In this document: one piece after another, positions 1-64,000 of the stretch | Layout: every line of letters begins with the position of its first letter | Position numbering within the stretch: the stretch's first letter is position 1 | Assembly: GCA_014058105.1 (NCBI GenBank) | Contig: JACGCM010001245.1 | Location: 1,860,001-1,924,000, forward strand | Length of the DNA stretch: 64,000 nt | Source: Kingdonia uniflora | Taxonomy: Eukaryota > Streptophyta > Magnoliopsida > Ranunculales > Circaeasteraceae | Direction: 5' to 3' | The notes under the pieces: generated by a model | What the model was told of the DNA's origin: nothing | Databases searched by the model: none | Seen by the model: the letters and a program-made list of their open reading frames with translations, nothing else | Position numbers and translations under genes: made by a program

Positions 1-720
1 TGTATATCCAACATCGTCACTGTCCCAAAGATGAATGGAAAAGTTTGAGTTTATGTAGATTCCACCGATCTAAATAGACATACTCCAAATGACAGTTTTC
101 TTCTTCCCAACATTTATCAGATCCTTGATTCTACAGTAGGTCACGAACTTCTATATATGATGGACGCTGCTTCTGGATACAATCAGATTCTACTCTTGGA
201 AGAAGATTAAGAAAATACCACTTTCATCACTGAAAGAGGACTTTACTGCTACAAAGTCATGCCCTTCGGACACAGAAATATAGACGCAACTTATCAATGG
301 TTGATGACTACTTTGTTCAAAGCACATCTTGGGAAAGTCGTGGAAGTCTACATTAGCAATCTCTTGTACAAGAACATGCAGTCCACCAATCATATTTTAT
401 ATCTCAACATAATATTTAACATTCGTCGCTCTTATAGGATACGTCTCAATCCTGATAAGTGTTAATTTGGAGTATATTCAGGTTGATATCTAGGCCACCT
501 CATTAGAAAGAAAGGGATTGAGGAGGATCCATATCAGGTTTAGGCTCTCCTCAACATGCCATCTCCAAAAACGATGAAATATGTTAAGAAACTTGTCGGC
601 AAGATTGCCATTATCTGTCGATTCGTTTTAAAATATTCAGAGCACTGTTATTGGCTGTTCCTATTACTCTATGGTTATACCAAACGAGGAAAAATTTAGC
701 CAAATATAGAGGCTTAATGG
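1..720 (+). pseudogene. T1 reverse transcriptase, degenerate, cut by the window edge
   Basis: The translation follows the Ty3/gypsy reverse transcriptase pattern: a VPKMNGK-like finger segment, MDAASGYNQI near 160-190, a FITERGLYCYKVMPFG stretch near 225-270 and the catalytic loop near 349-366. The loop reads YISNLL where an active enzyme has YIDDLL, so both metal-binding aspartates are gone. In-frame stops occur near 45, 208, 463 and 484. Downstream residues (LNPDKC, LGHLIRKKGIE) match the thumb and connection region seen in T3 and T6. The enzyme would have copied element RNA into DNA in cytoplasmic particles; this copy cannot. Confidence 0.9.
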
Positions 721-1700
721 AAGTCAGAATGCAATGCAGCTTTTCAGGATCTTAAAACCTATTTGGGAAAGTCTCCCATAATGAAAACCTTAAAGATAAT
801 AAGGAATTAATTATCTACCAAGCAGTTACAGATACCTCACTCAGCTCGGTTCCCATTAAATTGAAGGAAAAATTGAGAAACCAGTCTACTTCATCAGCAA
901 AACCATCACTCCAGTGGAAATGTGGTACTCTAAAATCGAGAAACTTCTTCTCACTCTTGTTTATCCTCACAGAAACTCAAGTACTACTTCCAAGCTTATT
1001 CATCAAAGTCATGATGAATTACTCACTTTGGGAGGTTCTGTCCATAAAAGAACAATCAAGAAGAGTGCAACAATGGTCAGTCAGTTTGGGAGAACATGAT
1101 ATCAAGTTCAAGCAACATCATTCCAAAAAGGGTCAGGCTGTTGCCAATTTTCTCACAGATTTTCCAATGGAAGATCCCGAGTGGGAGGAGCACAGTCCTG
1201 ACCTTGTAGAAGAAGTTATTGAAGATCTACCCCTAAAAGCATTTGACAAGCGAGCTAAATAGATTACAAGGGAAGGGTGGCAACTTCTTACAGATGGATC
1301 AGCAGGACCTGCAGGGTCAAGAATTGGAATCGTATTGATTACCCCTTCTAACGAAGGAATTGAGAAATCAATCCGCTTGGATTTTGAGGTCTCAAACAAT
1401 GTCACCGAGTACGAAGCTCTCATTCATGGACTAGACCTCAGACTTAAGCTCGACGTCCCAGAACTCTCAGTTTATACAGATTCACTACTCATCGTCCATC
1501 ATTACTCTGGATAATACAAGAAGAACAAAAAGATGATCGAATACGCAGCCCTCATTGTAGATAGGATGAGTAAGCTCGCGCATGAACCTCACGATTAACT
1601 TCCTCAAGGTAAAAATAGACACACCGATTCCTTCGCATATCTAGCCAGGGTCTTGAGAGGAGGAGCTCAATATCTCCAGATCAAAGTAATTTCAACCCTC
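721..1700 (+). pseudogene. T1 RNase H and second (archaeal-type) RNase H, degenerate
   Basis: From about 721 the frame carries the reverse-transcriptase-linked RNase H (SECNAAFQDLKTYLG start; KKGQAVANFLTDFP near 1120-1165). It is followed from about 1263 by a second RNase H-like domain whose acidic residues are visible: LLTDGSAGPAG near 1288-1320, NNVTEYEALIHGLD near 1396-1437 and VYTDSLLIV near 1470-1496. A second RNase H after the first is a known feature of Tat-lineage plant elements. There are stops at 1260, 1513 and 1597 and frame changes near 860 and 1263. T3, T5 and T6 carry the same domain in the same place. Confidence 0.85.
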
Positions 1701-1889
1701 AGCATTGATCACATTTTTATATACATGATCAATACTAGGGGCAATAAAGGGGAAGGCGACGATTGGTGAAAGCCTTTCATAGCCTATCTCAGTATTGATA
1801 ACAAATACAAAGGACCGCTTTCAGCAGATCTAAAGGAGTGCCGAGAGCTGATCCACAACTCAAAGCGCTGCACAAATCAGAACGGTGTC

Positions 1890-2992
1890 TTATACCATTG
1901 TTCAGTCATGGGGCCTTACCTCAAGTGCCTTTCCAGATATAAAGCGAATGAGATGCTCCGCGATTTACATGAAGGGACTTGTAGCTCCCATGTCGCAGGT
2001 CGATCACTAGCAAATAGAGCCATTAGACAATGAGTATTCTGGCCTGGCATGCATAAGCAAGAAGAAGAATACTCATGCAAATATGATGTATATCAACGAC
2101 ATGGAAAAATAATACACGCCCCTGTGCTCAAACTCCATGCAAGGAAGGGGTTTTGGCCATTCAAACGATGGGCACTCGATCTTGTCGGTGAATATCATAA
2201 TTCTTCAGGTAACTGCCATCACCTACTTGTAGCTATCAATTATTTTACATAATTGGAAGAAGTAGTTCTACTCTATCGAGCCAGAGAAGATGAAGTCATC
2301 TCTTTTATCTAGGAACACATTATCACTCAGTTTGGGTACCCCCACCAAATTTGCATTGATAACGGGCCCCAATTTGTTGGAGAAAAGGTCGTAGTTTTCC
2401 TCAACCAGCACAATGTCATCCACTCACCATCCAATCCCTATTATCCTCAACGTAATGCCAAGTGGAAATCACCAACAAAATCATGCTTTATTCACAGTTA
2501 AAAGGCAATTAGGTTCTAGAACTTCCTTATGTCTTATGGGCATATCGTACCACTCCACATCAATTAATTGGCTGCACTCCATTCCTCCTTGCCTATTACA
2601 CTGAAGTCGTCATTACCTTAGAATACCATTATCCAGTCAGAGATCACGAGCTAACTGACGAGGAAAATGAGTTTGAATTGGCCTACAACCTCAATTGGAT
2701 TGATGAGACCAGGGAACGTGCCATTGATAACTTCGGTCGATATTACCATATGCTGGCCAGTTCGTATAACAAACGAGTCAGAAGCTGTACCTTCCAATTC
2801 AGCGATCTCATCCTCAGAGAAATCCCTCAGCATAGAAAAGAGCCTCATGCTGGGAAACTAGCTAAAAATTGGGAGGGTCCATTCTTTATCGCAGGTCTCT
2901 CAGGCCTGGGATCATATTACCTCATGATAGAAGAAGGAGTTCACATCTCAAATCCTTGGAATACTAGGCGACTAAAACGATACTATCGTTAA
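1890..2992 (+). pseudogene. T1 integrase, degenerate
   Basis: The N-terminal zinc-binding segment is recognisable (LHEGTCSSHVAGR near 1967-2005, then CKYDVYQRHG near 2080-2103), but the second cysteine of the expected CxxC is tyrosine. The core keeps the first aspartate (ALDLVGE near 2172) and the second (IDNGPQFVG near 2356). The segment that should hold the catalytic glutamate, after NPYYP near 2436, is frameshifted. The last 104 codons (2678-2992) are open and hold the C-terminal fold (AKNWEGPFF, NPWNTRRLKRYYR) ending with TAA. Stops occur at 2030, 2250 and 2311. The protein would have joined element DNA to the chromosome. Confidence 0.88.
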
Positions 2993-3119
2993 GTCCCTCA
3001 CTACTCCATTTCCATTTCTCACTTTTTTAAATTTCAAAAGTGAGATTTTCATCTCCATCTAATGTACATCCCTATCTATTCAATGAAACTTACAAGTTTT
3101 TCTTCCACACATCTCTCTA

Positions 3120-3660
3120 TTTCGTAGATAATACATAGATTAAAGCATAGATTATACTAGCTTTTAATCAACCTTTATACCAGTTAAATTAAGGATCATA
3201 CTTGGTTTGGCAGACTCTATTAAATTACTGCGATTGAAATGAAGGTAATACTAGTTTTTAATCAAAGACTCTACCAGACATAAGATAAAGCAAAGGAATA
3301 ACTAGCTTTCATCTACCTCAATATGGCTGCAACATCATACCTGCTAAATCAAGGATAATACTTGGGTTAACCGACTCTACTAAATCTCTGTGATTAAAAT
3401 GAAGGTAATACTAGTTTTCAATCAAAGACTCTACTAGGCATAATATAAAGCAAAGGTAAAACTAGCTTTTATCTACCTTAATATGGCTGCGACATCATAC
3501 CAGTTAAATCAATGATAATACTTGGTTTGGCCGACTCTACTAAATCTCTGCGATTAAAAAAAAGGTAATACTAGTTTTCAATCAAAGACACTACCAGACA
3601 TAAGATAAAATAAAGGTAAGCCAAGATTTCATCTCTCAATATGTCTGTAACAACTACTTT
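3120..3660. repeat. T1 tandem repeat array, about 160-bp monomers
   Basis: Between the integrase stop and the end of the opposite-strand gene lie about three and a half monomers. The landmark ATCAAAGACT recurs at 3261 and 3421 and as ATCAAAGACA at 3581, an exact 160-bp spacing. Each monomer contains two related halves, one with GGTAATACTAG and one with GGTAAAACTAG. Tandem arrays in this position are known for Tat/Ogre elements and can seed satellites. T2, T3, T5 and T6 have arrays in the same position. Confidence 0.85.
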
Positions 3661-3685
3661 TTATTTTAGGTTATATATATAACCA

Positions 3686-5162
3686 CTACAATGGAATCTT
3701 TTCTACTGTTGGGATGTCAACTACGCTTTCCTCTGTAAAAGGAGGTCGATCAGCCATAAATTCTCGAGATCGAGCATTCATAACAATCCTGCGCCGCTCT
3801 ATCAATTCAGTAGGTCGAGGGCCTAAATCCATTTCCCTGGAGCCCATACAATTTCCTTGATCTAAATCATCTCTGCAAATACATCCCCTGTCTGACAAAC
3901 TTTTGAACAAGGTATCTCTTTCTAACTCAAGCCTTTTTACCTCCTCTATAAAATAGGCGATCATCGCCCCTAACAAGTCTGAGGGTGCTACATGAGGTAT
4001 AACTGCCATAGAAAAGTTTGCTCTCGCTCGATGAAGGCGATCTTCCAACCTCGTATACCATTCTTTTTGCCATACCATTTCACTATCTACTCAAGCTATG
4101 AATGCAATGTTCTTTTCTAATTTCTTGTCAGCTTTAGCCGATTCGGCCTGATTAATCACCCTCAAATCTACCACCTGAGGTCAAAGTTCCTCAATCTCCC
4201 CATTTAAATCTTCCTCAGCTAGAATTTTTTGTAACAATTCATTTTCATCGGTATCAAAATCTCCTTCCCTCTAATAACCTGCTCTAACCCCTATTCCTTG
4301 GAAAGAGTAATATTTAGTTTCCTTTTGTACTCCCTTAACCGCACAATTCCTTTCTGCATATAACCTTGAGTTCGGGCTATATAGCCCTCCAACTCTCTTA
4401 TTAAAGCTGACAGACTGACTACATCCCCATGAATAAGGAAAACCTTGGCATCATTTTTATTCTTCCTCGAGCGCTCTCAAGCCTCGGCGTTCCTGGCACG
4501 CGAATTGGCATGCACCAATTAGATCTTCAGTTGTGCCACCCTCTCATTCAACTCATCGCACTTCTATTGTACCGTCCAAAACTCCATATCTTTAGCAGGT
4601 AAGGCAATAGACAACTGTTCAACTGCAACTTCAGAAGCCAATAAGTTATCTCGAGCATTCTTCAGCTCGCTATCTTTATCAAACATTTTCTTCTTCAATT
4701 GTTCCAGATCATTTCTAGTATTCACTAGATCAGCTTGAATTCACTCCTGATTGTTTATTTTATAGATAAATTTACCCTTCAAGCCATCCACAGAGCAATT
4801 TAACACATCCTCCAATCTTTTTAATGCCGGTATACGGTATCGAGCCATGTATGCATCCCTACTCTTTGCTATCAGTGCGTCATTTTGACTTTTGAGCTTC
4901 GCTACGTGTTCTTTCATCTCCGCGAGCTCCAGTTGTCCCTTGATAATTTCAACATCCATCCCTTCTCTATCTGTATTGGCATTTGCATATTTTGAGCTTG
5001 GTCGACAGTAGTTTGCTTTGCCTTAACAAATTTGAAGTATACTTTTACATGCTGATCTTCTCTATCTGCATTTGCCTCTCTCATCCTGTAAAACTCTTCT
5101 ACAAATTCTTGGTCACATTGGCGTACCTTGCTGTCGCTCGAGCGAACTAACTCTAATTCGAC
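3686..5162 (-). pseudogene. T1 opposite-strand gene, last exon: coiled coil and conserved C-terminal module
   Basis: After the AG at 5163-5164 the reading starts VELELVRSSDSKVRQ and is rich in Glu, Lys, Leu and Arg in heptad-like spacing, as expected of a coiled coil. Shared landmarks are LAEMKEHVAKLKS near 4900, HGDVVSLSALIRELEG near 4400 and, in the final 130 codons (4078-3686, all open), SDLLGAMIAYFIEEVKRLE followed by DRGCIC. T2, T5 and T6 carry recognisable versions of this C-terminal module (T2 and T5 YF.EEV..LE, T6 FFIEEIKFL). A frameshift near 4970 and stops near 4740, 4570, 4480 and 4270 break the exon. Confidence 0.72.
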
Positions 5163-5515
5163 CTATACATTAAAGATACAATATATCAAGTTTGATTCAG
5201 AACACTCCTTCAAAACATATATCTCATTTCTAACAAGATATCTATTCTTTTGACATATATAGTGTAAAACTACTTCTAAACTTAAGGTCGAAGTACAATC
5301 TCAGATGGATGTTCCAAAACATATACTATCAAGTCTAAGGTACACATTCTCTATATTTTAATTTGTCAATACTTTGGTATTTCCTGTGCACCATTTCAGT
5401 GCCATTGCCCCTAAATCGATAACAGATTTTTGGTCTGTCTCTACACTCTATTTATTACTTTGTAGCTCTATACTAATGAAGCATACAAGTCAAATATTTC
5501 TTGCCCTATTCTAAC

Positions 5516-5616
5516 CCCAGCTCTGCTTGTGAAGACAATAGGGACGCTAAGGCGCCTCTCTCCTTAGCGTGCTCAGACTCTAAATCTTTTATTCTGAGGC
5601 GCATGTCCTTAAGTTC
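5516..5616 (-). pseudogene. T1 opposite-strand gene, conserved 101-bp internal exon
   Basis: The segment starts after CTATAG and ends before GTTAGAAT. It encodes ELKDMRLRIKDLESEHAKER and continues as coiled coil without a stop. An exon with the same borders is found in T5 (38528-38639), in T6 (81 bp, 52537-52617) and, shortened, in T2 (11107-11158). A short exon kept in place between diverged introns is good evidence that the antisense transcript was spliced. Confidence 0.72.
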
Positions 5617-6757
5617 CTATAGAAAGGTTTACAAAAGCAACTTAGCCTTTAAAATTCTATCAAACAAGCAATATTTAATCAGTTTACAAACATTCCTGAA
5701 TATTCATAGAATCACAAAATCATCATCCCCTTGGTTGTCTCGTACCGTTTGGGGAGAGACACCATCCAGCCCGTCAACAACTCTAACAGCAACATCTTCT
5801 ACCTTATCGTCTTCCACCTCCTTGACGCAGATGTCAGCCCTAATGGCATCCACCTTATCTTCAGAATACCCCTTCGATATAAGGTGGTGTTAGAGTCTAT
5901 CCCGCTCAGTGACCACCTCCTCCAAATTTACTCTCGCCTCCGCGGTTAGATTGTTGATCTCCACCAATTGTGAAGCCTTCAGGGACTCCAACCGCTACCT
6001 TCTTCTCATGCTCGACTCTTTCTTTCTTCAACTCAACTTTCTACTCCTCGACCCCGAGGCATATCCCATTCATCAGATGAGTAGCCTACAAAATTAATAA
6101 AATCGACCTTATTATTAGCTCGAGTCTCAATACAAAAATTTATCACATATTCAAAGTATATGAACCTACCATTTTGGTTATCTTCACTTCTCCGTGGAGA
6201 GCTACCAGCCTAGCCCTTTCCTCCACATCTCTCAGCTCGTCTTCTACAACAAGTCGATCTGCAACGACCTTCACCCCTAACATTTTAGAAGGTTCAACCA
6301 TTCTCTTTTTCACCTTTTCTAGGACCTCACCACTTCCCGTGGTTCCAGAGGTCGAATGACGTTTCAACATTTTCTTCTTGGGAAACATTTGAGCAAGCTT
6401 GCTCGACGTAGTAGACTCCGGTAACCCCGTGTAGTCCACTCCATGGGACTTGGGAAAGTTCACTCGCCTTTCCCCATCATTTCCCATCTTCTTGCTACCA
6501 TTAGCGCCCGTCATTAGCCTCGCCGATTGAGACTTGTAAACTCTTTTGGATCGTCTATTAGCACGTTTCTGCCTGCTAATGCCAAGTTCTTCCAACACAG
6601 CCTCGAGCTCTGTTCCATCCTGAGCAATTGCATCTAACAATGAATCTTTCCTCGTTACCTAAGATTTAGGACCACTTATTTACAACATATTATCATCAGC
6701 AGAACAATATACAATTTCAACATATCAATCTTATAAATTATACATTGTTATACTTAC

Positions 6758-7499
6758 TTTATTTTATAGCTATAAATAGAAGTTCCATGGGTTCTTCTTC
6801 ATCTCTTTGAAGGCAATCACCTTTCACCCATATCATATTATCATTCCAAGGCTGTCCATCTGAGTTCAAATAAAAAAAATGAGGCTAAGTCAAGCTCGCA
6901 AAAAAATATGCCCCTCCTCTTGCAGAAAAGTGTTTTGCCCCAGAAAACTATAAAACATCCTCAGGAGATATCTTCCTCTCAATTTCATTTACCTCTCACC
7001 AATTATTCAAAAATTCACAAACACTTATCACCTCCCATATGTTATCATTCAACTAAACAGGACATGCCTCAATGATGTTCATTATCCCTTTCGCCAAATT
7101 GCTAAGGGGAAGACTCAAGGTAGCACAAAAAACCCTCTGCTAGGTCCCCCTAGACGTTCCCATCGAAGTACTCTAGAGAGATCGATTCGTCTATACCGTA
7201 TCTCTTTTCTCCTTCTCCAAATGAGCCAGCAGATAAAAATATTCCTCTCCCATTGCTACAGTACAACCCCTAAATTGTATACCGGCGTGTTCTACACAAC
7301 TACCCCATCTACCCCCTGAAGAAGCCTTAGCTTTACAAAACTCTTTGAATATATCAGAGCGAGGAGGAAAGGTCACCAATCTTCCAGGGAAATCTAGAAA
7401 TTGATTAACTCCTACTTCTTCCACACTTTCAGATATTACGATTTTGGACTCTGCCGATAGACCAGAGGTCGACGCTTCATTAGCAGGTGAACTCTCCAT
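6758..7499 (-). pseudogene. T1 opposite-strand gene, globular exon resembling the putative gypsy-type transposase domain
   Basis: The exon begins MESSPANEASTSG at 7499 and continues NQFLDFPGRL, FKEFCKAK, GCTVAMGEEYFYLLA, then LPLSNLAKGIMNIIEACP, a WEVISVCE helix and WNDNMIWVKGDCLQRDEEEP. It ends at a GTAAGTATA donor at 6757, identical in T6. The pattern PL..L...V...G..P.QL..N.W is reminiscent of the plant 'transposase (putative) gypsy type' family; that link is a by-eye judgement. Stops near 7190, 7140 and 7050 and a likely deletion near 7110 mark decay. Confidence 0.68.
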
Positions 7500-8594
7500 A
7501 TCAATTATAAATCTATAAACGATAGTTTGATCATACACAAATACTCCACACGGTCGACCTACATACAGGTCCATCGCAAAAATAGATATTCCCAAATCTA
7601 CATTCAGTATCTATCAATATCTTTTACACAAACGACAATCGCCAAAATAGAGGATCGATTCAACTTTTATTCTCATTCTATTTCTTTAAAATTATTCAAA
7701 CTCATATAATTACATGCATTCATGCCACTCCTATTTACATTCATTTCTTATTTTCCGTACATATAATTACACCTAAAATAACCTTGATGTCAAGGGAAAC
7801 CACATCCAATCAGATATCCTCTACCAATTCTCACTTCTTCCAATTCAATATCCTCTATAACAAGCGATCTCACTGTATCTTTTCGATCTGCAGGATCCAC
7901 CACAATTTCTCCAAACATCTTTTCATAGAAACGATGTTCATACTCACTACCAATCCCATCTAAACCTTCAACTTGAACCTCCCTCACTGGCCGCTGAGCA
8001 TCATAATCCAGCAGTCCAAAAATTTGCTTCTGCACTTCTGCTATCTTTATCGCCAAATGCCCCTCAACAGCATAACAAATTTTCTCAGATCAAGTCCATG
8101 CTATACTTATTTCCTTCCACCTGTTTAAAACTCATTCCCCCCTTATTTATACAATTTAACTACCAATTCCGCACAACTTCAGATGTTATCCTATTATCTC
8201 ATAATAGAAACCCTAGTATCTTAAGTAAAATTATTTGAATATATCTTTCCCTATCGACCTCAGTCTTTCATTCTATTCTAAATTGAGCTTATTCTTTCCA
8301 AATCTAGTATTAGAGAACAACCTCTCTGAGCTCGATCATTCATTCTAAATTTTTTATAATTTTCTCTTCCCCAAATTTCCAGCCCTCAAGTCGAACATCG
8401 TATTTGATACACATTTTCACCTTACAAGCATATTTCTAGCCACTCAATTATTACAAAAGGTGTACTTTCTAATCTCATACATTTCATCTCATCTAATATT
8501 CGGAAGTCTTCGGATCATACAACTCGATTTCTCGACTTATTCTATTCTATATCAGCACAGAGTTTGGATAACAAATTTTATTCATCTCAGATCA

Positions 8595-8745
8595 AATTAT
8601 ATGTACTTTACAGATAACATATCTTTCAAGTGCTCTTATAGATAACAAGTCTTTCAAGTACTCAAACATCAGGTACTTTACAAATAGTAAGTTTTTTAAG
8701 TGCTTTTACAGTTAGCAAGTCTTTCAGGTACTTCGAAACTTCAAA
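8595..8745. repeat. Short tandem repeats in a T1 opposite-strand intron
   Basis: About five copies of a 30-40 bp motif (core TTTACAGATAACA followed by AGTCTTTCAAGTACT) lie in the intron between the first and second exons of the opposite-strand gene. The motif GTTATCTGTAAA also occurs near 34788 and 34868 in the matching intron of T5, so the repeat seed predates the separation of the copies. Confidence 0.6.
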
Positions 8746-9440
8746 TGCTTCAGTTCGTTCTACTTCAGTGATGTTTCACTCTGATGCAAAGCAAATATTG
8801 GAAACAACGAATATCCTCCCTCCCATGAGTTTGGTCGAAGTCTAGTTGAACTTTAAATGGAAACTATAGAAGATAAGAAATTCGTGCTTAAACTAACTCT
8901 TCGAACTGAAGGTTTTCTTAGAATAAAGGAATGATGGAAGTACATATGTATTCTTCCATTCTTCACCTTCTTCCTTCATAACCATCGCCACCTCTCCTAT
9001 AGCCACCACCTTTACAGAGTTGGTAGAGATGAAGAGGACCCAACCTTATAATCTATTCTAACACAAGACATTACTGCAACTGCCTCACAGTTACGCCTAT
9101 CACTACATCTGTCTCCTTAACCTTGTCCCCCGTAAGATTGCGAAGACAAACCTAACATTGCTTGCCTGTTATGAAAATGTAATAAATCCTCCACATACAG
9201 TAAAAATCCTCCTCAGCTTTAGCCACTTCATCTTATGATATTTCTTGATATGTCGGAGGAACAGGAATGGGAGTAGGCATCTCCAAGAACTGATCCCTAA
9301 AATATTTCATTCTCTACCTCTACATTTCAGTATCAATTTTTTCTTCAAGAACCATTCTCTGAGTCTTCACCATCATCAAAACTTTAAGAAAATTTTGCAA
9401 TAAAGCAAACGTACTTTACCAAAAACCTCGGTACATGCAC

Positions 9441-9450
9441 TATTTATATA
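9441..9450 (-). promoter_or_regulatory. TATA box of the T1 opposite-strand gene
   Basis: On the minus strand the sequence reads TATATAAATAG, 68 bp before the first ATG of the opposite-strand gene and about 260 bp inside the 3' LTR. T5 has TATATAAATAG at 34045 and T6 has TATAAATAG at 56980 in the same relative place, while the sequence between is poorly conserved. This suggests a core promoter separate from the LTR. Confidence 0.68.
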
Positions 9451-9702
9451 ACCCTATATTTATTGTGCAGGAACATTTTCCCAAGCGCCATCATTTAATA
9501 CAGACAAAACTCTTCAAACCCTAATTGTCGCATACATCAGTATTCCCATCAATATTCAATGCACGTACGTCTCCCCATAAAATGCGCATTTTTCATACAG
9601 TCAAACACCATCATTACTTCCCTTATTATTCAAACTTCCAATCCGAATACCCATATACCCACAAATTCTTTCTCAACCAAAGCCACTTCTGACTTCGGTT
9701 GC

Positions 9703-9713
9703 GAGGGGGCGAT
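9703..9713 (+). other. T1 polypurine tract (plus-strand primer site)
   Basis: GAGGGGGCGAT lies immediately before the LTR start TGTAG. The same GAGGG...CGAT signature precedes the 3' LTR of T5 (complement of 33811-33823), T6 (57184-57194) and LARD (complement of 24862-24873). It would have primed second-strand DNA synthesis. Confidence 0.8.
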
Positions 9714-10187
9714 TGTAGAGGCTACCCCTCGACCTTACCCAAATCGAGTTGTTTCCAAGTTTGAAGTACCTCCATGTCAGACTCACGTATTCTCCATATG
9801 ACTTTAACAACCAACATTGCCACATACTCTATGAACTTGTGAAGAATGTGGGTTGAGTTCAAACAAAAAAAATTGAACAAGTTAAAGACACCTGTCCCTC
9901 ACGAAGTAAGCAGTTACTCAGTAAACTGCCACTAACCAAATTGTTCAGAGAACGTTCTTCAGCAAGATAAAGAGATGCGGAGAAGGCCTATATAAAGAAG
10001 AAGTTCCAGAAAAGACAGGAACCAGGAAAATACAAGAGAAATCACCAAGAAAACTATATTTTCTAGATTATCAAAAAATCTAAAACTTCTTATTCACAAA
10101 ATTCAAGTATTTCTAAGTCAAGAGATTACTTGTAATAAGATATCAGCCTCAAGCAATAAAAGTTACTATTACAAAAATCTTCCAATA
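9714..10187 (+). repeat. T1 3' LTR, truncated
   Basis: The LTR starts TGTAGAGGCTACCCCTCGACC directly after the polypurine tract and is alignable to the T3 5' LTR (19151-19767) as far as the ATTACAAAAA segment. A promoter-like TATATAAA lies at 9989-9996. The last 100-150 bp, including the expected CTACA end, are missing and T2 coding sequence follows. The cut is near 10187, give or take 8 bp. Confidence 0.85.
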
Positions 10188-12920
10188 GAAGAGTAGCATT
10201 GCCAAAGGCCAATGTAGTAGATTTTGCGGATGTTCTAAAATCTACTTCGTCGTGCAAGCTAGCTCAAACATTTATGAAGAAGAAGAATCTGAAGCGTGGC
10301 TCGGCCTCTAAAACCACGGGGAGTGGTGAGGTCGAGGTAGAGGTGAAAAAGAGAAGGGCATACCCTCCATCTTAATGTTTCAGGGCAAAAGTCACGGAAT
10401 CTTGACCTGACGAGGAAGACAAGATGAGAGCTGTGGAGGATAGGACTAGGCTTGCAGCTCACAAGGGTGTGGAGGAGATGAGAAAAGTGGTAAGTTTGAT
10501 GATTTGTATGTTTGCTGAATTTGTATTGTGATTCGAGCTAAAAATGTGGTCGATTTATTTTTATAGGCTGCTCATTTGATGAAGGGGATCTGCCTCGGGA
10601 TGGAGGAGGAGAAAGCCTAGCTCGAGATTAGTAAGGCAGAACTCAAGAAGAAGGTAGCGTGATTAAAGTCTAATTTGGTTTAGGAGGGGAAGCGACTGGA
10701 TTCTGTGAAGGCTACGCAAGAGTTACAAATTAGCGAGGTAACAGAAGAAGCATAATATCTGGATGAGGTGGTAGTCCAGCATGATAGACTTGGGCACCAC
10801 CTCCTCAAAAAAGGGTACTCCAAAGATAAGGTGAATAACATTATGGGGGGTCCCTACGTTGAAGAGGAGGAGGATGAAGATGATGGGGCTGGAATTGTTA
10901 GAGGGTTGAATGGTATACATCCCCAGACCGAGCGAGAGAACCAAGGGGATGACAACGTGAATCCAGTGAATGAGAATGGGAAGGTAGAGTAAAGATTGTT
11001 AACTTTTTGGTTGTGTTATTATGAGAGTTTTGAGAACTGTAACTGTATGGATTATTGTAGAATAAATATATATAGGCTAAGTGATGTTTGTAAACCTTGT
11101 TTGTAGGAACTTAAGGATATATGCCACAGAATAAAAGAATTAGATAGTGGAGCTACAGGTTAGAGAAGAGTGAAAAATATTTGACTTGTATGCTGCACTA
11201 TTTTAGAGATACAAAGTAAAAATTAGAGTATAGAGATAGGCCAAAAACGTGCTAATAGTTTAGGGACACTAGTACTCAACTGTATATAGAAAATATCAAA
11301 GTGTTGAAAAAGTTAGAACATAGAGAATGTGTACCTTGAAATTAAAAGTACATATTATTGTCATCGAGTTGGGATCATACTTCGACCATAAGTTTAGAAG
11401 CAGTTTCACACAGTAGATGCCAAAAAATATAAATTTGTTAAAAATAAGGGTCCTGTATCATGTTTGAATCTATCGGTTGAATGTTCTTGAATCGAACTTG
11501 ATTTATTGTATCTGCGATATAGGTCAAACTGGAGTCAACTAGCATGAGCAATCAAAAGATGCTCCAGTATAACCAAGAGTTTGTATCGAAATCTAATAGG
11601 ATGAGAGATGCAAATGAAGATAGGGAGGATCAACACGTAAATGTACATTTTAAGTTTTTCAAGGCAACACAAGCTGTTGATGACCTTACTCGGAAGATCG
11701 AGGGGAAAGATGTCGAAATTAATAAGGGGCAAAGAGAGTTTGCGGAGGCAAAGAAAGAGATAGCGAAGCTCAAAAGCCGGAATAATGCCTTGATGGCAAA
11801 GAGTTAGGAGACAGACATGGCTCGATACCGTATTCAGTCATTGGAAATGACTGAGAAAGAGTTACACCATTTTGTGGCCAGTCTGAAGGACCAAATAATT
11901 AGCTAAATGAACGAACAAGAACAGACTCGAGCTGATTTAGTGAGTTCTAAAAGCAAACTGGAGCGATTGAAGAGAAAAATGATTATAAAAGATAGTGAGC
12001 TGAGGAAAGCTTGAGATAACTTATCTAACTCCAAAATTGCAGTTGAGCAGTTGACTGCAGCTTTACCTGCTAAAGATATAGAGTTCTAGTTGGTGCAAAA
12101 ACATTGTGATAAGTTAAATGAGAGGGTGTCAGAATTAAAGGCCGATTTACCTCTAGCCAATTCACGTGTAAAAAGTGCTGATAGGCTAACCATTGTTCAA
12201 GGAGATGTGGTTAGCCTATCAGCTTAAATTAGGGAGCTAGAGGGAGATGTAGCCCATGTACAAAAATGAAATGAGCGGTTAAGGGAGTGCCGAAGTAAGT
12301 TGGATGTTGCTTATGTCAGGGAATAAGAGTTAGAGCTGGAGATTAGGGGTAAGGATCTCTTGATAAGGAAAAAAGATGAATTATTAAAGAAATCTCCTAC
12401 CAAAAAAGGTGTAGATAAAGAACTTGAGGAACTTCGTGCTCAGGTGGAATAATTAAGGACGATAAACTAGGCTCAGTCAGGTAAAGCGGACGAGAAGGCG
12501 CGGGAACATATCAATCTTATGTCCTGCGCCAATAGTCTAATAGAATGGCATAAAGCATGATATAAGAAGTTGCAAGAGCATTATCAAAAAGTAAGAGTGA
12601 ATTTTTCCAGGCTAGTTATGCCTGAGGTGTCGCACTCACAAATCCTAGCGGCTGTTATAACCTATTTTATGGAGGAAGTGAGAAGGCTTGAGTTAGAGAG
12701 GGATGCCTTACGCGACTATTTTTCGGATAGAGGATGTATGACATAGATTGAGGAAACTGTATGAATGCCATAGAAATGGAGTTAGCATCTCGACCTACTG
12801 AATTGGTAAAGCAAGACAGGATTATGGTAGCTGCTCGAGCTCGAGATTTTATAGTTGAACGTCTTTTTATTTTAGGGAAAAGCCTAGATGACCTCCTATC
12901 AGTAGAGAAGAATCCTTTGT
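10188..12920 (+). pseudogene. T2 opposite-strand spliced gene, 3' part, degenerate
   Basis: Exons inferred by comparison with T1 and T5 are 10188-10489 (basic linker, with KTTGSGEVEVEVKKRR), 10567-10983 (acidic and coiled coil, with HDRLGHHLLKKGYSKDKV near 10780-10830), 11107-11158 (shortened internal exon) and 11523 to about 12920 (long coiled coil). Introns 10490-10566, 10984-11106 and 11159-11522 have GT and AG ends. The last exon contains VKLEST at its start, DDLTRKIEGKDVEINKGQ, QGDVVSLS near 12200-12225 and the C-terminal YFMEEVRRLELERDAL near 12660-12710. The N-terminal exons are absent, lost at the T1 junction. Stops near 10374, 10618, 11805 and 12012 disable it. Confidence 0.72.
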
Positions 12921-12929
12921 AGTAGTTGT

Positions 12930-13340
12930 ATATGCAACTTATAAAAGTATCTGTCGCAGACATATTGAGAGATGAAAGCTAGTTTTACCTTTGCTTTATC
13001 TTATGTCTGGTAGAGTTCTTCGATTGAAAACTAGTATTACCTTCATTTTAATCACAGAGTATGTATAAAGTTTGATTGAAAGCTAGTTTTATCTTTACTT
13101 TAATCGGTATATTTTTCGCAGCCATATTGAGAGATAAAAGCTAATTTTACCTTTGCTTTATCTTATGTCTAGTAGAGTTCTTTGATTGAAAACTAGTATT
13201 CCCTTCGTTTTAATCGCAAAGTATGTATAGAGTTTGATTGAAAGTTACTATTACCTTTGATTTAATCTATGTATTGTCTACATAAGTAGAGTGTAATGTA
13301 GTAAAAAACTTAGAAGTTTTAATTCAATGGAATAGAATGA
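12930..13340. repeat. T2 tandem repeat tract, about 160-bp period
   Basis: About two monomers recur with the landmark GAAAGCTAGTTTTACCTTTG near 12973 and a diverged copy near 13133. They contain the same half-units (CTAGTATTACCTTC, CTAGTTTTATC) as the T1 and T5 arrays, in the orientation expected for a minus-strand element. Confidence 0.7.
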
Positions 13341-13412
13341 ACATTGTATGGAGATGAAATCTCACTCATAGAATGAAAAAAACGAGAAATTTGAAGTGGA
13401 GAAGTGAGGGAC

Positions 13413-14500
13413 TTAACGGTTGTACCATTTCAGTCGCCTAGTATTCCCATGGATCGGAGATTTAAACTCATTGCTTTGTCATTAGGAATTGACCCCCCAA
13501 TTTTCTGCCAGTTTCCCGGTATGTGCTTCATTTCAGTGTGGCGGGACTTCTCGGAGGACGAGATTGTCGATTTAGAAAGTATGGCTTCAGATTTTTCTAT
13601 TGTACGAGCTGGCCATCATATGGTGATATTGACCTAGATTGGCAACAACGTGTTCCCTAGTTTCATCAATCTAATTCATGTTGTAGGCCAATTCAAACTT
13701 ATTTTCTTCATCGGTAAGCTCGTGATCTTTGACTGGATGATGGTATTTTGTTCGAATAATGGCTTATGTGCCATATGCGAGGAGGAATAGGGTATATCTA
13801 GTTGATTGACGTGGAGTAGTAAGGTATGTCCATAGGACATGAGGAAGTTCGCGTATCCAGATTCCTTTTTTCTATGACTGAAGCCTTTTCTTGAGTCCAT
13901 CTACGATGGTTTTATTGGTGATTTCAGTTTGGCCATTTCCTTGAGGGTAATAGGGATTGGACGGTGAGTGGATGATGTTGTGTTTGTTAAGGAAAGCTGT
14001 GACATTTTCTCTAACAAATTATGGCCCATTATCAATCCGAATCAGGTAGAGGCAGCAAATCGAGTGATTATGTGTTCCTAGATAAAAGAGATGACCTCTT
14101 CTTCTCTAGTTCGACAGAGTAGAACTACTTCTACCTATTTTGCAAAATAATCTATAGCTATGAGTAGGTATCGTAAGCTGCCTAAAGTATTAGGAAATTC
14201 CCCGATGTGATCGAGTGCCCACCGCTTAAATGCCCAGAACACCTTGCTTGCATGTAGTTTGAACGCAGGGGCGTAGATCATGTGGCCATGTCGTTAACAT
14301 GAGTCGCATTTGCATGAGTACTCTTCTGCTTGCTTGCGCATACATGGCCAAAATACTCCTTGTGCAATTGCTTTGTTAGCGAGTGATCGACCTGTGGTAT
14401 GGGAGCCACAAGTCCCTTTATGTAAATCTCTGAGCAGCCTGTCTACTTTCTTCCTAGAGAGGCACTGGAGGTAAGGCCCCATGACCGAACGATAATATAA
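13413..14500 (-). pseudogene. T2 integrase, degenerate
   Basis: Reading leftward from 14500, the zinc-binding part is intact in outline (LHKGTCGSHTTGR, then CKCDSC...RHG). The core follows with ALDHIGEFPNTLG and RTREEEVISFI, then breaks by frameshift around 14040. The C-terminal region near 13900-13680 is in another frame, and the end (stop complement at 13413) lies in the same place as the T1 and T3 stops. Against T1 and T3 this copy has H for L after the first catalytic aspartate. It is a frameshifted relic. Confidence 0.82.
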
Positions 14501-14599
14501 AAAACAATTTTGAACTGTGTAGCACTTCTAGCTTTTGATCAACCATTGGCGCTCCTTTAGATCAGTTGGGAGGGGCCCTTTGCACTTGTTGCCGGTGCC

Positions 14600-15660
14600 A
14601 AGATAGGCAATGATTGGCTTTCACCAATCATCCTCCTTTTCATTACTCCCAATGTTGATCGTGCATGCAGAATGTCGATCAATGTTTGGGTTTGACAGTA
14701 CTTCGATCTGTAAATATCTGGCTTCTATACCCAAGAACTTGGTAAGATAAGCCAAGGAATTGGCGTGTCTATTTTTACCTTGAGGAAGATAATCAAGAGT
14801 TTCTTTCGTGAACATGCTCATCCTATCTGCAATGAAGGCTGCATATTCGATCATCTGGCTATTCTTCTTGTATTGTTTGGAGTAATGGTGGACGATGGGT
14901 AGAAAATCGGTGTATATTGAAAGCTCTGGAACACCAAGCTCGAGTGCAAGGTCGAGTCCATGAATGAGAGCTTCATACTCGGTGACATTGTTGGAGTCAT
15001 CAAAATCCAAGCGGATTAATTTCGGGATTCTGTCGTTGAAAGAGGTAATCAATACGATTCCAATTCCTGACCCTATGGGTCCTGCTGAACCATCTGTAAG
15101 AAGTCTCCACCCTTTCCTTGTAACCCATTCCGTTCACTCATAAAATACTTTGGTGGGTAGATTTTCTGTAATTTCTTTTCTAAGGTCATGATCATACTTC
15201 TCCCACTCAGGATCTTCCACTGGAAATTCTGTGAGAAAATCGACAACTGCCTGATCCTTTTCTAAATATCATTGTTCGAGCCTAATGTCCTGTTCTCCCA
15301 AACTTATTGACCATTGTTGCACTCTTTTAGATTTCTTTATCTTGGATAAAACTTCCCGGAGTGGGTAGTTCGGCATGACTTTATCTGAGTGAGCTTAGAA
15401 GTAGTGCTTAAGCTTCTGCATAGTGTAAACAAGATTTAGAAGGAGTGTCTTAATTTTAAAATACCTTATTTCCGCTAGAGTGAGGGCTTTACTGATAAAG
15501 TAGATTGGATTTTTGATCTTCCCTTCATGTTGAATGAGAATTGAGCTGATAGAAGTATTTGTAACTGCAATGTAGATGATCAGTTCCTCATTATCTTCTG
15601 GGGTGCTCATAATGGGAAACTTCCCCAAATAGGTTTTGAGTTCTTGAAAATCTACCTCGC
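14600..15660 (-). pseudogene. T2 RNase H and second RNase H, degenerate
   Basis: The minus strand carries ELKTYLGKFPIMSTPEDNEE near 15640-15580 and YFISKALTLAEIRYFK near 15510-15465 of the first RNase H. The second follows: LLTDGSAGPIGSGIGIVLI near 15100-15045, NNVTEYEALIHGLDLALELG near 14990-14930, IYTDFLPIVHHY near 14920-14885 and GKNRHANSLAYL near 14785-14750. Of the four acidic positions of the second domain, the last is asparagine (HANS rather than HADS). The 143 codons from 15052 to 14621 are open. Breaks occur near 15140 and 15400. Confidence 0.82.
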
Positions 15661-16190
15661 ATTCTGATGTCCATTAAATCTCTGTATTGGGCTATACTTT
15701 TCCTCATTTGGTGTAACCGCAGAGAAATAGGAATAACCAACGACAGCGATCTGAAGACTTAGAAGCGAATTGGTTGATAGCGGCAATCTTGCCAACAAGT
15801 TTTTGAACGTCCTTAGTCATCTTTAGAGATGGCATGTTGAGGAGAGCCCAAATTTGATCTGGATCAGCCTCAATCCCCTTCTTGCTGATAAGATGGCTAA
15901 GGAATCATCTTAAATGTACTCTGAATTAACACTTATCAGGATTGAGTCGCATCCTATAAGATCGAAGAATGTTGAATATTGTACTGAGATCTGTGATGTG
16001 GTTACTTGACTGTATGCTGTTGTGTAAGATATCATCAATGTTGACTTCTATGATTTTCCCAAGATGTGCTTTGAACATAGTAGTCATCAACCGTTAATAA
16101 GTTGTGCCTACATTTTTGAGTCTGAAGGGAATGACTTTGTAGAAGTAAAGTCCTCTTTCAGTAATGAAAGAGGTCTTTTATGGAAATAAC
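15661..16190 (-). pseudogene. T2 reverse transcriptase, C-terminal two thirds only
   Basis: Sequence begins inside the FITERGLY segment near 16185, directly after N-terminal gag, so the first part of the enzyme was deleted. The catalytic loop (complement of 16031-16042) reads NIDD, with both aspartates present but the leading tyrosine changed. It continues through LNPDKC and SKKGIEADPDQIWALLNMPS to KSSDRCRWL near 15725. Stops near 16090, 15930 and 15910 disable it. Confidence 0.8.
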
Positions 16191-16541
16191 TTTGTTGGTG
16201 GCTCCTCGAGGTCCCAATATATCCTTTGTAGAAACTTGGGAGGTCTCTGGCACTTGAACGCGATTTCTGGTTTGAGGAGCCTATTGAGTATCATGTAGAG
16301 CTTGTAATGTAGTCTGCATGGTTATCATTTGGTCTTCCTGTCATTTAAACGCTGTCAAACGAGCTTATCATTCATCATTGAGCTCCTTCAAGCAGAGCTC
16401 TCGGTCAAGAGTTAACTAGCGTTCGAGTTTATTATCTTTCTCTATTTTAGCGTGGAGGTTCGCCAGTAGTTCTGTAAGTTGTTCCGGCAAAACTTAAAGA
16501 TTCAGCTGGATTCTGGATGTTGGTCATCTGGAAGTGACCAT
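16191..16541 (-). pseudogene. T2 gag, N-terminal coiled-coil part only
   Basis: Starting near the ATG at 16541, the reading is charged and helical and aligns with the start of T3 gag (19845 on) and T5 gag (58489 leftward): a LTELLANLHAKIEK-type stretch, a Gln/Leu-rich segment and an APQTRNRVQVPETSQVS-type linker. Near 16190 it jumps into reverse transcriptase, so capsid, zinc finger and protease are missing. T2 could have moved only with proteins supplied by another element. Confidence 0.75.
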
Positions 16542-16600
16542 AATTGGAGATTGTTAGTAGAATGAATATATGCCTTAGGATATCGAAGAAATGTTTTCTT

Positions 16601-16619
16601 TTTCACAGACGGTGCCAAA
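16601..16619 (-). other. T2 primer binding site
   Basis: On the minus strand TTTGGCACCGTCTGTGAAA follows the LTR end CATTACA directly. T5, T6 and T4 have the same block with small changes. Its first bases (TGGCGCCGT in T6) match the 3' end expected of plant tRNA-Asp plus CCA; the rest diverges, so the primer is a tentative inference. Confidence 0.75.
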
Positions 16620-17181
16620 TGTAATGACCTAATTATGTTAGCTAGAAATGGCTCAGAATTAGCTCTTACAATAATGTACCTATGGAAAAAACTAATGTAA
16701 AGCAAGAAATGACATAGGTGATTTAGCGTGGAAAACCTTTAAATAGGTAAAAAACTGTGACCTCAAGTTGAGGGTTTTAGTAACAGTAACTTTTATTGCT
16801 TGAGGCTGATATCTTTAAAATATAAAATTTGGTGTTTGAGAATATAGAAAATCTAGTTTTCTTGGTGATTTATCGTATATTTTTTTGGTCCTTGTCTCTT
16901 ATGGAACTTTTTCTTTATATAGGCCTCATCCGTAGCTCGTTATCGTGCTAAAGCACATTCTCCGAACAATGAGGTAACTGGTGGTAGACTTAGTATCTAT
17001 TGAGTTTGAGGGAGACATGTGTCTTTAACTTGTTCATTTTTTTATATTATGCTCGATCCACGTTCTTTATCAGTTCGTGGGCTAGGAGGCACTACTAACT
17101 GTTCATGCCACATGCAAAATACGTGAGTCTGATATGGAGGTAGATCGAAGAGGGTTAGGTTGAAGGGTAAGCCCTTCCACA
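16620..17181 (-). repeat. T2 5' LTR (562 bp)
   Basis: In element orientation it starts TGTGGAAGGGCTTACCC and ends CATTACA next to the primer site. It aligns with the T1 and T3 LTRs over the TATATAAAG segment and the conserved GCCTCAAGCAATAAAAGT block. The bases next to the outer end (17182-17186, TGTCT) would be one copy of the target duplication; the other copy was lost with the left end. Confidence 0.82.
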
Positions 17182-17189
17182 TGTCTAAC

Positions 17190-17405
17190 TTGTCCTCGAC
17201 AACTCGACAGACTGATCAGTACCAAAGTGCTATAGCGTCCATAACCATATGATAAGTCTCATTATAATCAATGCTAGATCTCTTAAAGAGTTCTTGGGCA
17301 ACTAGTCTTGCCTTGACCTAATTACCTCTCCGAGTTAATCATGTTTCCGTACCATTCCCATTTATAATCGAAAGGCTCAATAGAATCACTTCGCATTATG
17401 CTAAC
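17190..17405 (-). pseudogene. Copia reverse transcriptase fragment
   Basis: The minus strand reads EPFDYKWEWYGN, then after a frameshift KARLVAQELFKRSSIDYNET and a VMDAIALWY stretch. This matches the copia consensus around YKARLVAQGF...IDY.ETYSPV in the N-terminal half of reverse transcriptase. Only about 70 codons remain, up to the T2 junction, with a stop and a frameshift near 17320. Confidence 0.75.
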
Positions 17406-18642
17406 AAACTGAGCTCTGCTTGAATTCCAAACACCTACTTTTGCTAATGTACAACAACATACAACAGCATATAGTGGTTATTAATCCTCATCCTTGAAGG
17501 CGAGTACAACAGCGAATATTAATACATTTTCAACAAATCTTTACTAAATGATCCTATGTTGTTCCATTACAGGCTTTTAATAGATTGATATCAACTAATT
17601 ATCATATGTATGTGCCACCCCGGGAATGTCTCGTAATGCATCAACTTGTCACGTAGCTACTATTACCTCGTCGATGGGTGGTTACATCCATGATGAACCT
17701 ACTACACCATTAGCCATATTTGTACCTTATTCTGTTGTTCCCCAACTCATAATACTTTCTTCCAACAATTCTCTGCATTAAGAACGAACCTCAGATTCGT
17801 TTGCGGTACTAATTCCCCTTTAACGTTCAGCTGTGTAAGTGTATTATTTATAGGTACATATACCTACAATACTTTAATAGTGCCTATGAATGTGTCTGGC
17901 AATTTATTTGTGACCTATTACAAGTTTGTAATCCGTTGAACCTTATTGTCACTTAACTTATGTAAAAGGATCTAGATGAGACAACGATGGTATTTTCCAA
18001 CTAATCTTGGAAACATCCTTAATATTTACTGTCATATCTCCCCCCAATAATAAGAATATTGTCTCATCAAAGTGATAATCTGCCCAGTAGTATATACGAT
18101 GTTAATAGGTTTCAAATATCTAGCGATAGATGCGAATCAAACTGACAATCATAACCCACTATTTCCCAAACAAAAAATTCACAGAAAAATTAAAGAACGA
18201 TCTCATAAATGGGATATCTAACCAGTGCAATAAGTATTAATAAATCAAAGAACAATCAAAGTGAGCATTCTATTAAACTAACCAGTGAAGAGTTTCCAAC
18301 TCAGTCAATGATAGTATTAATAAAACAAATCTACTATTATGCAATAAGTAAAATTACTACTTGACAATGCTCTCTAGGTGACACCATTCATCAACTAAGA
18401 ATTTACTACTACTCAATCTTAATTATAACTTGATCTAAAGATGCGCGCATTGGTATCATAGAAGAAATCTATAGCCATAGACTCTGTCGTGGCGAGGTCT
18501 GCACCAGCTGCGATCATATGATAAGTTTGGGACTGATCTCTTTAGATCATCTGGGGTATCTTCTAATCCTGTGCCCGACTATCTCGTATCCATTTGGTCT
18601 ATTGGTGAACTTCTTATTCCCCTTACCATATGTTACTAATGA
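17406..18642. other. Unassigned sequence inside the copia relic
   Basis: No domain, LTR, tandem repeat or RNA gene is recognised on either strand. The sequence is AT-rich with scattered stops in all frames. By position it should correspond to the copia protease and integrase region, but I see no zinc-finger or D,D,E motif, so it is either heavily decayed or contains unrelated inserted DNA. Confidence 0.5.
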
Positions 18643-18903
18643 CTAAAATTTTAATCTTGCCGTTGTTACCACCTTTCTTCTATCTATGGTTGCAATACTG
18701 GCATGCTTACTCTTAGTAGGCATAAGCTTGAGGTTCCTAACCAGTAGCTCATTGTTTTGCTCAGAAATAAGGAAACTTGAATCAGGTCTACGTGCACAAT
18801 GATCTATCGAATATTGCCGTAAAATGTAATATTTGAAGCGTAGAATATTTAATAGAATATTCCCAATATCTTTATTTACCTCGACTATTTCTCCAAGTAA
18901 CAT
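18643..18903 (-). pseudogene. Copia gag fragment (UBN2-like)
   Basis: An 86-codon open stretch on the minus strand contains SEQNNELLVRNLKLMPT, close to the AEQNNELL.KNH..RPTG signature at the end of the helical gag domain in many plant copia elements. It starts MLLGEIVEVNKDIGN and ends with a Lys/Arg-rich tail where an RNA-binding region normally begins. Assignment rests on this one motif plus the copia reverse transcriptase on the same strand downstream. Confidence 0.55.
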
Positions 18904-19150
18904 TATAGTAGAGTTGTACTACTAAATAAAAATTATGCCGCAGTCATACAATACAAGAATAGTATAGGGCAATCCATTATTAGGTCTTCCTAAATATGGA
19001 GGCGAGGGTACAAACAAAGCTCCTATTTTATTATTTAAAGACTCATTGTTCTCAACAGTAGTATTTTTAATATTCTACAATAGCAGATGCATTTTAGAAT
19101 CCATACAGGTTAAGTTTATTGGTAAAAAAATAAATTTGTACTATGGGAGA

Positions 19151-19767
19151 TGTAGGGGCCTATCCCTGGATCTAACCCCAAATCGAGCTATTCCAGTTTA
19201 AATTAACTAAATGTCAGACTCACGTAATCTGCACGTAACATCAATAGCTAACATCGACATCTACTCTATAAACTGATGAAGAACGTGGGTCAAGCTCAAA
19301 CAAAAAAACATGAACAAGTCAAAAATACCTGTCTCTTACGAACTCAACAGTTACTCAGTCAACCGCCACTAACCACATTGTTCAGAAAATGTGCTTCAAC
19401 ACGATGAAAAACTACGGAAAAGGCCTATATAAAGAAAAAGTTCTAGAAGAGACAAAGACCAGAAAAATATACGAGAAATCACCAAGAAAACTATATTTTT
19501 TTTATTCTCAAAACATCCAAACTTCTTATTTACAAGATCAAGTATTTTTAAGTCGAGAGATCACTTGAAATAATATATCAGCCTCAAGCAATAAAAGTCA
19601 CTATTACAAAAAGCCTCAACTCAAGGTCGTTGGTTTTTGCCTATACAGAGGTTTTCCACCCTTAATTACATGTGTCATTTCTTATTTCACGTTAGTTATT
19701 ATCACATTAACATTGGTGCAAGAGCTAATTCTAGGCCATGTCAAGCTTACGGAATTAGGCCATTATA
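19151..19767 (+). repeat. T3 5' LTR (617 bp)
   Basis: It begins TGTAGGGGCCTATCCC and ends AGGCCATTATA just before the primer site; the usual CTACA terminus has mutated to TTATA. A TATATAAA at 19426-19433 in the context GGCCTATATAAAG is shared with the T1 LTR and is the likely LTR promoter. The GCCTCAAGCAATAAAAGTCACT block near 19580 is shared by all family members here. Confidence 0.85.
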
Positions 19768-19786
19768 TTTGTCAGTATCTGTGGGA
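19768..19786 (+). other. T3 primer binding site, mutated
   Basis: TTTGTCAGTATCTGTGGGA occupies the position of the TTTGGCGCCGTCTGTGGGA block in T6. The invariant TGGCGCC start has decayed. Confidence 0.65.
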
Positions 19787-19844
19787 AAGAAGACATTTCC
19801 ACGATATCCTAAGGCATACATTCACTTTACTACAAAGTTTAATC

Positions 19845-21180
19845 ATGGTCACTTCTAGACGACCAGTAACCAGAATCCAGTTCGAGCTTTTAGTTGAGCC
19901 GAAACAACTTACAGAGCTACGGGTGAATCTCAATGCCAAAATAGAGAAGCGTAATGAGCTCGAACGTCAATTAACTCATAACTGAGAGCTTCGTGAGAAC
20001 GAGAATGAAGCCGAGCGACAAGCTCGTTTGACAAAGTTCAAACGACATGATGACCGGATGACAACCATGCATACTACCTTACAAGCTCTGCAAAATACTC
20101 AGGCTCCTCCAATAGGAGGTCGCAATCAATTGCCAGAAACCTCCCAAATTTCTGCATGGGAAAGGTTGGTTTCTCCTGAGTTTCCAGAGATATTTAGCAC
20201 AAACCTCAGCCCTTCATTCATTTAGGCAATGAAGTTTAGTATGAGATTAGTAGAGGTTACCAATTTCTATACATCAGGAGGAAGAACAATGACATTAAGA
20301 TTGAGTTCTAGCACGTGATCATTTGTATAAAGGAACTAGTACTCACAATTTTCAACCTCCTCGTAAAGCCACTCAGCTGACACGTCAATATGCTACACAA
20401 GAACATATAGATCAGTGTATTAAGGAGTTAGTCGAAGCCCAATTTCTGGGCACTTCAGATGACCTTACCAAGTTACAAGGAAGTCTAATTGCCAAAGAAC
20501 TATTCGATATGGAAATCCCAAAAGGTTTCCATACTCCAAATATTCGTAATTACAAAGGCACCGATCCAAAGGATCACATTCAACAGTATCGTGATTCATT
20601 AGGGTTGTATTTCAACCTCAATCACATCCTCTGCCATTTGTTCATAATAAGTCTACACGAAGAACCTCTCCAGTGGTTCCACTTTTTATCTGAAAGCTCC
20701 ATATTCACATTTGACGAGCTATAGAAGCATTCATCAAGACGTATGCTCACAACAGGGATAAAGAGGAGAATTTATATTCTTATATCACTCTTATGCAGTC
20801 ATACGGAGAGAAGCTCGAGGCTTTTGCAAAGAAGATTTTGGAGCTCACGTATAAAGTAGAAAATCTCAATCAGTAAATAGCTTTTACTGCTTTCACCAAC
20901 GCGCTCTAACTCGACTGCAAGGCCAAAAAACACCTCTTTCTCAACAAACCTGCAAGCTTGGAAGATATGATCACCAAGGTCAATAGTTACGTCAACCTGG
21001 AAAGGATGATGTCTGAAAGGCATAAATCTACTAAATCCGTCCTATCCACGAAAGGTCCATCTACAGATCGAAGCACTGAACCAAAGGAGGATTAAGGTGA
21101 CCAAAAGCACTCCAAGGGAAACATTGGCAACCCTTGGAAAGGCAATTCACGACCCAAACTGGTCCTCCCAAGGATGAATG
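19845..21180 (+). pseudogene. T3 gag, degenerate
   Basis: The reading opens MVTSRRPVTRIQFELL and runs as a charged helical region (LNAKIEKRNELERQ), then a linker with PETSQISAWERLVSP. From 20323 it enters the capsid-like part: QLTRQYATQEHIDQC, AKELFDMEIPKGFHTP, YKGTDPKDHIQQY, a DSLGLYFNLNHILC stretch and LHEEPLQWFH. A frameshift near 20722 continues as AFIKTYAHNRDKEENLY and ends in a basic tail near 21110. Stops occur at 19983, 20223, 20875 and 20908. The capsid part matches the Retrotrans_gag pattern; gag would form the particle that packages element RNA. The zinc-finger region near 21290 has lost its cysteines. Confidence 0.82.
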
Positions 21181-21559
21181 TTCGAATCTCTAAATTTTTC
21201 CAATCCTCTCCAAGGATAAGCTTTACCATCTCTCTCAACTATTGGAACCAATCAAAAACCATACGTAATGTATACATCATAAGGTAAACCATCATTCTAC
21301 TAAAAATTACTATACTTTGACGAGGTCCTTGGAATAAGTTTCCAATGAGTAACGGATGTTCAAATATATTATCTACCTAGAATCATATAAGGATGACAGC
21401 TATAAGAAGCAGTTTGAAATCGTCCTGGTCGAAGATCAAGCTGAGGAGAAACATCTCTACCATATGTACCATAACAACATAACTAAAATCCATTAAATTA
21501 CTAACTCTTACTGATTCAAGTGCAGGAGTCTACCAGAATGCTACGATTTCACACCTCAA

Positions 21560-22090
21560 GATAAAGAGGCCAAGCTTATGCCTGAGTTAAGCAATCTCCG
21601 GCTTGAGATCTCATTCGAAGATTGCGATATTAGTCATGTAAAATTTATATATCATGATGCATTGGTCATAATGCTTAAGATGAATAAGTTTGTCATGCAC
21701 ACAATGATGATCGATACTGGAAGTGGTATTAAGATTCTCTTTCAGAGTACTATCGACTAAATGGGATTGGCCCATCATGTTATTTGAAGCGACACCAATA
21801 TCAGTGGATTCAATGGATCTAAAGAAGAGGGAGTAGGCAAGATTATCTTACTTATTACCGCAGGACAAGCCACCTTCGACGTGATGTTCTATGTAATCAA
21901 TGCCAAATCACATTATCTCAGAACTATGGGCCGCAGTTGGATTCACAACACGAAAGAAATCACTTCCACCAATCATCAAGCACTCCGCTTCAAACACAAT
22001 GATGGTATCTATGAAATTAAGGGGAGTTAAAATCTTTCTCGAGCTTGCAAAAACACTATCTCAGCAATTTTAGATACCACAGACTGATGC
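21560..22090 (+). pseudogene. T3 aspartic protease and spacer
   Basis: The 60 codons from 21578 to 21757 contain ISFEDCDISHVKF and then MMIDTGSGIKILF, with the catalytic DTGS at 21713-21724 intact. After a stop at 21758 the same frame continues NISGFNGSKEEGVGKI, YVINAKSHYLRTMGR and RFKHNDGIYEIKGS, as in T6. The protease would cut the Gag-Pol polyprotein. Stops at 21758, 21785, 22028 and 22085 inactivate this copy. Confidence 0.85.
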
Positions 22091-22149
22091 GATACATAGC
22101 AATTACAGAAAGCCGATCACCCTGATGAACAACCTTCCATAGAAGAGCC

Positions 22150-23135
22150 TACAAAATACATCAACATTAATGGACCTAGCAGAGGTACTTTTATCGGTAC
22201 TAAGCTGGTTCAGCACGATAAAGATACTCTCATTCAGTTCTTACGACTAAATAGGGACATTTTTGCGTGGTCTTTTGAAGAGATGCATGGGGTCAATCTG
22301 GCCAAGGCATGTGACAAATTGGCCATCAACATCAATGCAGTGGCGGTAAAAAAAAAATAGCAACGACTATCACCTCGACTTCGAGATGAAGTTAACATAG
22401 AGATTGAGGAATTGATCAAAGTAGGATTCATTTGAGAAGCCAAATATCTAGATTGGATATCCAGCATCGACGTTGTCCCAAAGAAGATTGAAAAAGTATG
22501 AGTTTGTATAGATTTCACAGATCTAAACAATTACACTCTAAAGGATAGTTTCCTTCTTCCCAACATTTATCAAATCCTTTATTTCACAGTAGGTCATGAA
22601 CTCCTATCTATGATGGACGCTGCTTTTGGATACAATCAGATTCTACTCTTGGAAGAAGATCAAGAAAAGACCACTTTCATCACTGAAAGATGACTTTACT
22701 ACTGCAAAATCATGCCCTTCAGACTTAAAAATGCAGGTACGACTTATCAACGGTTGATGAATACTATGTTCAAAGTACATCTTTGGAAAGTCGTGGAAGT
22801 CTATATTGACGATCTCTTATGCAAGAGCATACAGTTGGCCAACCACATTATAGATCTCAATACAATATTCAGCATTCTTCGATCTTATAGGATGCGTCTT
22901 AATCCTGATAAGTGTCAATTCGGAGTACATTTAGGTCGATTTCTCGGCCATCTCACCAGCAAGAAAGGGATTGAGGCCGATCCAAATCAAATTTGGGCTC
23001 TCTTCAACATGCCATCTCCAAATACGATGAAAGATGTACAAAAACTTACCGGCAAGATAACCACTATCAACCGATTCATTTCAAAATCTTCAGACCGGTG
23101 TCGTTGGCTGCTCCTACAACTCCAAGGTTGAACCA
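22150..23135 (+). pseudogene. T3 reverse transcriptase, degenerate but with intact YIDD
   Basis: The pre-polymerase segment (TLIQFLRLNRDIFAWSFEEM near 22224-22285) leads into PRLRDEVN, VVPKKIEKV, DFTDLNNYTLKDSF and MDAAFGYNQILLLEED, then a stop in the ITER.LYYC segment. The open stretch 22712-23128 holds the catalytic loop YIDDLL at 22802-22819, LNPDKCQFGVHLGRFLGHL and SKKGIEADPNQIWALFNMPS. Stops at 22360, 22432, 22500 and 22690 disable it, but the metal-binding aspartates survive, unlike in T1, T4 and T6. Confidence 0.88.
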
Positions 23136-24077
23136 AACAAGGAAAAATTTAGCCAAATGTAGAGGTCCAATGTACATCAAAATACGAAGCAACATTTCAG
23201 GATCTCAAAACCTATTTGGGGAGGTCTCCCATAATGAGTACCTCAATATATAATGAGGAACTGATTAACAACCTAGCAGTTACTGATACTTCTATCAACT
23301 CGGCTCTCATTCGACATGAAAGGAAAATTAAAAAACTAGTCTACTTCATCAGCAAATCCCTCACTCTAGCAGAAATGAGGTATTCTAAAATTGAGAGACT
23401 TCTTTAAACTCTTGTTTATACTTCACAGAAACTTAAGCACTACTTCTAAGCTCATTCAGTCAAAGTTATAACGAACTACCCACTCAGGGAGGTTCTGTCC
23501 AAAAAAGAAAAATCACGGGGAGTGCAATAATGGTCAGTTAGTTTGGGTAAATATGATATCAAGTTCGAACAACGTCATTCCAAAAAGGGTCAGGCCATTG
23601 CCTATATTCTCATAGATTTTCTAGAAGAAAATTCCGAGTGCGAGGAGCACGATCATGACCTTCCAGAGGAACTTACATAGGGTTCACCCCCAAAGCATTT
23701 GACGAACGAACTGAATGGATTATAAGGAAAGGGTGGAGACATCTTACAGATGGATCAGCAGGACCCGCATGGTCTGGAATTGGATTCGTATTGATTACCC
23801 CTCCCGGTGATAGAATTGAAAAATCAATCCGCTAGAATTTTGAAGCCTCCAATAATGTCACCGAATACGAAGCTCTCATTCATAGACTCAACCTCGCACT
23901 TAAGCTAGGTATCCCAGAACTCTCAGTTTACATAGACTCACTACTCCCCGTCCACCATTACTCTAAGCAATACAGGTAGAATGACAAGATGATCGAATAC
24001 GCATCCCTTGTTGCAGATAGGATGAACAAATTCGCGCAAGCAACTCTCAATTATCTTCCTCGAGGTGAAAACAGATA
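23136..24077 (+). pseudogene. T3 RNase H and second RNase H, degenerate
   Basis: First domain: TFQDLKTYLGRSPIMSTS near 23190-23240, TDTSINSALIRHE, YFISKSLTLAEMRYSKIERL to a stop at 23405, then KGQAIAYILIDF near 23590. Second domain: HLTDGSAGPAWSGIGFVLI near 23740-23795, NNVTEYEALIHRLNLALKLG near 23853-23910, VYIDSLLPVHHYSKQYR near 23925-23975 and LNYLPRGENR ending at 24077. The conserved last aspartate segment is lost because an internal deletion joins this point to the integrase core. Several stops are present. Confidence 0.83.
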
Positions 24078-24386
24078 AATCATTTCTCGGTTTAGATGCC
24101 CTCACCTAATTCGTATCAATAATGGGCCATAATTCTTTGAAGAAAAAGTCGCAGCTTTCCCCAACCAACATAACATCATTCACTCACTATCCAATCCATA
24201 CTACCCTCATGGAAATGGCCAAGCTAAAATCACTAACAAGACCATCATCGATGGACTCAAGAAAAGGCTTCACTCTTAGAAAAAAGGGAACTGGGTTTGA
24301 GATCTTCCTCATGACTTATGGGCATATCGTACCACTCTAGGTCAATCAACCGGCTGCACCCAATTCCTCCTTTCCTATGGGACCGA
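24078..24386 (+). pseudogene. T3 integrase core fragment, interrupted by LARD
   Basis: The frame resumes in the middle of the integrase core: SRFRCPHLIRINNGP, where the second catalytic aspartate of DNGP is asparagine. Next come NQHNIIHSLSNPYYPHGNGQ, then AKITNKTIIDGLKKRL where the catalytic glutamate is lysine, WAYRTTLGQSTGCTQFLLSY and GT. LARD then breaks the codon series at 24386/24387. The zinc-binding N-terminus is missing. The same frame continues after 28891. Confidence 0.82.
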
Positions 24387-24861
24387 TGTAGTCCCAAGAT
24401 TCCTCTTTGGGACAGCAATACGTAATCACTAGTTTTAGGCTTGATACATCTCACCGGAGGAGGGCACCACTCGACTCTCTTCGGGTCTCTTCTTCCTCTT
24501 CTTCTTAGGCTATCCAGATTTCTTTGATAGTGGAGGCTGTTCTCCAGCCCTATAAACCATTTCTTAGGTTATCTTCCCTCTCTATTTATTGGTAGGGTTT
24601 GACCTAACAGTTCTCCTGCTCACATGTCTTTGGGTTCGTTGGGGGAGTACTCGTCGCTAGTAGGGAGCTCGTATAACGAGCTGAACGGTCGATGCTAGCA
24701 GGATCGTGCTCCTAATTTTGGTAGAGAGGCCGTCCAGTGACCTTCCACCTAGTGGCTAGTGGGAGCGTGCTCTTACCACTCTAGCTGAAGTACTCCTAGT
24801 TTTGGTAGAGAGACCATTCTATGACATTCCACCTCGTGGCTAGCGGGAGCGTGCTCATACA
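24387..24861 (-). repeat. LARD LTR 1 (3' LTR, 475 bp)
   Basis: On the plus strand it starts TGTAGTCCCAAGATTCC and ends GTGCTCATACA. It is alignable throughout with the other two LTRs. The last ~165 bp contain two direct copies of an 84-bp segment (ATTTTGGTAGAGAGGCCGT versus GTTTTGGTAGAGAGACCAT), so the LTR itself grew by internal duplication. Confidence 0.85.
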
Positions 24862-24873
24862 ATCGCCCCCATC
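24862..24873 (-). other. LARD polypurine tract
   Basis: The minus strand reads GATGGGGGCGAT directly before the LTR start TGTATGAGC. It fixes LARD orientation and is very similar to the GAGGGGGCGAT tract of the Tat-like family, suggesting LARD may be mobilised by that family. Confidence 0.72.
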
Positions 24874-25849
24874 AACTCTTGCTCAAAACGATGACGAGCT
24901 GAGTCACCCTAAAAATCCACTGGGCAAAGAAAAATGAGCGCAACTTAGTTCTGTCAATTCATCGGCCAACAAACATGGGCCTCTTCATGACCGAGCTCTT
25001 TTATAGGCATGTGAGTGTGGGTGTCGTTGGGCGGTCAAAACATCAGCTAACAGGCATATTTTACTTATAATATTGGAGGGCCTCAATCATTATTATTATG
25101 TTTAGGGCTTGGAACGTGTCACCAGAGTAGGGCACCACTCACTCTTTCTGGGCTGACTCTTCATGCATGAGTACATGCTCTTGTAGTTGGGCAGCTCATA
25201 GTTGCACTTTTTGGGAACAGGCATAATATTTAATGTTTATATGGAGTACATGGCATCAACTAATGCTATTAACATGTAGAGGATCATTTTTTACGTCTTA
25301 TCTTTGTATACAATTTGTTATTCAATGAAAAATGCCTTAAACTTGCATTTCATTTTTTGCAAAAAATTACTTAAATAAAATAGCCAATCTCCACTAACAC
25401 ATCCTTATGGAGTGTGTTCACATGGGATTACTCTTTGTGATAGCTCGTATCCTTATCATATAATCATTAACTTGGAACGGTTCACCCTAGCGATATCCAA
25501 TACGTTATGGGCCGGCAAAAGTGGACAATTCATCCCCTGCCCAAGAAAATGCAGCACTTCGATTCAACTATTTAATGTGAAATCATTTTCAAACCAATAA
25601 TTTTTTAGTAGTCCTCATTGGACATTGTAACGATCATATGAGAAAGTACTTGGGAACTCTTTGGAGTACTCTAAAATTTTAAGAGTCCTCATAGGACTAA
25701 GTAGTCGTGGTCGCCCAAGCGACCGTAGTAGTATACTTACGCGCGAAGTGCCCCATAAAATTTTAAGTAGTCCTCGTAGAACTACCTTACTTAGTTGTCT
25801 TAAGTCGGGAATACCCTCGGTATGGGGAGTGCATTTTTGCGTCAAAAAT
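24874..25849. other. LARD interior, unique part with no recognised gene
   Basis: About 1 kb next to the 3' LTR. I see no retroviral domain, no long open frame and no RNA gene. Near 25610-25800 short repeats of a TTTTAAGAGTCCTCATAGGACTA-like motif appear to be degenerate relatives of the neighbouring array. Confidence 0.5.
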
Positions 25850-26335
25850 GAATCACGCAGTAGAAGGGACGTCCTACTTTCAGGACGCCCCCAGTCACGT
25901 GAGTAAATTTTTTCTTCAAAAAATAAATAAAAGGACCGTTGTGTTTGTGAGGACGGCCTACATCAAGGACACCCCCAGTCATGTAAGTACATATTTCCTT
26001 CAAATAATGACTCTCGTCGTTACGAGGATGGCCTACTTCAATGATGCCCCCAGTCATGTGAGTATGTTTTTTCTTCAAAAAATGACCCATATCCTTTGCG
26101 AGGACGACCTACTTCAAGGACGCCCCCAGTCATGTGAGTGCATTTTTCCTTAAAAAATGACTCTCGTCGTTACGAGGACGACCTACTTCAAGGATGCCCT
26201 CAGTCATGTGAGTGCATTTTTCTTTCAAAAAATGACTCTCGTCGTTGAGATGACGACCTACTTCAAGGACGCCCCCAGTCATGTGAGTGCATTTTGTATT
26301 CAAAAATTGATTCTCGTCGTTACGAGGGTGCCTTG
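25850..26335. repeat. LARD array 1: about 75-bp tandem repeats
   Basis: Six to seven copies share the landmark GA[CT]GCCCCCAGTCATGTGAGT, found at about 25884, 25968, 26043, 26119, 26193 and 26268 (spacings 84, 75, 76, 74, 75). Each also carries TGACTCTCGTCGTTACGAGGACG. The frames that look open across it come from repetition and are not genes. Confidence 0.85.
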
Positions 26336-27500
26336 ATATTTGAGCAAGGGCTCATATGAGAGTAAGGGGTTTGGTTGAGAGTACGGGTTCGTTACATGAG
26401 AAAGGGCTCATATGAGAACATGGGCTCGTTACATAAGCAAGGGCTCATATGAGAGCAATGGATCATTATTTGAGCAAGGGGCTCAATTGAAAGCAAGGGG
26501 ATCGATGGAGAGAAAAGGCTTATATGAGAGCAAGGGGCTCGATAGAGAGCAAAGGCTCATTACATGAGAAAGGGCTCATATGAGAGCAAGGGGATCGATA
26601 CATGAGCAAGAGCTTATATGAGAGCAAGATCTCGGACATGAGAAAGGGCTCATATGAAAGCATGGGCTCGTGACATGAGCAAGGGCTCATATGAGAGTAA
26701 GGGATCGATTGAGAGCAAGGTCTCATATGAGAGCAAGGGGCTCGATTGAGAGCAAAGGATCATATGAGTGCAAGGGGCTTGATACATGAGCAATGGCTCA
26801 TATGAGAGCAAGGGGTTCGATACATGAGCAATGGCTCATATGAGAGTAAGGGCTCATTTAAGAGAAAGGGCTCAAATGAGAATATGGGCTCGTGACATGA
26901 GCAAGGGCTCATATGGGAGCAAGGGGCTCGATTGAGAGCAAAGGCTCATATGAGAGCAAGGGGCTCGATACATGAGTAATGGCTCATATGAGAGCAAGGG
27001 GCCCGTATGAGAGCGAGGGGCCCGATTATGAACAAAGGATTATATAAGAGCAATGGGCTCGATACATGAGCAATGACTCATATGAGAGCAAGGGGCTCGA
27101 TAGATAGCAAGGGCTCGTTACATGAGCAAGGGTACATATGAGAGCATGGGCTCATTACATGAGCAAGGGCTCATATGAGAGTAAGGGCATCGATTGAGAG
27201 CATGGGCTCGTTACGTGAGAAAGGGTTCATATAAGAGCATGGGCTCGTGACATGAGCAAGGGGCTCGATACATGAGCATTGGTTCATATGAGAGCAAGGG
27301 CTCATATGAGAGCAAGGGATCGATTATGAGCATGGGCTCATATGAGAGTAATGGCTTGATTGAGAGTAAGGGTTTCGATAGAGAGCAGGGGATCGCTACA
27401 TGTGCAAGGGCTCATATAACAGAAAGGGCTCATTACATGAGCAAGGGCTCCTATGAGAGCATGGGCTCGATTGAAAGTATGGGGATCGTCGTAAAAGCAA
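26336..27500. repeat. LARD array 2: short ~18-22 bp satellite-like repeats
   Basis: About 1.15 kb consists of variants of ATGAGAGCAAGGGGCTCGAT alternating with ACATGAGCAAGGGCTCAT, giving a composite period near 38 bp. CATATGAG recurs tens of times. The array is purine-biased on the plus strand (GAGCAAGGG) and would give a strongly asymmetric strand composition. No coding role is inferred. Confidence 0.88.
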
Positions 27501-27504
27501 GGGA

Positions 27505-27860
27505 TTGTTACCTTATCTTAATGGTGGTCTTGGTGGAAAGGGTAGCTATCATCTCCGCCATAACCTGCTCCTTGCTGTCAGCTCAGGGAGAGGGCAGTTC
27601 TCATCTCTGCCATAACCTGCTCTTAGTGGTCATTTTTGGTAAGAGGGCAACCCTCATCTCTACCTTAACCTACTCTTAGTGGTGGTCTCAGTGAGAGGGC
27701 AGCTCTCATCTCTGCCATAACCTGTTGTTAGTGGTTGTCTTCGGTGAGTTGGCAACCCTCATCTCTATCTAAACCTGCTCTGAGTGATGGTCCTAGGGAG
27801 AGGGCAGCTCGCATCTCTGCCAAAGCCTGCTCTTATTGGTGGTCTTACTGGAAACCATTA
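27505..27860. repeat. LARD array 3: about 53-bp tandem repeats
   Basis: Six or more copies share GGGCAGCTCTCATCTCTGCC followed by ATAACCTGCTCTTAGTGGT. The CATCTC landmark falls at about 27549, 27602, 27655, 27707, 27759 and 27812, a regular 52-53 bp spacing. It lies next to the primer site, where a leader region would be. Confidence 0.85.
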
Positions 27861-27884
27861 CTGCTTGTGGAGGTCGTTTCGTCG

Positions 27885-27905
27885 TGAAACGTAGACGACA
27901 CCAAT
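27885..27905 (-). other. LARD primer binding site
   Basis: The minus strand reads ATTGGTGTCGTCTACGTTTC directly after the LTR end CTACA. Its form (ATTGG...CGTCT) parallels ATTGGCACGGTCTGTGGG in T4, so this end is the 5' LTR side. Confidence 0.65.
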
Positions 27906-28395
27906 TGTAGTCCCAAGATTCATCTCAGGGACAATAATACGTAATCGCTAGTTTTGTGCTTGATGCGTCTCACTGGAGGAGGACACCACTCGACTCTCTC
28001 CGGGTCTCTTCTTCCTCTTCCTCTTAGGCTATCCAGATTTTTTTGATAGAGGAGGCTATTCTCTAGCCCTAAAAACCCTTTCATAGGTTACCTTCCCATT
28101 CTATTTATAGGGAAGGTTTGACCTAACAGTATTCCTGCTCACGTATCTTTAGGGTCGTTGGACGAGTACCCGTCCGAGACGTATTCGTCGCTAGCAGGGA
28201 GCTCGTATGACGACCTGTACCGTCGATGATAGTTGGATTATGCTCCTAATTTTGGCAGAGAGGCCGTCCAGTGACCTTCCACCTCGTGGCTAGCAGGAGC
28301 GTGCTCTTACCACTCGAGCTGAAGTGCTCTTAGTTTTGGTAGAGAGACCGTTCAGTGACCTTCCACCTCGTGGCTTGCGGGAGCCTGCTCCTACA
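27906..28395 (-). repeat. LARD LTR 2 (490 bp)
   Basis: It runs TGTAGTCCCAAGATTCATC to GCCTGCTCCTACA and contains the same internal 84-bp duplication (units starting near 28242 and 28326). Unlike LTR 1 and LTR 3 it is not at a target-duplication boundary; only six bases (ATCAAT) separate it from LTR 3. Confidence 0.85.
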
Positions 28396-28401
28396 ATCAA
28401 T

Positions 28402-28891
28402 TGTAGTCCCAAGATTCCTCCCAGGGACAACAATACGTAATCATTAGTTTTGGGCTTGATATGTCTCACCGAAGGAGGGTACCACTTGACTCTCTCCGGG
28501 TCTCTTCTTCCTCTTCCTCTTAGGCTATCCAGATTTCTTTAAAAGAAGGGGCTGTTCTCTAGCCCTAAAGGCCCTTTCTTATATTACCTTCCCACTCTAT
28601 TTATAGGGAGGGTTTAGCCTAATAGTGTTCCTGCTCACGTGTCTTTAGGGCCGCTGGGCGAGTACCCGCCCGAGAAATACTGGTCGCTAGCAGGGAGCTT
28701 GTATGACGACCTGGACAGTCGATGCTAGCTGGATCATGCTTCTAATTTTGGTAGAGAGGCTGTCCAGGGACCTTCCACTTCATGGCTAGTGGGGGCGTGC
28801 TCTTACCACTCTAGCTGGAGTGCTCTTAGTTTTCGTAGAGAGACCGTTCAGTAACCTTCCACCTCGTGGCTAGCGGGAGCGTGCTCCTACA
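28402..28891 (-). repeat. LARD LTR 3 (490 bp), outer right end
   Basis: It starts TGTAGTCCCAAGATTCCTCC and ends GCGTGCTCCTACA, followed by ACCAA, the right-hand target copy. Together with LTR 2 it forms a near head-to-tail LTR pair with a six-base remnant between them. Confidence 0.85.
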
Positions 28892-29284
28892 ACCAAAGCT
28901 ATCATTCTCTTATAATACCATCATCCAGTCAAAGATCATGAGTTAACTGACGAGGACAACGAGTTTGAATTGGCCTATAACTTCAATTGGATCGATGAGA
29001 CCAGGAAATGCGCCATTGCTAACCTAGGTTGATATCACCATATGCTAGCCAGTTCATACAACAGAGGAGTAAGAAGCCATACTTTTCAAATCGACGATCT
29101 CATCATCAAAGAGATCTCTCAACACAGAAAAGAGCCTTATGCCAGGAAACTAGCAGAAAATTGGGAGGGTCGATTCCTTATCACAGGTCTCATAGGCCTG
29201 GGATAATATTACCTCATGACAGAAGAGGGAGTCTACATCTCAAATTCTTGGAATACTAGGCGACTGAAATGGTACTATCGTTAG
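28892..29284 (+). pseudogene. T3 integrase C-terminal part after LARD
   Basis: The frame that stopped at 24386 resumes after 28891. It contains YHHPVKDHELTDEDNEFELA, the FNWIDETRK segment, then after frame changes AENWEGRFLI and NSWNTRRLK, ending TAG at 29282-29284, the same terminal position as in T1. Stops near 29030 and 29204 mark decay. This part would bind DNA and hold the C-terminal SH3-like fold. Confidence 0.82.
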
Positions 29285-29399
29285 GTCCTTCACTACTCCA
29301 TTTTAAATTCTCTCTTTTCCGTTCCAAAAGTGAGATTTTTATCTCCATCCAATGTACATCCTTTTCTATTCAATGAAAACTTCCAAGTTTTTTCTCACA

Positions 29400-29697
29400 C
29401 AACTCTCTACTTATGTAGAAAATATATAGATTAAATCATAGGTAATACTAGCTTTCAATTGACTTCTATTCCGATTTGAACAAGGATAACTCTTGATTTA
29501 ATCGACTCTGCAATTCTCCAAGATTGAAATAAAGGTAATACTAGTTTTCAATCGGGGAACTCTACCAAACATAAGATAAAGCAAAGGTAAAGTTAGCTTT
29601 CATTTCACTCAATATGGCTACGATATTATACTGGTTAAAACAAGGATGACACTTAATTTGACGGACTATACTATTCTCCGAGATTAAAATTAAGGAC
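29400..29697. repeat. T3 repeat tract (about 160-bp monomers), truncated
   Basis: Sequence with the T1-type half-units (GGTAATACTAGTTTTCAATC near 29536, then ACATAAGATAAAGCAAAGGT) follows the integrase stop. It ends abruptly at about 29697, where unrelated sequence starts. T3 therefore lost its opposite-strand gene and 3' LTR. Confidence 0.7.
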
Positions 29698-30015
29698 CTG
29701 AACCTCTTGCAGACTTTGATTATTTTCCTTTCAGTATGCTGGATTGATCGGAGAGATATTGGGAAGTGTATTCCAGGTAAGGTTTGGTGTAGGGGTAATT
29801 TTCCTCAAGTTTGGAATACCGAGACCCTCATTTCCTATGAGTTGATTTCCCTATTTATAATTCCTTGCAGGAGAGTAAGAGTGGAGAGATCCATCATGAT
29901 CATATTGAAAAACTATTAGGGATTCGGATTTGGGATTGGAAATTAGGCATTTTTCCTTTCCAATATTTATTTAGGAAGACCTGATAATGGATTACCCTAT
30001 ATCGCAATAATTTTT
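29698..30015. other. Unassigned sequence between T3 and the chromovirus-like relic
   Basis: No domain or repeat family is recognised, and T3 similarity ends at its left border. One 34-bp block (about 29969-30002) matches the complement of 18963-18996 next to the copia relic; both can be read as YLGRP[ND]NGLPY, which may be a shared fragment of an unidentified element. Confidence 0.45.
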
Positions 30016-30816
30016 TTGTGTGATCATTAACAGATTCTCTAAGATGCAACATTCATTCCAGTCCCAATTATTTGCCCTACAGATGAAATAATGCGTCTCT
30101 TTGTGTAGCACATTATCAAGTACTGAGGCGTGCAGCAGGACATTGTCAGCGACAGAGATCCCAGATTCACTGGGATGCTTTGGAAGGAAGTGTTCAGATT
30201 GCTGGGATCTACTCTCAGCTTCTTAACCAGTAACCACCCACAATCAGATGGTTAGACCAAATGCTTCAATGCCATGTTAGAAGAATATCTTCGGCACTTC
30301 GTCAGGGCAAACAAGTAGAACTGGGTTGAACTCTTGGATGTAACACAATTTTACTTTAATCTGCAGAATAGTTCATCATCAAACAAGAGATCCCCTACGA
30401 TACTATTGGGACAACAACCCCTCACACCATGCATATTGGTTTCTGGTTATAAAGGAAGCGTTCCGAGAGTCTACTTGTTTGCAAAGAAATGGCAGAGAAA
30501 TATTGATATTGCCTGGGCCTATTTGGAAATAGTGTCTGCTATAATAAATAATTGGACAGATCAGAAGAGACGACCAGATCCTTTTCAAGTTGGAGACCTT
30601 GTTATAATTAAGACCACCCACCTCCAGCACCAAAGCGATAGAATGCACAAAGGTTTAGTACCCAAATATATAGGCCTGATGTTGATCATTGGCAAAGTTG
30701 GAAAGGTTTCCTACAAGCTTCAACTACAACCCCATCTTCGCTTTACCTATTCTGTGTCCCATGCCAGCGCCCTAAAACCTTATTACCAAGACAAGGAAGA
30801 TCCAAGCCAAAGTACC
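30016..30816 (+). pseudogene. CHR: chromovirus-like Ty3/gypsy integrase fragment
   Basis: This is a different lineage from the Tat-like elements. The reading passes through SDRDPRFTGMLW near 30148-30185 (second catalytic aspartate), a SNHPQSDG.T motif, NAMLEEYLRHF (catalytic glutamate) near 30275 and ELLDVTQFYFNLQ. The 175-codon open stretch from 30334 includes PDPFQVGDLVIIK and GKVGKVSYKLQL...VSHASALKPY, typical of the C-terminal GPY/F part of chromovirus-type integrases. Stops at about 30256 and 30316. T4 interrupts it at 30816/30817, so a chromodomain, if any, is not visible. Confidence 0.82.
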
Positions 30817-31307
30817 TGTAATATCATATTTCCCAGATTCGGCAAGGATAAGCTGGCATAACGTAGTCGAAGACAATCAACATTGCATAATCGAAGATAG
30901 ATAACATTCGAGAAGTTACCACAAGTCCTTATCCTACTAAAAGTAACCATTGTACCTGATAAAGATAGAACGGCTAAAGATCTGCAAAGTTTGCCCACTA
31001 CCACTTAAATAGGTGACTGTTTCTTTTTTTTTATAAACTGTTTGTATCTACTATAAATAGTGGCAGAGAATAAATTATTCAGATCCGCAACCATACTATT
31101 CTTATTTCCTTACCTTCTTGTTACTCTAAAAACTTGTAATAACTAAACAATATAGTAGATTTTATATCAAAACCCTCATCAAGGTCGTGGTTTTTCTTAG
31201 CTTTTACTAAGTTGTCCATGAAAAATCTTGCTTGTTAAGTTTATTATCGCACCTTCCTTACGAAAAGTATTAGCGAAGATTATCCTTCCAGAAAACACGT
31301 AACTATA
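30817..31307 (+). repeat. T4 5' LTR (491 bp)
   Basis: It starts TGTAATATCATATTTCCC and ends GTAACTATA before the primer site. It aligns along its length with the reverse complement of 60578-61065 (T7 LTR), including GGCATAACGTAGTCGAAGAC versus the T7 equivalent and the CTTGTTAAGTTTATTATCGC block. A short TATAAATAG lies near 31051. Confidence 0.85.
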
Positions 31308-31328
31308 ATTGGCACGGTCTGTGGGAAA
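31308..31328 (+). other. T4 primer binding site
   Basis: ATTGGCACGGTCTGTGGGAA directly follows the LTR. It differs from the T6 site (TTTGGCGCCGTCTGTGGGAA) at few positions, so both families probably used the same kind of tRNA primer. Confidence 0.75.
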
Positions 31329-31339
31329 TACAACACTTT

Positions 31340-33120
31340 TCTTTACCACCCCTGATCAAAAGCAATCCGATAACGAATATGAATCTCTGAAGAAATTCTA
31401 GCACGATAAGATAACACGAGATCAATCTGATCCCAGAATCAATCGACTTGTATAATGCAGTGATCGAGCTTTAGAAGCAGATGGAGTCAGAAAAGGCCAA
31501 ATGGTTGGAAGATCAACACATTCATTCTCAAGCTCTTCAAGTAGAATGAAACGAAAGAAGGAAAGCCTTGGACCAATAGAGTCGAACACATCATAAGGAA
31601 ATAGAGAGATTATGGAGACAAAAGAAGGAAAGCCTTGGACCAACAAATTCGAACACATCATAAGGAAATAGAGAGATTAAGGAGACCCAAGATTGACTCA
31701 CTGGCTATCAAGCGTCACCACCACAAGCCTTCGAAGTAATCATCGGTCAAGAGCGACACAAACTGATGATCAACTAAGAGAATACAAATTACAAACTTCT
31801 TAATCCAGATCAAGAAATCTGGACAGGGCTTTTCAGTATTTTAGTTTAACATCCTCAGCATCGACAACTCAAGGAAGTTAACACACGCATCATCAAACTC
31901 CCCCACCGCCAGAAAGAAGACCAATCAGGGACCGATTAGGTCCAGAAGGACAGGGAGATTTTGATCCACAAGTTGTAACCTTACAAATTTTGTCCTCCAT
32001 AGTTTATCACCTTAGATGACCTAAACAAAAGAATTTAAGCCATAAACTCTAATATCCCAGGCCAAAGGTCTGCACTTGACAGAATTGAGATAAACCCCAT
32101 CTCCCCTTACCACGAAGTCATGCCTATTCCAGAAAATTTCTACATTCCAAAGTTTATTCAATATGCAAGCCTTACTGACACGCTTACCCATGTCCAACAT
32201 TTTAAAGCCGCAGTTGGATTATATTCCAAACTCGACCACATGCTATGCAGACTATTTAACATGAGCCTGAAAGAAGAACCTTTAAGATGGTTCCATACAA
32301 TCCAAGAAGGCTCTATCACCATATTCAGCCAATTGCAGCGTTTATTCGATTCCAATTATGCTCACGCTATAGAGCGAGAGATCACTGTAGATTTCTTATT
32401 TTTCTTCGAGTAGGGTGCAATAGAAACCTTGGCAAGCATTTACAAGCGTTTCTTACAGGAAACACAAAAAATTAAGAACTTAGATCCCAAAATTGTCGCT
32501 CCAGCATTCACCTCAGACCTATACATCAACTTTAAAGTTTAAGAAGAGCTTATATTGCACAAACCTAGAATGGTGACCGATATGATTGATGTAGTTAATA
32601 ACTAGATCAAGTTAGAACGGTCTAAGAAAGATAAAATAAAAATCTCCTCTGCTATCCATTCCCAGGAAAGAGTTTCATCTCTACCCTGAAAGTCGACCAC
32701 TACTAAAGTAGCCAAACAATACGGCAGAAATGCTGACAATAACGGGAAAAAGGACGTGAGACCCGACAGACCCGTCCCAGTTCTGCCACTAATGACAACG
32801 AGTCTTTCCGCTATCTTACCAACGATAAAGGGAGATGAGTATTATCGAGCACCACAAACAATTCCTGATATCCTCAACAAACCTTTTTGTTAGTATCATA
32901 ATGTGCATAGTCATAAAACTGACAAATGCTACTCTCTCATTCGAATCTTTCATCGCATCCTATTTGCAGGAAAACTTTATAATAATGTCATCGACATCCA
33001 AAAGTTTCTCGAGGATGAGACAAAGAACAAAGACATTAAACAAAATCAGGGCCAGGGGCAAGCTCGCCACCTTTATATGATCGAGATTGAAAAAGGAAAG
33101 AAAAGAAAGCAAGACGATTA
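31340..33120 (+). pseudogene. T4 gag, degenerate
   Basis: The N-terminal part is helical and charged (ESEKAKWLEDQHIHSQALQV near 31480-31540) and carries a 67-bp tandem duplication. The capsid part is 32120-32413: PIPENFYIPKFIQYASLTDT, HVQHFKAAVGLYSKLDHMLC and SLKEEPLRWFHTI, matching Retrotrans_gag and the T3/T6 gag. A zinc-finger-like C-x2-H-x4-H-x4-C lies at 32888-32926, with a stop inside it. A lysine-rich tail (EIEKGKKRKQDD) ends near 33120. Stops near 32412, 32540 and 32605 inactivate it. Confidence 0.8.
31554..31687. repeat. 67-bp tandem duplication in T4 gag
   Basis: AAAGAAGGAAAGCCTTGGACC begins at 31554 and again at 31621; the two units match almost base for base to AGAGAGATTA[TA]GGAGAC. 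As 67 is not a multiple of three, it shifts the reading frame, so it either arose after inactivation or caused it. Confidence 0.85.
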
Positions 33121-33232
33121 GATTACATTTTGTTATAAAATTACTTCCTCAGACAAATTAGCTAAACTTCTCACGAGCTCGAGCAAATCGAAACGTCCAT
33201 ACCATATTACCTTCGAGGACTGTGATACAAAC
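33121..33232 (+). pseudogene. T4 protease, 5' part before T5
   Basis: The reading near 33180-33232 (KSKRPYHITFEDCDTN) matches the segment before the protease of T3 (ISFEDCDISH at 21605). T5 is inserted directly after it. The target duplication CAAAC (33228-33232 and 59139-59143) supports a clean insertion. Confidence 0.8.
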
Positions 33233-33810
33233 TGCAATGGCCAAATTCCGTAAGCTCGAAATGATTAGGAATTAGCTATCACACCAAGGAACCTGTAACA
33301 ATACTCTAATAGAAAGTAAGAAATGGAAACATGTATTTTTAGCGTGGAAAACCTCTAAATAGATAAAAAACCACGACCCCGTATGGAGGATTTTGGTAAA
33401 AGTATCTTTATTGCTTCAAGCGAATATCTTTATTACAAGTGATCTCTTAATATAGAAAAGCTTTTGATCTCGTAAATAAGAAGTTTGTGTAATTTTTCTT
33501 GTCCCTGTCTCTTCTGGAACTTTTCCTTTATATAATCTTTTTCCACAGCTCTTCATCGTGCTGGAGCACATTTTCTGAATAATATGGTTAGTGGTGGTTG
33601 ACTGAATAACTAGCGAGTTTGTAGGAGATAGGTATCTTTGACAGGATAACATTTTCTAGGTTTAGCTTAACCCACGTTCTTGACTAGTTCGTGGGGTTGA
33701 TTAGAATATTGACTGGAGTGTCAAGTGTTAAAAATGTGTGAGCCTGAGATAGAGGTAAATCAAGCTTCATAAGTTCAATTTTGAGTGAGATCGAGGGATA
33801 AGTCACTACA
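33233..33810 (-). repeat. T5 3' LTR (578 bp)
   Basis: On the plus strand it starts TGCAATGGCCAAATTCCG and ends AGTCACTACA. It aligns over its full length with 58562-59138; by eye about nine in ten positions match and transitions dominate. It abuts the polypurine tract on its right, fixing it as the 3' LTR of a minus-strand element. Confidence 0.9.
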
Positions 33811-33823
33811 ATCGCCCCCTCGC
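33811..33823 (-). other. T5 polypurine tract
   Basis: The minus strand reads GCGAGGGGGCGAT immediately before the LTR start TGTAGTGAC. The core is identical to that of T1. Confidence 0.8.
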
Positions 33824-34044
33824 CACCGAAGTCACGAGTGTCTTTGGTTAAGAAAGTATGTGTTAAAAGTTTAAGATTTGAAACGGAGTAATGATGGCGT
33901 TTGACTGGATGGAAGTTACGTGATATTGGGAAGTGATGGGTATTAAATGATGATGTGGATGTATGTGACGATTGCCTTTAAATAGTCACGTCCGTAATGA
34001 ATGATCATCCTTGGGAAAACATACCTGCACAATAAATGTAGGGT

Positions 34045-34054
34045 TATATAAATA
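34045..34054 (+). promoter_or_regulatory. TATA box of the T5 opposite-strand gene
   Basis: GGGTTATATAAATAGTTCCTG occurs here with TATATAAATA at 34045-34054, 61 bp upstream of the ATG at 34106. T1 has GGGTTATATAAATAGTGCATG in the same place on its opposite strand. An AATAAATGTA run precedes both. Confidence 0.7.
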
Positions 34055-34105
34055 GTTCCTGTAGCAAATCTTTGAAACAATTCCTTCTTGCGTAATTTTT
34101 CTGAG

Positions 34106-36470
34106 ATGGTGAAAACTCAGAGGATTGTTCTTGAAGAGAGGATTGCGTCTGAAATGCAGAGGTTAAACTTGAAATACTTTGGTGATCATTCCTTAGAAAT
34201 GTCGATACCTGCTTTTATTCCTTCGACGTACCAAGGCTTGTCGGAAGAGGAAGCGGTTGAAGATGAAGAATATTTTTACTATAAGTGGTGATTTCATGTT
34301 TTTGTCTTGACAGGCGAGGAATGGTGGGCCTGTTTCTGCACTCTTGCGAAAGACAGGGTTAGGGCTTTATATACAGGGATAGGTATATCTGCGGAGCAGA
34401 TATGCTGATTTCTTGTGTCATCATGGATTCTAAGGTTGGGCCCTTTTCATGACTACCAACTTTTCGGTGGTGATGGTTATAGAAGAGGCGGTGATGGCAG
34501 TGGAGGAGGAGGATTGAAAAGGGGAGTCTGCTGATGTATTTCCATCGTGTTTTGGCACTCAGAAGACCATCATCTTTCTTTGTAGGGGCCAGCACTGAGT
34601 TCACTGCTTGCATAGTTTCAATTTGAAGTTCGACTGGACTTCGACCAAACTCATGTGAGGGAAACTTTTTTTTGTATCCAATGTCTTCATTGCATCAGGG
34701 TGAAAATTACTGAATCAAGAAGAACTAGAAGATATGATGCCTCAGCGTGCTTAAATGACCTGTGACTTTTAACAAACAGGAAAAACTTGTTATCTGTAAA
34801 GTACCTGGAGTTTGGTGCTGGACAGATAACATTATGTTGTATTCCTGAGATCGATGTGGTAAAACTTTGTTATCTGTAAATCGTATGTAATATCTTTGAC
34901 ATGAATAAAAGTTGATATTTAATAAACTGTATATAGTCAAATTTTTTGAATCGAACTGAATTGTGTTGGGTATTGGTTGAATAACTGCTTATAAGTGATG
35001 AAGTAATGTTGTAGTGTTGCCCGAGCTGAGATGAGTACGTACTGACAGTGTTGTGCTGATGTATAAAAATAGGCGAGGGAGAGAAATGGTAAAAATATGT
35101 AATCGTAAAAATACGAGCTGCTATAGGTCGATAAAGATACTACTCGTGGTAGCGTAAGGTCGAGTACAATATCTAATGTGTGTACTGGTGAGGGGATATG
35201 TTCAAATTATTTCTTTTAAAATTTCGGGTTTTGCTGTTACGAGATATAAGGTTTAAAATTGCGTATATGAGGGGAAAGTGTGTGAGAGACGTAGAAATAT
35301 GGGTAGGATGATCTGTAAAAAATGGGGGATGGATTAGGATGCTGTGAAATCTATCTCAGAGGATTCGTTATGCCACAGATGAACGATTGGCTATAAAAAT
35401 TACTAAAGTCTGTGGGAAGATCTTTGGTTCGTTTGGTTATGATGCTGAGCTATTGGTGAGGGAATGTGAGCTCTAAGGTTTAGATGTAAGGAGTAGAGAA
35501 CTGGAGTATGCTCGCTATTTTTATGAGGTGTACTTCTATGAATTGATTAGGGATGCGGCAAAATAAGAAAGGTTGGTGGGTTTGATTGTTAAAGTTGAGA
35601 TCAAATTCGAAGGTCTGAGGACCGACAAATAATGTGACGGGATGACATCGCTCAGCTTACTTAGGCTGTGATAGATGTTCTATAAAGAGTTGCTCATAAA
35701 CAATATATTTGTTTTGAATGTAACAGAAATGGTATAAGTCAATCGTATCCTCTATAGGTGTGAATCTATTTTGAGACTATTTTATAGAATAATTTGAATA
35801 ATTTTAAAATTTTACACAGTTTAGAAAATAATGTCAATCACTATAAGTATGATAAGCAAGGACAGAGAAAAAAAATAATGAAAATGCAGAAGCTTCTCAG
35901 TTTGTCTTGCATACAAAAGGAAATATGACTCTAACATTGTACAGAGGGAGCCATCATGAGTGTGGGAAGGTTAGGACAAGATATGGAAATAGGGAGAAAA
36001 AATATATTAAAAAATAAGGGGTCTTATAATGATGGAAAAGTGGTTTTATTAAAAAGGTATAAGGCGTCTGATATGGATAGTGGAAAGGATGCCTCATTTT
36101 TGGAATCGAGGACGGTTCGTGCGAGGAGAAATAAATACCAGTCGCTTCAGAGAGAAAGGATAAAGAGTACTTCATCATCTCCAATAAAATGTTTTACAAC
36201 TTCAAAAAATTTGGAGAGCACTCAGAGAGAGAGAAACAAGAGATCAAGGGATTTGATAAAGAGTTATCCGAAGGTGATAAACGGTTAAAAAGGGCAAAAG
36301 ATTCAGGATCTCGTAGGTGGCTATACAACAGTGTTGTGAGGGAAAAGCTTGACTCAACTGCCGATTCTCATTCAGATACTGAAAGTTAGTAGAGATATAT
36401 GTAATATATGATGACGCATATTTAAGTTAAAGATATATGTTATACGTAAACGACTGATCAAAGATATATC

Positions 36471-36508
<38 letters not shown>

Positions 36509-39500
36509 GTAGATGGAAGAATGATAAATACCTTAACCATTATGTAGGGCGAGCATGAGAGACATTTGTGTAGGTCGAAAACGTATCGGTAGAAATTGTT
36601 TTTAAGATGGGTAATTCGTCTGTTAATGAGGTATCGACCTCTGGTCAAACGAATAAGTCTAATAATGAAGGGGAAGTAGGATTGGAACAATTCCTGGGTT
36701 TCCCAGGTCAATTGGTATCTTATCCTTCTGGTTCTGATGCCTTTAGAGAGTTTTGTAAAGCCAAGGCAGCTGTAGGAGAGAAGTGGGGCAATTGTGTAGA
36801 GTTTATCGGTAGGTAGTTTAGGGGTTGTACGGTAGCGGTGGGGGAAGAGTATTTTTACCTATTGGCTGATTTGGAAGTGAAAAAATGAGATAGGGGTATA
36901 GATTAATCGATCTCGTTAGAATATTTTGATGGGAATATCTGGAGTGACCTCTCGGAGGGTTTTTTGTGTTACCTATCTCAATTAAAGTATGGGTTGAACC
37001 TTCCCCTCACCAATTTGGCGAAGGGGATTATGAATACAATTTGGGCATATCCTGTTTAATTGAACGGGAATATGTGGGAGGTAATAACTGTGTGTGACCA
37101 TCAGAATGAAAAATGGGAAACAGAGGAAAAAGTTAGAAGGATAACCCTGAGTACGTTTTATAGTTTTATGGGGTGAAGAATTATAAGGCCCGTGGGGGGT
37201 CATATTTCTGTGCCAGCGTAAGTCGGCGTCGCTTCTTCGATCAAAATTCAGCAGGTCGAGCCTGGAATGACAACATCATATGGGTGAAGGGTATTATCTT
37301 CAAAGAGATGATAAAGAACCTTTGGACCTTCAGTTTAGAACTGTAAAGCAATATAAGTATAGACATGCATAGATATAATTATTGTTACGTTTCGGTGACA
37401 ACTGTAATTAATAGTAAAAATGTTGTTATTATAGGTGTAAAGTCTAAAGTGGAGAGGAAGGAATCTCTATTGGACAAAGTTATGGAGGAGGAGTGACTGA
37501 ACTCAAACTTGTGTTGGAGGGACTCAGCCTGAGTAGAAAGAAGAGGGTTGATAGTAGATTGAATAAGGGTTGAAAAGCTTAATCTACCAGGTCGATGACG
37601 GGTGTTGATGAAGGGAAAAGGCAAGTAAGTGGTGAGGAGGCTCGAACTAATTTTTCTAAGACTTTTGGAACTGGTAGTTCAGCTCAGTCGAATCCAGTTA
37701 AGTCGAGCAAAATAGCTCTAAAATATTTGAAGAAACGGAAGATAAAGGCTCTGCCGGCCCCTGGTACCACTGGAAGTGGTGAGGTTGCGAGAGATAGGAG
37801 GAGGGTTAAACCTTCGGGGGAGTCAGGAGAGATGGTCAGCGAAGGGCAATCTGCTGTGGTGGACGACCTCAAGTGGTCAAAGAAAGGGCCAGGTTGGTGG
37901 TTCTCCACGGAGAGGAAGATACGATCAAGATGGTAAGTTTATATTTATCGAAAAGAACTGCTTAATACGCTTCGAGCAAATCGCTGAGATCGATGTAATT
38001 TTTGCAGCTTGCTCGTCTTGTTACGATGATTTGGCTCAGTATTGAGGATGAAGAAAATGAGCCGAAGAAGGCAAATATCGAGCTGGAAAAAGAATTTGCT
38101 CGATCCAGGACTAACGTTTTAAAGGAAGTTAGGTAGCTGAAGGCTTCTCATGTCGTGGCGATTGGTCAGCTACAGGTGGAGACAAAGGCCAATCTTGACA
38201 AGATGGTTGAGGAGCGTGACAGACTAGGGTGCCATTTGATGCTGAAAGGCTATTCTGAGGAGGAGGAGGTAGATGCTATTAAGGCAGACACATACGCTGA
38301 GGAGGAAGATAAGGAGGAAGTGGAAGCGGTGGGGATCATAGACGGTCTGGATGGTGCTTCCCACCAGACGGTGCTCGAAAATCAAGGGGATGACGTCGAA
38401 CTCCCAGAAGGTGGTAGTGAGATGGTAGGGCAGACACGTGTGTTTGTATAAATATTTTAAAGTTGTTTAAACTGTGTGTGGGGAAGAAAATTTTGCAGAT
38501 TGACTTTGTTTTATAAACCTTTTGTAGGCAATTAGAGAGATGAGTCTCAGTATAAAAGATCTAGAGTCTAAACTTGCCAGGGAAAGAGAGACCTCTAAAG
38601 CCTTGCTGTCTGCGCAAGAGGAGCAGCAGGTTAGATCAAAATAGGTTTTCGACTTGTATGTTATACCAGCGTTAAGTTATCAAGAAAACAAGATATAGAT
38701 GCATGGTAAAAATCCAACGTTATTAATATAGAGTAGCATATCGAAAGTATGTACCTTGTACGCCGAAAGAAGACTCATGAGGCGTTCATCTGAGAATGAA
38801 CTCCAAAATTTTAGTTTAAAAGTATTTTGAAGCAGATGTTTAGAAATCACAGTCTTTTTAGAAATGTAGTATGTATATATTCAAAGGCTTTCCTGAATTG
38901 AACTGTACTAAAAGTTGTTATAATTCCCAGGTTAAATTAGATTCATCTCACTCACGTGAGAATGACGTACTCATGTGTAATCGGGAATTTGCAGAGCAGT
39001 TCGATAGGATGCAGGAGGTGAACGAGAATAGAGAAGATCAATACGTAAAGGCGCATTTTTGACTTGTGGAGTTGACCCAGGCCGTTTCCGACCTGACTCT
39101 TTAGGTAGAAGAGAAAGATGTCGAGATAAATAAAGGATTAAAAGAGCTAGCGGAGGTAACAGAACTCGCCGAGAAGCTTCAAAGTTGAGTTTACGAGTTG
39201 GCTGTGAAGGGTAAGTAGGCTGACACGGCTCAATAATGTATTTAGGCATTGGAACAATTGGAGGAACGATTTCGATCTGATCTCCAGAAATGTAGGAACG
39301 AGCTGGAGCGAATGAGACGAAAATTCATCAAAAAAGACGACGAGCTGAGGGTAGCTTGAGAAAATATATCGGCTTCGGAAGCCGCAACTGAATATTTGCA
39401 AATAGCCATACCTGTCAAGGATATGGAATTCTAGGAAAGGCAATGAAAGGGTAACAATTTAAACGAGAGGGTTACACGACTTAAGGCCGAACAGGCACAG

Positions 39501-40313
39501 GCCATTGCGTATGCCAAGAAAGCTAAGGCTAGAGAGTGTTCAGGTGGAAGTAGAACTGAGGTTAAGACTCCTTTAGTTCAAGGGGATGTAGTTAGTCTCT
39601 CAGGTCGAATTTGATAGGTAGAGAGTGACGTATCTGATATTCAGGGGCATGTCCAGAAGGAAAATGCAAATTTGAGGGAATGCCAGCATAAGTTGGATAC
39701 TGCTCTTATCAGGAAGAAAGTTCTGGAAGGGTAGATCGAAGTAAAGGAATCGCTAGTAAAGAGGAAATAATAATTATTGAAAGATATTCCGGTTAGGGAA
39801 GAGTTGAACGCAGAAATTCGGAAACTTCGTGCTCGGGTAGTAGACTTAGAAGCCATGAACCTTGCTGAATCAGCGAAGTATATAAAAAAGTTGGAAGAAA
39901 ATGTAATCTATCATGCTAAGGTCAATGCGGAAATGACTGAACAGAAGAATGAGTATGCTAGGTTAGAGTCACACCTCGAGAAGGTGAGAGTGAGATTTGC
40001 AATAATGGTCATACCTGATGCGTCACGCTCTGACCTGCTAAAGGCGATTGTTGCATATTTTCCAGAGGAAGTAAAAATACTTGAGTCAGAATGAGATACC
40101 TTGTTCAAAACTCTGTCTGACAAAGGATGCATTTGTGGAACTAAGATAGATCAAGGGAAATCTCTGGGCGCCATAGAGACCCAACTGGGCCCTTGAACTA
40201 CTGAACTGATAGAATCTAGTAGAGCTTCTGTGATCCGTGAACTGAAAGTTTGACCTCTTGATGTAGGGGGAAGTACTGTTGACTCACTATCAGCAAAAAA
40301 AAGACCCTTGTAA
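34106..40313 (+). pseudogene. T5 opposite-strand spliced gene, most complete exon set, degenerate
   Basis: Eight exons can be placed by comparison: 34106 to ~34590 (MVKTQRIVLEERIASEMQ...), ~35360-35640 (GKIFGSFGYDAELLVRE), 35956-36384 (basic; ends TADSHSDTES), 36607 to ~37340 (globular), ~37434-37932 (basic linker with GTTGSGEV), 38008-38424 (coiled coil, then acidic; DRLGCHLMLKGYSEEEEV), 38528-38639, and 38931-40313 (long coiled coil). GT...AG borders at 37933-38007, 38425-38527 and 38640-38930 agree with T1, T2 and T6. The donor after exon 4 has changed from GTAAGTAT to ATAAGTAT. The C-terminus keeps AYFPEEVKILESE, LFKTLSDKGCICG and TTELIE. Many stops exist (for example near 34289, 36815, 39059). 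Function is unknown; the shape suggests a DNA- or protein-binding multimer. Confidence 0.75.
36475..36508. repeat. (TA)n microsatellite
   Basis: About 16 AT dinucleotides in a row lie in the intron between exons 3 and 4 of the T5 opposite-strand gene. No equivalent is present in T1 or T6, so it is private to this copy. Confidence 0.9.
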
Positions 40314-40339
40314 TAAGAATTTGACCTAAAAATAAATAT

Positions 40340-41170
40340 TATTAGTTCAGACACATTGAAATAGATGAAAGCTAGTATAACCATTGCCTTATCTTATGCC
40401 TGGTAGGGTCTTTGATATAATTTTTTTTACATTTTTTTTAATCGTAGATATGGGTTGAGTTAAAAAAAGTTAAAACTTGATTTGAACTATAGAAATGTCG
40501 CAGATATATCAAAAGAGATGAAAACTAGTATGACCTTTGCCTTATCTTATGCCTGGTTGAGTCTTTGATGTGAAACATGTTTCTACACTTGCTACAATCG
40601 CAGAGATGTAATTGAGTCAGCCAAACCATGTGATATCCTTGATCCAGCCGGTATAAATGATCCAAACAAGTTTAAAAAGATGAAGACTAGTATTACCTTT
40701 GCCTTATCTCTTGTTTGGTAGAGTCTTTAATGTGAAATTAGTTTTTACACTTGCTACAATCACCGAGATGTAATAGAGTTAGCCAAACCAAGTGATATCC
40801 TTGATCCAGCTTGTATAAATGATCCAAACAAGTTAAAAAGTTGAAGACTAGTATTACCTTTGCCTTATCTCTTGTTTGGTAGAGTCTTTGATATAAAATA
40901 AGTTTTTACACTTGCTACAATCGCAGAGATGTAATAGAGTCAGCTAAACCAAGTGATATCCTTGATCTAGCTGGTATAAATAATCCAAACAAGTTGAAAA
41001 AGATGAAGACTAGTATTACATTTGCCATATCTCTTGATTGGTGGAGTCTTTAATATGAAACAAGTATCTACACTTACTTCAATCGCAGAGATGTAGTAAA
41101 AGAAGCCAAATCAAGTTATATCCTTGATCTAACTTGGATAAGATTGATTGTAAGCTAGTATTATCTATGC
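40340..41170. repeat. T5 tandem repeat array, about 160-bp monomers
   Basis: Five monomers share GATGAA[AG]ACTAGTAT followed by TACCTTTGCCTTATCT, at about 40363, 40517, 40679, 40839 and 41001 (spacings 154-162). Later monomers also share AGCCAAACCAAGTGATATCC and GATCCAGC.GGTATAAATGATCC. Half-units correspond to the reverse complement of the T1 monomer. The array sits between the converging ends of integrase and the opposite-strand gene. Confidence 0.85.
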
Positions 41171-41330
41171 TTTAATCTGTAGAATGTGTTCGAATGTTCG
41201 CGAAGAGAATGATATTGTTCAAAAAAAACTTTCATTGATAAGTTCAGAATTTACATTGGATTGAGATAAGAATCTCACTTTTGGAATTGAAACACAAACA
41301 ATGAACACTGGATATTGAGTAGTAAGACGC

Positions 41331-42490
41331 CTAACGATAGTACCATTTCAGTTGTCTAGTATTCCAAGGTTTTGAAATGGGGATTCCCTCTTCTGTCATG
41401 AGATAGTATGATCCCAGGCCTGAGAGACCTGTGATAATGAATGACCCTCCCAATTCTCGGCTAATTTTCCAGCGTGAGGCACTTTGAGATGTTGAGGAAT
41501 TTATCTGAGGACGAGATCTCTGATTTGGAAAGTATGGCTCCTGACTCGGTTATTTTACGACCTGGCAAACATATGATGATAACGACCTATGTTAGCGATG
41601 ACGCGCTCCCTGGTCTCATCTATCATATTGAGGTTGCAAGCCAATTCAAACTCATTTTCCTCGTCAGTCAGCTCGTGATCGCGAACTGGATGATGATATT
41701 CAGAATGAATGACAGCCTCAATACCATAAGAAAGGAGGAATGGTGTACACCTAGTGGATTGTCGGGGAGTGGTTCGATACGCCCACAGAACATGAGGTAG
41801 TTCACGAACTCAATTTCCTTTTTTTCTATGAGTAAAGCCATTTTTGAGTCTATCCACAATGGTTTTATTGGTGATTTTGACTTGGCCATTGCATTGAGGA
41901 TAGTATGGATTTGATGGTGAGTGGATGATATTGGGGTAGTTTAGGAAGGTTACGACCTTATCTCCCACAAATTGGGGCCTATTATTGATATGAATTAGGT
42001 GGGGGTACCCGAACTGAGTGATTATGTGGTTCCAGATAAAATTGATGACCTCGTCATCTCTGGTTTGGCACAGTGGAATTGCTTCTACCCATTTTGAAAA
42101 GTAACCATTAGCTATGAGTAGGTGACAACAATTACCTGGAGAGCTAGGGAATTCGCTGACGAGGTTTAGCGCCCATCATATGAATGGCCAGAAAACCTTG
42201 CTTGCATGGAGTTTAAGCGCAGGGGCGCGTATCATATGCCCATGTCTCTGGCAGGTGTTGTACCAGCGGGAATACTCTTATGCTTGCTTGAGCATGCTGG
42301 GCCAGAATACTCTTTTAGTTATAGCTATATTCACTAATGATCTACCTGCGGCATTGGAGCCACAAGTTCCTTCGTGTAATTCACAGAACAGTTTATCTGC
42401 TTTTGACTTTGAGAGGCACTTGAGGTAAGGCTCTATAACGGAAAGGCGGTAAAGCATACAGTTTTGAGTAATACAATGCTTCAAGTTGTT
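41331..42490 (-). pseudogene. T5 integrase, degenerate
   Basis: Minus-strand reading: a PYLKCLSKSKADKLFCELHE segment near 42430-42370, GTCGSNAAGRSLVNIAITKR (the second zinc-binding histidine is asparagine) and VFWPSMLKQA. It then continues in other frames through the core with a DNGPQFVG-like segment near 41990-41970. The C-terminus near 41640-41331 includes the ELTDEENEFELA and NWEGSFII-type segments, with stop TAG complement at 41331-41333. Frame changes near 42280, 41890 and 41670 break it. Confidence 0.82.
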
Positions 42491-43105
42491 GATCAGCTAT
42501 AGGCGCTCTTTTGGATCTACTGGGAGTGGTCCGTTGCAATTATTGTCAACACCGAGGTAGGCTAAGAATGGTTTTTGCCAATCGTCGTCTCTCCCTTTAT
42601 TGCCCCCAGTGTTGATCGTGCATACAGATATGCGATCAATGTTGGGGGTTGAAATGATTTCAATATGAAGATATCGAGCTTCTGTACCCAAGACCTCGTA
42701 GATATTCCAAGGAATCAGTGTGTCTATATTTACCTCGAGGAAGAAATTCGATAGTTGCTTTCGCGAACTTACTCATCTTATCTGCAACGAGGGCTGTGCG
42801 TATTTGATCATCTTCCCGTTCTTCTTGTATAAACTGAGAGTTCAGGGACATCGAGCTCAAGTGCGTGGTTGAGTCCGTGAATGAGAGCTTCATACTTGGT
42901 AACATTATTTGAGGCCTCAAAATCTAAGCGGATTGATTTCTCAATTCTGTCATTAGAACGGTTAGTCAAAATGATCCCAATCCCTAACCCTGCGGGTCCT
43001 GCTGATCCATCTCTGAGAAGCCTCCACCCTGATGTTGTGATCCAGTCAGCTCGTTCGTCAAATAGCTTGGGGGTTAGATTCTCTGGCATGTCTCCGAGAG
43101 GTCAG
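42491..43105 (-). pseudogene. T5 second RNase H, directly after a gag stub
   Basis: From 43089 leftward: MPENLTPKLFDERADW, then LLRDGSAGPAGLGIGII (aspartate kept), SIRLDFEASNNVTKYEALIH (the catalytic glutamate is lysine), LELDVPELSVYT, where a deletion removes the next acidic residue, and further left LPRGKYRHTDSLEYL. The segment 42691-42497 (EARYLHIEIISTPNIDRIS) is the linker to integrase. Gag codons at 43141-43105 run straight into this domain, so the whole of protease, reverse transcriptase and first RNase H has been deleted. Confidence 0.82.
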
Positions 43106-43141
43106 TACCTTTGTATTTGTAAATTTAGGGAGTATGGATGC

Positions 43142-43730
43142 TGTAGAGACTTATCCCTCATGCTATGGACACTCGACCTCATCTATACCTCGAGCTCCAG
43201 AAGACTCGATCTTATCCAGTACCAGACTCACATATAAACAAGCACGTTAACAGTTTCAAATCGACCACGAACTCAAGCAGAATGTGGATCGCCCACAGTA
43301 GATGTAAACAAAACAAGTCAACATATACCCGTCTCCCACGAGCTAGCAGTTACACACTCAACTGCCCATGACTCCCACTTTCAGAAGAACGTGTTCAAGC
43401 ATTATGTCAAGCTGAGAGCAATGTCTATAAATGGGCAGAGCTCCTAAGGAAAAGAGGTGGTCGGCAGATTATTTTATACATACAATTATCTGATCTCTAG
43501 CTATTTTTTCTTAGATTAACTCTTGTAATCAGATTCTCTCACTCTCTCCAGCAATAATACTACTTTTACAAAATCCTCCACTCGAGGTCGTGGTTTTTAC
43601 TTATTTACAGGTTTTCCATGCTAAATCCCCTGTGTCAAGTATTATCACTTATTTAATTCTTGGCATTGTAGTTCTTGGTGTAAGGATCGATTTCAAGCTA
43701 GTTCGAGCTTTACGAAATCTGGTCCCTACA
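43142..43730 (+). repeat. T6 5' LTR (589 bp)
   Basis: It begins TGTAGAGACTTATCCCTC and ends GGTCCCTACA, giving TGTAG...CTACA inverted ends. A TATAAATG at 43426-43433 is a possible promoter element. The AGCAATAATACTACTTTTAC and GAGGTCGTGGTTTTTACTTA blocks are shared with the LTRs of T3 and T5. Confidence 0.92.
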
Positions 43731-43750
43731 TTTGGCGCCGTCTGTGGGAA
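43731..43750 (+). other. T6 primer binding site
   Basis: TTTGGCGCCGTCTGTGGGAA follows the LTR directly. TGGCGCCGT matches the expected complement of the 3' end of plant tRNA-Asp; beyond nine bases the match fades, so the primer identity is tentative. Confidence 0.8.
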
Positions 43751-43817
43751 CGCACAATTTTTCCACGCACTTAAAGACCACGATTGATACTCATCAGCCG
43801 AGTAGTATTCATTTATA

Positions 43818-45340
43818 GTTCAAACACCTCAATCTTCAGAAGCTAAGCCTGAAAGTTTGTGGGAACCTGATCGGGTGGCCGAGCTTCGGGCGAGCTTAAT
43901 TGCCGAAGCCGAGAAACAGAGTCAGCTATTGGAAGATCGAGAACTCCGCGAGAAGGAGTTAGAATGAGAGCATCATGCTCGAGTTCTAGAGACAAAGAAA
44001 CAAGAAGCTCAGATGTTAGCTTATCAAATTGCTCTAAAAGCATTACTGAGCAGCCAACCACCACCAGCCCTGAAAGAGTGCGAAACAGTACCAACAATCT
44101 CAAGAGCTTCCGTTCACGAGAGGTTAGGGCCACATGAGTTACATAGTACATATATTTCTAGGATTCATTGTAAGGATCCGCAAGCACCGATAGTCTCAAT
44201 TCATTTGGGACAAGAGGCGCAGATAGATATTAGCAGAGATCGCAGGCCTTCCAAGAAGCCCGAGGAAGTCTTGCGACCTCCTTACCGAACCCTGCTTCCT
44301 GAAAATGTGAGCGAGGAAACAGGTGACCACATTCCAAGATTCATACATCAAGCAGTTCCAACAGTTCCAGCACTTTCAGTAGTTCCAGCAGCCCCTATCC
44401 CTCAACATTATATTTCTCATGAACTCATGGAACAGCGTATCAGAGAGATCATCGAAGCAACGGTTTTAGACGCGAAAGATGACTCGCACAAATTACAAGG
44501 TAGTCCAATTGCTAAAGAATTATTTGATATGAATGTCCCAACAGGTTTTCATTCTCCCAAGATCATCAAATACAAAGGAACCGATCCTGGCCAGCACTAT
44601 TAATTATGCTCGATCTTCCAATAGCTGGTCAGCACTATTAACAATTCCGCAACTCATTGGGTTTGTATTCTAATCTGAATCACATCCTTTGTTGGCTCTT
44701 CACCACCAGTCTCCAGGACAAACCTCTCCATTGGTTCAACTCTTTACCAGAAGATTCGATTCATACCTTCGAGCAGTTACAGAAAATCTTCATCAAGGCT
44801 TATGCCCACAACAAGGACAAAGAAGAGAACTTATATTCTCTTATAAGTCTCAAACAAGCACAAGGGGAGAAGCTCGAGGAGTTCTCCAAGAAGTTTCTTA
44901 AACTAGCTCAGAAGGCCGACAATCTAGATCAGAAGACAGCCGTGTCCACATTCACAAATGCTCTGCAGATCAATTGCAAAGCTAAAGAGTATCTCTTCCT
45001 AAAGAAGTCCAAGACTCTCGAAGATATGATCGAGAAAGTCAAGAATTACATCGATCTGGAGCGGATGATGCCCGAACCGAATAAACCTGTAAAGGCAGTC
45101 TACAACACCAAGGTTCCTTTTACAAATTCCAACAACAACTGCGGTTCGAGCGATCCAGACAATCCTAAACGAGCAAAGACAAACCCAGAAAGAGACAACA
45201 ATCAGTGGTCATAGAAACCATCCAGGATAGTCATACCAAAGTTGAATGCCAAGCTTTCCGTGATCTATCCTATTCTCTAGAAAGATAAATGTTTCCGTCC
45301 AGCTCGACATCTTGATGAGGTATTCGAGCTGGATATCATT
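43818..45340 (+). pseudogene. T6 gag, nearly complete with few breaks
   Basis: The N-terminal part (DRVAELRASLIAEAEKQSQL) is a coiled coil broken by one stop at 43965. From 44013 to 44603 the frame is open: a Pro-rich linker, HYISHELMEQRIREIIEATV, AKELFDMNVPTGFHSPKI and YKGTDPGQHY. A 38-bp tandem insertion at 44604-44641 then shifts the frame. It reopens from 44657 to 45214 with LYSNLNHILCWLFTTSLQDK, WFNSLPEDSIHTFEQLQKIF, SLISLKQAQGEKLEEFSKKF and a basic tail. This is the Retrotrans_gag capsid pattern. The zinc-finger-like segment follows in the next frame at 45355. Confidence 0.85.
44587..44641 (+). repeat. Small duplication with filler in T6 gag
   Basis: CTGGCCAGCACTATTAA (44587-44603) recurs as CTGGTCAGCACTATTAA (44625-44641), separated by 21 bp of filler. 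The 18 bases at 44594-44611 (GCACTATTAATTATGCTC) are identical to 45746-45763 in the protease region of the same element, so the filler appears templated from 1.15 kb downstream. Confidence 0.78.
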
Positions 45341-45345
45341 TATCG

Positions 45346-46180
45346 ATGATGTATTGCGAATATCACAAGATTAAGCACCACAGCACTGGCAATTGCTATG
45401 GTTTGAAAAATCTCCTGGATATCATTTTTAAGGAAGGGAGCATGCTCGAATACATCATCGATCTTCCCAGCTATAAAGATGGGAGCTATCTGAAACAAGA
45501 TGATATGGCTCAAGCAACAGAACAAGCAGAGGAGAAGCATTTATATCATCTCTACTGCAGCAATATGTTCGAGATCAATCAGGTCTCAAATTCCAACAGA
45601 GTCAAGTGGAGGAAGTTGGGCAAGTGCTGTGACCTTGCCTTCCAAGACAAGGAAGCCAAGCTCCTCCAAGAGTCAAGCAGTCGTCGAAAGGGAATCTTCA
45701 TCGAAGACTGCTACACAGGAAAAGTGAAGTATCATCATCATGCCGCACTATTAATTATGCTCAAAATGAGAAACTTCGTAATGCACACCATGATGGTGGA
45801 CACAGGAAGTGGGGTTGAGATCCTTTTCCAGAGTACGATTGACCAGATGGGACTCTCAGATCAGGTCGTTTAAAGTGAGACTGACATCAGTGGATTTAAT
45901 GGGTCCAAAGAAGAACGTGTTGGGAAGATCACTATCCCGATCACAGCAGGGCCTACCACTATCGATGTTATTTTTTACGTCATCAATGCCAAATCAAGGT
46001 ATTTGGGGAAACTAGGACGCTGTTGGCTACAAAATATGGAGGCCATCCCGTCCACGTTTTACCAAACACTCCGTTTCAAGCATAACAACGGTATTTATGA
46101 AATCAAAGGAAGTCAGAAACTCTCCCGAGCTTGCAAGAATATAGTCTCACCAGTTCTCGACCTTTCAAAATAGATTGCTG
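45346..46180 (+). pseudogene. T6 zinc-finger-like segment and aspartic protease
   Basis: The open frame 45346-45873 starts with a C-x2-H-x4-H-x4-C segment at 45355-45396 (CEYHKIKHHSTGNC), which replaces the retroviral CCHC knuckle, then KEGSMLEYIIDLPSYKDGSY. The protease follows with MMVDTGSGVEILFQSTID; the catalytic Asp-Thr-Gly-Ser lies at 45799-45810 and is intact. After a stop at 45871 the same frame continues ISGFNGSKEERVGKITIP, YVINAKSRYLGKLGRCWL and GIYEIKGSQKLSRACKN to about 46170. It would cleave the polyprotein. Confidence 0.85.
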
Positions 46181-46269
46181 CATACCAATCACAGAAGGCT
46201 GATCACCTCGATGGTCAGTCTTCTCCAGCCGAGCCCGTGGAATACGTTTAGGTCGATGGAGTTAACTGA

Positions 46270-47215
46270 GGTACATATATATTGGTACAAAATTAATTCA
46301 AACAGAGAAAGAAGCTCTTATTTCTTTCCTCCAATCCAGCAAAGACGTTTTCGCATGGAACTTCCAAGAAATGCCAGGCGTGGACCCCTCAAAGTCTTGC
46401 CACATCTTAAACATCCGCGAAGGCACCGCAACAGTTAAGCAGAAGCAACGCAGGTTATCTCCAAGACTTAGAGATGAGGTGAACAAGGAGATTGACAAAC
46501 TTATCGAGGTCGGTTTCATTCGATAAGCCAAGTACCCAGACTGAATTTCTAATATCGTTGCTGTTCCAAAGAAGAATGGGAAGGTTCGGGTCTGTGTAGA
46601 TTTTACAGATTTAAACATACACACGGCAAAGGATAGCTTCCCTCTTCCGATCATTCATCAGATCCTTGACTCTACAGCAGGTCATGAACTCTTGTCCATG
46701 ATAGATGCCACTTTGGGGTACAATCAGATTCCACTCTTGGAAGCAGATCAAGAAAAGACTATGTTTATTACAAAAAGAGGTCTCTACTGTTACAAGGTCA
46801 TGCTAATCGGCCTTAAGAATGCTGGAGCCACTTACCAAAGGCTGGTCACAAGTACGTTCAAAGAACACTTGGGAGAAACAGTCAAAGTCTATATTGTCGA
46901 CATGCTTTGCAAGAGCCTAAAGAAAGAAGATCGCATTTCTTACCTCTCTACAATATTCAGTATAATATGATCCTACAGAATGAAGCTTAATCCCAAAAAA
47001 TGCCAATTCGGCATTCACTCAGGCAAGTTCTTGGGTCATCTTATCAGCAAGAAAGGGATAGAAGCAAATCCAGATCAAATTTGAGCTCTTCTGGACATGC
47101 CTTCACCCTAAACAAAGAAGGATGTAAAAAAGCTCGCAGAAAAGATTGCAGCAATCAACAGATTCGTATCAAAATCCTCGGACCGATGCAGATGGTTAAT
47201 TATGCTACTCAGAGG
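46270..47215 (+). pseudogene. T6 reverse transcriptase, catalytic loop mutated
   Basis: The pre-polymerase segment (EALISFLQSSKDVFAWNFQE) leads to PRLRDEVNKEIDKLIEVGFI, NIVAVPKKNGKVRVCVDF and DSFPLPIIHQILDSTAGHEL. From 46692 the frame is open: MIDATLGYNQIPLLEAD, KTMFITKRGLYCYKVM and GLKNAGATYQRLVTSTFKEH. The loop at 46890-46907 reads YIVDML, so the first aspartate of YIDD is lost. LNPKKCQFGIHSGKFLGHLI and KLAEKIAAINRFVSKSSDRC follow. Stops at 46525, 46541, 46969 and 47083. Confidence 0.88.
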
Positions 47216-47806
47216 TTCTACTCAGCGAGGCAAAGGTTCAAAAAATAAAGATATAAACTGGACATCAGAATGCGATGCAGCTTTTCTGGAACTCAAAACT
47301 TACCTAGGGAGGGTTCCAATTATGAGCACTCTGATAGGCAATGAGGAGTTGATTATTTACCTCGCAGTTACAAATACATCTCTCAGCTCAGTTCTTATTT
47401 GGCTCGAAGGAAAAATTGAGAAACCGATCTTCTTCATCAGTAAGACACTTACTCCAGCGGAAACGAGGTACTCTAAAATTGAAAGATTATTTTTAACTCT
47501 CGTTTACACCGCACAAAAATTCAAACACTATTTTCAAGTACATTCTGTCAAAGTCATGACGAACTACCCACTTTGGGAAGTATTGTCTAAGAAAGAGAAA
47601 TCCAGAAGAGTACAACAGTGGTACGTCAGTTTGGGGGAGCACGAAATTAAATTCGAGCATGGAATTTCCGAAAAGGGTCAAGCAGTCGCTAATTTTCTAG
47701 CAGACTTTCCAGTTTCTGATCTTGACTGGGAAGAACATGATCCAGATCTCGCCAAAGATGCAGCAGATGAGATTCCACCCTCCAAATATTTTTATGATAG
47801 AGCATC
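47216..47806 (+). pseudogene. T6 RNase H
   Basis: An open frame from 47202 includes SECDAAFLELKTYLGRVPIM, YLAVTNTSLSSVLIWLEGKI, FFISKTLTPAETRYSKIERL, FLTLVYTAQKFKHYFQVHSV and KGQAVANFLADFPVSDLDWE. It then runs on in the wrong frame through the next domain to 48038. It degrades the RNA strand of the RNA/DNA hybrid. The spacing and motifs match T1 and T3, and this is the longest uninterrupted stretch of pol in the window. A one-base frame change near 47806 separates it from the second RNase H. Confidence 0.85.
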
Positions 47807-48420
47807 ATGGATATCTCAAAAGGGTGGAGGCTCCTCACTGATGGTTCAGCGGGACCCGCAGGGTTGGGAATTGGGATCGTTCTCATTATACCTTCCCACG
47901 ACAGAATCGAAAAATCCATCCGTCTCGACTTTGAAGCCTCGAACAATGTTACAGAATACGAGGCACTCATTCACGGTCTGGACATGGCTCTCGAACTCGG
48001 AATCACTGAAATCTCAGCCTACACAGACTCTCTTCTAATCGTTTATCACTACTTAGAACATTGCAAGAAGAACATAATCATGGTCGATTATGCAGCTCTG
48101 GTTACAGAAAAGCTAAACAAATTTCACAAAGCTACGCTCGAATACCTCCCTCGTGGAGAGAATCTCCACGCTGACTCCTTGGCTTACTTAGCCGGAGTAA
48201 TGGGTATAGAATCAAGACACCTTCAAATTGAAGTTATTTCTAACCCTAGTATTAATCGTACTACAGTATATGTGATTAACACTGGGGCGATGAGATGGCG
48301 GAAGATGATTGGAGGAAACCTTTTGTTACTTATCTCGGTCAGGATAACTCATGCAACGGGCCACTACCAGATGATCCACAGTAGCGCAGACACATCATCG
48401 AGAATTCAAGACGATTCATA
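47807..48420 (+). pseudogene. T6 second RNase H (archaeal-type), catalytic residues intact
   Basis: This 204-codon open frame holds the four expected acidic positions: LLTDGSAGPAGLGIGIVL (Asp), FEASNNVTEYEALIHGLDMA (Glu), AYTDSLLIVYHY (Asp) and LPRGENLHADSLAYLAG (Asp). The linker to integrase (ESRHLQIEVISNPSINRTTV) follows, then a frame change near 48290. An extra RNase H of this kind after the first is a mark of Tat-lineage elements. It is better preserved than the neighbouring RT. Confidence 0.86.
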
Positions 48421-48439
48421 GTCCAACCAAAGGGTGATC

Positions 48440-49563
48440 TCTACAAACGCTTAGTCACCGGTCCATACCTCAAGTGCCTCTCTAAGGAACTTGCCGGCAA
48501 CATGCTTCGAGATCTACATGAAGGAATCTGTGGATCCCATACCGCAGGACGAGCTCTTGCTAACAGAGCTATTACCCAAGGAGTGTTCTGGCCAGGGATG
48601 CCGAAGCAAGCTGAAGAATACTCAAGGAAATGCGATGAATGTCAGCGTCATGGAAATCAAATTCGAGTCCATGCCCTCGAACTCCATGCCAGTAAGGTAT
48701 ACTGGTCATTCAAACGATGGGCACTCGATCTAGTTGGTGAATTCCCCAATACTCTGGGTAATAGGAAATTTCTCCTTGTTGCCACGGATTACTTCACTAA
48801 ATGGGTCGAAGCAATTCCTCTATGCAGAACTCGAGAAGAAGAGGTTATTTCTTTCATTTGGCAGCTTATCATCACAAGATTTGGTTGTCCACGTTTGATC
48901 CGTATGGATAACGGTCCTCAATTCGTTGGAGCAAAGGTCGTAGTATTTCTCAACAAACACAACATAATCCATTCTCCATCAAACCCATACTACCCCACGG
49001 GAAATGGACAAGCAGAGATCACAAACTAGATCATCGTGGATGGTCTCAAAAAGTGCCTTATGTTACAAAAGAAGGGCAACTGGATACGTGAATTACCTCA
49101 CATCTTATGGGCTTATCAAACTACGCCCCAGAAGTCAACACAGTGCTCTCCTTTTCTGCTTGCCTATGGAACTGAAGCAGTAATCCCAACAAAGTACCAC
49201 CATCTTGTGAGAGACCACGAGCTCACAGACGAAGAAAATGAGTTCGAATTAGCTTGTAACCTCAATTGGATCGATGAGACATGAGATCGAGCTATCGCAA
49301 ATCTTGGTCGATATCATCAAACACTGGCAAATTCATACAAAAAACGAGTCCGCAATCGGGAGTTCGCTATCAATGACTGGGTCCTTCGAGAAATCCCAGA
49401 TAATAGAAAAGATCCACATGCTGGGAAACTAGCAGAAAATTGGGAAGGTCCTTTCATGGTCATAGGTTGAACTGGTCCGGGTTCATACTATCTCATGACG
49501 GAAGCTGGTGACAAAATTCCAAATCCATGGAATACAAGAAGATTGAAGTTATATCGACGCTAA
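48440..49563 (+). pseudogene. T6 integrase, best preserved domain, three stops
   Basis: The zinc-binding part is intact: LHEGICGSHTAGR, then RKCDECQRHG (HHCC). The catalytic residues are all present: Asp in RWALDLVGEFPN near 48716-48750, Asp in IRMDNGPQFVG near 48900-48930, Glu in GNGQAEITN near 49003-49026. The C-terminal region has ELPHILWAYQTTPQKSTQCS, HELTDEENEFELACNLNWID, AENWEGPFMVIG and NPWNTRRLKLYRR, ending TAA at 49561-49563. Only stops at 49027, 49282 and 49468 break it; each is one base from a sense codon. It would insert element DNA with 5-bp target duplication. Confidence 0.88.
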
Positions 49564-49689
49564 ACAGCTCCTCCGTCACTCAGCAACGTTCAATCCACCT
49601 CGAGATTTTACATCCAATGTATGTACAAACTCTTTTCAATCAATGAAATCTTTTTTTTATCACAAGAATCCCTGCTATACAGTTCTACT

Positions 49690-50745
49690 TCATCTCCATC
49701 TAAGGGTAAAGGCGCAGTTTATCCTAGCCCGATCCCTAAAGGCAAATCACATCCAACATTGGTAATGGCATAGATAATACTAGCCTAACTCTTGAGAATA
49801 CTCATACATCCAAAGGCGGGGGCCATAACGAGCCTCTCAGCCTAAAGATAACAAGCCTAAAGTACGAGTGAGGAAAAAACATGCTCACTACCGCTAGGCT
49901 CCATCCAACATTGGTAATGGCATAGATAATACTAGCCTAACTCCTGAGGATACTCATACATCAAAAGGCAGGGGCCATAACGAACCTCTTAGCCTGAAGA
50001 TAACAAACCTAAAGCACAAGTGAGGAAAAAACTTGCTCGCTGCCGCTAAGCTCCAACATCTAACATTAGTAATGGCATAGATAATATTAGCCTAACTCCT
50101 GAGGATACTCATACATCCAAAGGCAGGGGCCATAACGAACCTCTTAGCCTGAAGATAACAAGCTTAAAGTACGAGTAAGGAAAAAACTTGCTCGCTACCG
50201 CTAAGCTCTAACATTCAACATTGGTAATAGCATAGATAATACTAGCCTAACTCCTAAGGATACTCATACATCTAAATGCGGGGGCCATAACAAACCTCTT
50301 GGCTTGAAGATAACAAGCCTAAAGCATGAGTGAGGAAAAAACTTGCTCACTGCCGCTAAGCTCCAATATCCAATATCGTACCAAGGCATAGATAATACTA
50401 GCCGAACCCCTGAGGACTCAGAAACCTCTAGGGCTAGGGCCATAAAGAGCCTCAGCCTGCTGGATTAGGCCTAAAGCACGAGTGAGACGTTGCTCATTGC
50501 TGATAAGCCCAGCTCTCTAATATGGTATCAAGGCATAGATAGTACTATGCCGAACCCCTGAGGAAACACAGATCCGAGGCAGAGGCCATAAAGAACCTCT
50601 AAGCCTGCAGTGACTGCCTAAAGTACGAGCAAAGATATTACTAGCCCGCTACCGCTAAGCCTCCTTGAAGTCCAAGGCTTGAAGCACAGATAATACTTAC
50701 TTCTACACCCACAGACTTCTTTTAATTTAATGGGTTAAACCAAAG
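49690..50745. repeat. T6 tandem repeat array, about 155-bp monomers
   Basis: Six to seven monomers share GGTAATGGCATAGATAATAC, at about 49761, 49913, 50068, 50223 and, diverged, near 50376 and 50520 (spacings 150-155). Each also carries GGGGCCATAACGA.CCTCT and GAGTGAGGAAAAAAC.TGCTC. The monomer sequence is largely unlike that of T1 and T5, yet period and position are nearly the same. Confidence 0.88.
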
Positions 50746-50887
50746 AATAACATCTACTACAGGTGTGGAAATATTATTTTCTCATATCAGTATTTCAAAT
50801 TACAACGCTCCTCTCAAAATCCTACATCAAGCACTGAAGCATCAACATCTACTACATACAAAATGTACTCATTATCAGAATTCAAGC

Positions 50888-52307
50888 CTATTTCTTTTTA
50901 ATTATGCTGGATTTCCTTGATGGGAGAGCACTCGACCTTCCTCCCACAATAGGAGTAGGTGAGACTACACTCGAGCTTCCCCCTATTTCAGTCTTGGATG
51001 CCTTATATTCTAGAGCTCGTTCAGCAACAATTTCTCTTCCTCGAGCTATTTGTTCAGCCGTCGTGGTCCCAATACCACGATCCATAACCCCAATTGGATC
51101 TATGCTCGGGATATCGAGTTTACATACACAAGTCCTTCCAGAGAAGTAATCTTGCATCAAATCTCACTCAACCTATAAGAATTTTATTTCCTCGATAAAA
51201 AATACAACCAATACGCTTAATTGTCGTTGATGCAAAGCTTCACCGTCACATTTTTCTTGTTCATGAACTACTAGTTCCTTAAAGTCTTGGTGAGTAACAA
51301 CAATACACTTGTTATCCTTCAAACGACGAGATTTTGATTCAGCCAGTTCAGCTACTAATTGATCAATACGTTCACTCATCTGCCTTGTAAGATCTATCGA
51401 TTTCTGTTGAGAGTTTGAGAGATCAATATGCATATTCTCCACTAACTCTTCTTTTCTATGAAGAAATTCCTTCATATCTCGACCCCCCTTACCAGAAGCA
51501 ATTTCACCATCCCTTTCATCCAATTCAAATTTAAGATCTTTCTAATACTTCATATCACGTACACGTAATGCCCGCTCCGATTCGGAAATTCGGGCACAGA
51601 GTTGATTAATTCTTTCATTCATCTCCTTATCATGTTGCACAACCCTCCTCACGTTTCCTCGAGCATGGGCCAGCTCGTCCACAAAAAAATTGTTATTGGC
51701 ATGAACCTCTGCTATATCAGCCCTGCTTTGAGCCTCTCTTCCTTTTAAACGACGTAAATTAGCCTTCAAACGATCTAACCTGGCAATCAAACTATCACAT
51801 ATTTGTGCAGAGTTAGGCAATTCTTAATCTTTTCCCATAATATTACTGCTCAATTTTTCAAAATCGGCCTCAGACACTGCCAAGTTAGTTCGTGCAGTAT
51901 CTAGGTCGATCACTCTCTTCAACAACTGCTTGCTCAGAGCACGAAGGTTATATTTCATATCAGGTATCTCTTCATTTAACGCTCTAATACGGTATTCAGT
52001 TAACTCAGCCTCGTGTTGAGAACCTGACGCCGCCTTTTCCTTCAACTCAGTAAGTTCGCTGGTAAGTTGGTTCAAAGCCAAATCCCTGCTCAAAATTATT
52101 GCAGTCTTATTCTCGACTTGTCTCTTAACTTCTTCAAGCTTTAAAGAAAGCTTCACATTATCATCCAATCGATCTTCATACTGAGAGATCAAAGCCTCAT
52201 ATTCTTCTGCTTACTCAACATAATATAAAAGAGTTTGTTCTTCTCTCTCTCTAGCAACGTCTAGCTCCTTCTGCATAACAGTTAGCAGAGACTCACAACA
52301 TTAGTAC
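50888..52307 (-). pseudogene. T6 opposite-strand gene, last exon (coiled coil and C-terminus)
   Basis: Three long open stretches in one frame (52192-51824, 51820-51542, 51523-51173), separated by single stops, are dominated by Glu, Lys, Leu, Arg and Ala in heptad-like spacing. They are followed by 51160-50888, which carries SIDPIGVMDRGIGTTTAEQI and a Ser/Lys-rich tail. Total length is about 470 residues with almost no Pro or Gly in the first 330, as expected of a long parallel coiled coil. Confidence 0.74.
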
Positions 52308-52536
52308 CTAATTGGGAAACAGATTGACAAAAGCATACTGACAAACTTGTAGTACAGGCACCTATAAGCTTGTGACAACCAATGCCTCTTTGGCCTACCG
52401 ACCACAACAAGTTTTGGTCACAAGACAGAGTGTACATACACAAACATCCTGAACTAGAATAAACTTATAAGGTACATATCCCATCTTCTATTAAATTCTT
52501 GTTCATCAAGTTATTAATTTATCTGAATTATCTAAC

Positions 52537-52617
52537 CTCTAATTCAGCAGAGGATTTTTTCTCCACTTCAAGCAGGCCCTCTAAGTCCACAACTCTGTAG
52601 CGCGAGCTTTATATCTC
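52537..52617 (-). pseudogene. T6 opposite-strand gene, 81-bp internal exon
   Basis: It is bounded by TTGTAG before and GTTAGATAATT after. It encodes DLEGLLEVEKKSSAELE at its end, matching the IKDLESEHAKERGALASLLS exon of T1 and IKDLESKLARERETSKALLS of T5. The donor GTTAGA is the same in all three. Confidence 0.7.
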
Positions 52618-53213
52618 CTACAATACAGAGTTTCATAAGCAAAATGTTGTTGGCATCAAACAACAGTAAAATATTATAAAGCTTGAGTTCATGTTTCACA
52701 ACCAATGTTACATTACACGATCATCCTACATGATCAATAGTTTCCTGATTATCGGCAGCGGTCTTTTCAGGAATATTCAGACCATCCTCCATTTCCTCAA
52801 CCTCCTATTCATCCATAGTTTCCTTTACCTCATAATTCCCTTCGCTAAATGCCATAATCTCTGCCTTTGTATACCTCAGCTGGTAGAGCTTCCCTGCAAG
52901 GTTGTTCAAAAATGTAGCAGACGCGGTAATCAATCGCTCCGCTTCAGCTACACTTTCAGCCCTAACTTCCTTCAGCTTTAGGGCACCAGCTTCCCTTTCT
53001 TTTTCCAGCTCTAACTGGAAAGCTTCCTTCTCCTGAGTCAGGTTCTCTTCAAACTGGTTTTTCTCTCCCTCGAGCTGGGTGATCCTCTTTTCCAGCTCAA
53101 TGGACCTATCCTGGAAACCAAGATGAACCCCCCTCAGAGCACGAGCAAATTACAAAAAGGAATAAGTCAGCTCGAGCAACAAAACAGCTCGACAAAACTA
53201 ACTATTTACTAAC

Positions 53214-53752
53214 CTTCATAAACTCATCATCCACAACAATAACCATCTTTTCTCGCGCTTTTGCTCGGCATTGATCCTCCAGGAGACCGGCCTTAACCTC
53301 AAAGCGCGGCTTCAAGTCCGCCCCCTCAGCGATCTTATCGCTTTTCTCTAGCACCACCTGCGACTTTGAGGGAAAAGTTACCTACCTCCTCTTACTGCTA
53401 TCGTCCACAGTGTCCGATGTAACAGAACGAGAAGTAGACCCCCTTTTTATGGCCTTCCTCTTCTCCAGGTTCTGTACAATAGTGCTAGAGACAGTGGCCA
53501 TGTCCACCGGCCCATCTGGCATTTCATTGAGCCGCGTGAGCTTCAAAGGTGTATTATGTTCAGGAGTTGACAATTTCTCTTCCATAGAGCCTGGAGTTTT
53601 CCCAGCCATTTTCCTCTTCGCTTGAGATCTCTTGACCTTGTCGTCCTTACTAGCTACCCTTTTGAACCTACTTATCTCTAAATCTTTAAGAATAGCTTCG
53701 AGCTCAGTGCCTTCCCTGGCAACGACATCTATAAAAAATTCCTTCCTCGAAA
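53214..53752 (-). pseudogene. T6 opposite-strand gene, basic linker exon
   Basis: The exon starts after AAAG at 53753 with SRKEFFIDVVAREGTELEAI, then LKDLEISRFKRVASKDDKVK and KRSQAKRKMAGK, a lysine/arginine-rich stretch that could be a nuclear localisation signal. It runs on through NLEKRKAIKRGSTSRSVTSD to MVIVVDDEFMK and the donor at 53213. T1 (GTELEAVLEELGISRQKRAN) and T5 (GTELKLVLEGLSLSRKKRVD) have the same beginning, showing shared ancestry of the exon. Confidence 0.72.
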
Positions 53753-53860
53753 CTTTGCAATTATTTCTTGCATAAAAAATTGGCAATGTAAGATACAAAT
53801 CAACTATAGAAATATAGTTAAACATACAAATAATAGTTCAATTTTTAATGGTATACTTAC

Positions 53861-54642
53861 CTTTTGTTATAGTTCTATTGTTAAGTTCTAAGGGTTCCTC
53901 ATCAGACCGCTGAAGACATTCACCAGAAACCCATAAAAGGTTGTCGTTTCATACTAGCCCTGCTGGAGACAGGTCGAAGAAGCATGTTCTTGAAGAACTA
54001 GAAGAGAGATATGTACCATCAGTTGCTGTGACATATTTCACAGCATAATACTCCAGAAAATCCTTGGCAGTAATCCTCCTCTCACTACCAGATGTAGCCC
54101 ATCTCTCATTAAGGGCTTCGCATGCAAGGGTAACTTTCCAAAAATTGCAATTCAATTGCGCCGGGCAGGCCCCAATCATATTCATAACATTCTTAGCCAA
54201 ATTGCTCAAAGGCAGCATCAACCCATTGTTGAACTGGGCTAAATAACGACAAAACCCATCAGTTCGACTATCCTTCACCATGCTTTGAACGTACTCCAAG
54301 GATACTTCGTCCCCTAAATGTCTCCACTTCTTTTCTTTAGACAAATCAGGCAGGAAATGCAGGTAATCCCCTTCTTGACTGACACTGCAAGTCCTAAAGA
54401 AATTACCCATATATCTGAAGGCGTGCCCCCAAATCCCATCTATACTACTTTTGGCCTTATAGAACTTCCTAAACCGACTAGAACCTGTTGGGTACTCCAC
54501 TCGAGAACCCTCCAGACGAGGCCATTTTACCAATTTAGCTACAGTATCCTCCTCATCCCCTACTCCAATGATGGGAGATAAATGCCTTACGAAGTCTACT
54601 TTATCAGCCTTTGCACAATCGGAAGTCGAAGCCATACTTATC
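53861..54642 (-). pseudogene. T6 opposite-strand gene, globular exon
   Basis: The reading starts MASTSDCAKADKVDFVRHLS at 54635 and stays open for 228 codons to a single TAG at 53949, after which the frame continues NDNLLWVSGECLQRSDEEPL to the donor GTAAGTATA at 53860. Internal landmarks are RLEGSRVEYPTGSSRFRKFY, GDYLHFLPDLSKEKKWRHLG, FNNGLMLPLSNLAKNVMNMI, GACPAQLNCNFWKVTLACEA and RITAKDFLEYYAVKYVTA. The pattern of hydrophobics around PL..L...V...G..PAQL..N.W resembles the plant 'transposase (putative) gypsy type' domain (PF04195); this needs a profile search. T1 and T5 have the same exon in more decayed form. Confidence 0.75.
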
Positions 54643-56972
54643 TACAGTAAATGGTCTACTTTATAAGACGCTGGTCCAACAAAACCTACAGATAGGTCAA
54701 GGTATATATATCAATTTTTATCTCTCACTACTAGATCATTTCTATAATCCAAAACTGTGACAAAACGATTTGTATCGCCCCACAGTCATCATTCCCATTA
54801 TTATTTTTATTTTATTTTTTGTGTTTGGGCAGGGACTACATCCTTATCCCGACACAATAAAGATTTTTATACAAAAACTCATGTAAACCCAAAGATAGAC
54901 TTACCTTCAGCACCCGAGTGAGAGTCTACAGCGTTAGTCTGCACCAGTTTGCTCAATTTCTGTAACTTCTTTATAACCTCCTCGATCTCAGCCTCCTCTA
55001 GTAGTTTACAATTGAGACTCCTAGTCACTTATTTCCTCTTATCCTTTCCTCCTTCAGCGGTAATGGAATCGTCAGTTGAGATCTCTCTCTCTCTAACCCT
55101 TCTCTTCTTTTTCAGGTTTTTTGTATTCAAAGAGGGAGGAGAGGGGGTACTTATGCACCTTTCCCCGACCGCTGGCGGCTTGGAGTTTTCCAATAAGTAA
55201 TCCTCAATTCCTGAACTGAGCCATCTGTAGGTCTGAACCTGTCAGAGGTGTTATACCGCTTTGGTGAAAATACCTTCCCATCATTACACCAAATATTATA
55301 CTTTAGCGTATCTCTCAGCCTCTTGGTCCCACTCTTTTCACAATACCCCAAACTCATGATTATGAATTTTCTACTTTAAAATTTCACGTACATTTATTTT
55401 CCCTACTTATACACCTTGACTTTAATGTCAATATTAGTTAGCAACACAAATTCAAAAATTCAGTTTCAACAACAATCCTTGTCATAGCCTATTTTCATGA
55501 ACAGAGTTTTCTTCAAATAAATTCGGGCAATTACATTTTAAAAATTCAAAAAATACAACAGTCAATCACTCGAATCCCCAAGATACTTGTATTTGAAGCA
55601 ATCGATGTGTCCAACAACACCACAAGCTTTCAGTAGCCCTGAAACGATATCCCTATCCTCATTGATGATCTCCTCCTTGGCCATCATCAGGATGAACTTT
55701 TTACGATCTTCAACAGACCGCCAACAGGTACGAATGGACTCAGACCAGTACACGCAGTTCATTTCCTCCCCCCTTTCTACATTAGTCTTAGCCTCATAGT
55801 TCACTCGGGTTTCAAGCAGAACCGCATCATAACCTTGCTGCCCAAAAATAGTATCCCTTATTTCATAAATCTTGAATACTAAACGCAAATCGTTCAACAC
55901 ACGTACTTCAACAGCCCTCTGAGAATGAGTTTTCACCATTTTTTATGAATAAACTTCTTAAAGAACAAGTCACACTTTTATACTGTTCAGTTAACAGGAC
56001 TAATTTTTCGATTGACTATACGCAACGTATTTCAGTTTCTATAACCCACTCTTCTCGGGTTCAAACTACTTACTATGATCCTTTCGTGCTTAATCGAGCT
56101 CTCTAAAGTTTATATTTCGAGCTTTATGTTTACATCTGATAAGCTCGATTCAATTACGAGGAAGGATAAGGTATGTTTTCCCACCAACTATTCACTCCCA
56201 TATTATGTACAGCTCGATGACATGTCAACTATTTATGCTTTTCGCTAGTAAGAAACAAACAAAAATATTCTTTTATTACGCTCAATTTTTATTTAACAAG
56301 TTGGTTATAGGCCTACCCTTACAGCGTTACTTTACAATTATAGAATCAAGTTTTTCGAAGCTCGATATTGCAAATACTTTCTCAACTCGAGGACAGGTCT
56401 CTAGTTCTTTTCTTATTGCCAAGATAATACTGATCTTCCAAAGAAACTTTAGCCACAACTCAAAAATTGCAAGCCTGCAACAGGTCAAACACCTTTTTTC
56501 CCTTCATTTCCCTGCATGAAGAATAAAAAGAAAAGACGATGGTACCGAAAGAAGCGATCCATCTTCCACTTCCACCATCGCCCTCTCTTCCTCCTTATCC
56601 CCACTAACCCAGAGTTCGTGAAGATTGAAGATGACTCCTACCTTAGAAATCAGAATGCTATTAGAGACCAAGGATTTTGCATCGCATACACCCCGACCGC
56701 TAAATCAGACGCTACATAATGCCCAGAAATATTTCAAACAACACTCCTTTAAAAAATAGCAAAGGGAGTCTCCCTACTCTGCTAACCACAAAACCATATT
56801 TGGAATCCCTCTATGATGAAAGAAAACTGGGTATGATACACTTGATTCCTCATCTTAATCATGATTTTGCAAAGGTACGCTTTCAAAAAATCTCACCCTA
56901 CAAAACAGACATGTTTGTTTTTCTCTGCAGCGAAGATGTGTTGTAGGTTATTCGGCGATCAAATCTGACCAC

Positions 56973-56980
56973 TATTTATA
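56973..56980 (-). promoter_or_regulatory. TATA box of the T6 opposite-strand gene
   Basis: The minus strand reads CGCTATAAATAGTGGTC, about 215 bp inside the 3' LTR. The position and the TATAAATAGTG core match T1 and T5. The frame upstream of it (57157-56972), although open, falls in the part that is non-coding in T1 and T5 and is therefore taken as promoter region. Confidence 0.66.
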
Positions 56981-57183
56981 GCGATACTGCATTTTATACC
57001 AGTTGTTTCCCAAAATTGTCATCCGCTCGGGAAAACCAATAGTCTGCCCATAACACTCACGCGTCATAATGAAAGCACAATCTTCAATACTGACGTTCCA
57101 TTTTTTAAAAACGTCACTTACATCATCATAAGGTCCAAGTTTTAGGGTTTTTCTCAACTAAAGCCACACGCGACTTCAGTTGC

Positions 57184-57194
57184 GAGGGCGCGAT
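57184..57194 (+). other. T6 polypurine tract
   Basis: GAGGGCGCGAT precedes the LTR start TGTAGAAAC. It differs from the GAGGGGGCGAT of T1 by a G to C change that interrupts the purine run. Confidence 0.78.
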
Positions 57195-57781
57195 TGTAGA
57201 AACTTATCCCTCGAGCTATGGACACTCGACCTCATCTATACCTCGAGCTCCAGAAGACTCAATCTTATCCAGTACCAGACTCAGGCATAAACAAACACGT
57301 TAATAGTTGCAAATCGACCACGAACTCAAGCAGAACGTGGATCGTCCACAACAGATGTAAACAGAATAAGTCAATATATACCTGTCTCTCACGAGCTGGC
57401 ACTTGCACACTCAACTTCCCATGACTCCCTCTTTTAGAAGAAAGTGTTCAAGCATGATGTCAAGCTGAGAACAGGGTCTATAAAAGGGCAGAGCTCCTAA
57501 GGAAAAGAGGTGTTCGACAGACAATTCAATACACACAATTATCTGATCTCTAGCAATTTTTTCTTAGATTAACTTTTGAAATTAGATTCTTTCACTTTCT
57601 CCAGCAATAATACTACTTTCACAAAATTCTCCACTCGAGGTCGTGGTTTTTACCTATTTACAGGTGTTCTACGCTAAATCCCCTGTGTCAAGTGTTATCT
57701 CTTATTTAATTCTTAGCATAGTAGTTCTTAGAGTAAAGATCAATTTCAAGCTAGTTCGAGCTTTACGAAATCTAGTCCCTA
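57195..57781 (+). repeat. T6 3' LTR (587 bp)
   Basis: It begins TGTAGAAACTTATCCCTCGAG and ends ATCTAGTCCCT followed directly by ATGGA, the right target copy. It aligns with 43142-43730 over its full length; counting by eye gives roughly 60-70 differences, mostly transitions. The last bases of the 5' LTR (ACA) are replaced by the target sequence. Confidence 0.9.
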
Positions 57782-58489
57782 TGGAAACCTTTCAGTATCT
57801 CCATATCGAATAGTTATTTGGTAATTTGACTTCCTTATAAATTTGTGGTATTGCCGGTTGCACCCACAACTATTGCCTCGATTAACTCCTTAATTTGCTG
57901 GTCCATGTGTTCTTTTGTGACATAATAACGTGTTGGTTAAATCGCTGGATGTGTTGGCAGGGGATGATGAGTTCCCGTACCTTTACTCAAGCGATCTCGC
58001 GCTGGAACTTGATGTAGAGGTCGCTGGTCTTCCTCCTGACGGATGGATATCTGGTAACCTCGACTGACTTATGATTGAGCTTCGCCCCCCAAATGGATGG
58101 AGGGCTGCAGTCCGTGTTGTAGATTTCTGGAAATTGCTTTACTGATGGCTCCCCAAGGTACCAATCTTTCCCTTGCTAAAATGCGGGAGGTCTTTGGAAG
58201 TTGATCGCGACCCCTGGATGGAGGGGCCTGCTGAGTATTTTCCAGATCCTCGAGTACAGTCTGCATCATCACCATATGATCTTCATACCGTTTGAGCATT
58301 GTCAAACGAGCTTCTCGTTCTGCAACGAGCTCTTTCTCTTGGAGCTCGCAATCCTTTGCCAATTAAAGTTTGAGTTTGGCGCATTTTTTTATTTTGGCGT
58401 GGAGATTTGCCCATAACCCAGTGAGCTGTCCTGGATCTGCAAAAAAATTTGGGCTGAGTTCCTGCAGCTTATCGTCTGGAAGAAACCAT
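57782..58489 (-). pseudogene. T5 gag, N-terminal part, cut by T6
   Basis: The reading starts near the ATG at 58489 (MVSSRR...) and shows a coiled-coil region (KELVAEREARLTMLKRYEDH, MMQTVLEDLENTQQAPPSRG), a linker (DQLPKTSRILARERLVPWGA) and the first capsid helix (RYYVTKEHMDQQIKELIEAI). It ends at the T6 insertion within a segment matching FDMEIPKGFHTP of T3. About a dozen more codons lie on the other side (43141-43105). Stops near 58361, 58070 and 57930. Confidence 0.8.
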
Positions 58490-58541
58490 AATTGAAATTT
58501 ACAGTGAAAGACTACCTTAGGGTATCGTGGAAATGTAATCT

Positions 58542-58561
58542 TTCCCATATACGGTGCCAAA
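58542..58561 (-). other. T5 primer binding site
   Basis: The minus strand reads TTTGGCACCGTATATGGGAA next to the LTR end. It differs from T6 at the positions after CCGT. Confidence 0.75.
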
Positions 58562-59138
58562 TGAAATGGCCAAATTCCGTAAGCTCAAAATGATTAGGAA
58601 TTAACTATCACAACAAGGATCCTGTAACAATACTCTAATAGAAAGTAAGAAATGGAAACAGGTGTTTTTAGCATGGAAAACCTCTGAATAGATATAAAAC
58701 CACGACCTCGTATGGAGGATTTTTGCAAAAGTATCTTTATTGCTTCAAGAGGATATCTTTATTACAAGTGATCTGTAAATATAAAAATGCTTTTGATCTC
58801 GTAAAAAAAAGTTTGTGTAATTTTTCTGGTCCCTGTCTCTTCTGGAACTTTTCTTTTACATATGCTTTTCCCACAGCTCTTCATCGTGCTGGAGTACATT
58901 TTCTGAATAATATGGTTAGTGGTGGTTGACTAAATAATTAACGAGATCATAGGAGACAGGTGTCTTTGACAGGATAACATTTTCCGAGTTTAGCTCGACC
59001 CACGTTCTTGAGTAGTTCGTAGGGTTGATTGTAATGTTGACTGGAGTGTCAAGTGATAAAAATGTGCGAGCCTGAGATGGATGTAAATCAAGCTTTGTGA
59101 GCTCAATTTTGAGATAGATCGAGGGATAAGTCCCTACA
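58562..59138 (-). repeat. T5 5' LTR (577 bp)
   Basis: In element direction it starts TGTAGGGACTTATCCCTCG and ends GGCCATTTCA. It is flanked on the outside by CAAAC at 59139-59143, identical to 33228-33232. A run of AAGGAAAAGT-type promoter-proximal sequence and TTTATTGCTTCAAG near 58735 are shared with the 3' copy. Confidence 0.9.
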
Positions 59139-59480
59139 CAAACCATGCAAAATATCCTCATGATGACCCTTTAGTCATTATGATCAAAGTTAGAGAAGAC
59201 TACCTGCAAATGCTTCATGTTAATACCGGAAGTGCCCTAGAAGTTTTATTCAGAAGGGAATCTAAAGTCTTAGGAATCAAAGATTCCATGAAAGCTTCGA
59301 ATACAACAATCATCGGCTTTAACGGTTTAAAAGAATCAGTTACAGCAGAAGATACTCTGCCAGTTCAAGCAGGATCATAAACCACATTCATTAAATTCCT
59401 AGTCATTGATGCCGAGTCCAAGTACTTGGGAAATTTTGGGATGTAGTTTGTTACATTGGTTCAATTTGGGAATTATGGTC
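59139..59480 (+). pseudogene. T4 protease, 3' part after T5
   Basis: The frame continues from 33232: YPHDDPLVIMIKVREDYLQM, then LHVNTGSALEVLFRRESKVL. The catalytic triad reads Asn-Thr-Gly-Ser at 59222-59233, the aspartate having changed to asparagine, so the enzyme is dead. NTTIIGFNGLKESVTAEDTL and VIDAESKYLGNFG follow, as in T3 and T6. Stops at 59378 and 59444. Confidence 0.82.
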
Positions 59481-60465
59481 GAATCCATTGAACTCGATGG
59501 ACCCAGGCGTCACACCTTCATTGGCTCCAGGTTGTCAACCGACGAGTAAGAAATAATGATCCAGCTACTTAAGAAAAACATCGACATCTTTGCCTGGACT
59601 TTCCAAGAAATACCTGGCATTGATCCAACAATCGCATGCCATAAACTGAACCTCCTTTTAGACAGCCAAGCAGTCATACAAAAATGTCAAAACTTAGCTC
59701 CCCGCCTCCGTGAAATCCCGAATGAAGAAATTGATAAACTCTTTCGTATAAAATTTATTTGAAAAGCCAAATATCCAAAGTGGGTTTCTAATATTGTGGC
59801 TGGCCCAAAGAAAAATAGGAAGATCAGTGTTGACTTCACATAACCCAACAAATTCACACCGAAAGATAATTTTCCTCACCCACGATCCCGTAACTCCATT
59901 ACTCTACCGCAGGGCACAAACTTCTTTCCATGATGGTTGCAGCATCCGGCTTCAATCAGGCTCCATTTTCTAAAGACGATCAAGAAAAAAATACTTCCAT
60001 TACTGAAAGAGGTCTCACTGTTACACAGTCATGCCTTTCAGGTTAAAAAATGCAAGAGCTACTTACCAATGGCTTGTCACTATATTGTTTAAAGATCATC
60101 TAGGCAAAATCATGGAAGTCTACATCGATTAAATGATCTGCAAAAGCTTGAAGCACGAAGATCATTCTTGCAACCTCCAAACCATCTCCAATATACTTCG
60201 CAAATACCAAATGAAACTCAACCCTGAGAAATGCCAATTCAGAGTTGTATCTGGTAAATTTCTGGGATACCTGATGAGAAAAAGAGGAATCGAAATTGAC
60301 CTTGCACAAATCAAGGTACCCATTGCAATACCATTTCCACAAATAAAAAAAGATGTCCAAAAATTTACATGCAAGATCGCCATTCTTCACAGATTCATCT
60401 CCAAGTCATCTGATCGATGCAAACTTCTTTACCTCCTTCTTCATGGGAATCCCACTACACTGTAA
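59481..60465 (+). pseudogene. T4 reverse transcriptase, degenerate
   Basis: The pre-polymerase stretch (IMIQLLKKNIDIFAWTFQEI, PGIDPTIACHKLNLLLDSQA) is open from 59556 to 59759. PRLREIPNEEIDKLF and KYPKWVSNIVAGPKKN follow, then frameshifts through the palm. The catalytic loop at 60121-60132 reads YID followed by a TAA stop. KSLKHEDHSCNLQTISNILR and LNPEKCQFRVVSGKFLGYLM continue to KSSDRCKLLYLLL near 60440. It is related to but clearly diverged from the T1/T3/T6 enzymes. Confidence 0.84.
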
Positions 60466-60577
60466 AAGAAATAAAAAAGGAAATCATTTGGACTCCTGAC
60501 TGTGAGTTGGCCTTCCAAGATCTTAAACGATACTTGGGGCATCCTCCTATAATGAGTACTCCAGTTGATAGAAAAGT
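60466..60577 (+). pseudogene. T4 RNase H start, interrupted by T7
   Basis: TPDCELAFQDLKRYLGHPPI followed by MSTPVDR matches the beginning of the RNase H of T1, T3 and T6. The T7 LTR starts at 60578. The rest of T4, including any opposite-strand gene, should lie beyond the window on the far side of T7. Confidence 0.8.
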
Positions 60578-61065
60578 TGTAGTGGCATGTTTTTTCGTAG
60601 AATTATCTTCGCCAATACTTTTTGTAAGAATGGTGTGATAATAAACTTAACAAGCAAGATTTAACTTAAAAACTCAGTAAAAGTTGAGAAAAACCATGAC
60701 CACGAGAAGGATTTTGATATAAAATCTACTATGTTATTTATTTATTACAAGTTTTTAGAGTGATAGTAAGGTAAGGATATAAGAATAGTAGGGTTACGGA
60801 TCTGATTAATTTATTCTCTACCTGTATTTATAATAGATATAGGCAGTTTACAAAAAGAAAGGAAAGTTTCTTATTTCGGTGATAGTAGGCGAACTTTGCA
60901 GATCTTTAGCGGCTATTTCTTGACCAGGCACAATGGCTACTTTAAGTAGGTTAAGGACTTGTGGTAACTACTCGAATTATTTCTGTCTTCGACTATGCAA
61001 TACTGACTGTCTGCGACTATGTTATGCCAGCTTATCCTTGTGAATCTAGGAAATATGCTACTACA
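60578..61065 (-). repeat. T7 3' LTR (488 bp)
   Basis: In element direction it starts TGTAGTAGCATATTTCCTAG and ends ATGCCACTACA, giving good inverted ends. It is the reverse complement counterpart of 30817-31307 with many substitutions; since T4 and T7 are separate insertions in opposite orientation, they are two members of one family. Confidence 0.85.
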
Positions 61066-61079
61066 ATTGCCCCATTCTT
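61066..61079 (-). other. T7 polypurine tract
   Basis: The minus strand reads AAGAATGGGGCAAT directly before the LTR start TGTAGTAGC. It is the functional equivalent of GAGGGGGCGAT in the other family. Confidence 0.72.
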
Positions 61080-61288
61080 GACAGAAGTACTTGCGGTTAT
61101 GTCGAGAATAAACTGAAATCAGTAGAGGTTGCCGAACTTTTTAAAAAAATATTTTCGAGGTCAAAGTGAAGTGAACCTGGTCATGTCTTTTTTGAGAAGC
61201 AAATAATGCAGAACATTGGACCAGGTAAATTAAAGCAAGGTATAATTAGGTAGTGTTAAGAAGGATTCTGTGGTGGTGTATTCGAAAG

Positions 61289-64000
61289 ATGCCGCCCCAA
61301 GTGTGGCATAGCGAGTTGTTTGAGGATTTAGATGATGACCGTGATGATCAAGCTGAGGTAAGATGCTGTTCCAAGTATCTGCCTTTGGGTCCTATAATTA
61401 ATGTTATCATGGTTGGGGAGATGGGGGAGGTAGAGTCGGAGAGCATTTTCTAGTGGAATATCCGCTGGGCTAGTTGCTCTTCCCATTGCTGAAGGTTTTG
61501 AAGTTTATCAAATTATGGGGGAAGGGGGTACTGTTTGTATGGAAGATTAGGATGTGAAGGATGGTTAGGCATTTAGGGCTCTTATCGTATGAAGGAGACT
61601 TCTTAAAATTTTCTGCTGCTGTGCTCCTATAGGAGCAGCACTGCTTAGATGTTCCCTGACCTAAGCTTCTTAGGATATCATCGGCCCTGCTGCGAGAGCT
61701 AATGTCATATTCTAGTAAAAAGAAACAAAAATGTCAGATTCTGGTGAAAAGATGTTATCAACCAGCCGTTAAAGTCGAATTATAGATAAAATTGTATCTG
61801 GATGTAATGTAATCGAAGGATAGACTTGTTGAGCGTAAAATATAATTGATAGTTCCTTCAATAAACTTTGTTTTCAAATCAAACGGTATGATATACATAA
61901 TTTCGAGTATAACATATTTCGAAGTAGTATTTATTGCATGGAGTCAGGAACTTATTTTGAAGTTGATTGATTTGGCTGTTAAAATTGAAAAGTTCTAAGG
62001 ACAAATAAATGTTGGTTATGTTGACTTAGACTTTGTAGGACAATATATAACCCTTTGATGCTGTAAAATTGAGAGATGTGTGTGAAGAAAGAGTAAAGAT
62101 TAGGTCTCAAGTACGGAATGAGGTGTTCACCCACGTTCAAGTTAAGAATTGGGAATTATACATTCGGTACTTCGGTAATCGAAATGCTAACATTCACATT
62201 GAAGATTTTGTAGAACCAAATTATGAAGGGATGAGCTAGACAGAGGTGAAGGATGTTTTAGATAGTTTTTAGTTTTGCTGTCAACTGCAATTTTAGGGTC
62301 CCCCTGAACGTATGATTTATTTGTATACCCGTGTGAAGATGATGATTACGAAAGAAGATGTTGCTGCAGTTAGGAGTTTATGAATGCTATGTATAGAAGG
62401 AGTGAAATGTAATGGTCGAATTATGCGTGAAGATCAAATGAGAATAGAATTCGATGTCAGAATGTAGGTTTCAATGTTTTGCAATGTTAAATTGTATTTA
62501 AATATATTTTGGACTTTATAAAATGTTGGAATATAGGAATGTTATTTGCTTCTTAGTATTTTTAATGTCCAATGAAATTTTAAATTTGATCTAATTGTTG
62601 AAGATTTGCCATAGATATAGGGATTTGAAAATAAAGGAAAAAAATGTGTGGAGGTATCGAAAGGATTAATCATGGCGAGGTGTGTTCCTGTAGGTGAAAT
62701 TTTGAAGTATAAGGAAAATGATGTACAACATCTTTGCGATAAGATAGGTTGTACTTTGTTGAGTACGAATATGTCAGAGAAAGTTCTTTGAGATATAGAA
62801 AGATTGGAGCAACAATGTAGGGGTTTGTTGGTATTGAGAAGGTGAAGAGTCAAAGACTTCGAGAAAAGTTGTGTAAGGCGGTATGCTCGATTACTCGAAC
62901 GGTCGCGAAACGGTGAGATGAACAGTTGCGCGGGGTGTATAAATAGTTTAGAGGTGGGCAACTATTCATATTTTACAAACTCTGAAAAATTCCTTTCAAG
63001 TGTGAACTCTTTATCTCGTCATTGGAATCGTTGTCAATAATTGGGAAGGACGTTATCATTGCTTTAATAGAGAGAACATAGCGGGCAAAACAATGGGATA
63101 CCAAAGCAATGCGATTACAAGGTTAGTAACTATATTGTTTTTGTGTATGTTTTGAGTGATTGTTTGAAAATATTGGTAGATGTAGGTATGTTTAGTGTAT
63201 TGGTAGAAGAAATTAGTATTAGGTTTGATGGATTAGAAGTGTATTAAGGTTTGACTGTGTTAGGGTTTGGATGACAAAGGTTGAATGGTGATTACTGATC
63301 GGTGAGGTTTTGAGGCAACGGAGTCGTAATGGGTTATAAAGGTGCCGAGGAGAGAGAGATGTGATTAATTGGTGGTGAGGAGTGGAGAGAGGGATTTGTG
63401 GGCATCGCAGTGAGTACGGTGTGACTGTAGGGAATTTGTTTAATTTCAGCGAGATTGTTAGAAACGACTTTCTAGTTAGGTTATTTTTGGCCAGATCGTA
63501 GAAGGTAATATCCATAATTTTTGAATTGGAATTGTTTTGGCAGGAAATAGGCGAATTATACTCGAGAACTCTTGCGATTCCTGGATGTCGACAAAAATAC
63601 AAATTAGTAGCGTAATTAATGCTTTTGAATTAAGGAATTAAATAGAAAAATTGTATCGGGAATTGAATGTAGTAAGTTTATCTTATAGTAATGATAGCAG
63701 TAAATAGTAATGCCAAAATGATGTGCTGGAGAGTAAACCCGATATCTATATGAATATGAGCATATGAACGTATATATGTAACAGATATGATAGATACTAA
63801 CTATAATAAAAAATGGAATATGATTTTTAGGTTCTTAAAAATGGCTGAACAAATTGAAATCAATGATAAAGATATATATGGGAGCCTTCAAGATATAGAG
63901 CTCCTGATGGTCGATATAGCTGCCTGTGTGCAACAATTGGGTGGTAGGTATAGGGTGGGATCGAGTAGTGTAGATATAGCTAGTGTGGACCAGTTTAGAG
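61289..64000 (+). pseudogene. T7 opposite-strand gene, diverged homologue, runs off the window
   Basis: A possible TATA-like GGTATAATTAGGTAG near 61239 precedes the ATG at 61289 (MPPQVWHSELFEDLDDDRDD). Near 62057-62260 the reading contains KNWELYIRYFG and then, at identical spacing to T1 and T5, a block ending NYEGMS (T5: TYQGLS after YFG plus 20 residues). Near 62310-62465 PPERMIYLYTRVKMMITKED and GRIMREDQMRIEF resemble the second exon of T6. From 63841 a frame MAEQIEINDKDIYGSLQDIE is open to the window edge, in the place of the globular exon start. Stops near 62235 and 62381. Splice sites are not resolved. Confidence 0.55.

Follow-up and report, generated by a model that had tools for sequence, protein, structure and literature searches.

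A candidate intron-bearing, TRP28-like antisense gene in decayed Tat-type retrotransposons of Kingdonia uniflora

Retrotransposons copy themselves through RNA and therefore tend to lose introns. A stretch of 64,000 nucleotides from Kingdonia uniflora (contig JACGCM010001245.1, positions 1,860,001 to 1,924,000; hereafter the window) raises the question of what gene, apparently split by several introns, such elements could carry, and how. The window holds four decayed copies of Tat-type LTR retrotransposons, T1, T5, T6 and the truncated T2, in each of which the same gene lies on the strand opposite to gag-pol, between integrase and the 3′ LTR. Several introns kept by virtue of an opposite-strand position would represent a clean natural escape from intron loss.

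Host elements and structure of the antisense gene

The position of the gene was assessed from both LTRs and the protein domains in T6, and by homology in T5, T1 and T2. A second RNase H domain after RT-RNase H is a hallmark of the Tat clade; in T6, the copy examined for it, RT_RNaseH (47112-48035) adjoins a second RNase H-like domain at 47801-48418, with RVT_3 above its cut-off and RNase_H just below. Tandem repeats are present in all four copies (T1 3177-3652, T2 12954-13272 and T5 40512-41141; T6 in Table 1), and the pairing of the T5 LTRs, which is based on their identity, suggests that T6 is nested within T5.

The antisense gene spans ~5-6 kb and apparently contains at least four introns. 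Searches with translated T6 exons hit the other copies on the antisense strand: E4 matched T5 (E=1e-35) and T1 (5e-27), E5 matched T1 (1e-15), T2 (5e-4) and T5 (9e-4), and the first part of E8 matched T5 (1e-5), T2 (5e-5) and T1 (1e-3). This bears out the proposal of an earlier note, made from the sequence alone, that all four elements share one gene. The ends given there also fit for T1 (ATG 9373, stop 3688-3686), T2 (stop 12920-12922, the 5′ part being missing and cut at ~10184), T5 (ATG 34106, stop 40311-40313) and the T6 stop (50890-50888), but a start at 56946 in T6 is questionable. Within the window, T1, T5 and T6 alone have a TATA box lying 20-75 bases upstream of ATGGTGAA, and the only such module of T6 (TATA at ~55982, then the motif) leads to an ATG at 55939. 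The same exons in the same order, as the note had proposed, were recovered for E4 to E8, and these five downstream exons with the four predicted introns between them are firm; the exons upstream of E4 are less secure and only partly supported. The basic segment E2/E3 was not found in T1, where the T5-T1 DNA match skips T5 35619-36399, and its reading frame shifts inside both T5 and T6.

Table 1 Positions of antisense-gene exons, TATA boxes and host-element features in the window
Feature	Position	Strand	Basis or remark
T6 E1 (MVKT start, GYDA segment)	55570..55939	-	3′ border approximate; covered by 23/126 Kingdonia proteins
T6 E2/E3, basic segment	54906..55365	-	borders and frame uncertain; E2 covered by 7/126, E3 by 12/126 proteins
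T6 E4, TRP28-like domain	53861..54635	-	PF04195 E=0.062, below cut-off; donor GTAAGT
T6 E5, TELE basic linker	53214..53766	-	homology; splice sites; E4/E5 join in proteins
T6 E6, coiled coil and acidic segment	52730..53149	-	E5/E6 join in proteins; T6 acceptor broken
T6 E7, small exon	52537..52617	-	protein joins; splice sites
T6 E8, long coiled coil and C-terminus, with stop	50888..52270	-	homology; splice sites
T5 E0 (MVKTQR...)	34106..34291	+	3′ border approximate; start of protein P0127 matches
T5 E1 (GYDA)	35339..35619	+	borders approximate; homology
T5 E4	36607..37352	+	alignment; dN/dS segment
T5 E5	37435..37932	+	alignment; splice sites
T5 E6	38008..38424	+	alignment; splice sites
T5 E7	38528..38629	+	alignment; splice sites
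T5 E8, with stop	38931..40313	+	alignment; splice sites
T1 E4, frameshifted	6758..7499	-	homology; splice sites
T1 E5	6170..6658	-	splice sites
T1 E7	5516..5616	-	splice sites; T1 E6 begins 6085, E6 end not identified
T1 E8, with stop	3686..5162	-	splice sites
T2 E5, truncated	10184..10489	+	alignment; splice sites
T2 E7	11107..11158	+	splice sites; T2 E6 begins 10567, E6 end not identified
T2 E8, with stop	11523..12922	+	splice sites
T5 antisense-gene TATA box	34045..34055	+	upstream of ATG 34106
T1 antisense-gene TATA box	9440..9450	-	upstream of ATG 9373
T6 5′ LTR	43142..43728	+	89.9% identity to 57195-57781 over 587 bases
T6 3′ LTR	57195..57781	+	pair of 43142..43728
T6 gag-pol remnants (gag, RT, RNase H, second RNase H-like, integrase)	44642..49026	+	Pfam
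T6 tandem repeats, periods 155 and 147	49749..50629		between integrase and antisense-gene end
T5 3′ LTR (T5 on minus strand)	33230..33810	-	90.2% identity to 58559-59138
T5 5′ LTR	58559..59138	-	pairing with 33230..33810 inferred from identity

Splice sites were picked by hand from alignments and protein joins, and GT or AG stands at 26 of the 28 dinucleotides listed, at matching places across copies, as the note had described; the two broken ones are the I4 donor of T5 (AT) and the I5 acceptor of T6 (AA), and no I6 donor was identified in T1 or T2. T6 E5 has a small deletion near its acceptor. Predicted introns measure 64-112 and 266-364 bases. Those of T6 align to the other copies no better than fixed-end shuffles do (z 0.1-1.8, 9 comparisons), whereas the introns of T1, T2 and T5 do align among themselves (z 2.0-24, 7 comparisons), so that the description of a protein retained while introns diverged holds for T6 against the rest and not within that trio. 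Between T1 and T2, intron identity (67-78%) is similar to or higher than exon identity (68-72%). In protein models predicted for Kingdonia uniflora the same exons are linked, with 43 occurrences of the E4/E5 join TITKG/[IV].CK and 29 of the E5/E6 join in 126 proteins, although these models are the predictions of one annotation and exon choices vary between them. From the sequence we infer that the antisense transcript is spliced, and likewise what the gene may do.

Selection on the antisense reading frame

Every copy of the gene is broken. In-frame stops interrupt 24 of 934 codons in T5, 15 of 905 in T1 and 16 of 668 in T2 over the segments tested, and occur in E4, E6, E7 and E8 of T6. The antisense protein nonetheless shows clear signs of past purifying selection. 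Such selection had been suggested beforehand, with dN/dS near 1 between copies, together with exons and introns diverging equally, named as the outcome that would speak against it; for the T1/T2/T5 pairs the antisense frame gave 0.28 (bootstrap 0.22-0.36), 0.35 and 0.37. On the same frame-blind alignment, shifted antisense frames gave 0.88-1.22 and introns 0.91-0.96, and these controls make chance or misalignment an unlikely source of the signal. The estimates cover E4 up to the T5 frameshift at 37164, E5 beyond its first 85 bases, E6 beyond its first 40 and the rest of the downstream exons in T1, T2 and T5, with codons containing gaps or stops, E0-E3 and T6 omitted. Constraint is weak in E5 (dN/dS 0.45-0.83). 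Differences are in excess at third codon positions in the same pairs (p 3e-14, 6e-9 and 2e-8), as they are in E4 between T6 and T5 (p 2e-7) and between T6 and T1 (p 2e-8); in E0 of T5 and T1 the raw differences by codon position are 0.23, 0.23 and 0.40. Indels between T5 and T2 have lengths that are multiples of three in 16 of 22 cases in exons versus 2 of 19 in introns; the exon figures are just 9 of 19 for T5/T1 and 5 of 16 for T1/T2.

The pol genes of the same copies have comparable values (0.22-0.54), and their shifted frames, at 0.63-1.05, run lower than those of the antisense gene, indicating that shifted-frame controls are noisy. For T5/T1, dS is 1.25 in the antisense gene (0.92 in E4 alone) versus 0.53 in pol; the former may be raised by noisy alignment of the coiled coil. 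Coding on the sense strand was considered as the origin of the signal and rejected: the best sense frame gave 0.40, 0.51 and 0.45, and it mirrors the antisense frame with a higher value in all three pairs. Selection on the antisense gene implies that its protein mattered to the element. A transcript acting as RNA, in silencing or anti-silencing, with the protein incidental, is consequently very improbable; dsRNA-based regulation is raised in a review (PMC7264820), and interference of antisense RNA with Ty1 is described in another, but such a role does not predict constraint that tracks the codon structure of one frame, and the dN/dS result argues against it as the sole role.

Identity of the gene and competing explanations

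We consider the antisense gene to be, with a probability of roughly 0.78, a divergent, intron-bearing version of the TRP28-type accessory gene of Retand-like Tat retrotransposons, and its identity and architecture are about as probable when taken as parts. Antisense ORFs with TRP28 (Transposase_28, PF04195) are characteristic of Retand elements (Vicient 2025, PMC11963269); the earlier note knew of extra frames in the Tat lineage, some of them antisense, and this understated the case. The Retand ORFs resemble the Kingdonia gene in being antisense, in occupying the interval between pol and the 3′ LTR and in the TRP28-like signal, and some have SMC-like matches; tandem repeats are found in the same region of about half of those elements and are not obligatory (PMC11963269). 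The Kingdonia gene differs in being split by at least four apparent introns over ~5-6 kb and in a TRP28 score below the cut-off, and its pol-to-3′ LTR stretch, ~7.7-8.2 kb in the decayed T6, exceeds the 2.9-6.6 kb reported for Retand. Gene23 of maize Grande and aORF-3R of RIRE2, Retand and PvRetro13 are likewise antisense accessory genes, and gene23 has a nuclear product and is transcribed from a promoter upstream of the gene (PMC7264820). The word "intron" is absent from the text of PMC11963269 and from the parts seen of PMC7264820, which calls for a search for antisense and spliced transcripts; the comparison with gene23 follows that review's description, and gene23 may have introns. Ogre and EVADE are plant LTR retrotransposons with introns, but in the sense RNA, where they serve subgenomic RNAs (PMC12786077; for Ogre also PMC6317226). 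Relative to the literature compared, the multi-intron architecture of an antisense gene looks new.

One may instead postulate several separate antisense ORFs, each expressed from a separate RNA that is unspliced or begins elsewhere. T5 and T1 each have more than one start-like module, E4 opens with an ATG in T6, T5 and T1, many predicted Kingdonia proteins begin at E4, several antisense ORFs per element have been reported in other plants, and PMC11963269 has 104 antisense ORFs in its clusters. Nevertheless, donor and acceptor pairs stand at the same places of the protein even between copies with introns that no longer align, intron sizes fall in two ranges, and protein models join the exons, so that we regard separate ORFs as unlikely. 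Chance capture or nesting of a host gene that is under selection in the host and not in the element appears very improbable; a genomic gene taken up in antisense would be expected to bring introns, but the position is identical in four elements, the dS order of the three pairs is the same as in pol, at least 211 similar Kingdonia-type proteins were found (E up to 0.01), and TRP28 similarity was not found outside transposable elements (PMC11963269).

Under the TRP28-type reading, a promoter of the gene's own near the 3′ LTR would drive transcription toward pol, and the antisense mRNA would be spliced. Its introns would outlast transposition because the RNA that undergoes packaging and reverse transcription comes from the other strand, on which these splice signals do not read in the sense direction. 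The protein would combine a globular TRP28-like domain, a basic linker and a long coiled coil, and would probably be nuclear and oligomerising, affecting expression or integration of the element in trans. HBZ of HTLV, a nuclear regulator, is encoded by a spliced antisense RNA. Retroviruses of this type, whose antisense genes are named in PMC11963269, carry them near the 3′ LTR, a functional and not a sequence-based analogy. More tentatively, the Retand antisense ORFs of flowering plants could largely be exons of one ancestral intron-bearing gene, captured in antisense and keeping its introns throughout the history of the elements since it is the other strand whose RNA is replicated; this would make it a plant counterpart of the spliced antisense genes of retroviruses. 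These ORFs are worth re-reading as possible exons.

The predicted protein and its role

The TRP28 assignment is limited by score. Among Pfam families, PF04195 had hits in the largest number of proteins (16 of 47 at E up to 0.1, best 0.0074), with E values of 0.0076 for the domain consensus and 0.006 for P0135; the top scores, 16.9 and 17.2 bits, do not reach the curated cut-off of 26.2 bits, and we therefore term the domain TRP28-like and not a certified member. No match occurred in a set of seven proteins or in the T5 and T1 pieces. The protein searches listed no homologues outside Kingdonia among their matches (for one search, the best 120 of 211), and the antisense gene would account for a sizeable group of "hypothetical proteins" in the gene annotation of at least one plant.

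A nuclear coiled-coil accessory regulator is the likeliest role, and one that we put forward tentatively from the predicted protein. A structural or replication helper is possible if rather unlikely; its coiled coil would assemble or anchor complexes that serve particle assembly, import of cDNA into the nucleus or targeting of integration. The end of E5 and E6 form a long confident helix (~residues 391-510 of the P0020 AlphaFold model) and SMC-like matches fill 8 rows of Table 1 in PMC11963269 (63 clusters according to its text), but neither fold nor motifs gave evidence that it binds Gag or integrase. Overall quality is low in both AlphaFold models (mean pLDDT 55.1 and 55.7), the better-modelled parts being the coiled coil in one and a helical stretch near residues 170-205 in the other. 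An NLS-like K[KR].[KR] motif is present in 105 of 126 T6-type and 13 of 24 T5-type proteins, as raw counts without a background control. Such a short basic motif is a weak sign of nuclear import.

Exons and predicted splice sites of the antisense gene

Homologous proteins are encoded on the opposite strand, between pol and the 3′ LTR, in the decayed Tat-type retrotransposon copies T6, T5, T1 and truncated T2. Five exons are firm: E4 (globular), E5 (basic linker), E6 (coiled coil and acidic), E7 (small) and E8 (long coiled coil including the C-terminus). Because the match to Transposase_28 (TRP28, Pfam PF04195) falls below cut-off, we call the E4 domain TRP28-like. Splice sites were hand-picked from alignments and protein joins; GT or AG occupies 26 of the 28 listed dinucleotides, and no donor was identified for intron I6 in T1 or T2. 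I4–I6 span 64–112 bases and I7 266–364.

The upstream exons are less sure than E4–E8. E0 (MVKTQR) is present in T5 and T1, E1 (GYDA) in T6, T5 and T1, and the basic E2/E3 in T5 and T6, this segment not being found in T1. The MVKT start exon lies about 1 kb ahead of E1 in T5 and T1 and is contiguous with the GYDA segment in T6, where an additional TATA-like box lies 1 kb upstream, lacking an MVKT start. The E2/E3 frame shifts by −1 within both T6 and T5, perhaps reflecting a small unrecognised intron.

Among the matches listed, protein relatives came from Kingdonia uniflora in every case, with up to 86% identity to T6 E4 over the aligned parts. Counting an exon as covered when at least 30% of it was matched, the 126 T6-type proteins cover E4 in 121 cases, E5 in 126, E6 in 116, E7 in 45 and E8 in 35; T5-type proteins match the T5 exons likewise. 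Within the 126, the count is 43 for one E4/E5 join and 29 for one E5/E6 join; all are gene predictions rather than transcripts, and some of the remainder are joined differently. In three annotated Kingdonia proteins (P0134, P0135, P0144), sequence of this family is joined to a domain of another kind (ferredoxin-thioredoxin reductase, PPR or P-type ATPase), representing either mis-annotation or exonised elements.

Coordinates of elements, upstream exons and repeats
Feature	Position	Strand	Remark
T6 LTRs	43142-43728, 57195-57781	plus	89.9% identity
T5 LTRs	33230-33810, 58559-59138	minus	90.2% identity; pairing inferred
T5 extent	33230-59138		if pairing correct
T5 E0, E1	34106-34291, 35339-35619
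T5 E2/E3	35953-36383
T6 MVKT-GYDA	55570-55939
T6 E2/E3	55365-54906	minus
T6 TATA-like box	~56981
Element tandem repeats	3177-3652, 12954-13272, 40512-41141, 49749-50629		period ~147-162
Tandem-array block	25949-28912		periods 18-93, 52, 75, 84, 105, 496

Selection on the protein and divergence of introns

The earlier note's proposal of past selection on the protein is upheld by dN/dS (NG86): 0.28 for T5/T1 (bootstrap 0.22–0.36; 905 codons), 0.35 for T5/T2 (0.26–0.46; 668) and 0.37 for T1/T2 (0.30–0.49; 648), against 0.88–1.22 in shifted antisense frames and 0.91–0.96 in introns. Opposite-strand frames gave 0.40–1.23, the best of them mirroring the antisense frame. By exon, E4, E6, E7 and E8 yielded 0.21–0.36 wherever an estimate was possible (T5/T2 was saturated at E6), and constraint on E5 was weak (0.45–0.83). 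On a frame-blind DNA alignment, differences were most frequent at third codon positions: 0.46 versus 0.32 and 0.30 for T5/T1, 0.51 versus 0.41 and 0.34 for T5/T2, and 0.39 versus 0.31 and 0.24 for T1/T2; T6 agrees in E4 against T5 and T1 (p 2e-7 and 2e-8). Indels in multiples of three numbered 16/22 in exons and 2/19 in introns for T5/T2, a clear contrast that is weak or absent for T5/T1 (9/19, 4/13) and T1/T2 (5/16, 1/13). Pol in the same copies gave 0.22–0.54 (shifted frames 0.63–1.05). Since stops throughout show these copies to be dead now, we infer that the constraint is older than their insertion. At synonymous sites, E4–E8 have diverged roughly twice as much as pol has in the corresponding T1/T2/T5 pairs.

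The accompanying claim, that protein similarity survives while introns diverge, holds for T6 only. Its introns occupy the same protein places as those of T5, T1 and T2 and align with them no better than fixed-end shuffles (9 comparisons, z 0.1–1.8). The contrast stops there because the introns of T1, T2 and T5 do align among themselves (7 comparisons, z 2.0–24), and T1/T2 introns (67–78% identity) are as similar as exons (68–72%).

Putative promoter, possible role and element context

Across the whole window, both strands, TATA[AT]A[AT] followed 20–75 bases on by ATGGTGAA occurs only in T5, T1 and T6; the 33 bases surrounding the box are common to T5 and T1 apart from one difference. A promoter adjoining the 3′ LTR would drive RNA toward pol, which, once spliced, would encode a coiled-coil protein with basic clusters. 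As the element's genomic RNA runs the other way, antisense introns would not be removed from the copied RNA; this follows from element anatomy. Analogy with gene23 and with the antisense genes of retroviruses suggests that the protein may act in the nucleus and regulate in trans; a structural or integration role is a serious rival.

Antisense ORFs are reported in every Retand cluster of one study, where 97% have TRP28 and about half have tandem repeats (Vicient 2025, PMC11963269); elsewhere Transposase_28 is given for 23% of Retand elements (PMC6317226). A review describes Grande gene23 and relatives and calls for a search for antisense and spliced transcripts (PMC7264820). Introns are described as generally absent from plant LTR elements, with exceptions including Ogre and EVADE (PMC12786077); among the papers listed by literature searches, neither titles nor the opening lines of abstracts describe introns in antisense genes of this kind.

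The window's Ty3/gypsy elements are nested and decayed. T6 retains gag, RT, RNase H, a second RNase H-like domain and integrase, and appears nested within T5, if the T5 LTRs are correctly paired; self-matches suggest that T5 has lost much of gag-pol through internal deletion. Both T1 and T2 are partial copies. All four carry tandem repeats between pol and the antisense-gene end, where transcription from the two strands would converge. A separate block comprises several tandem arrays.
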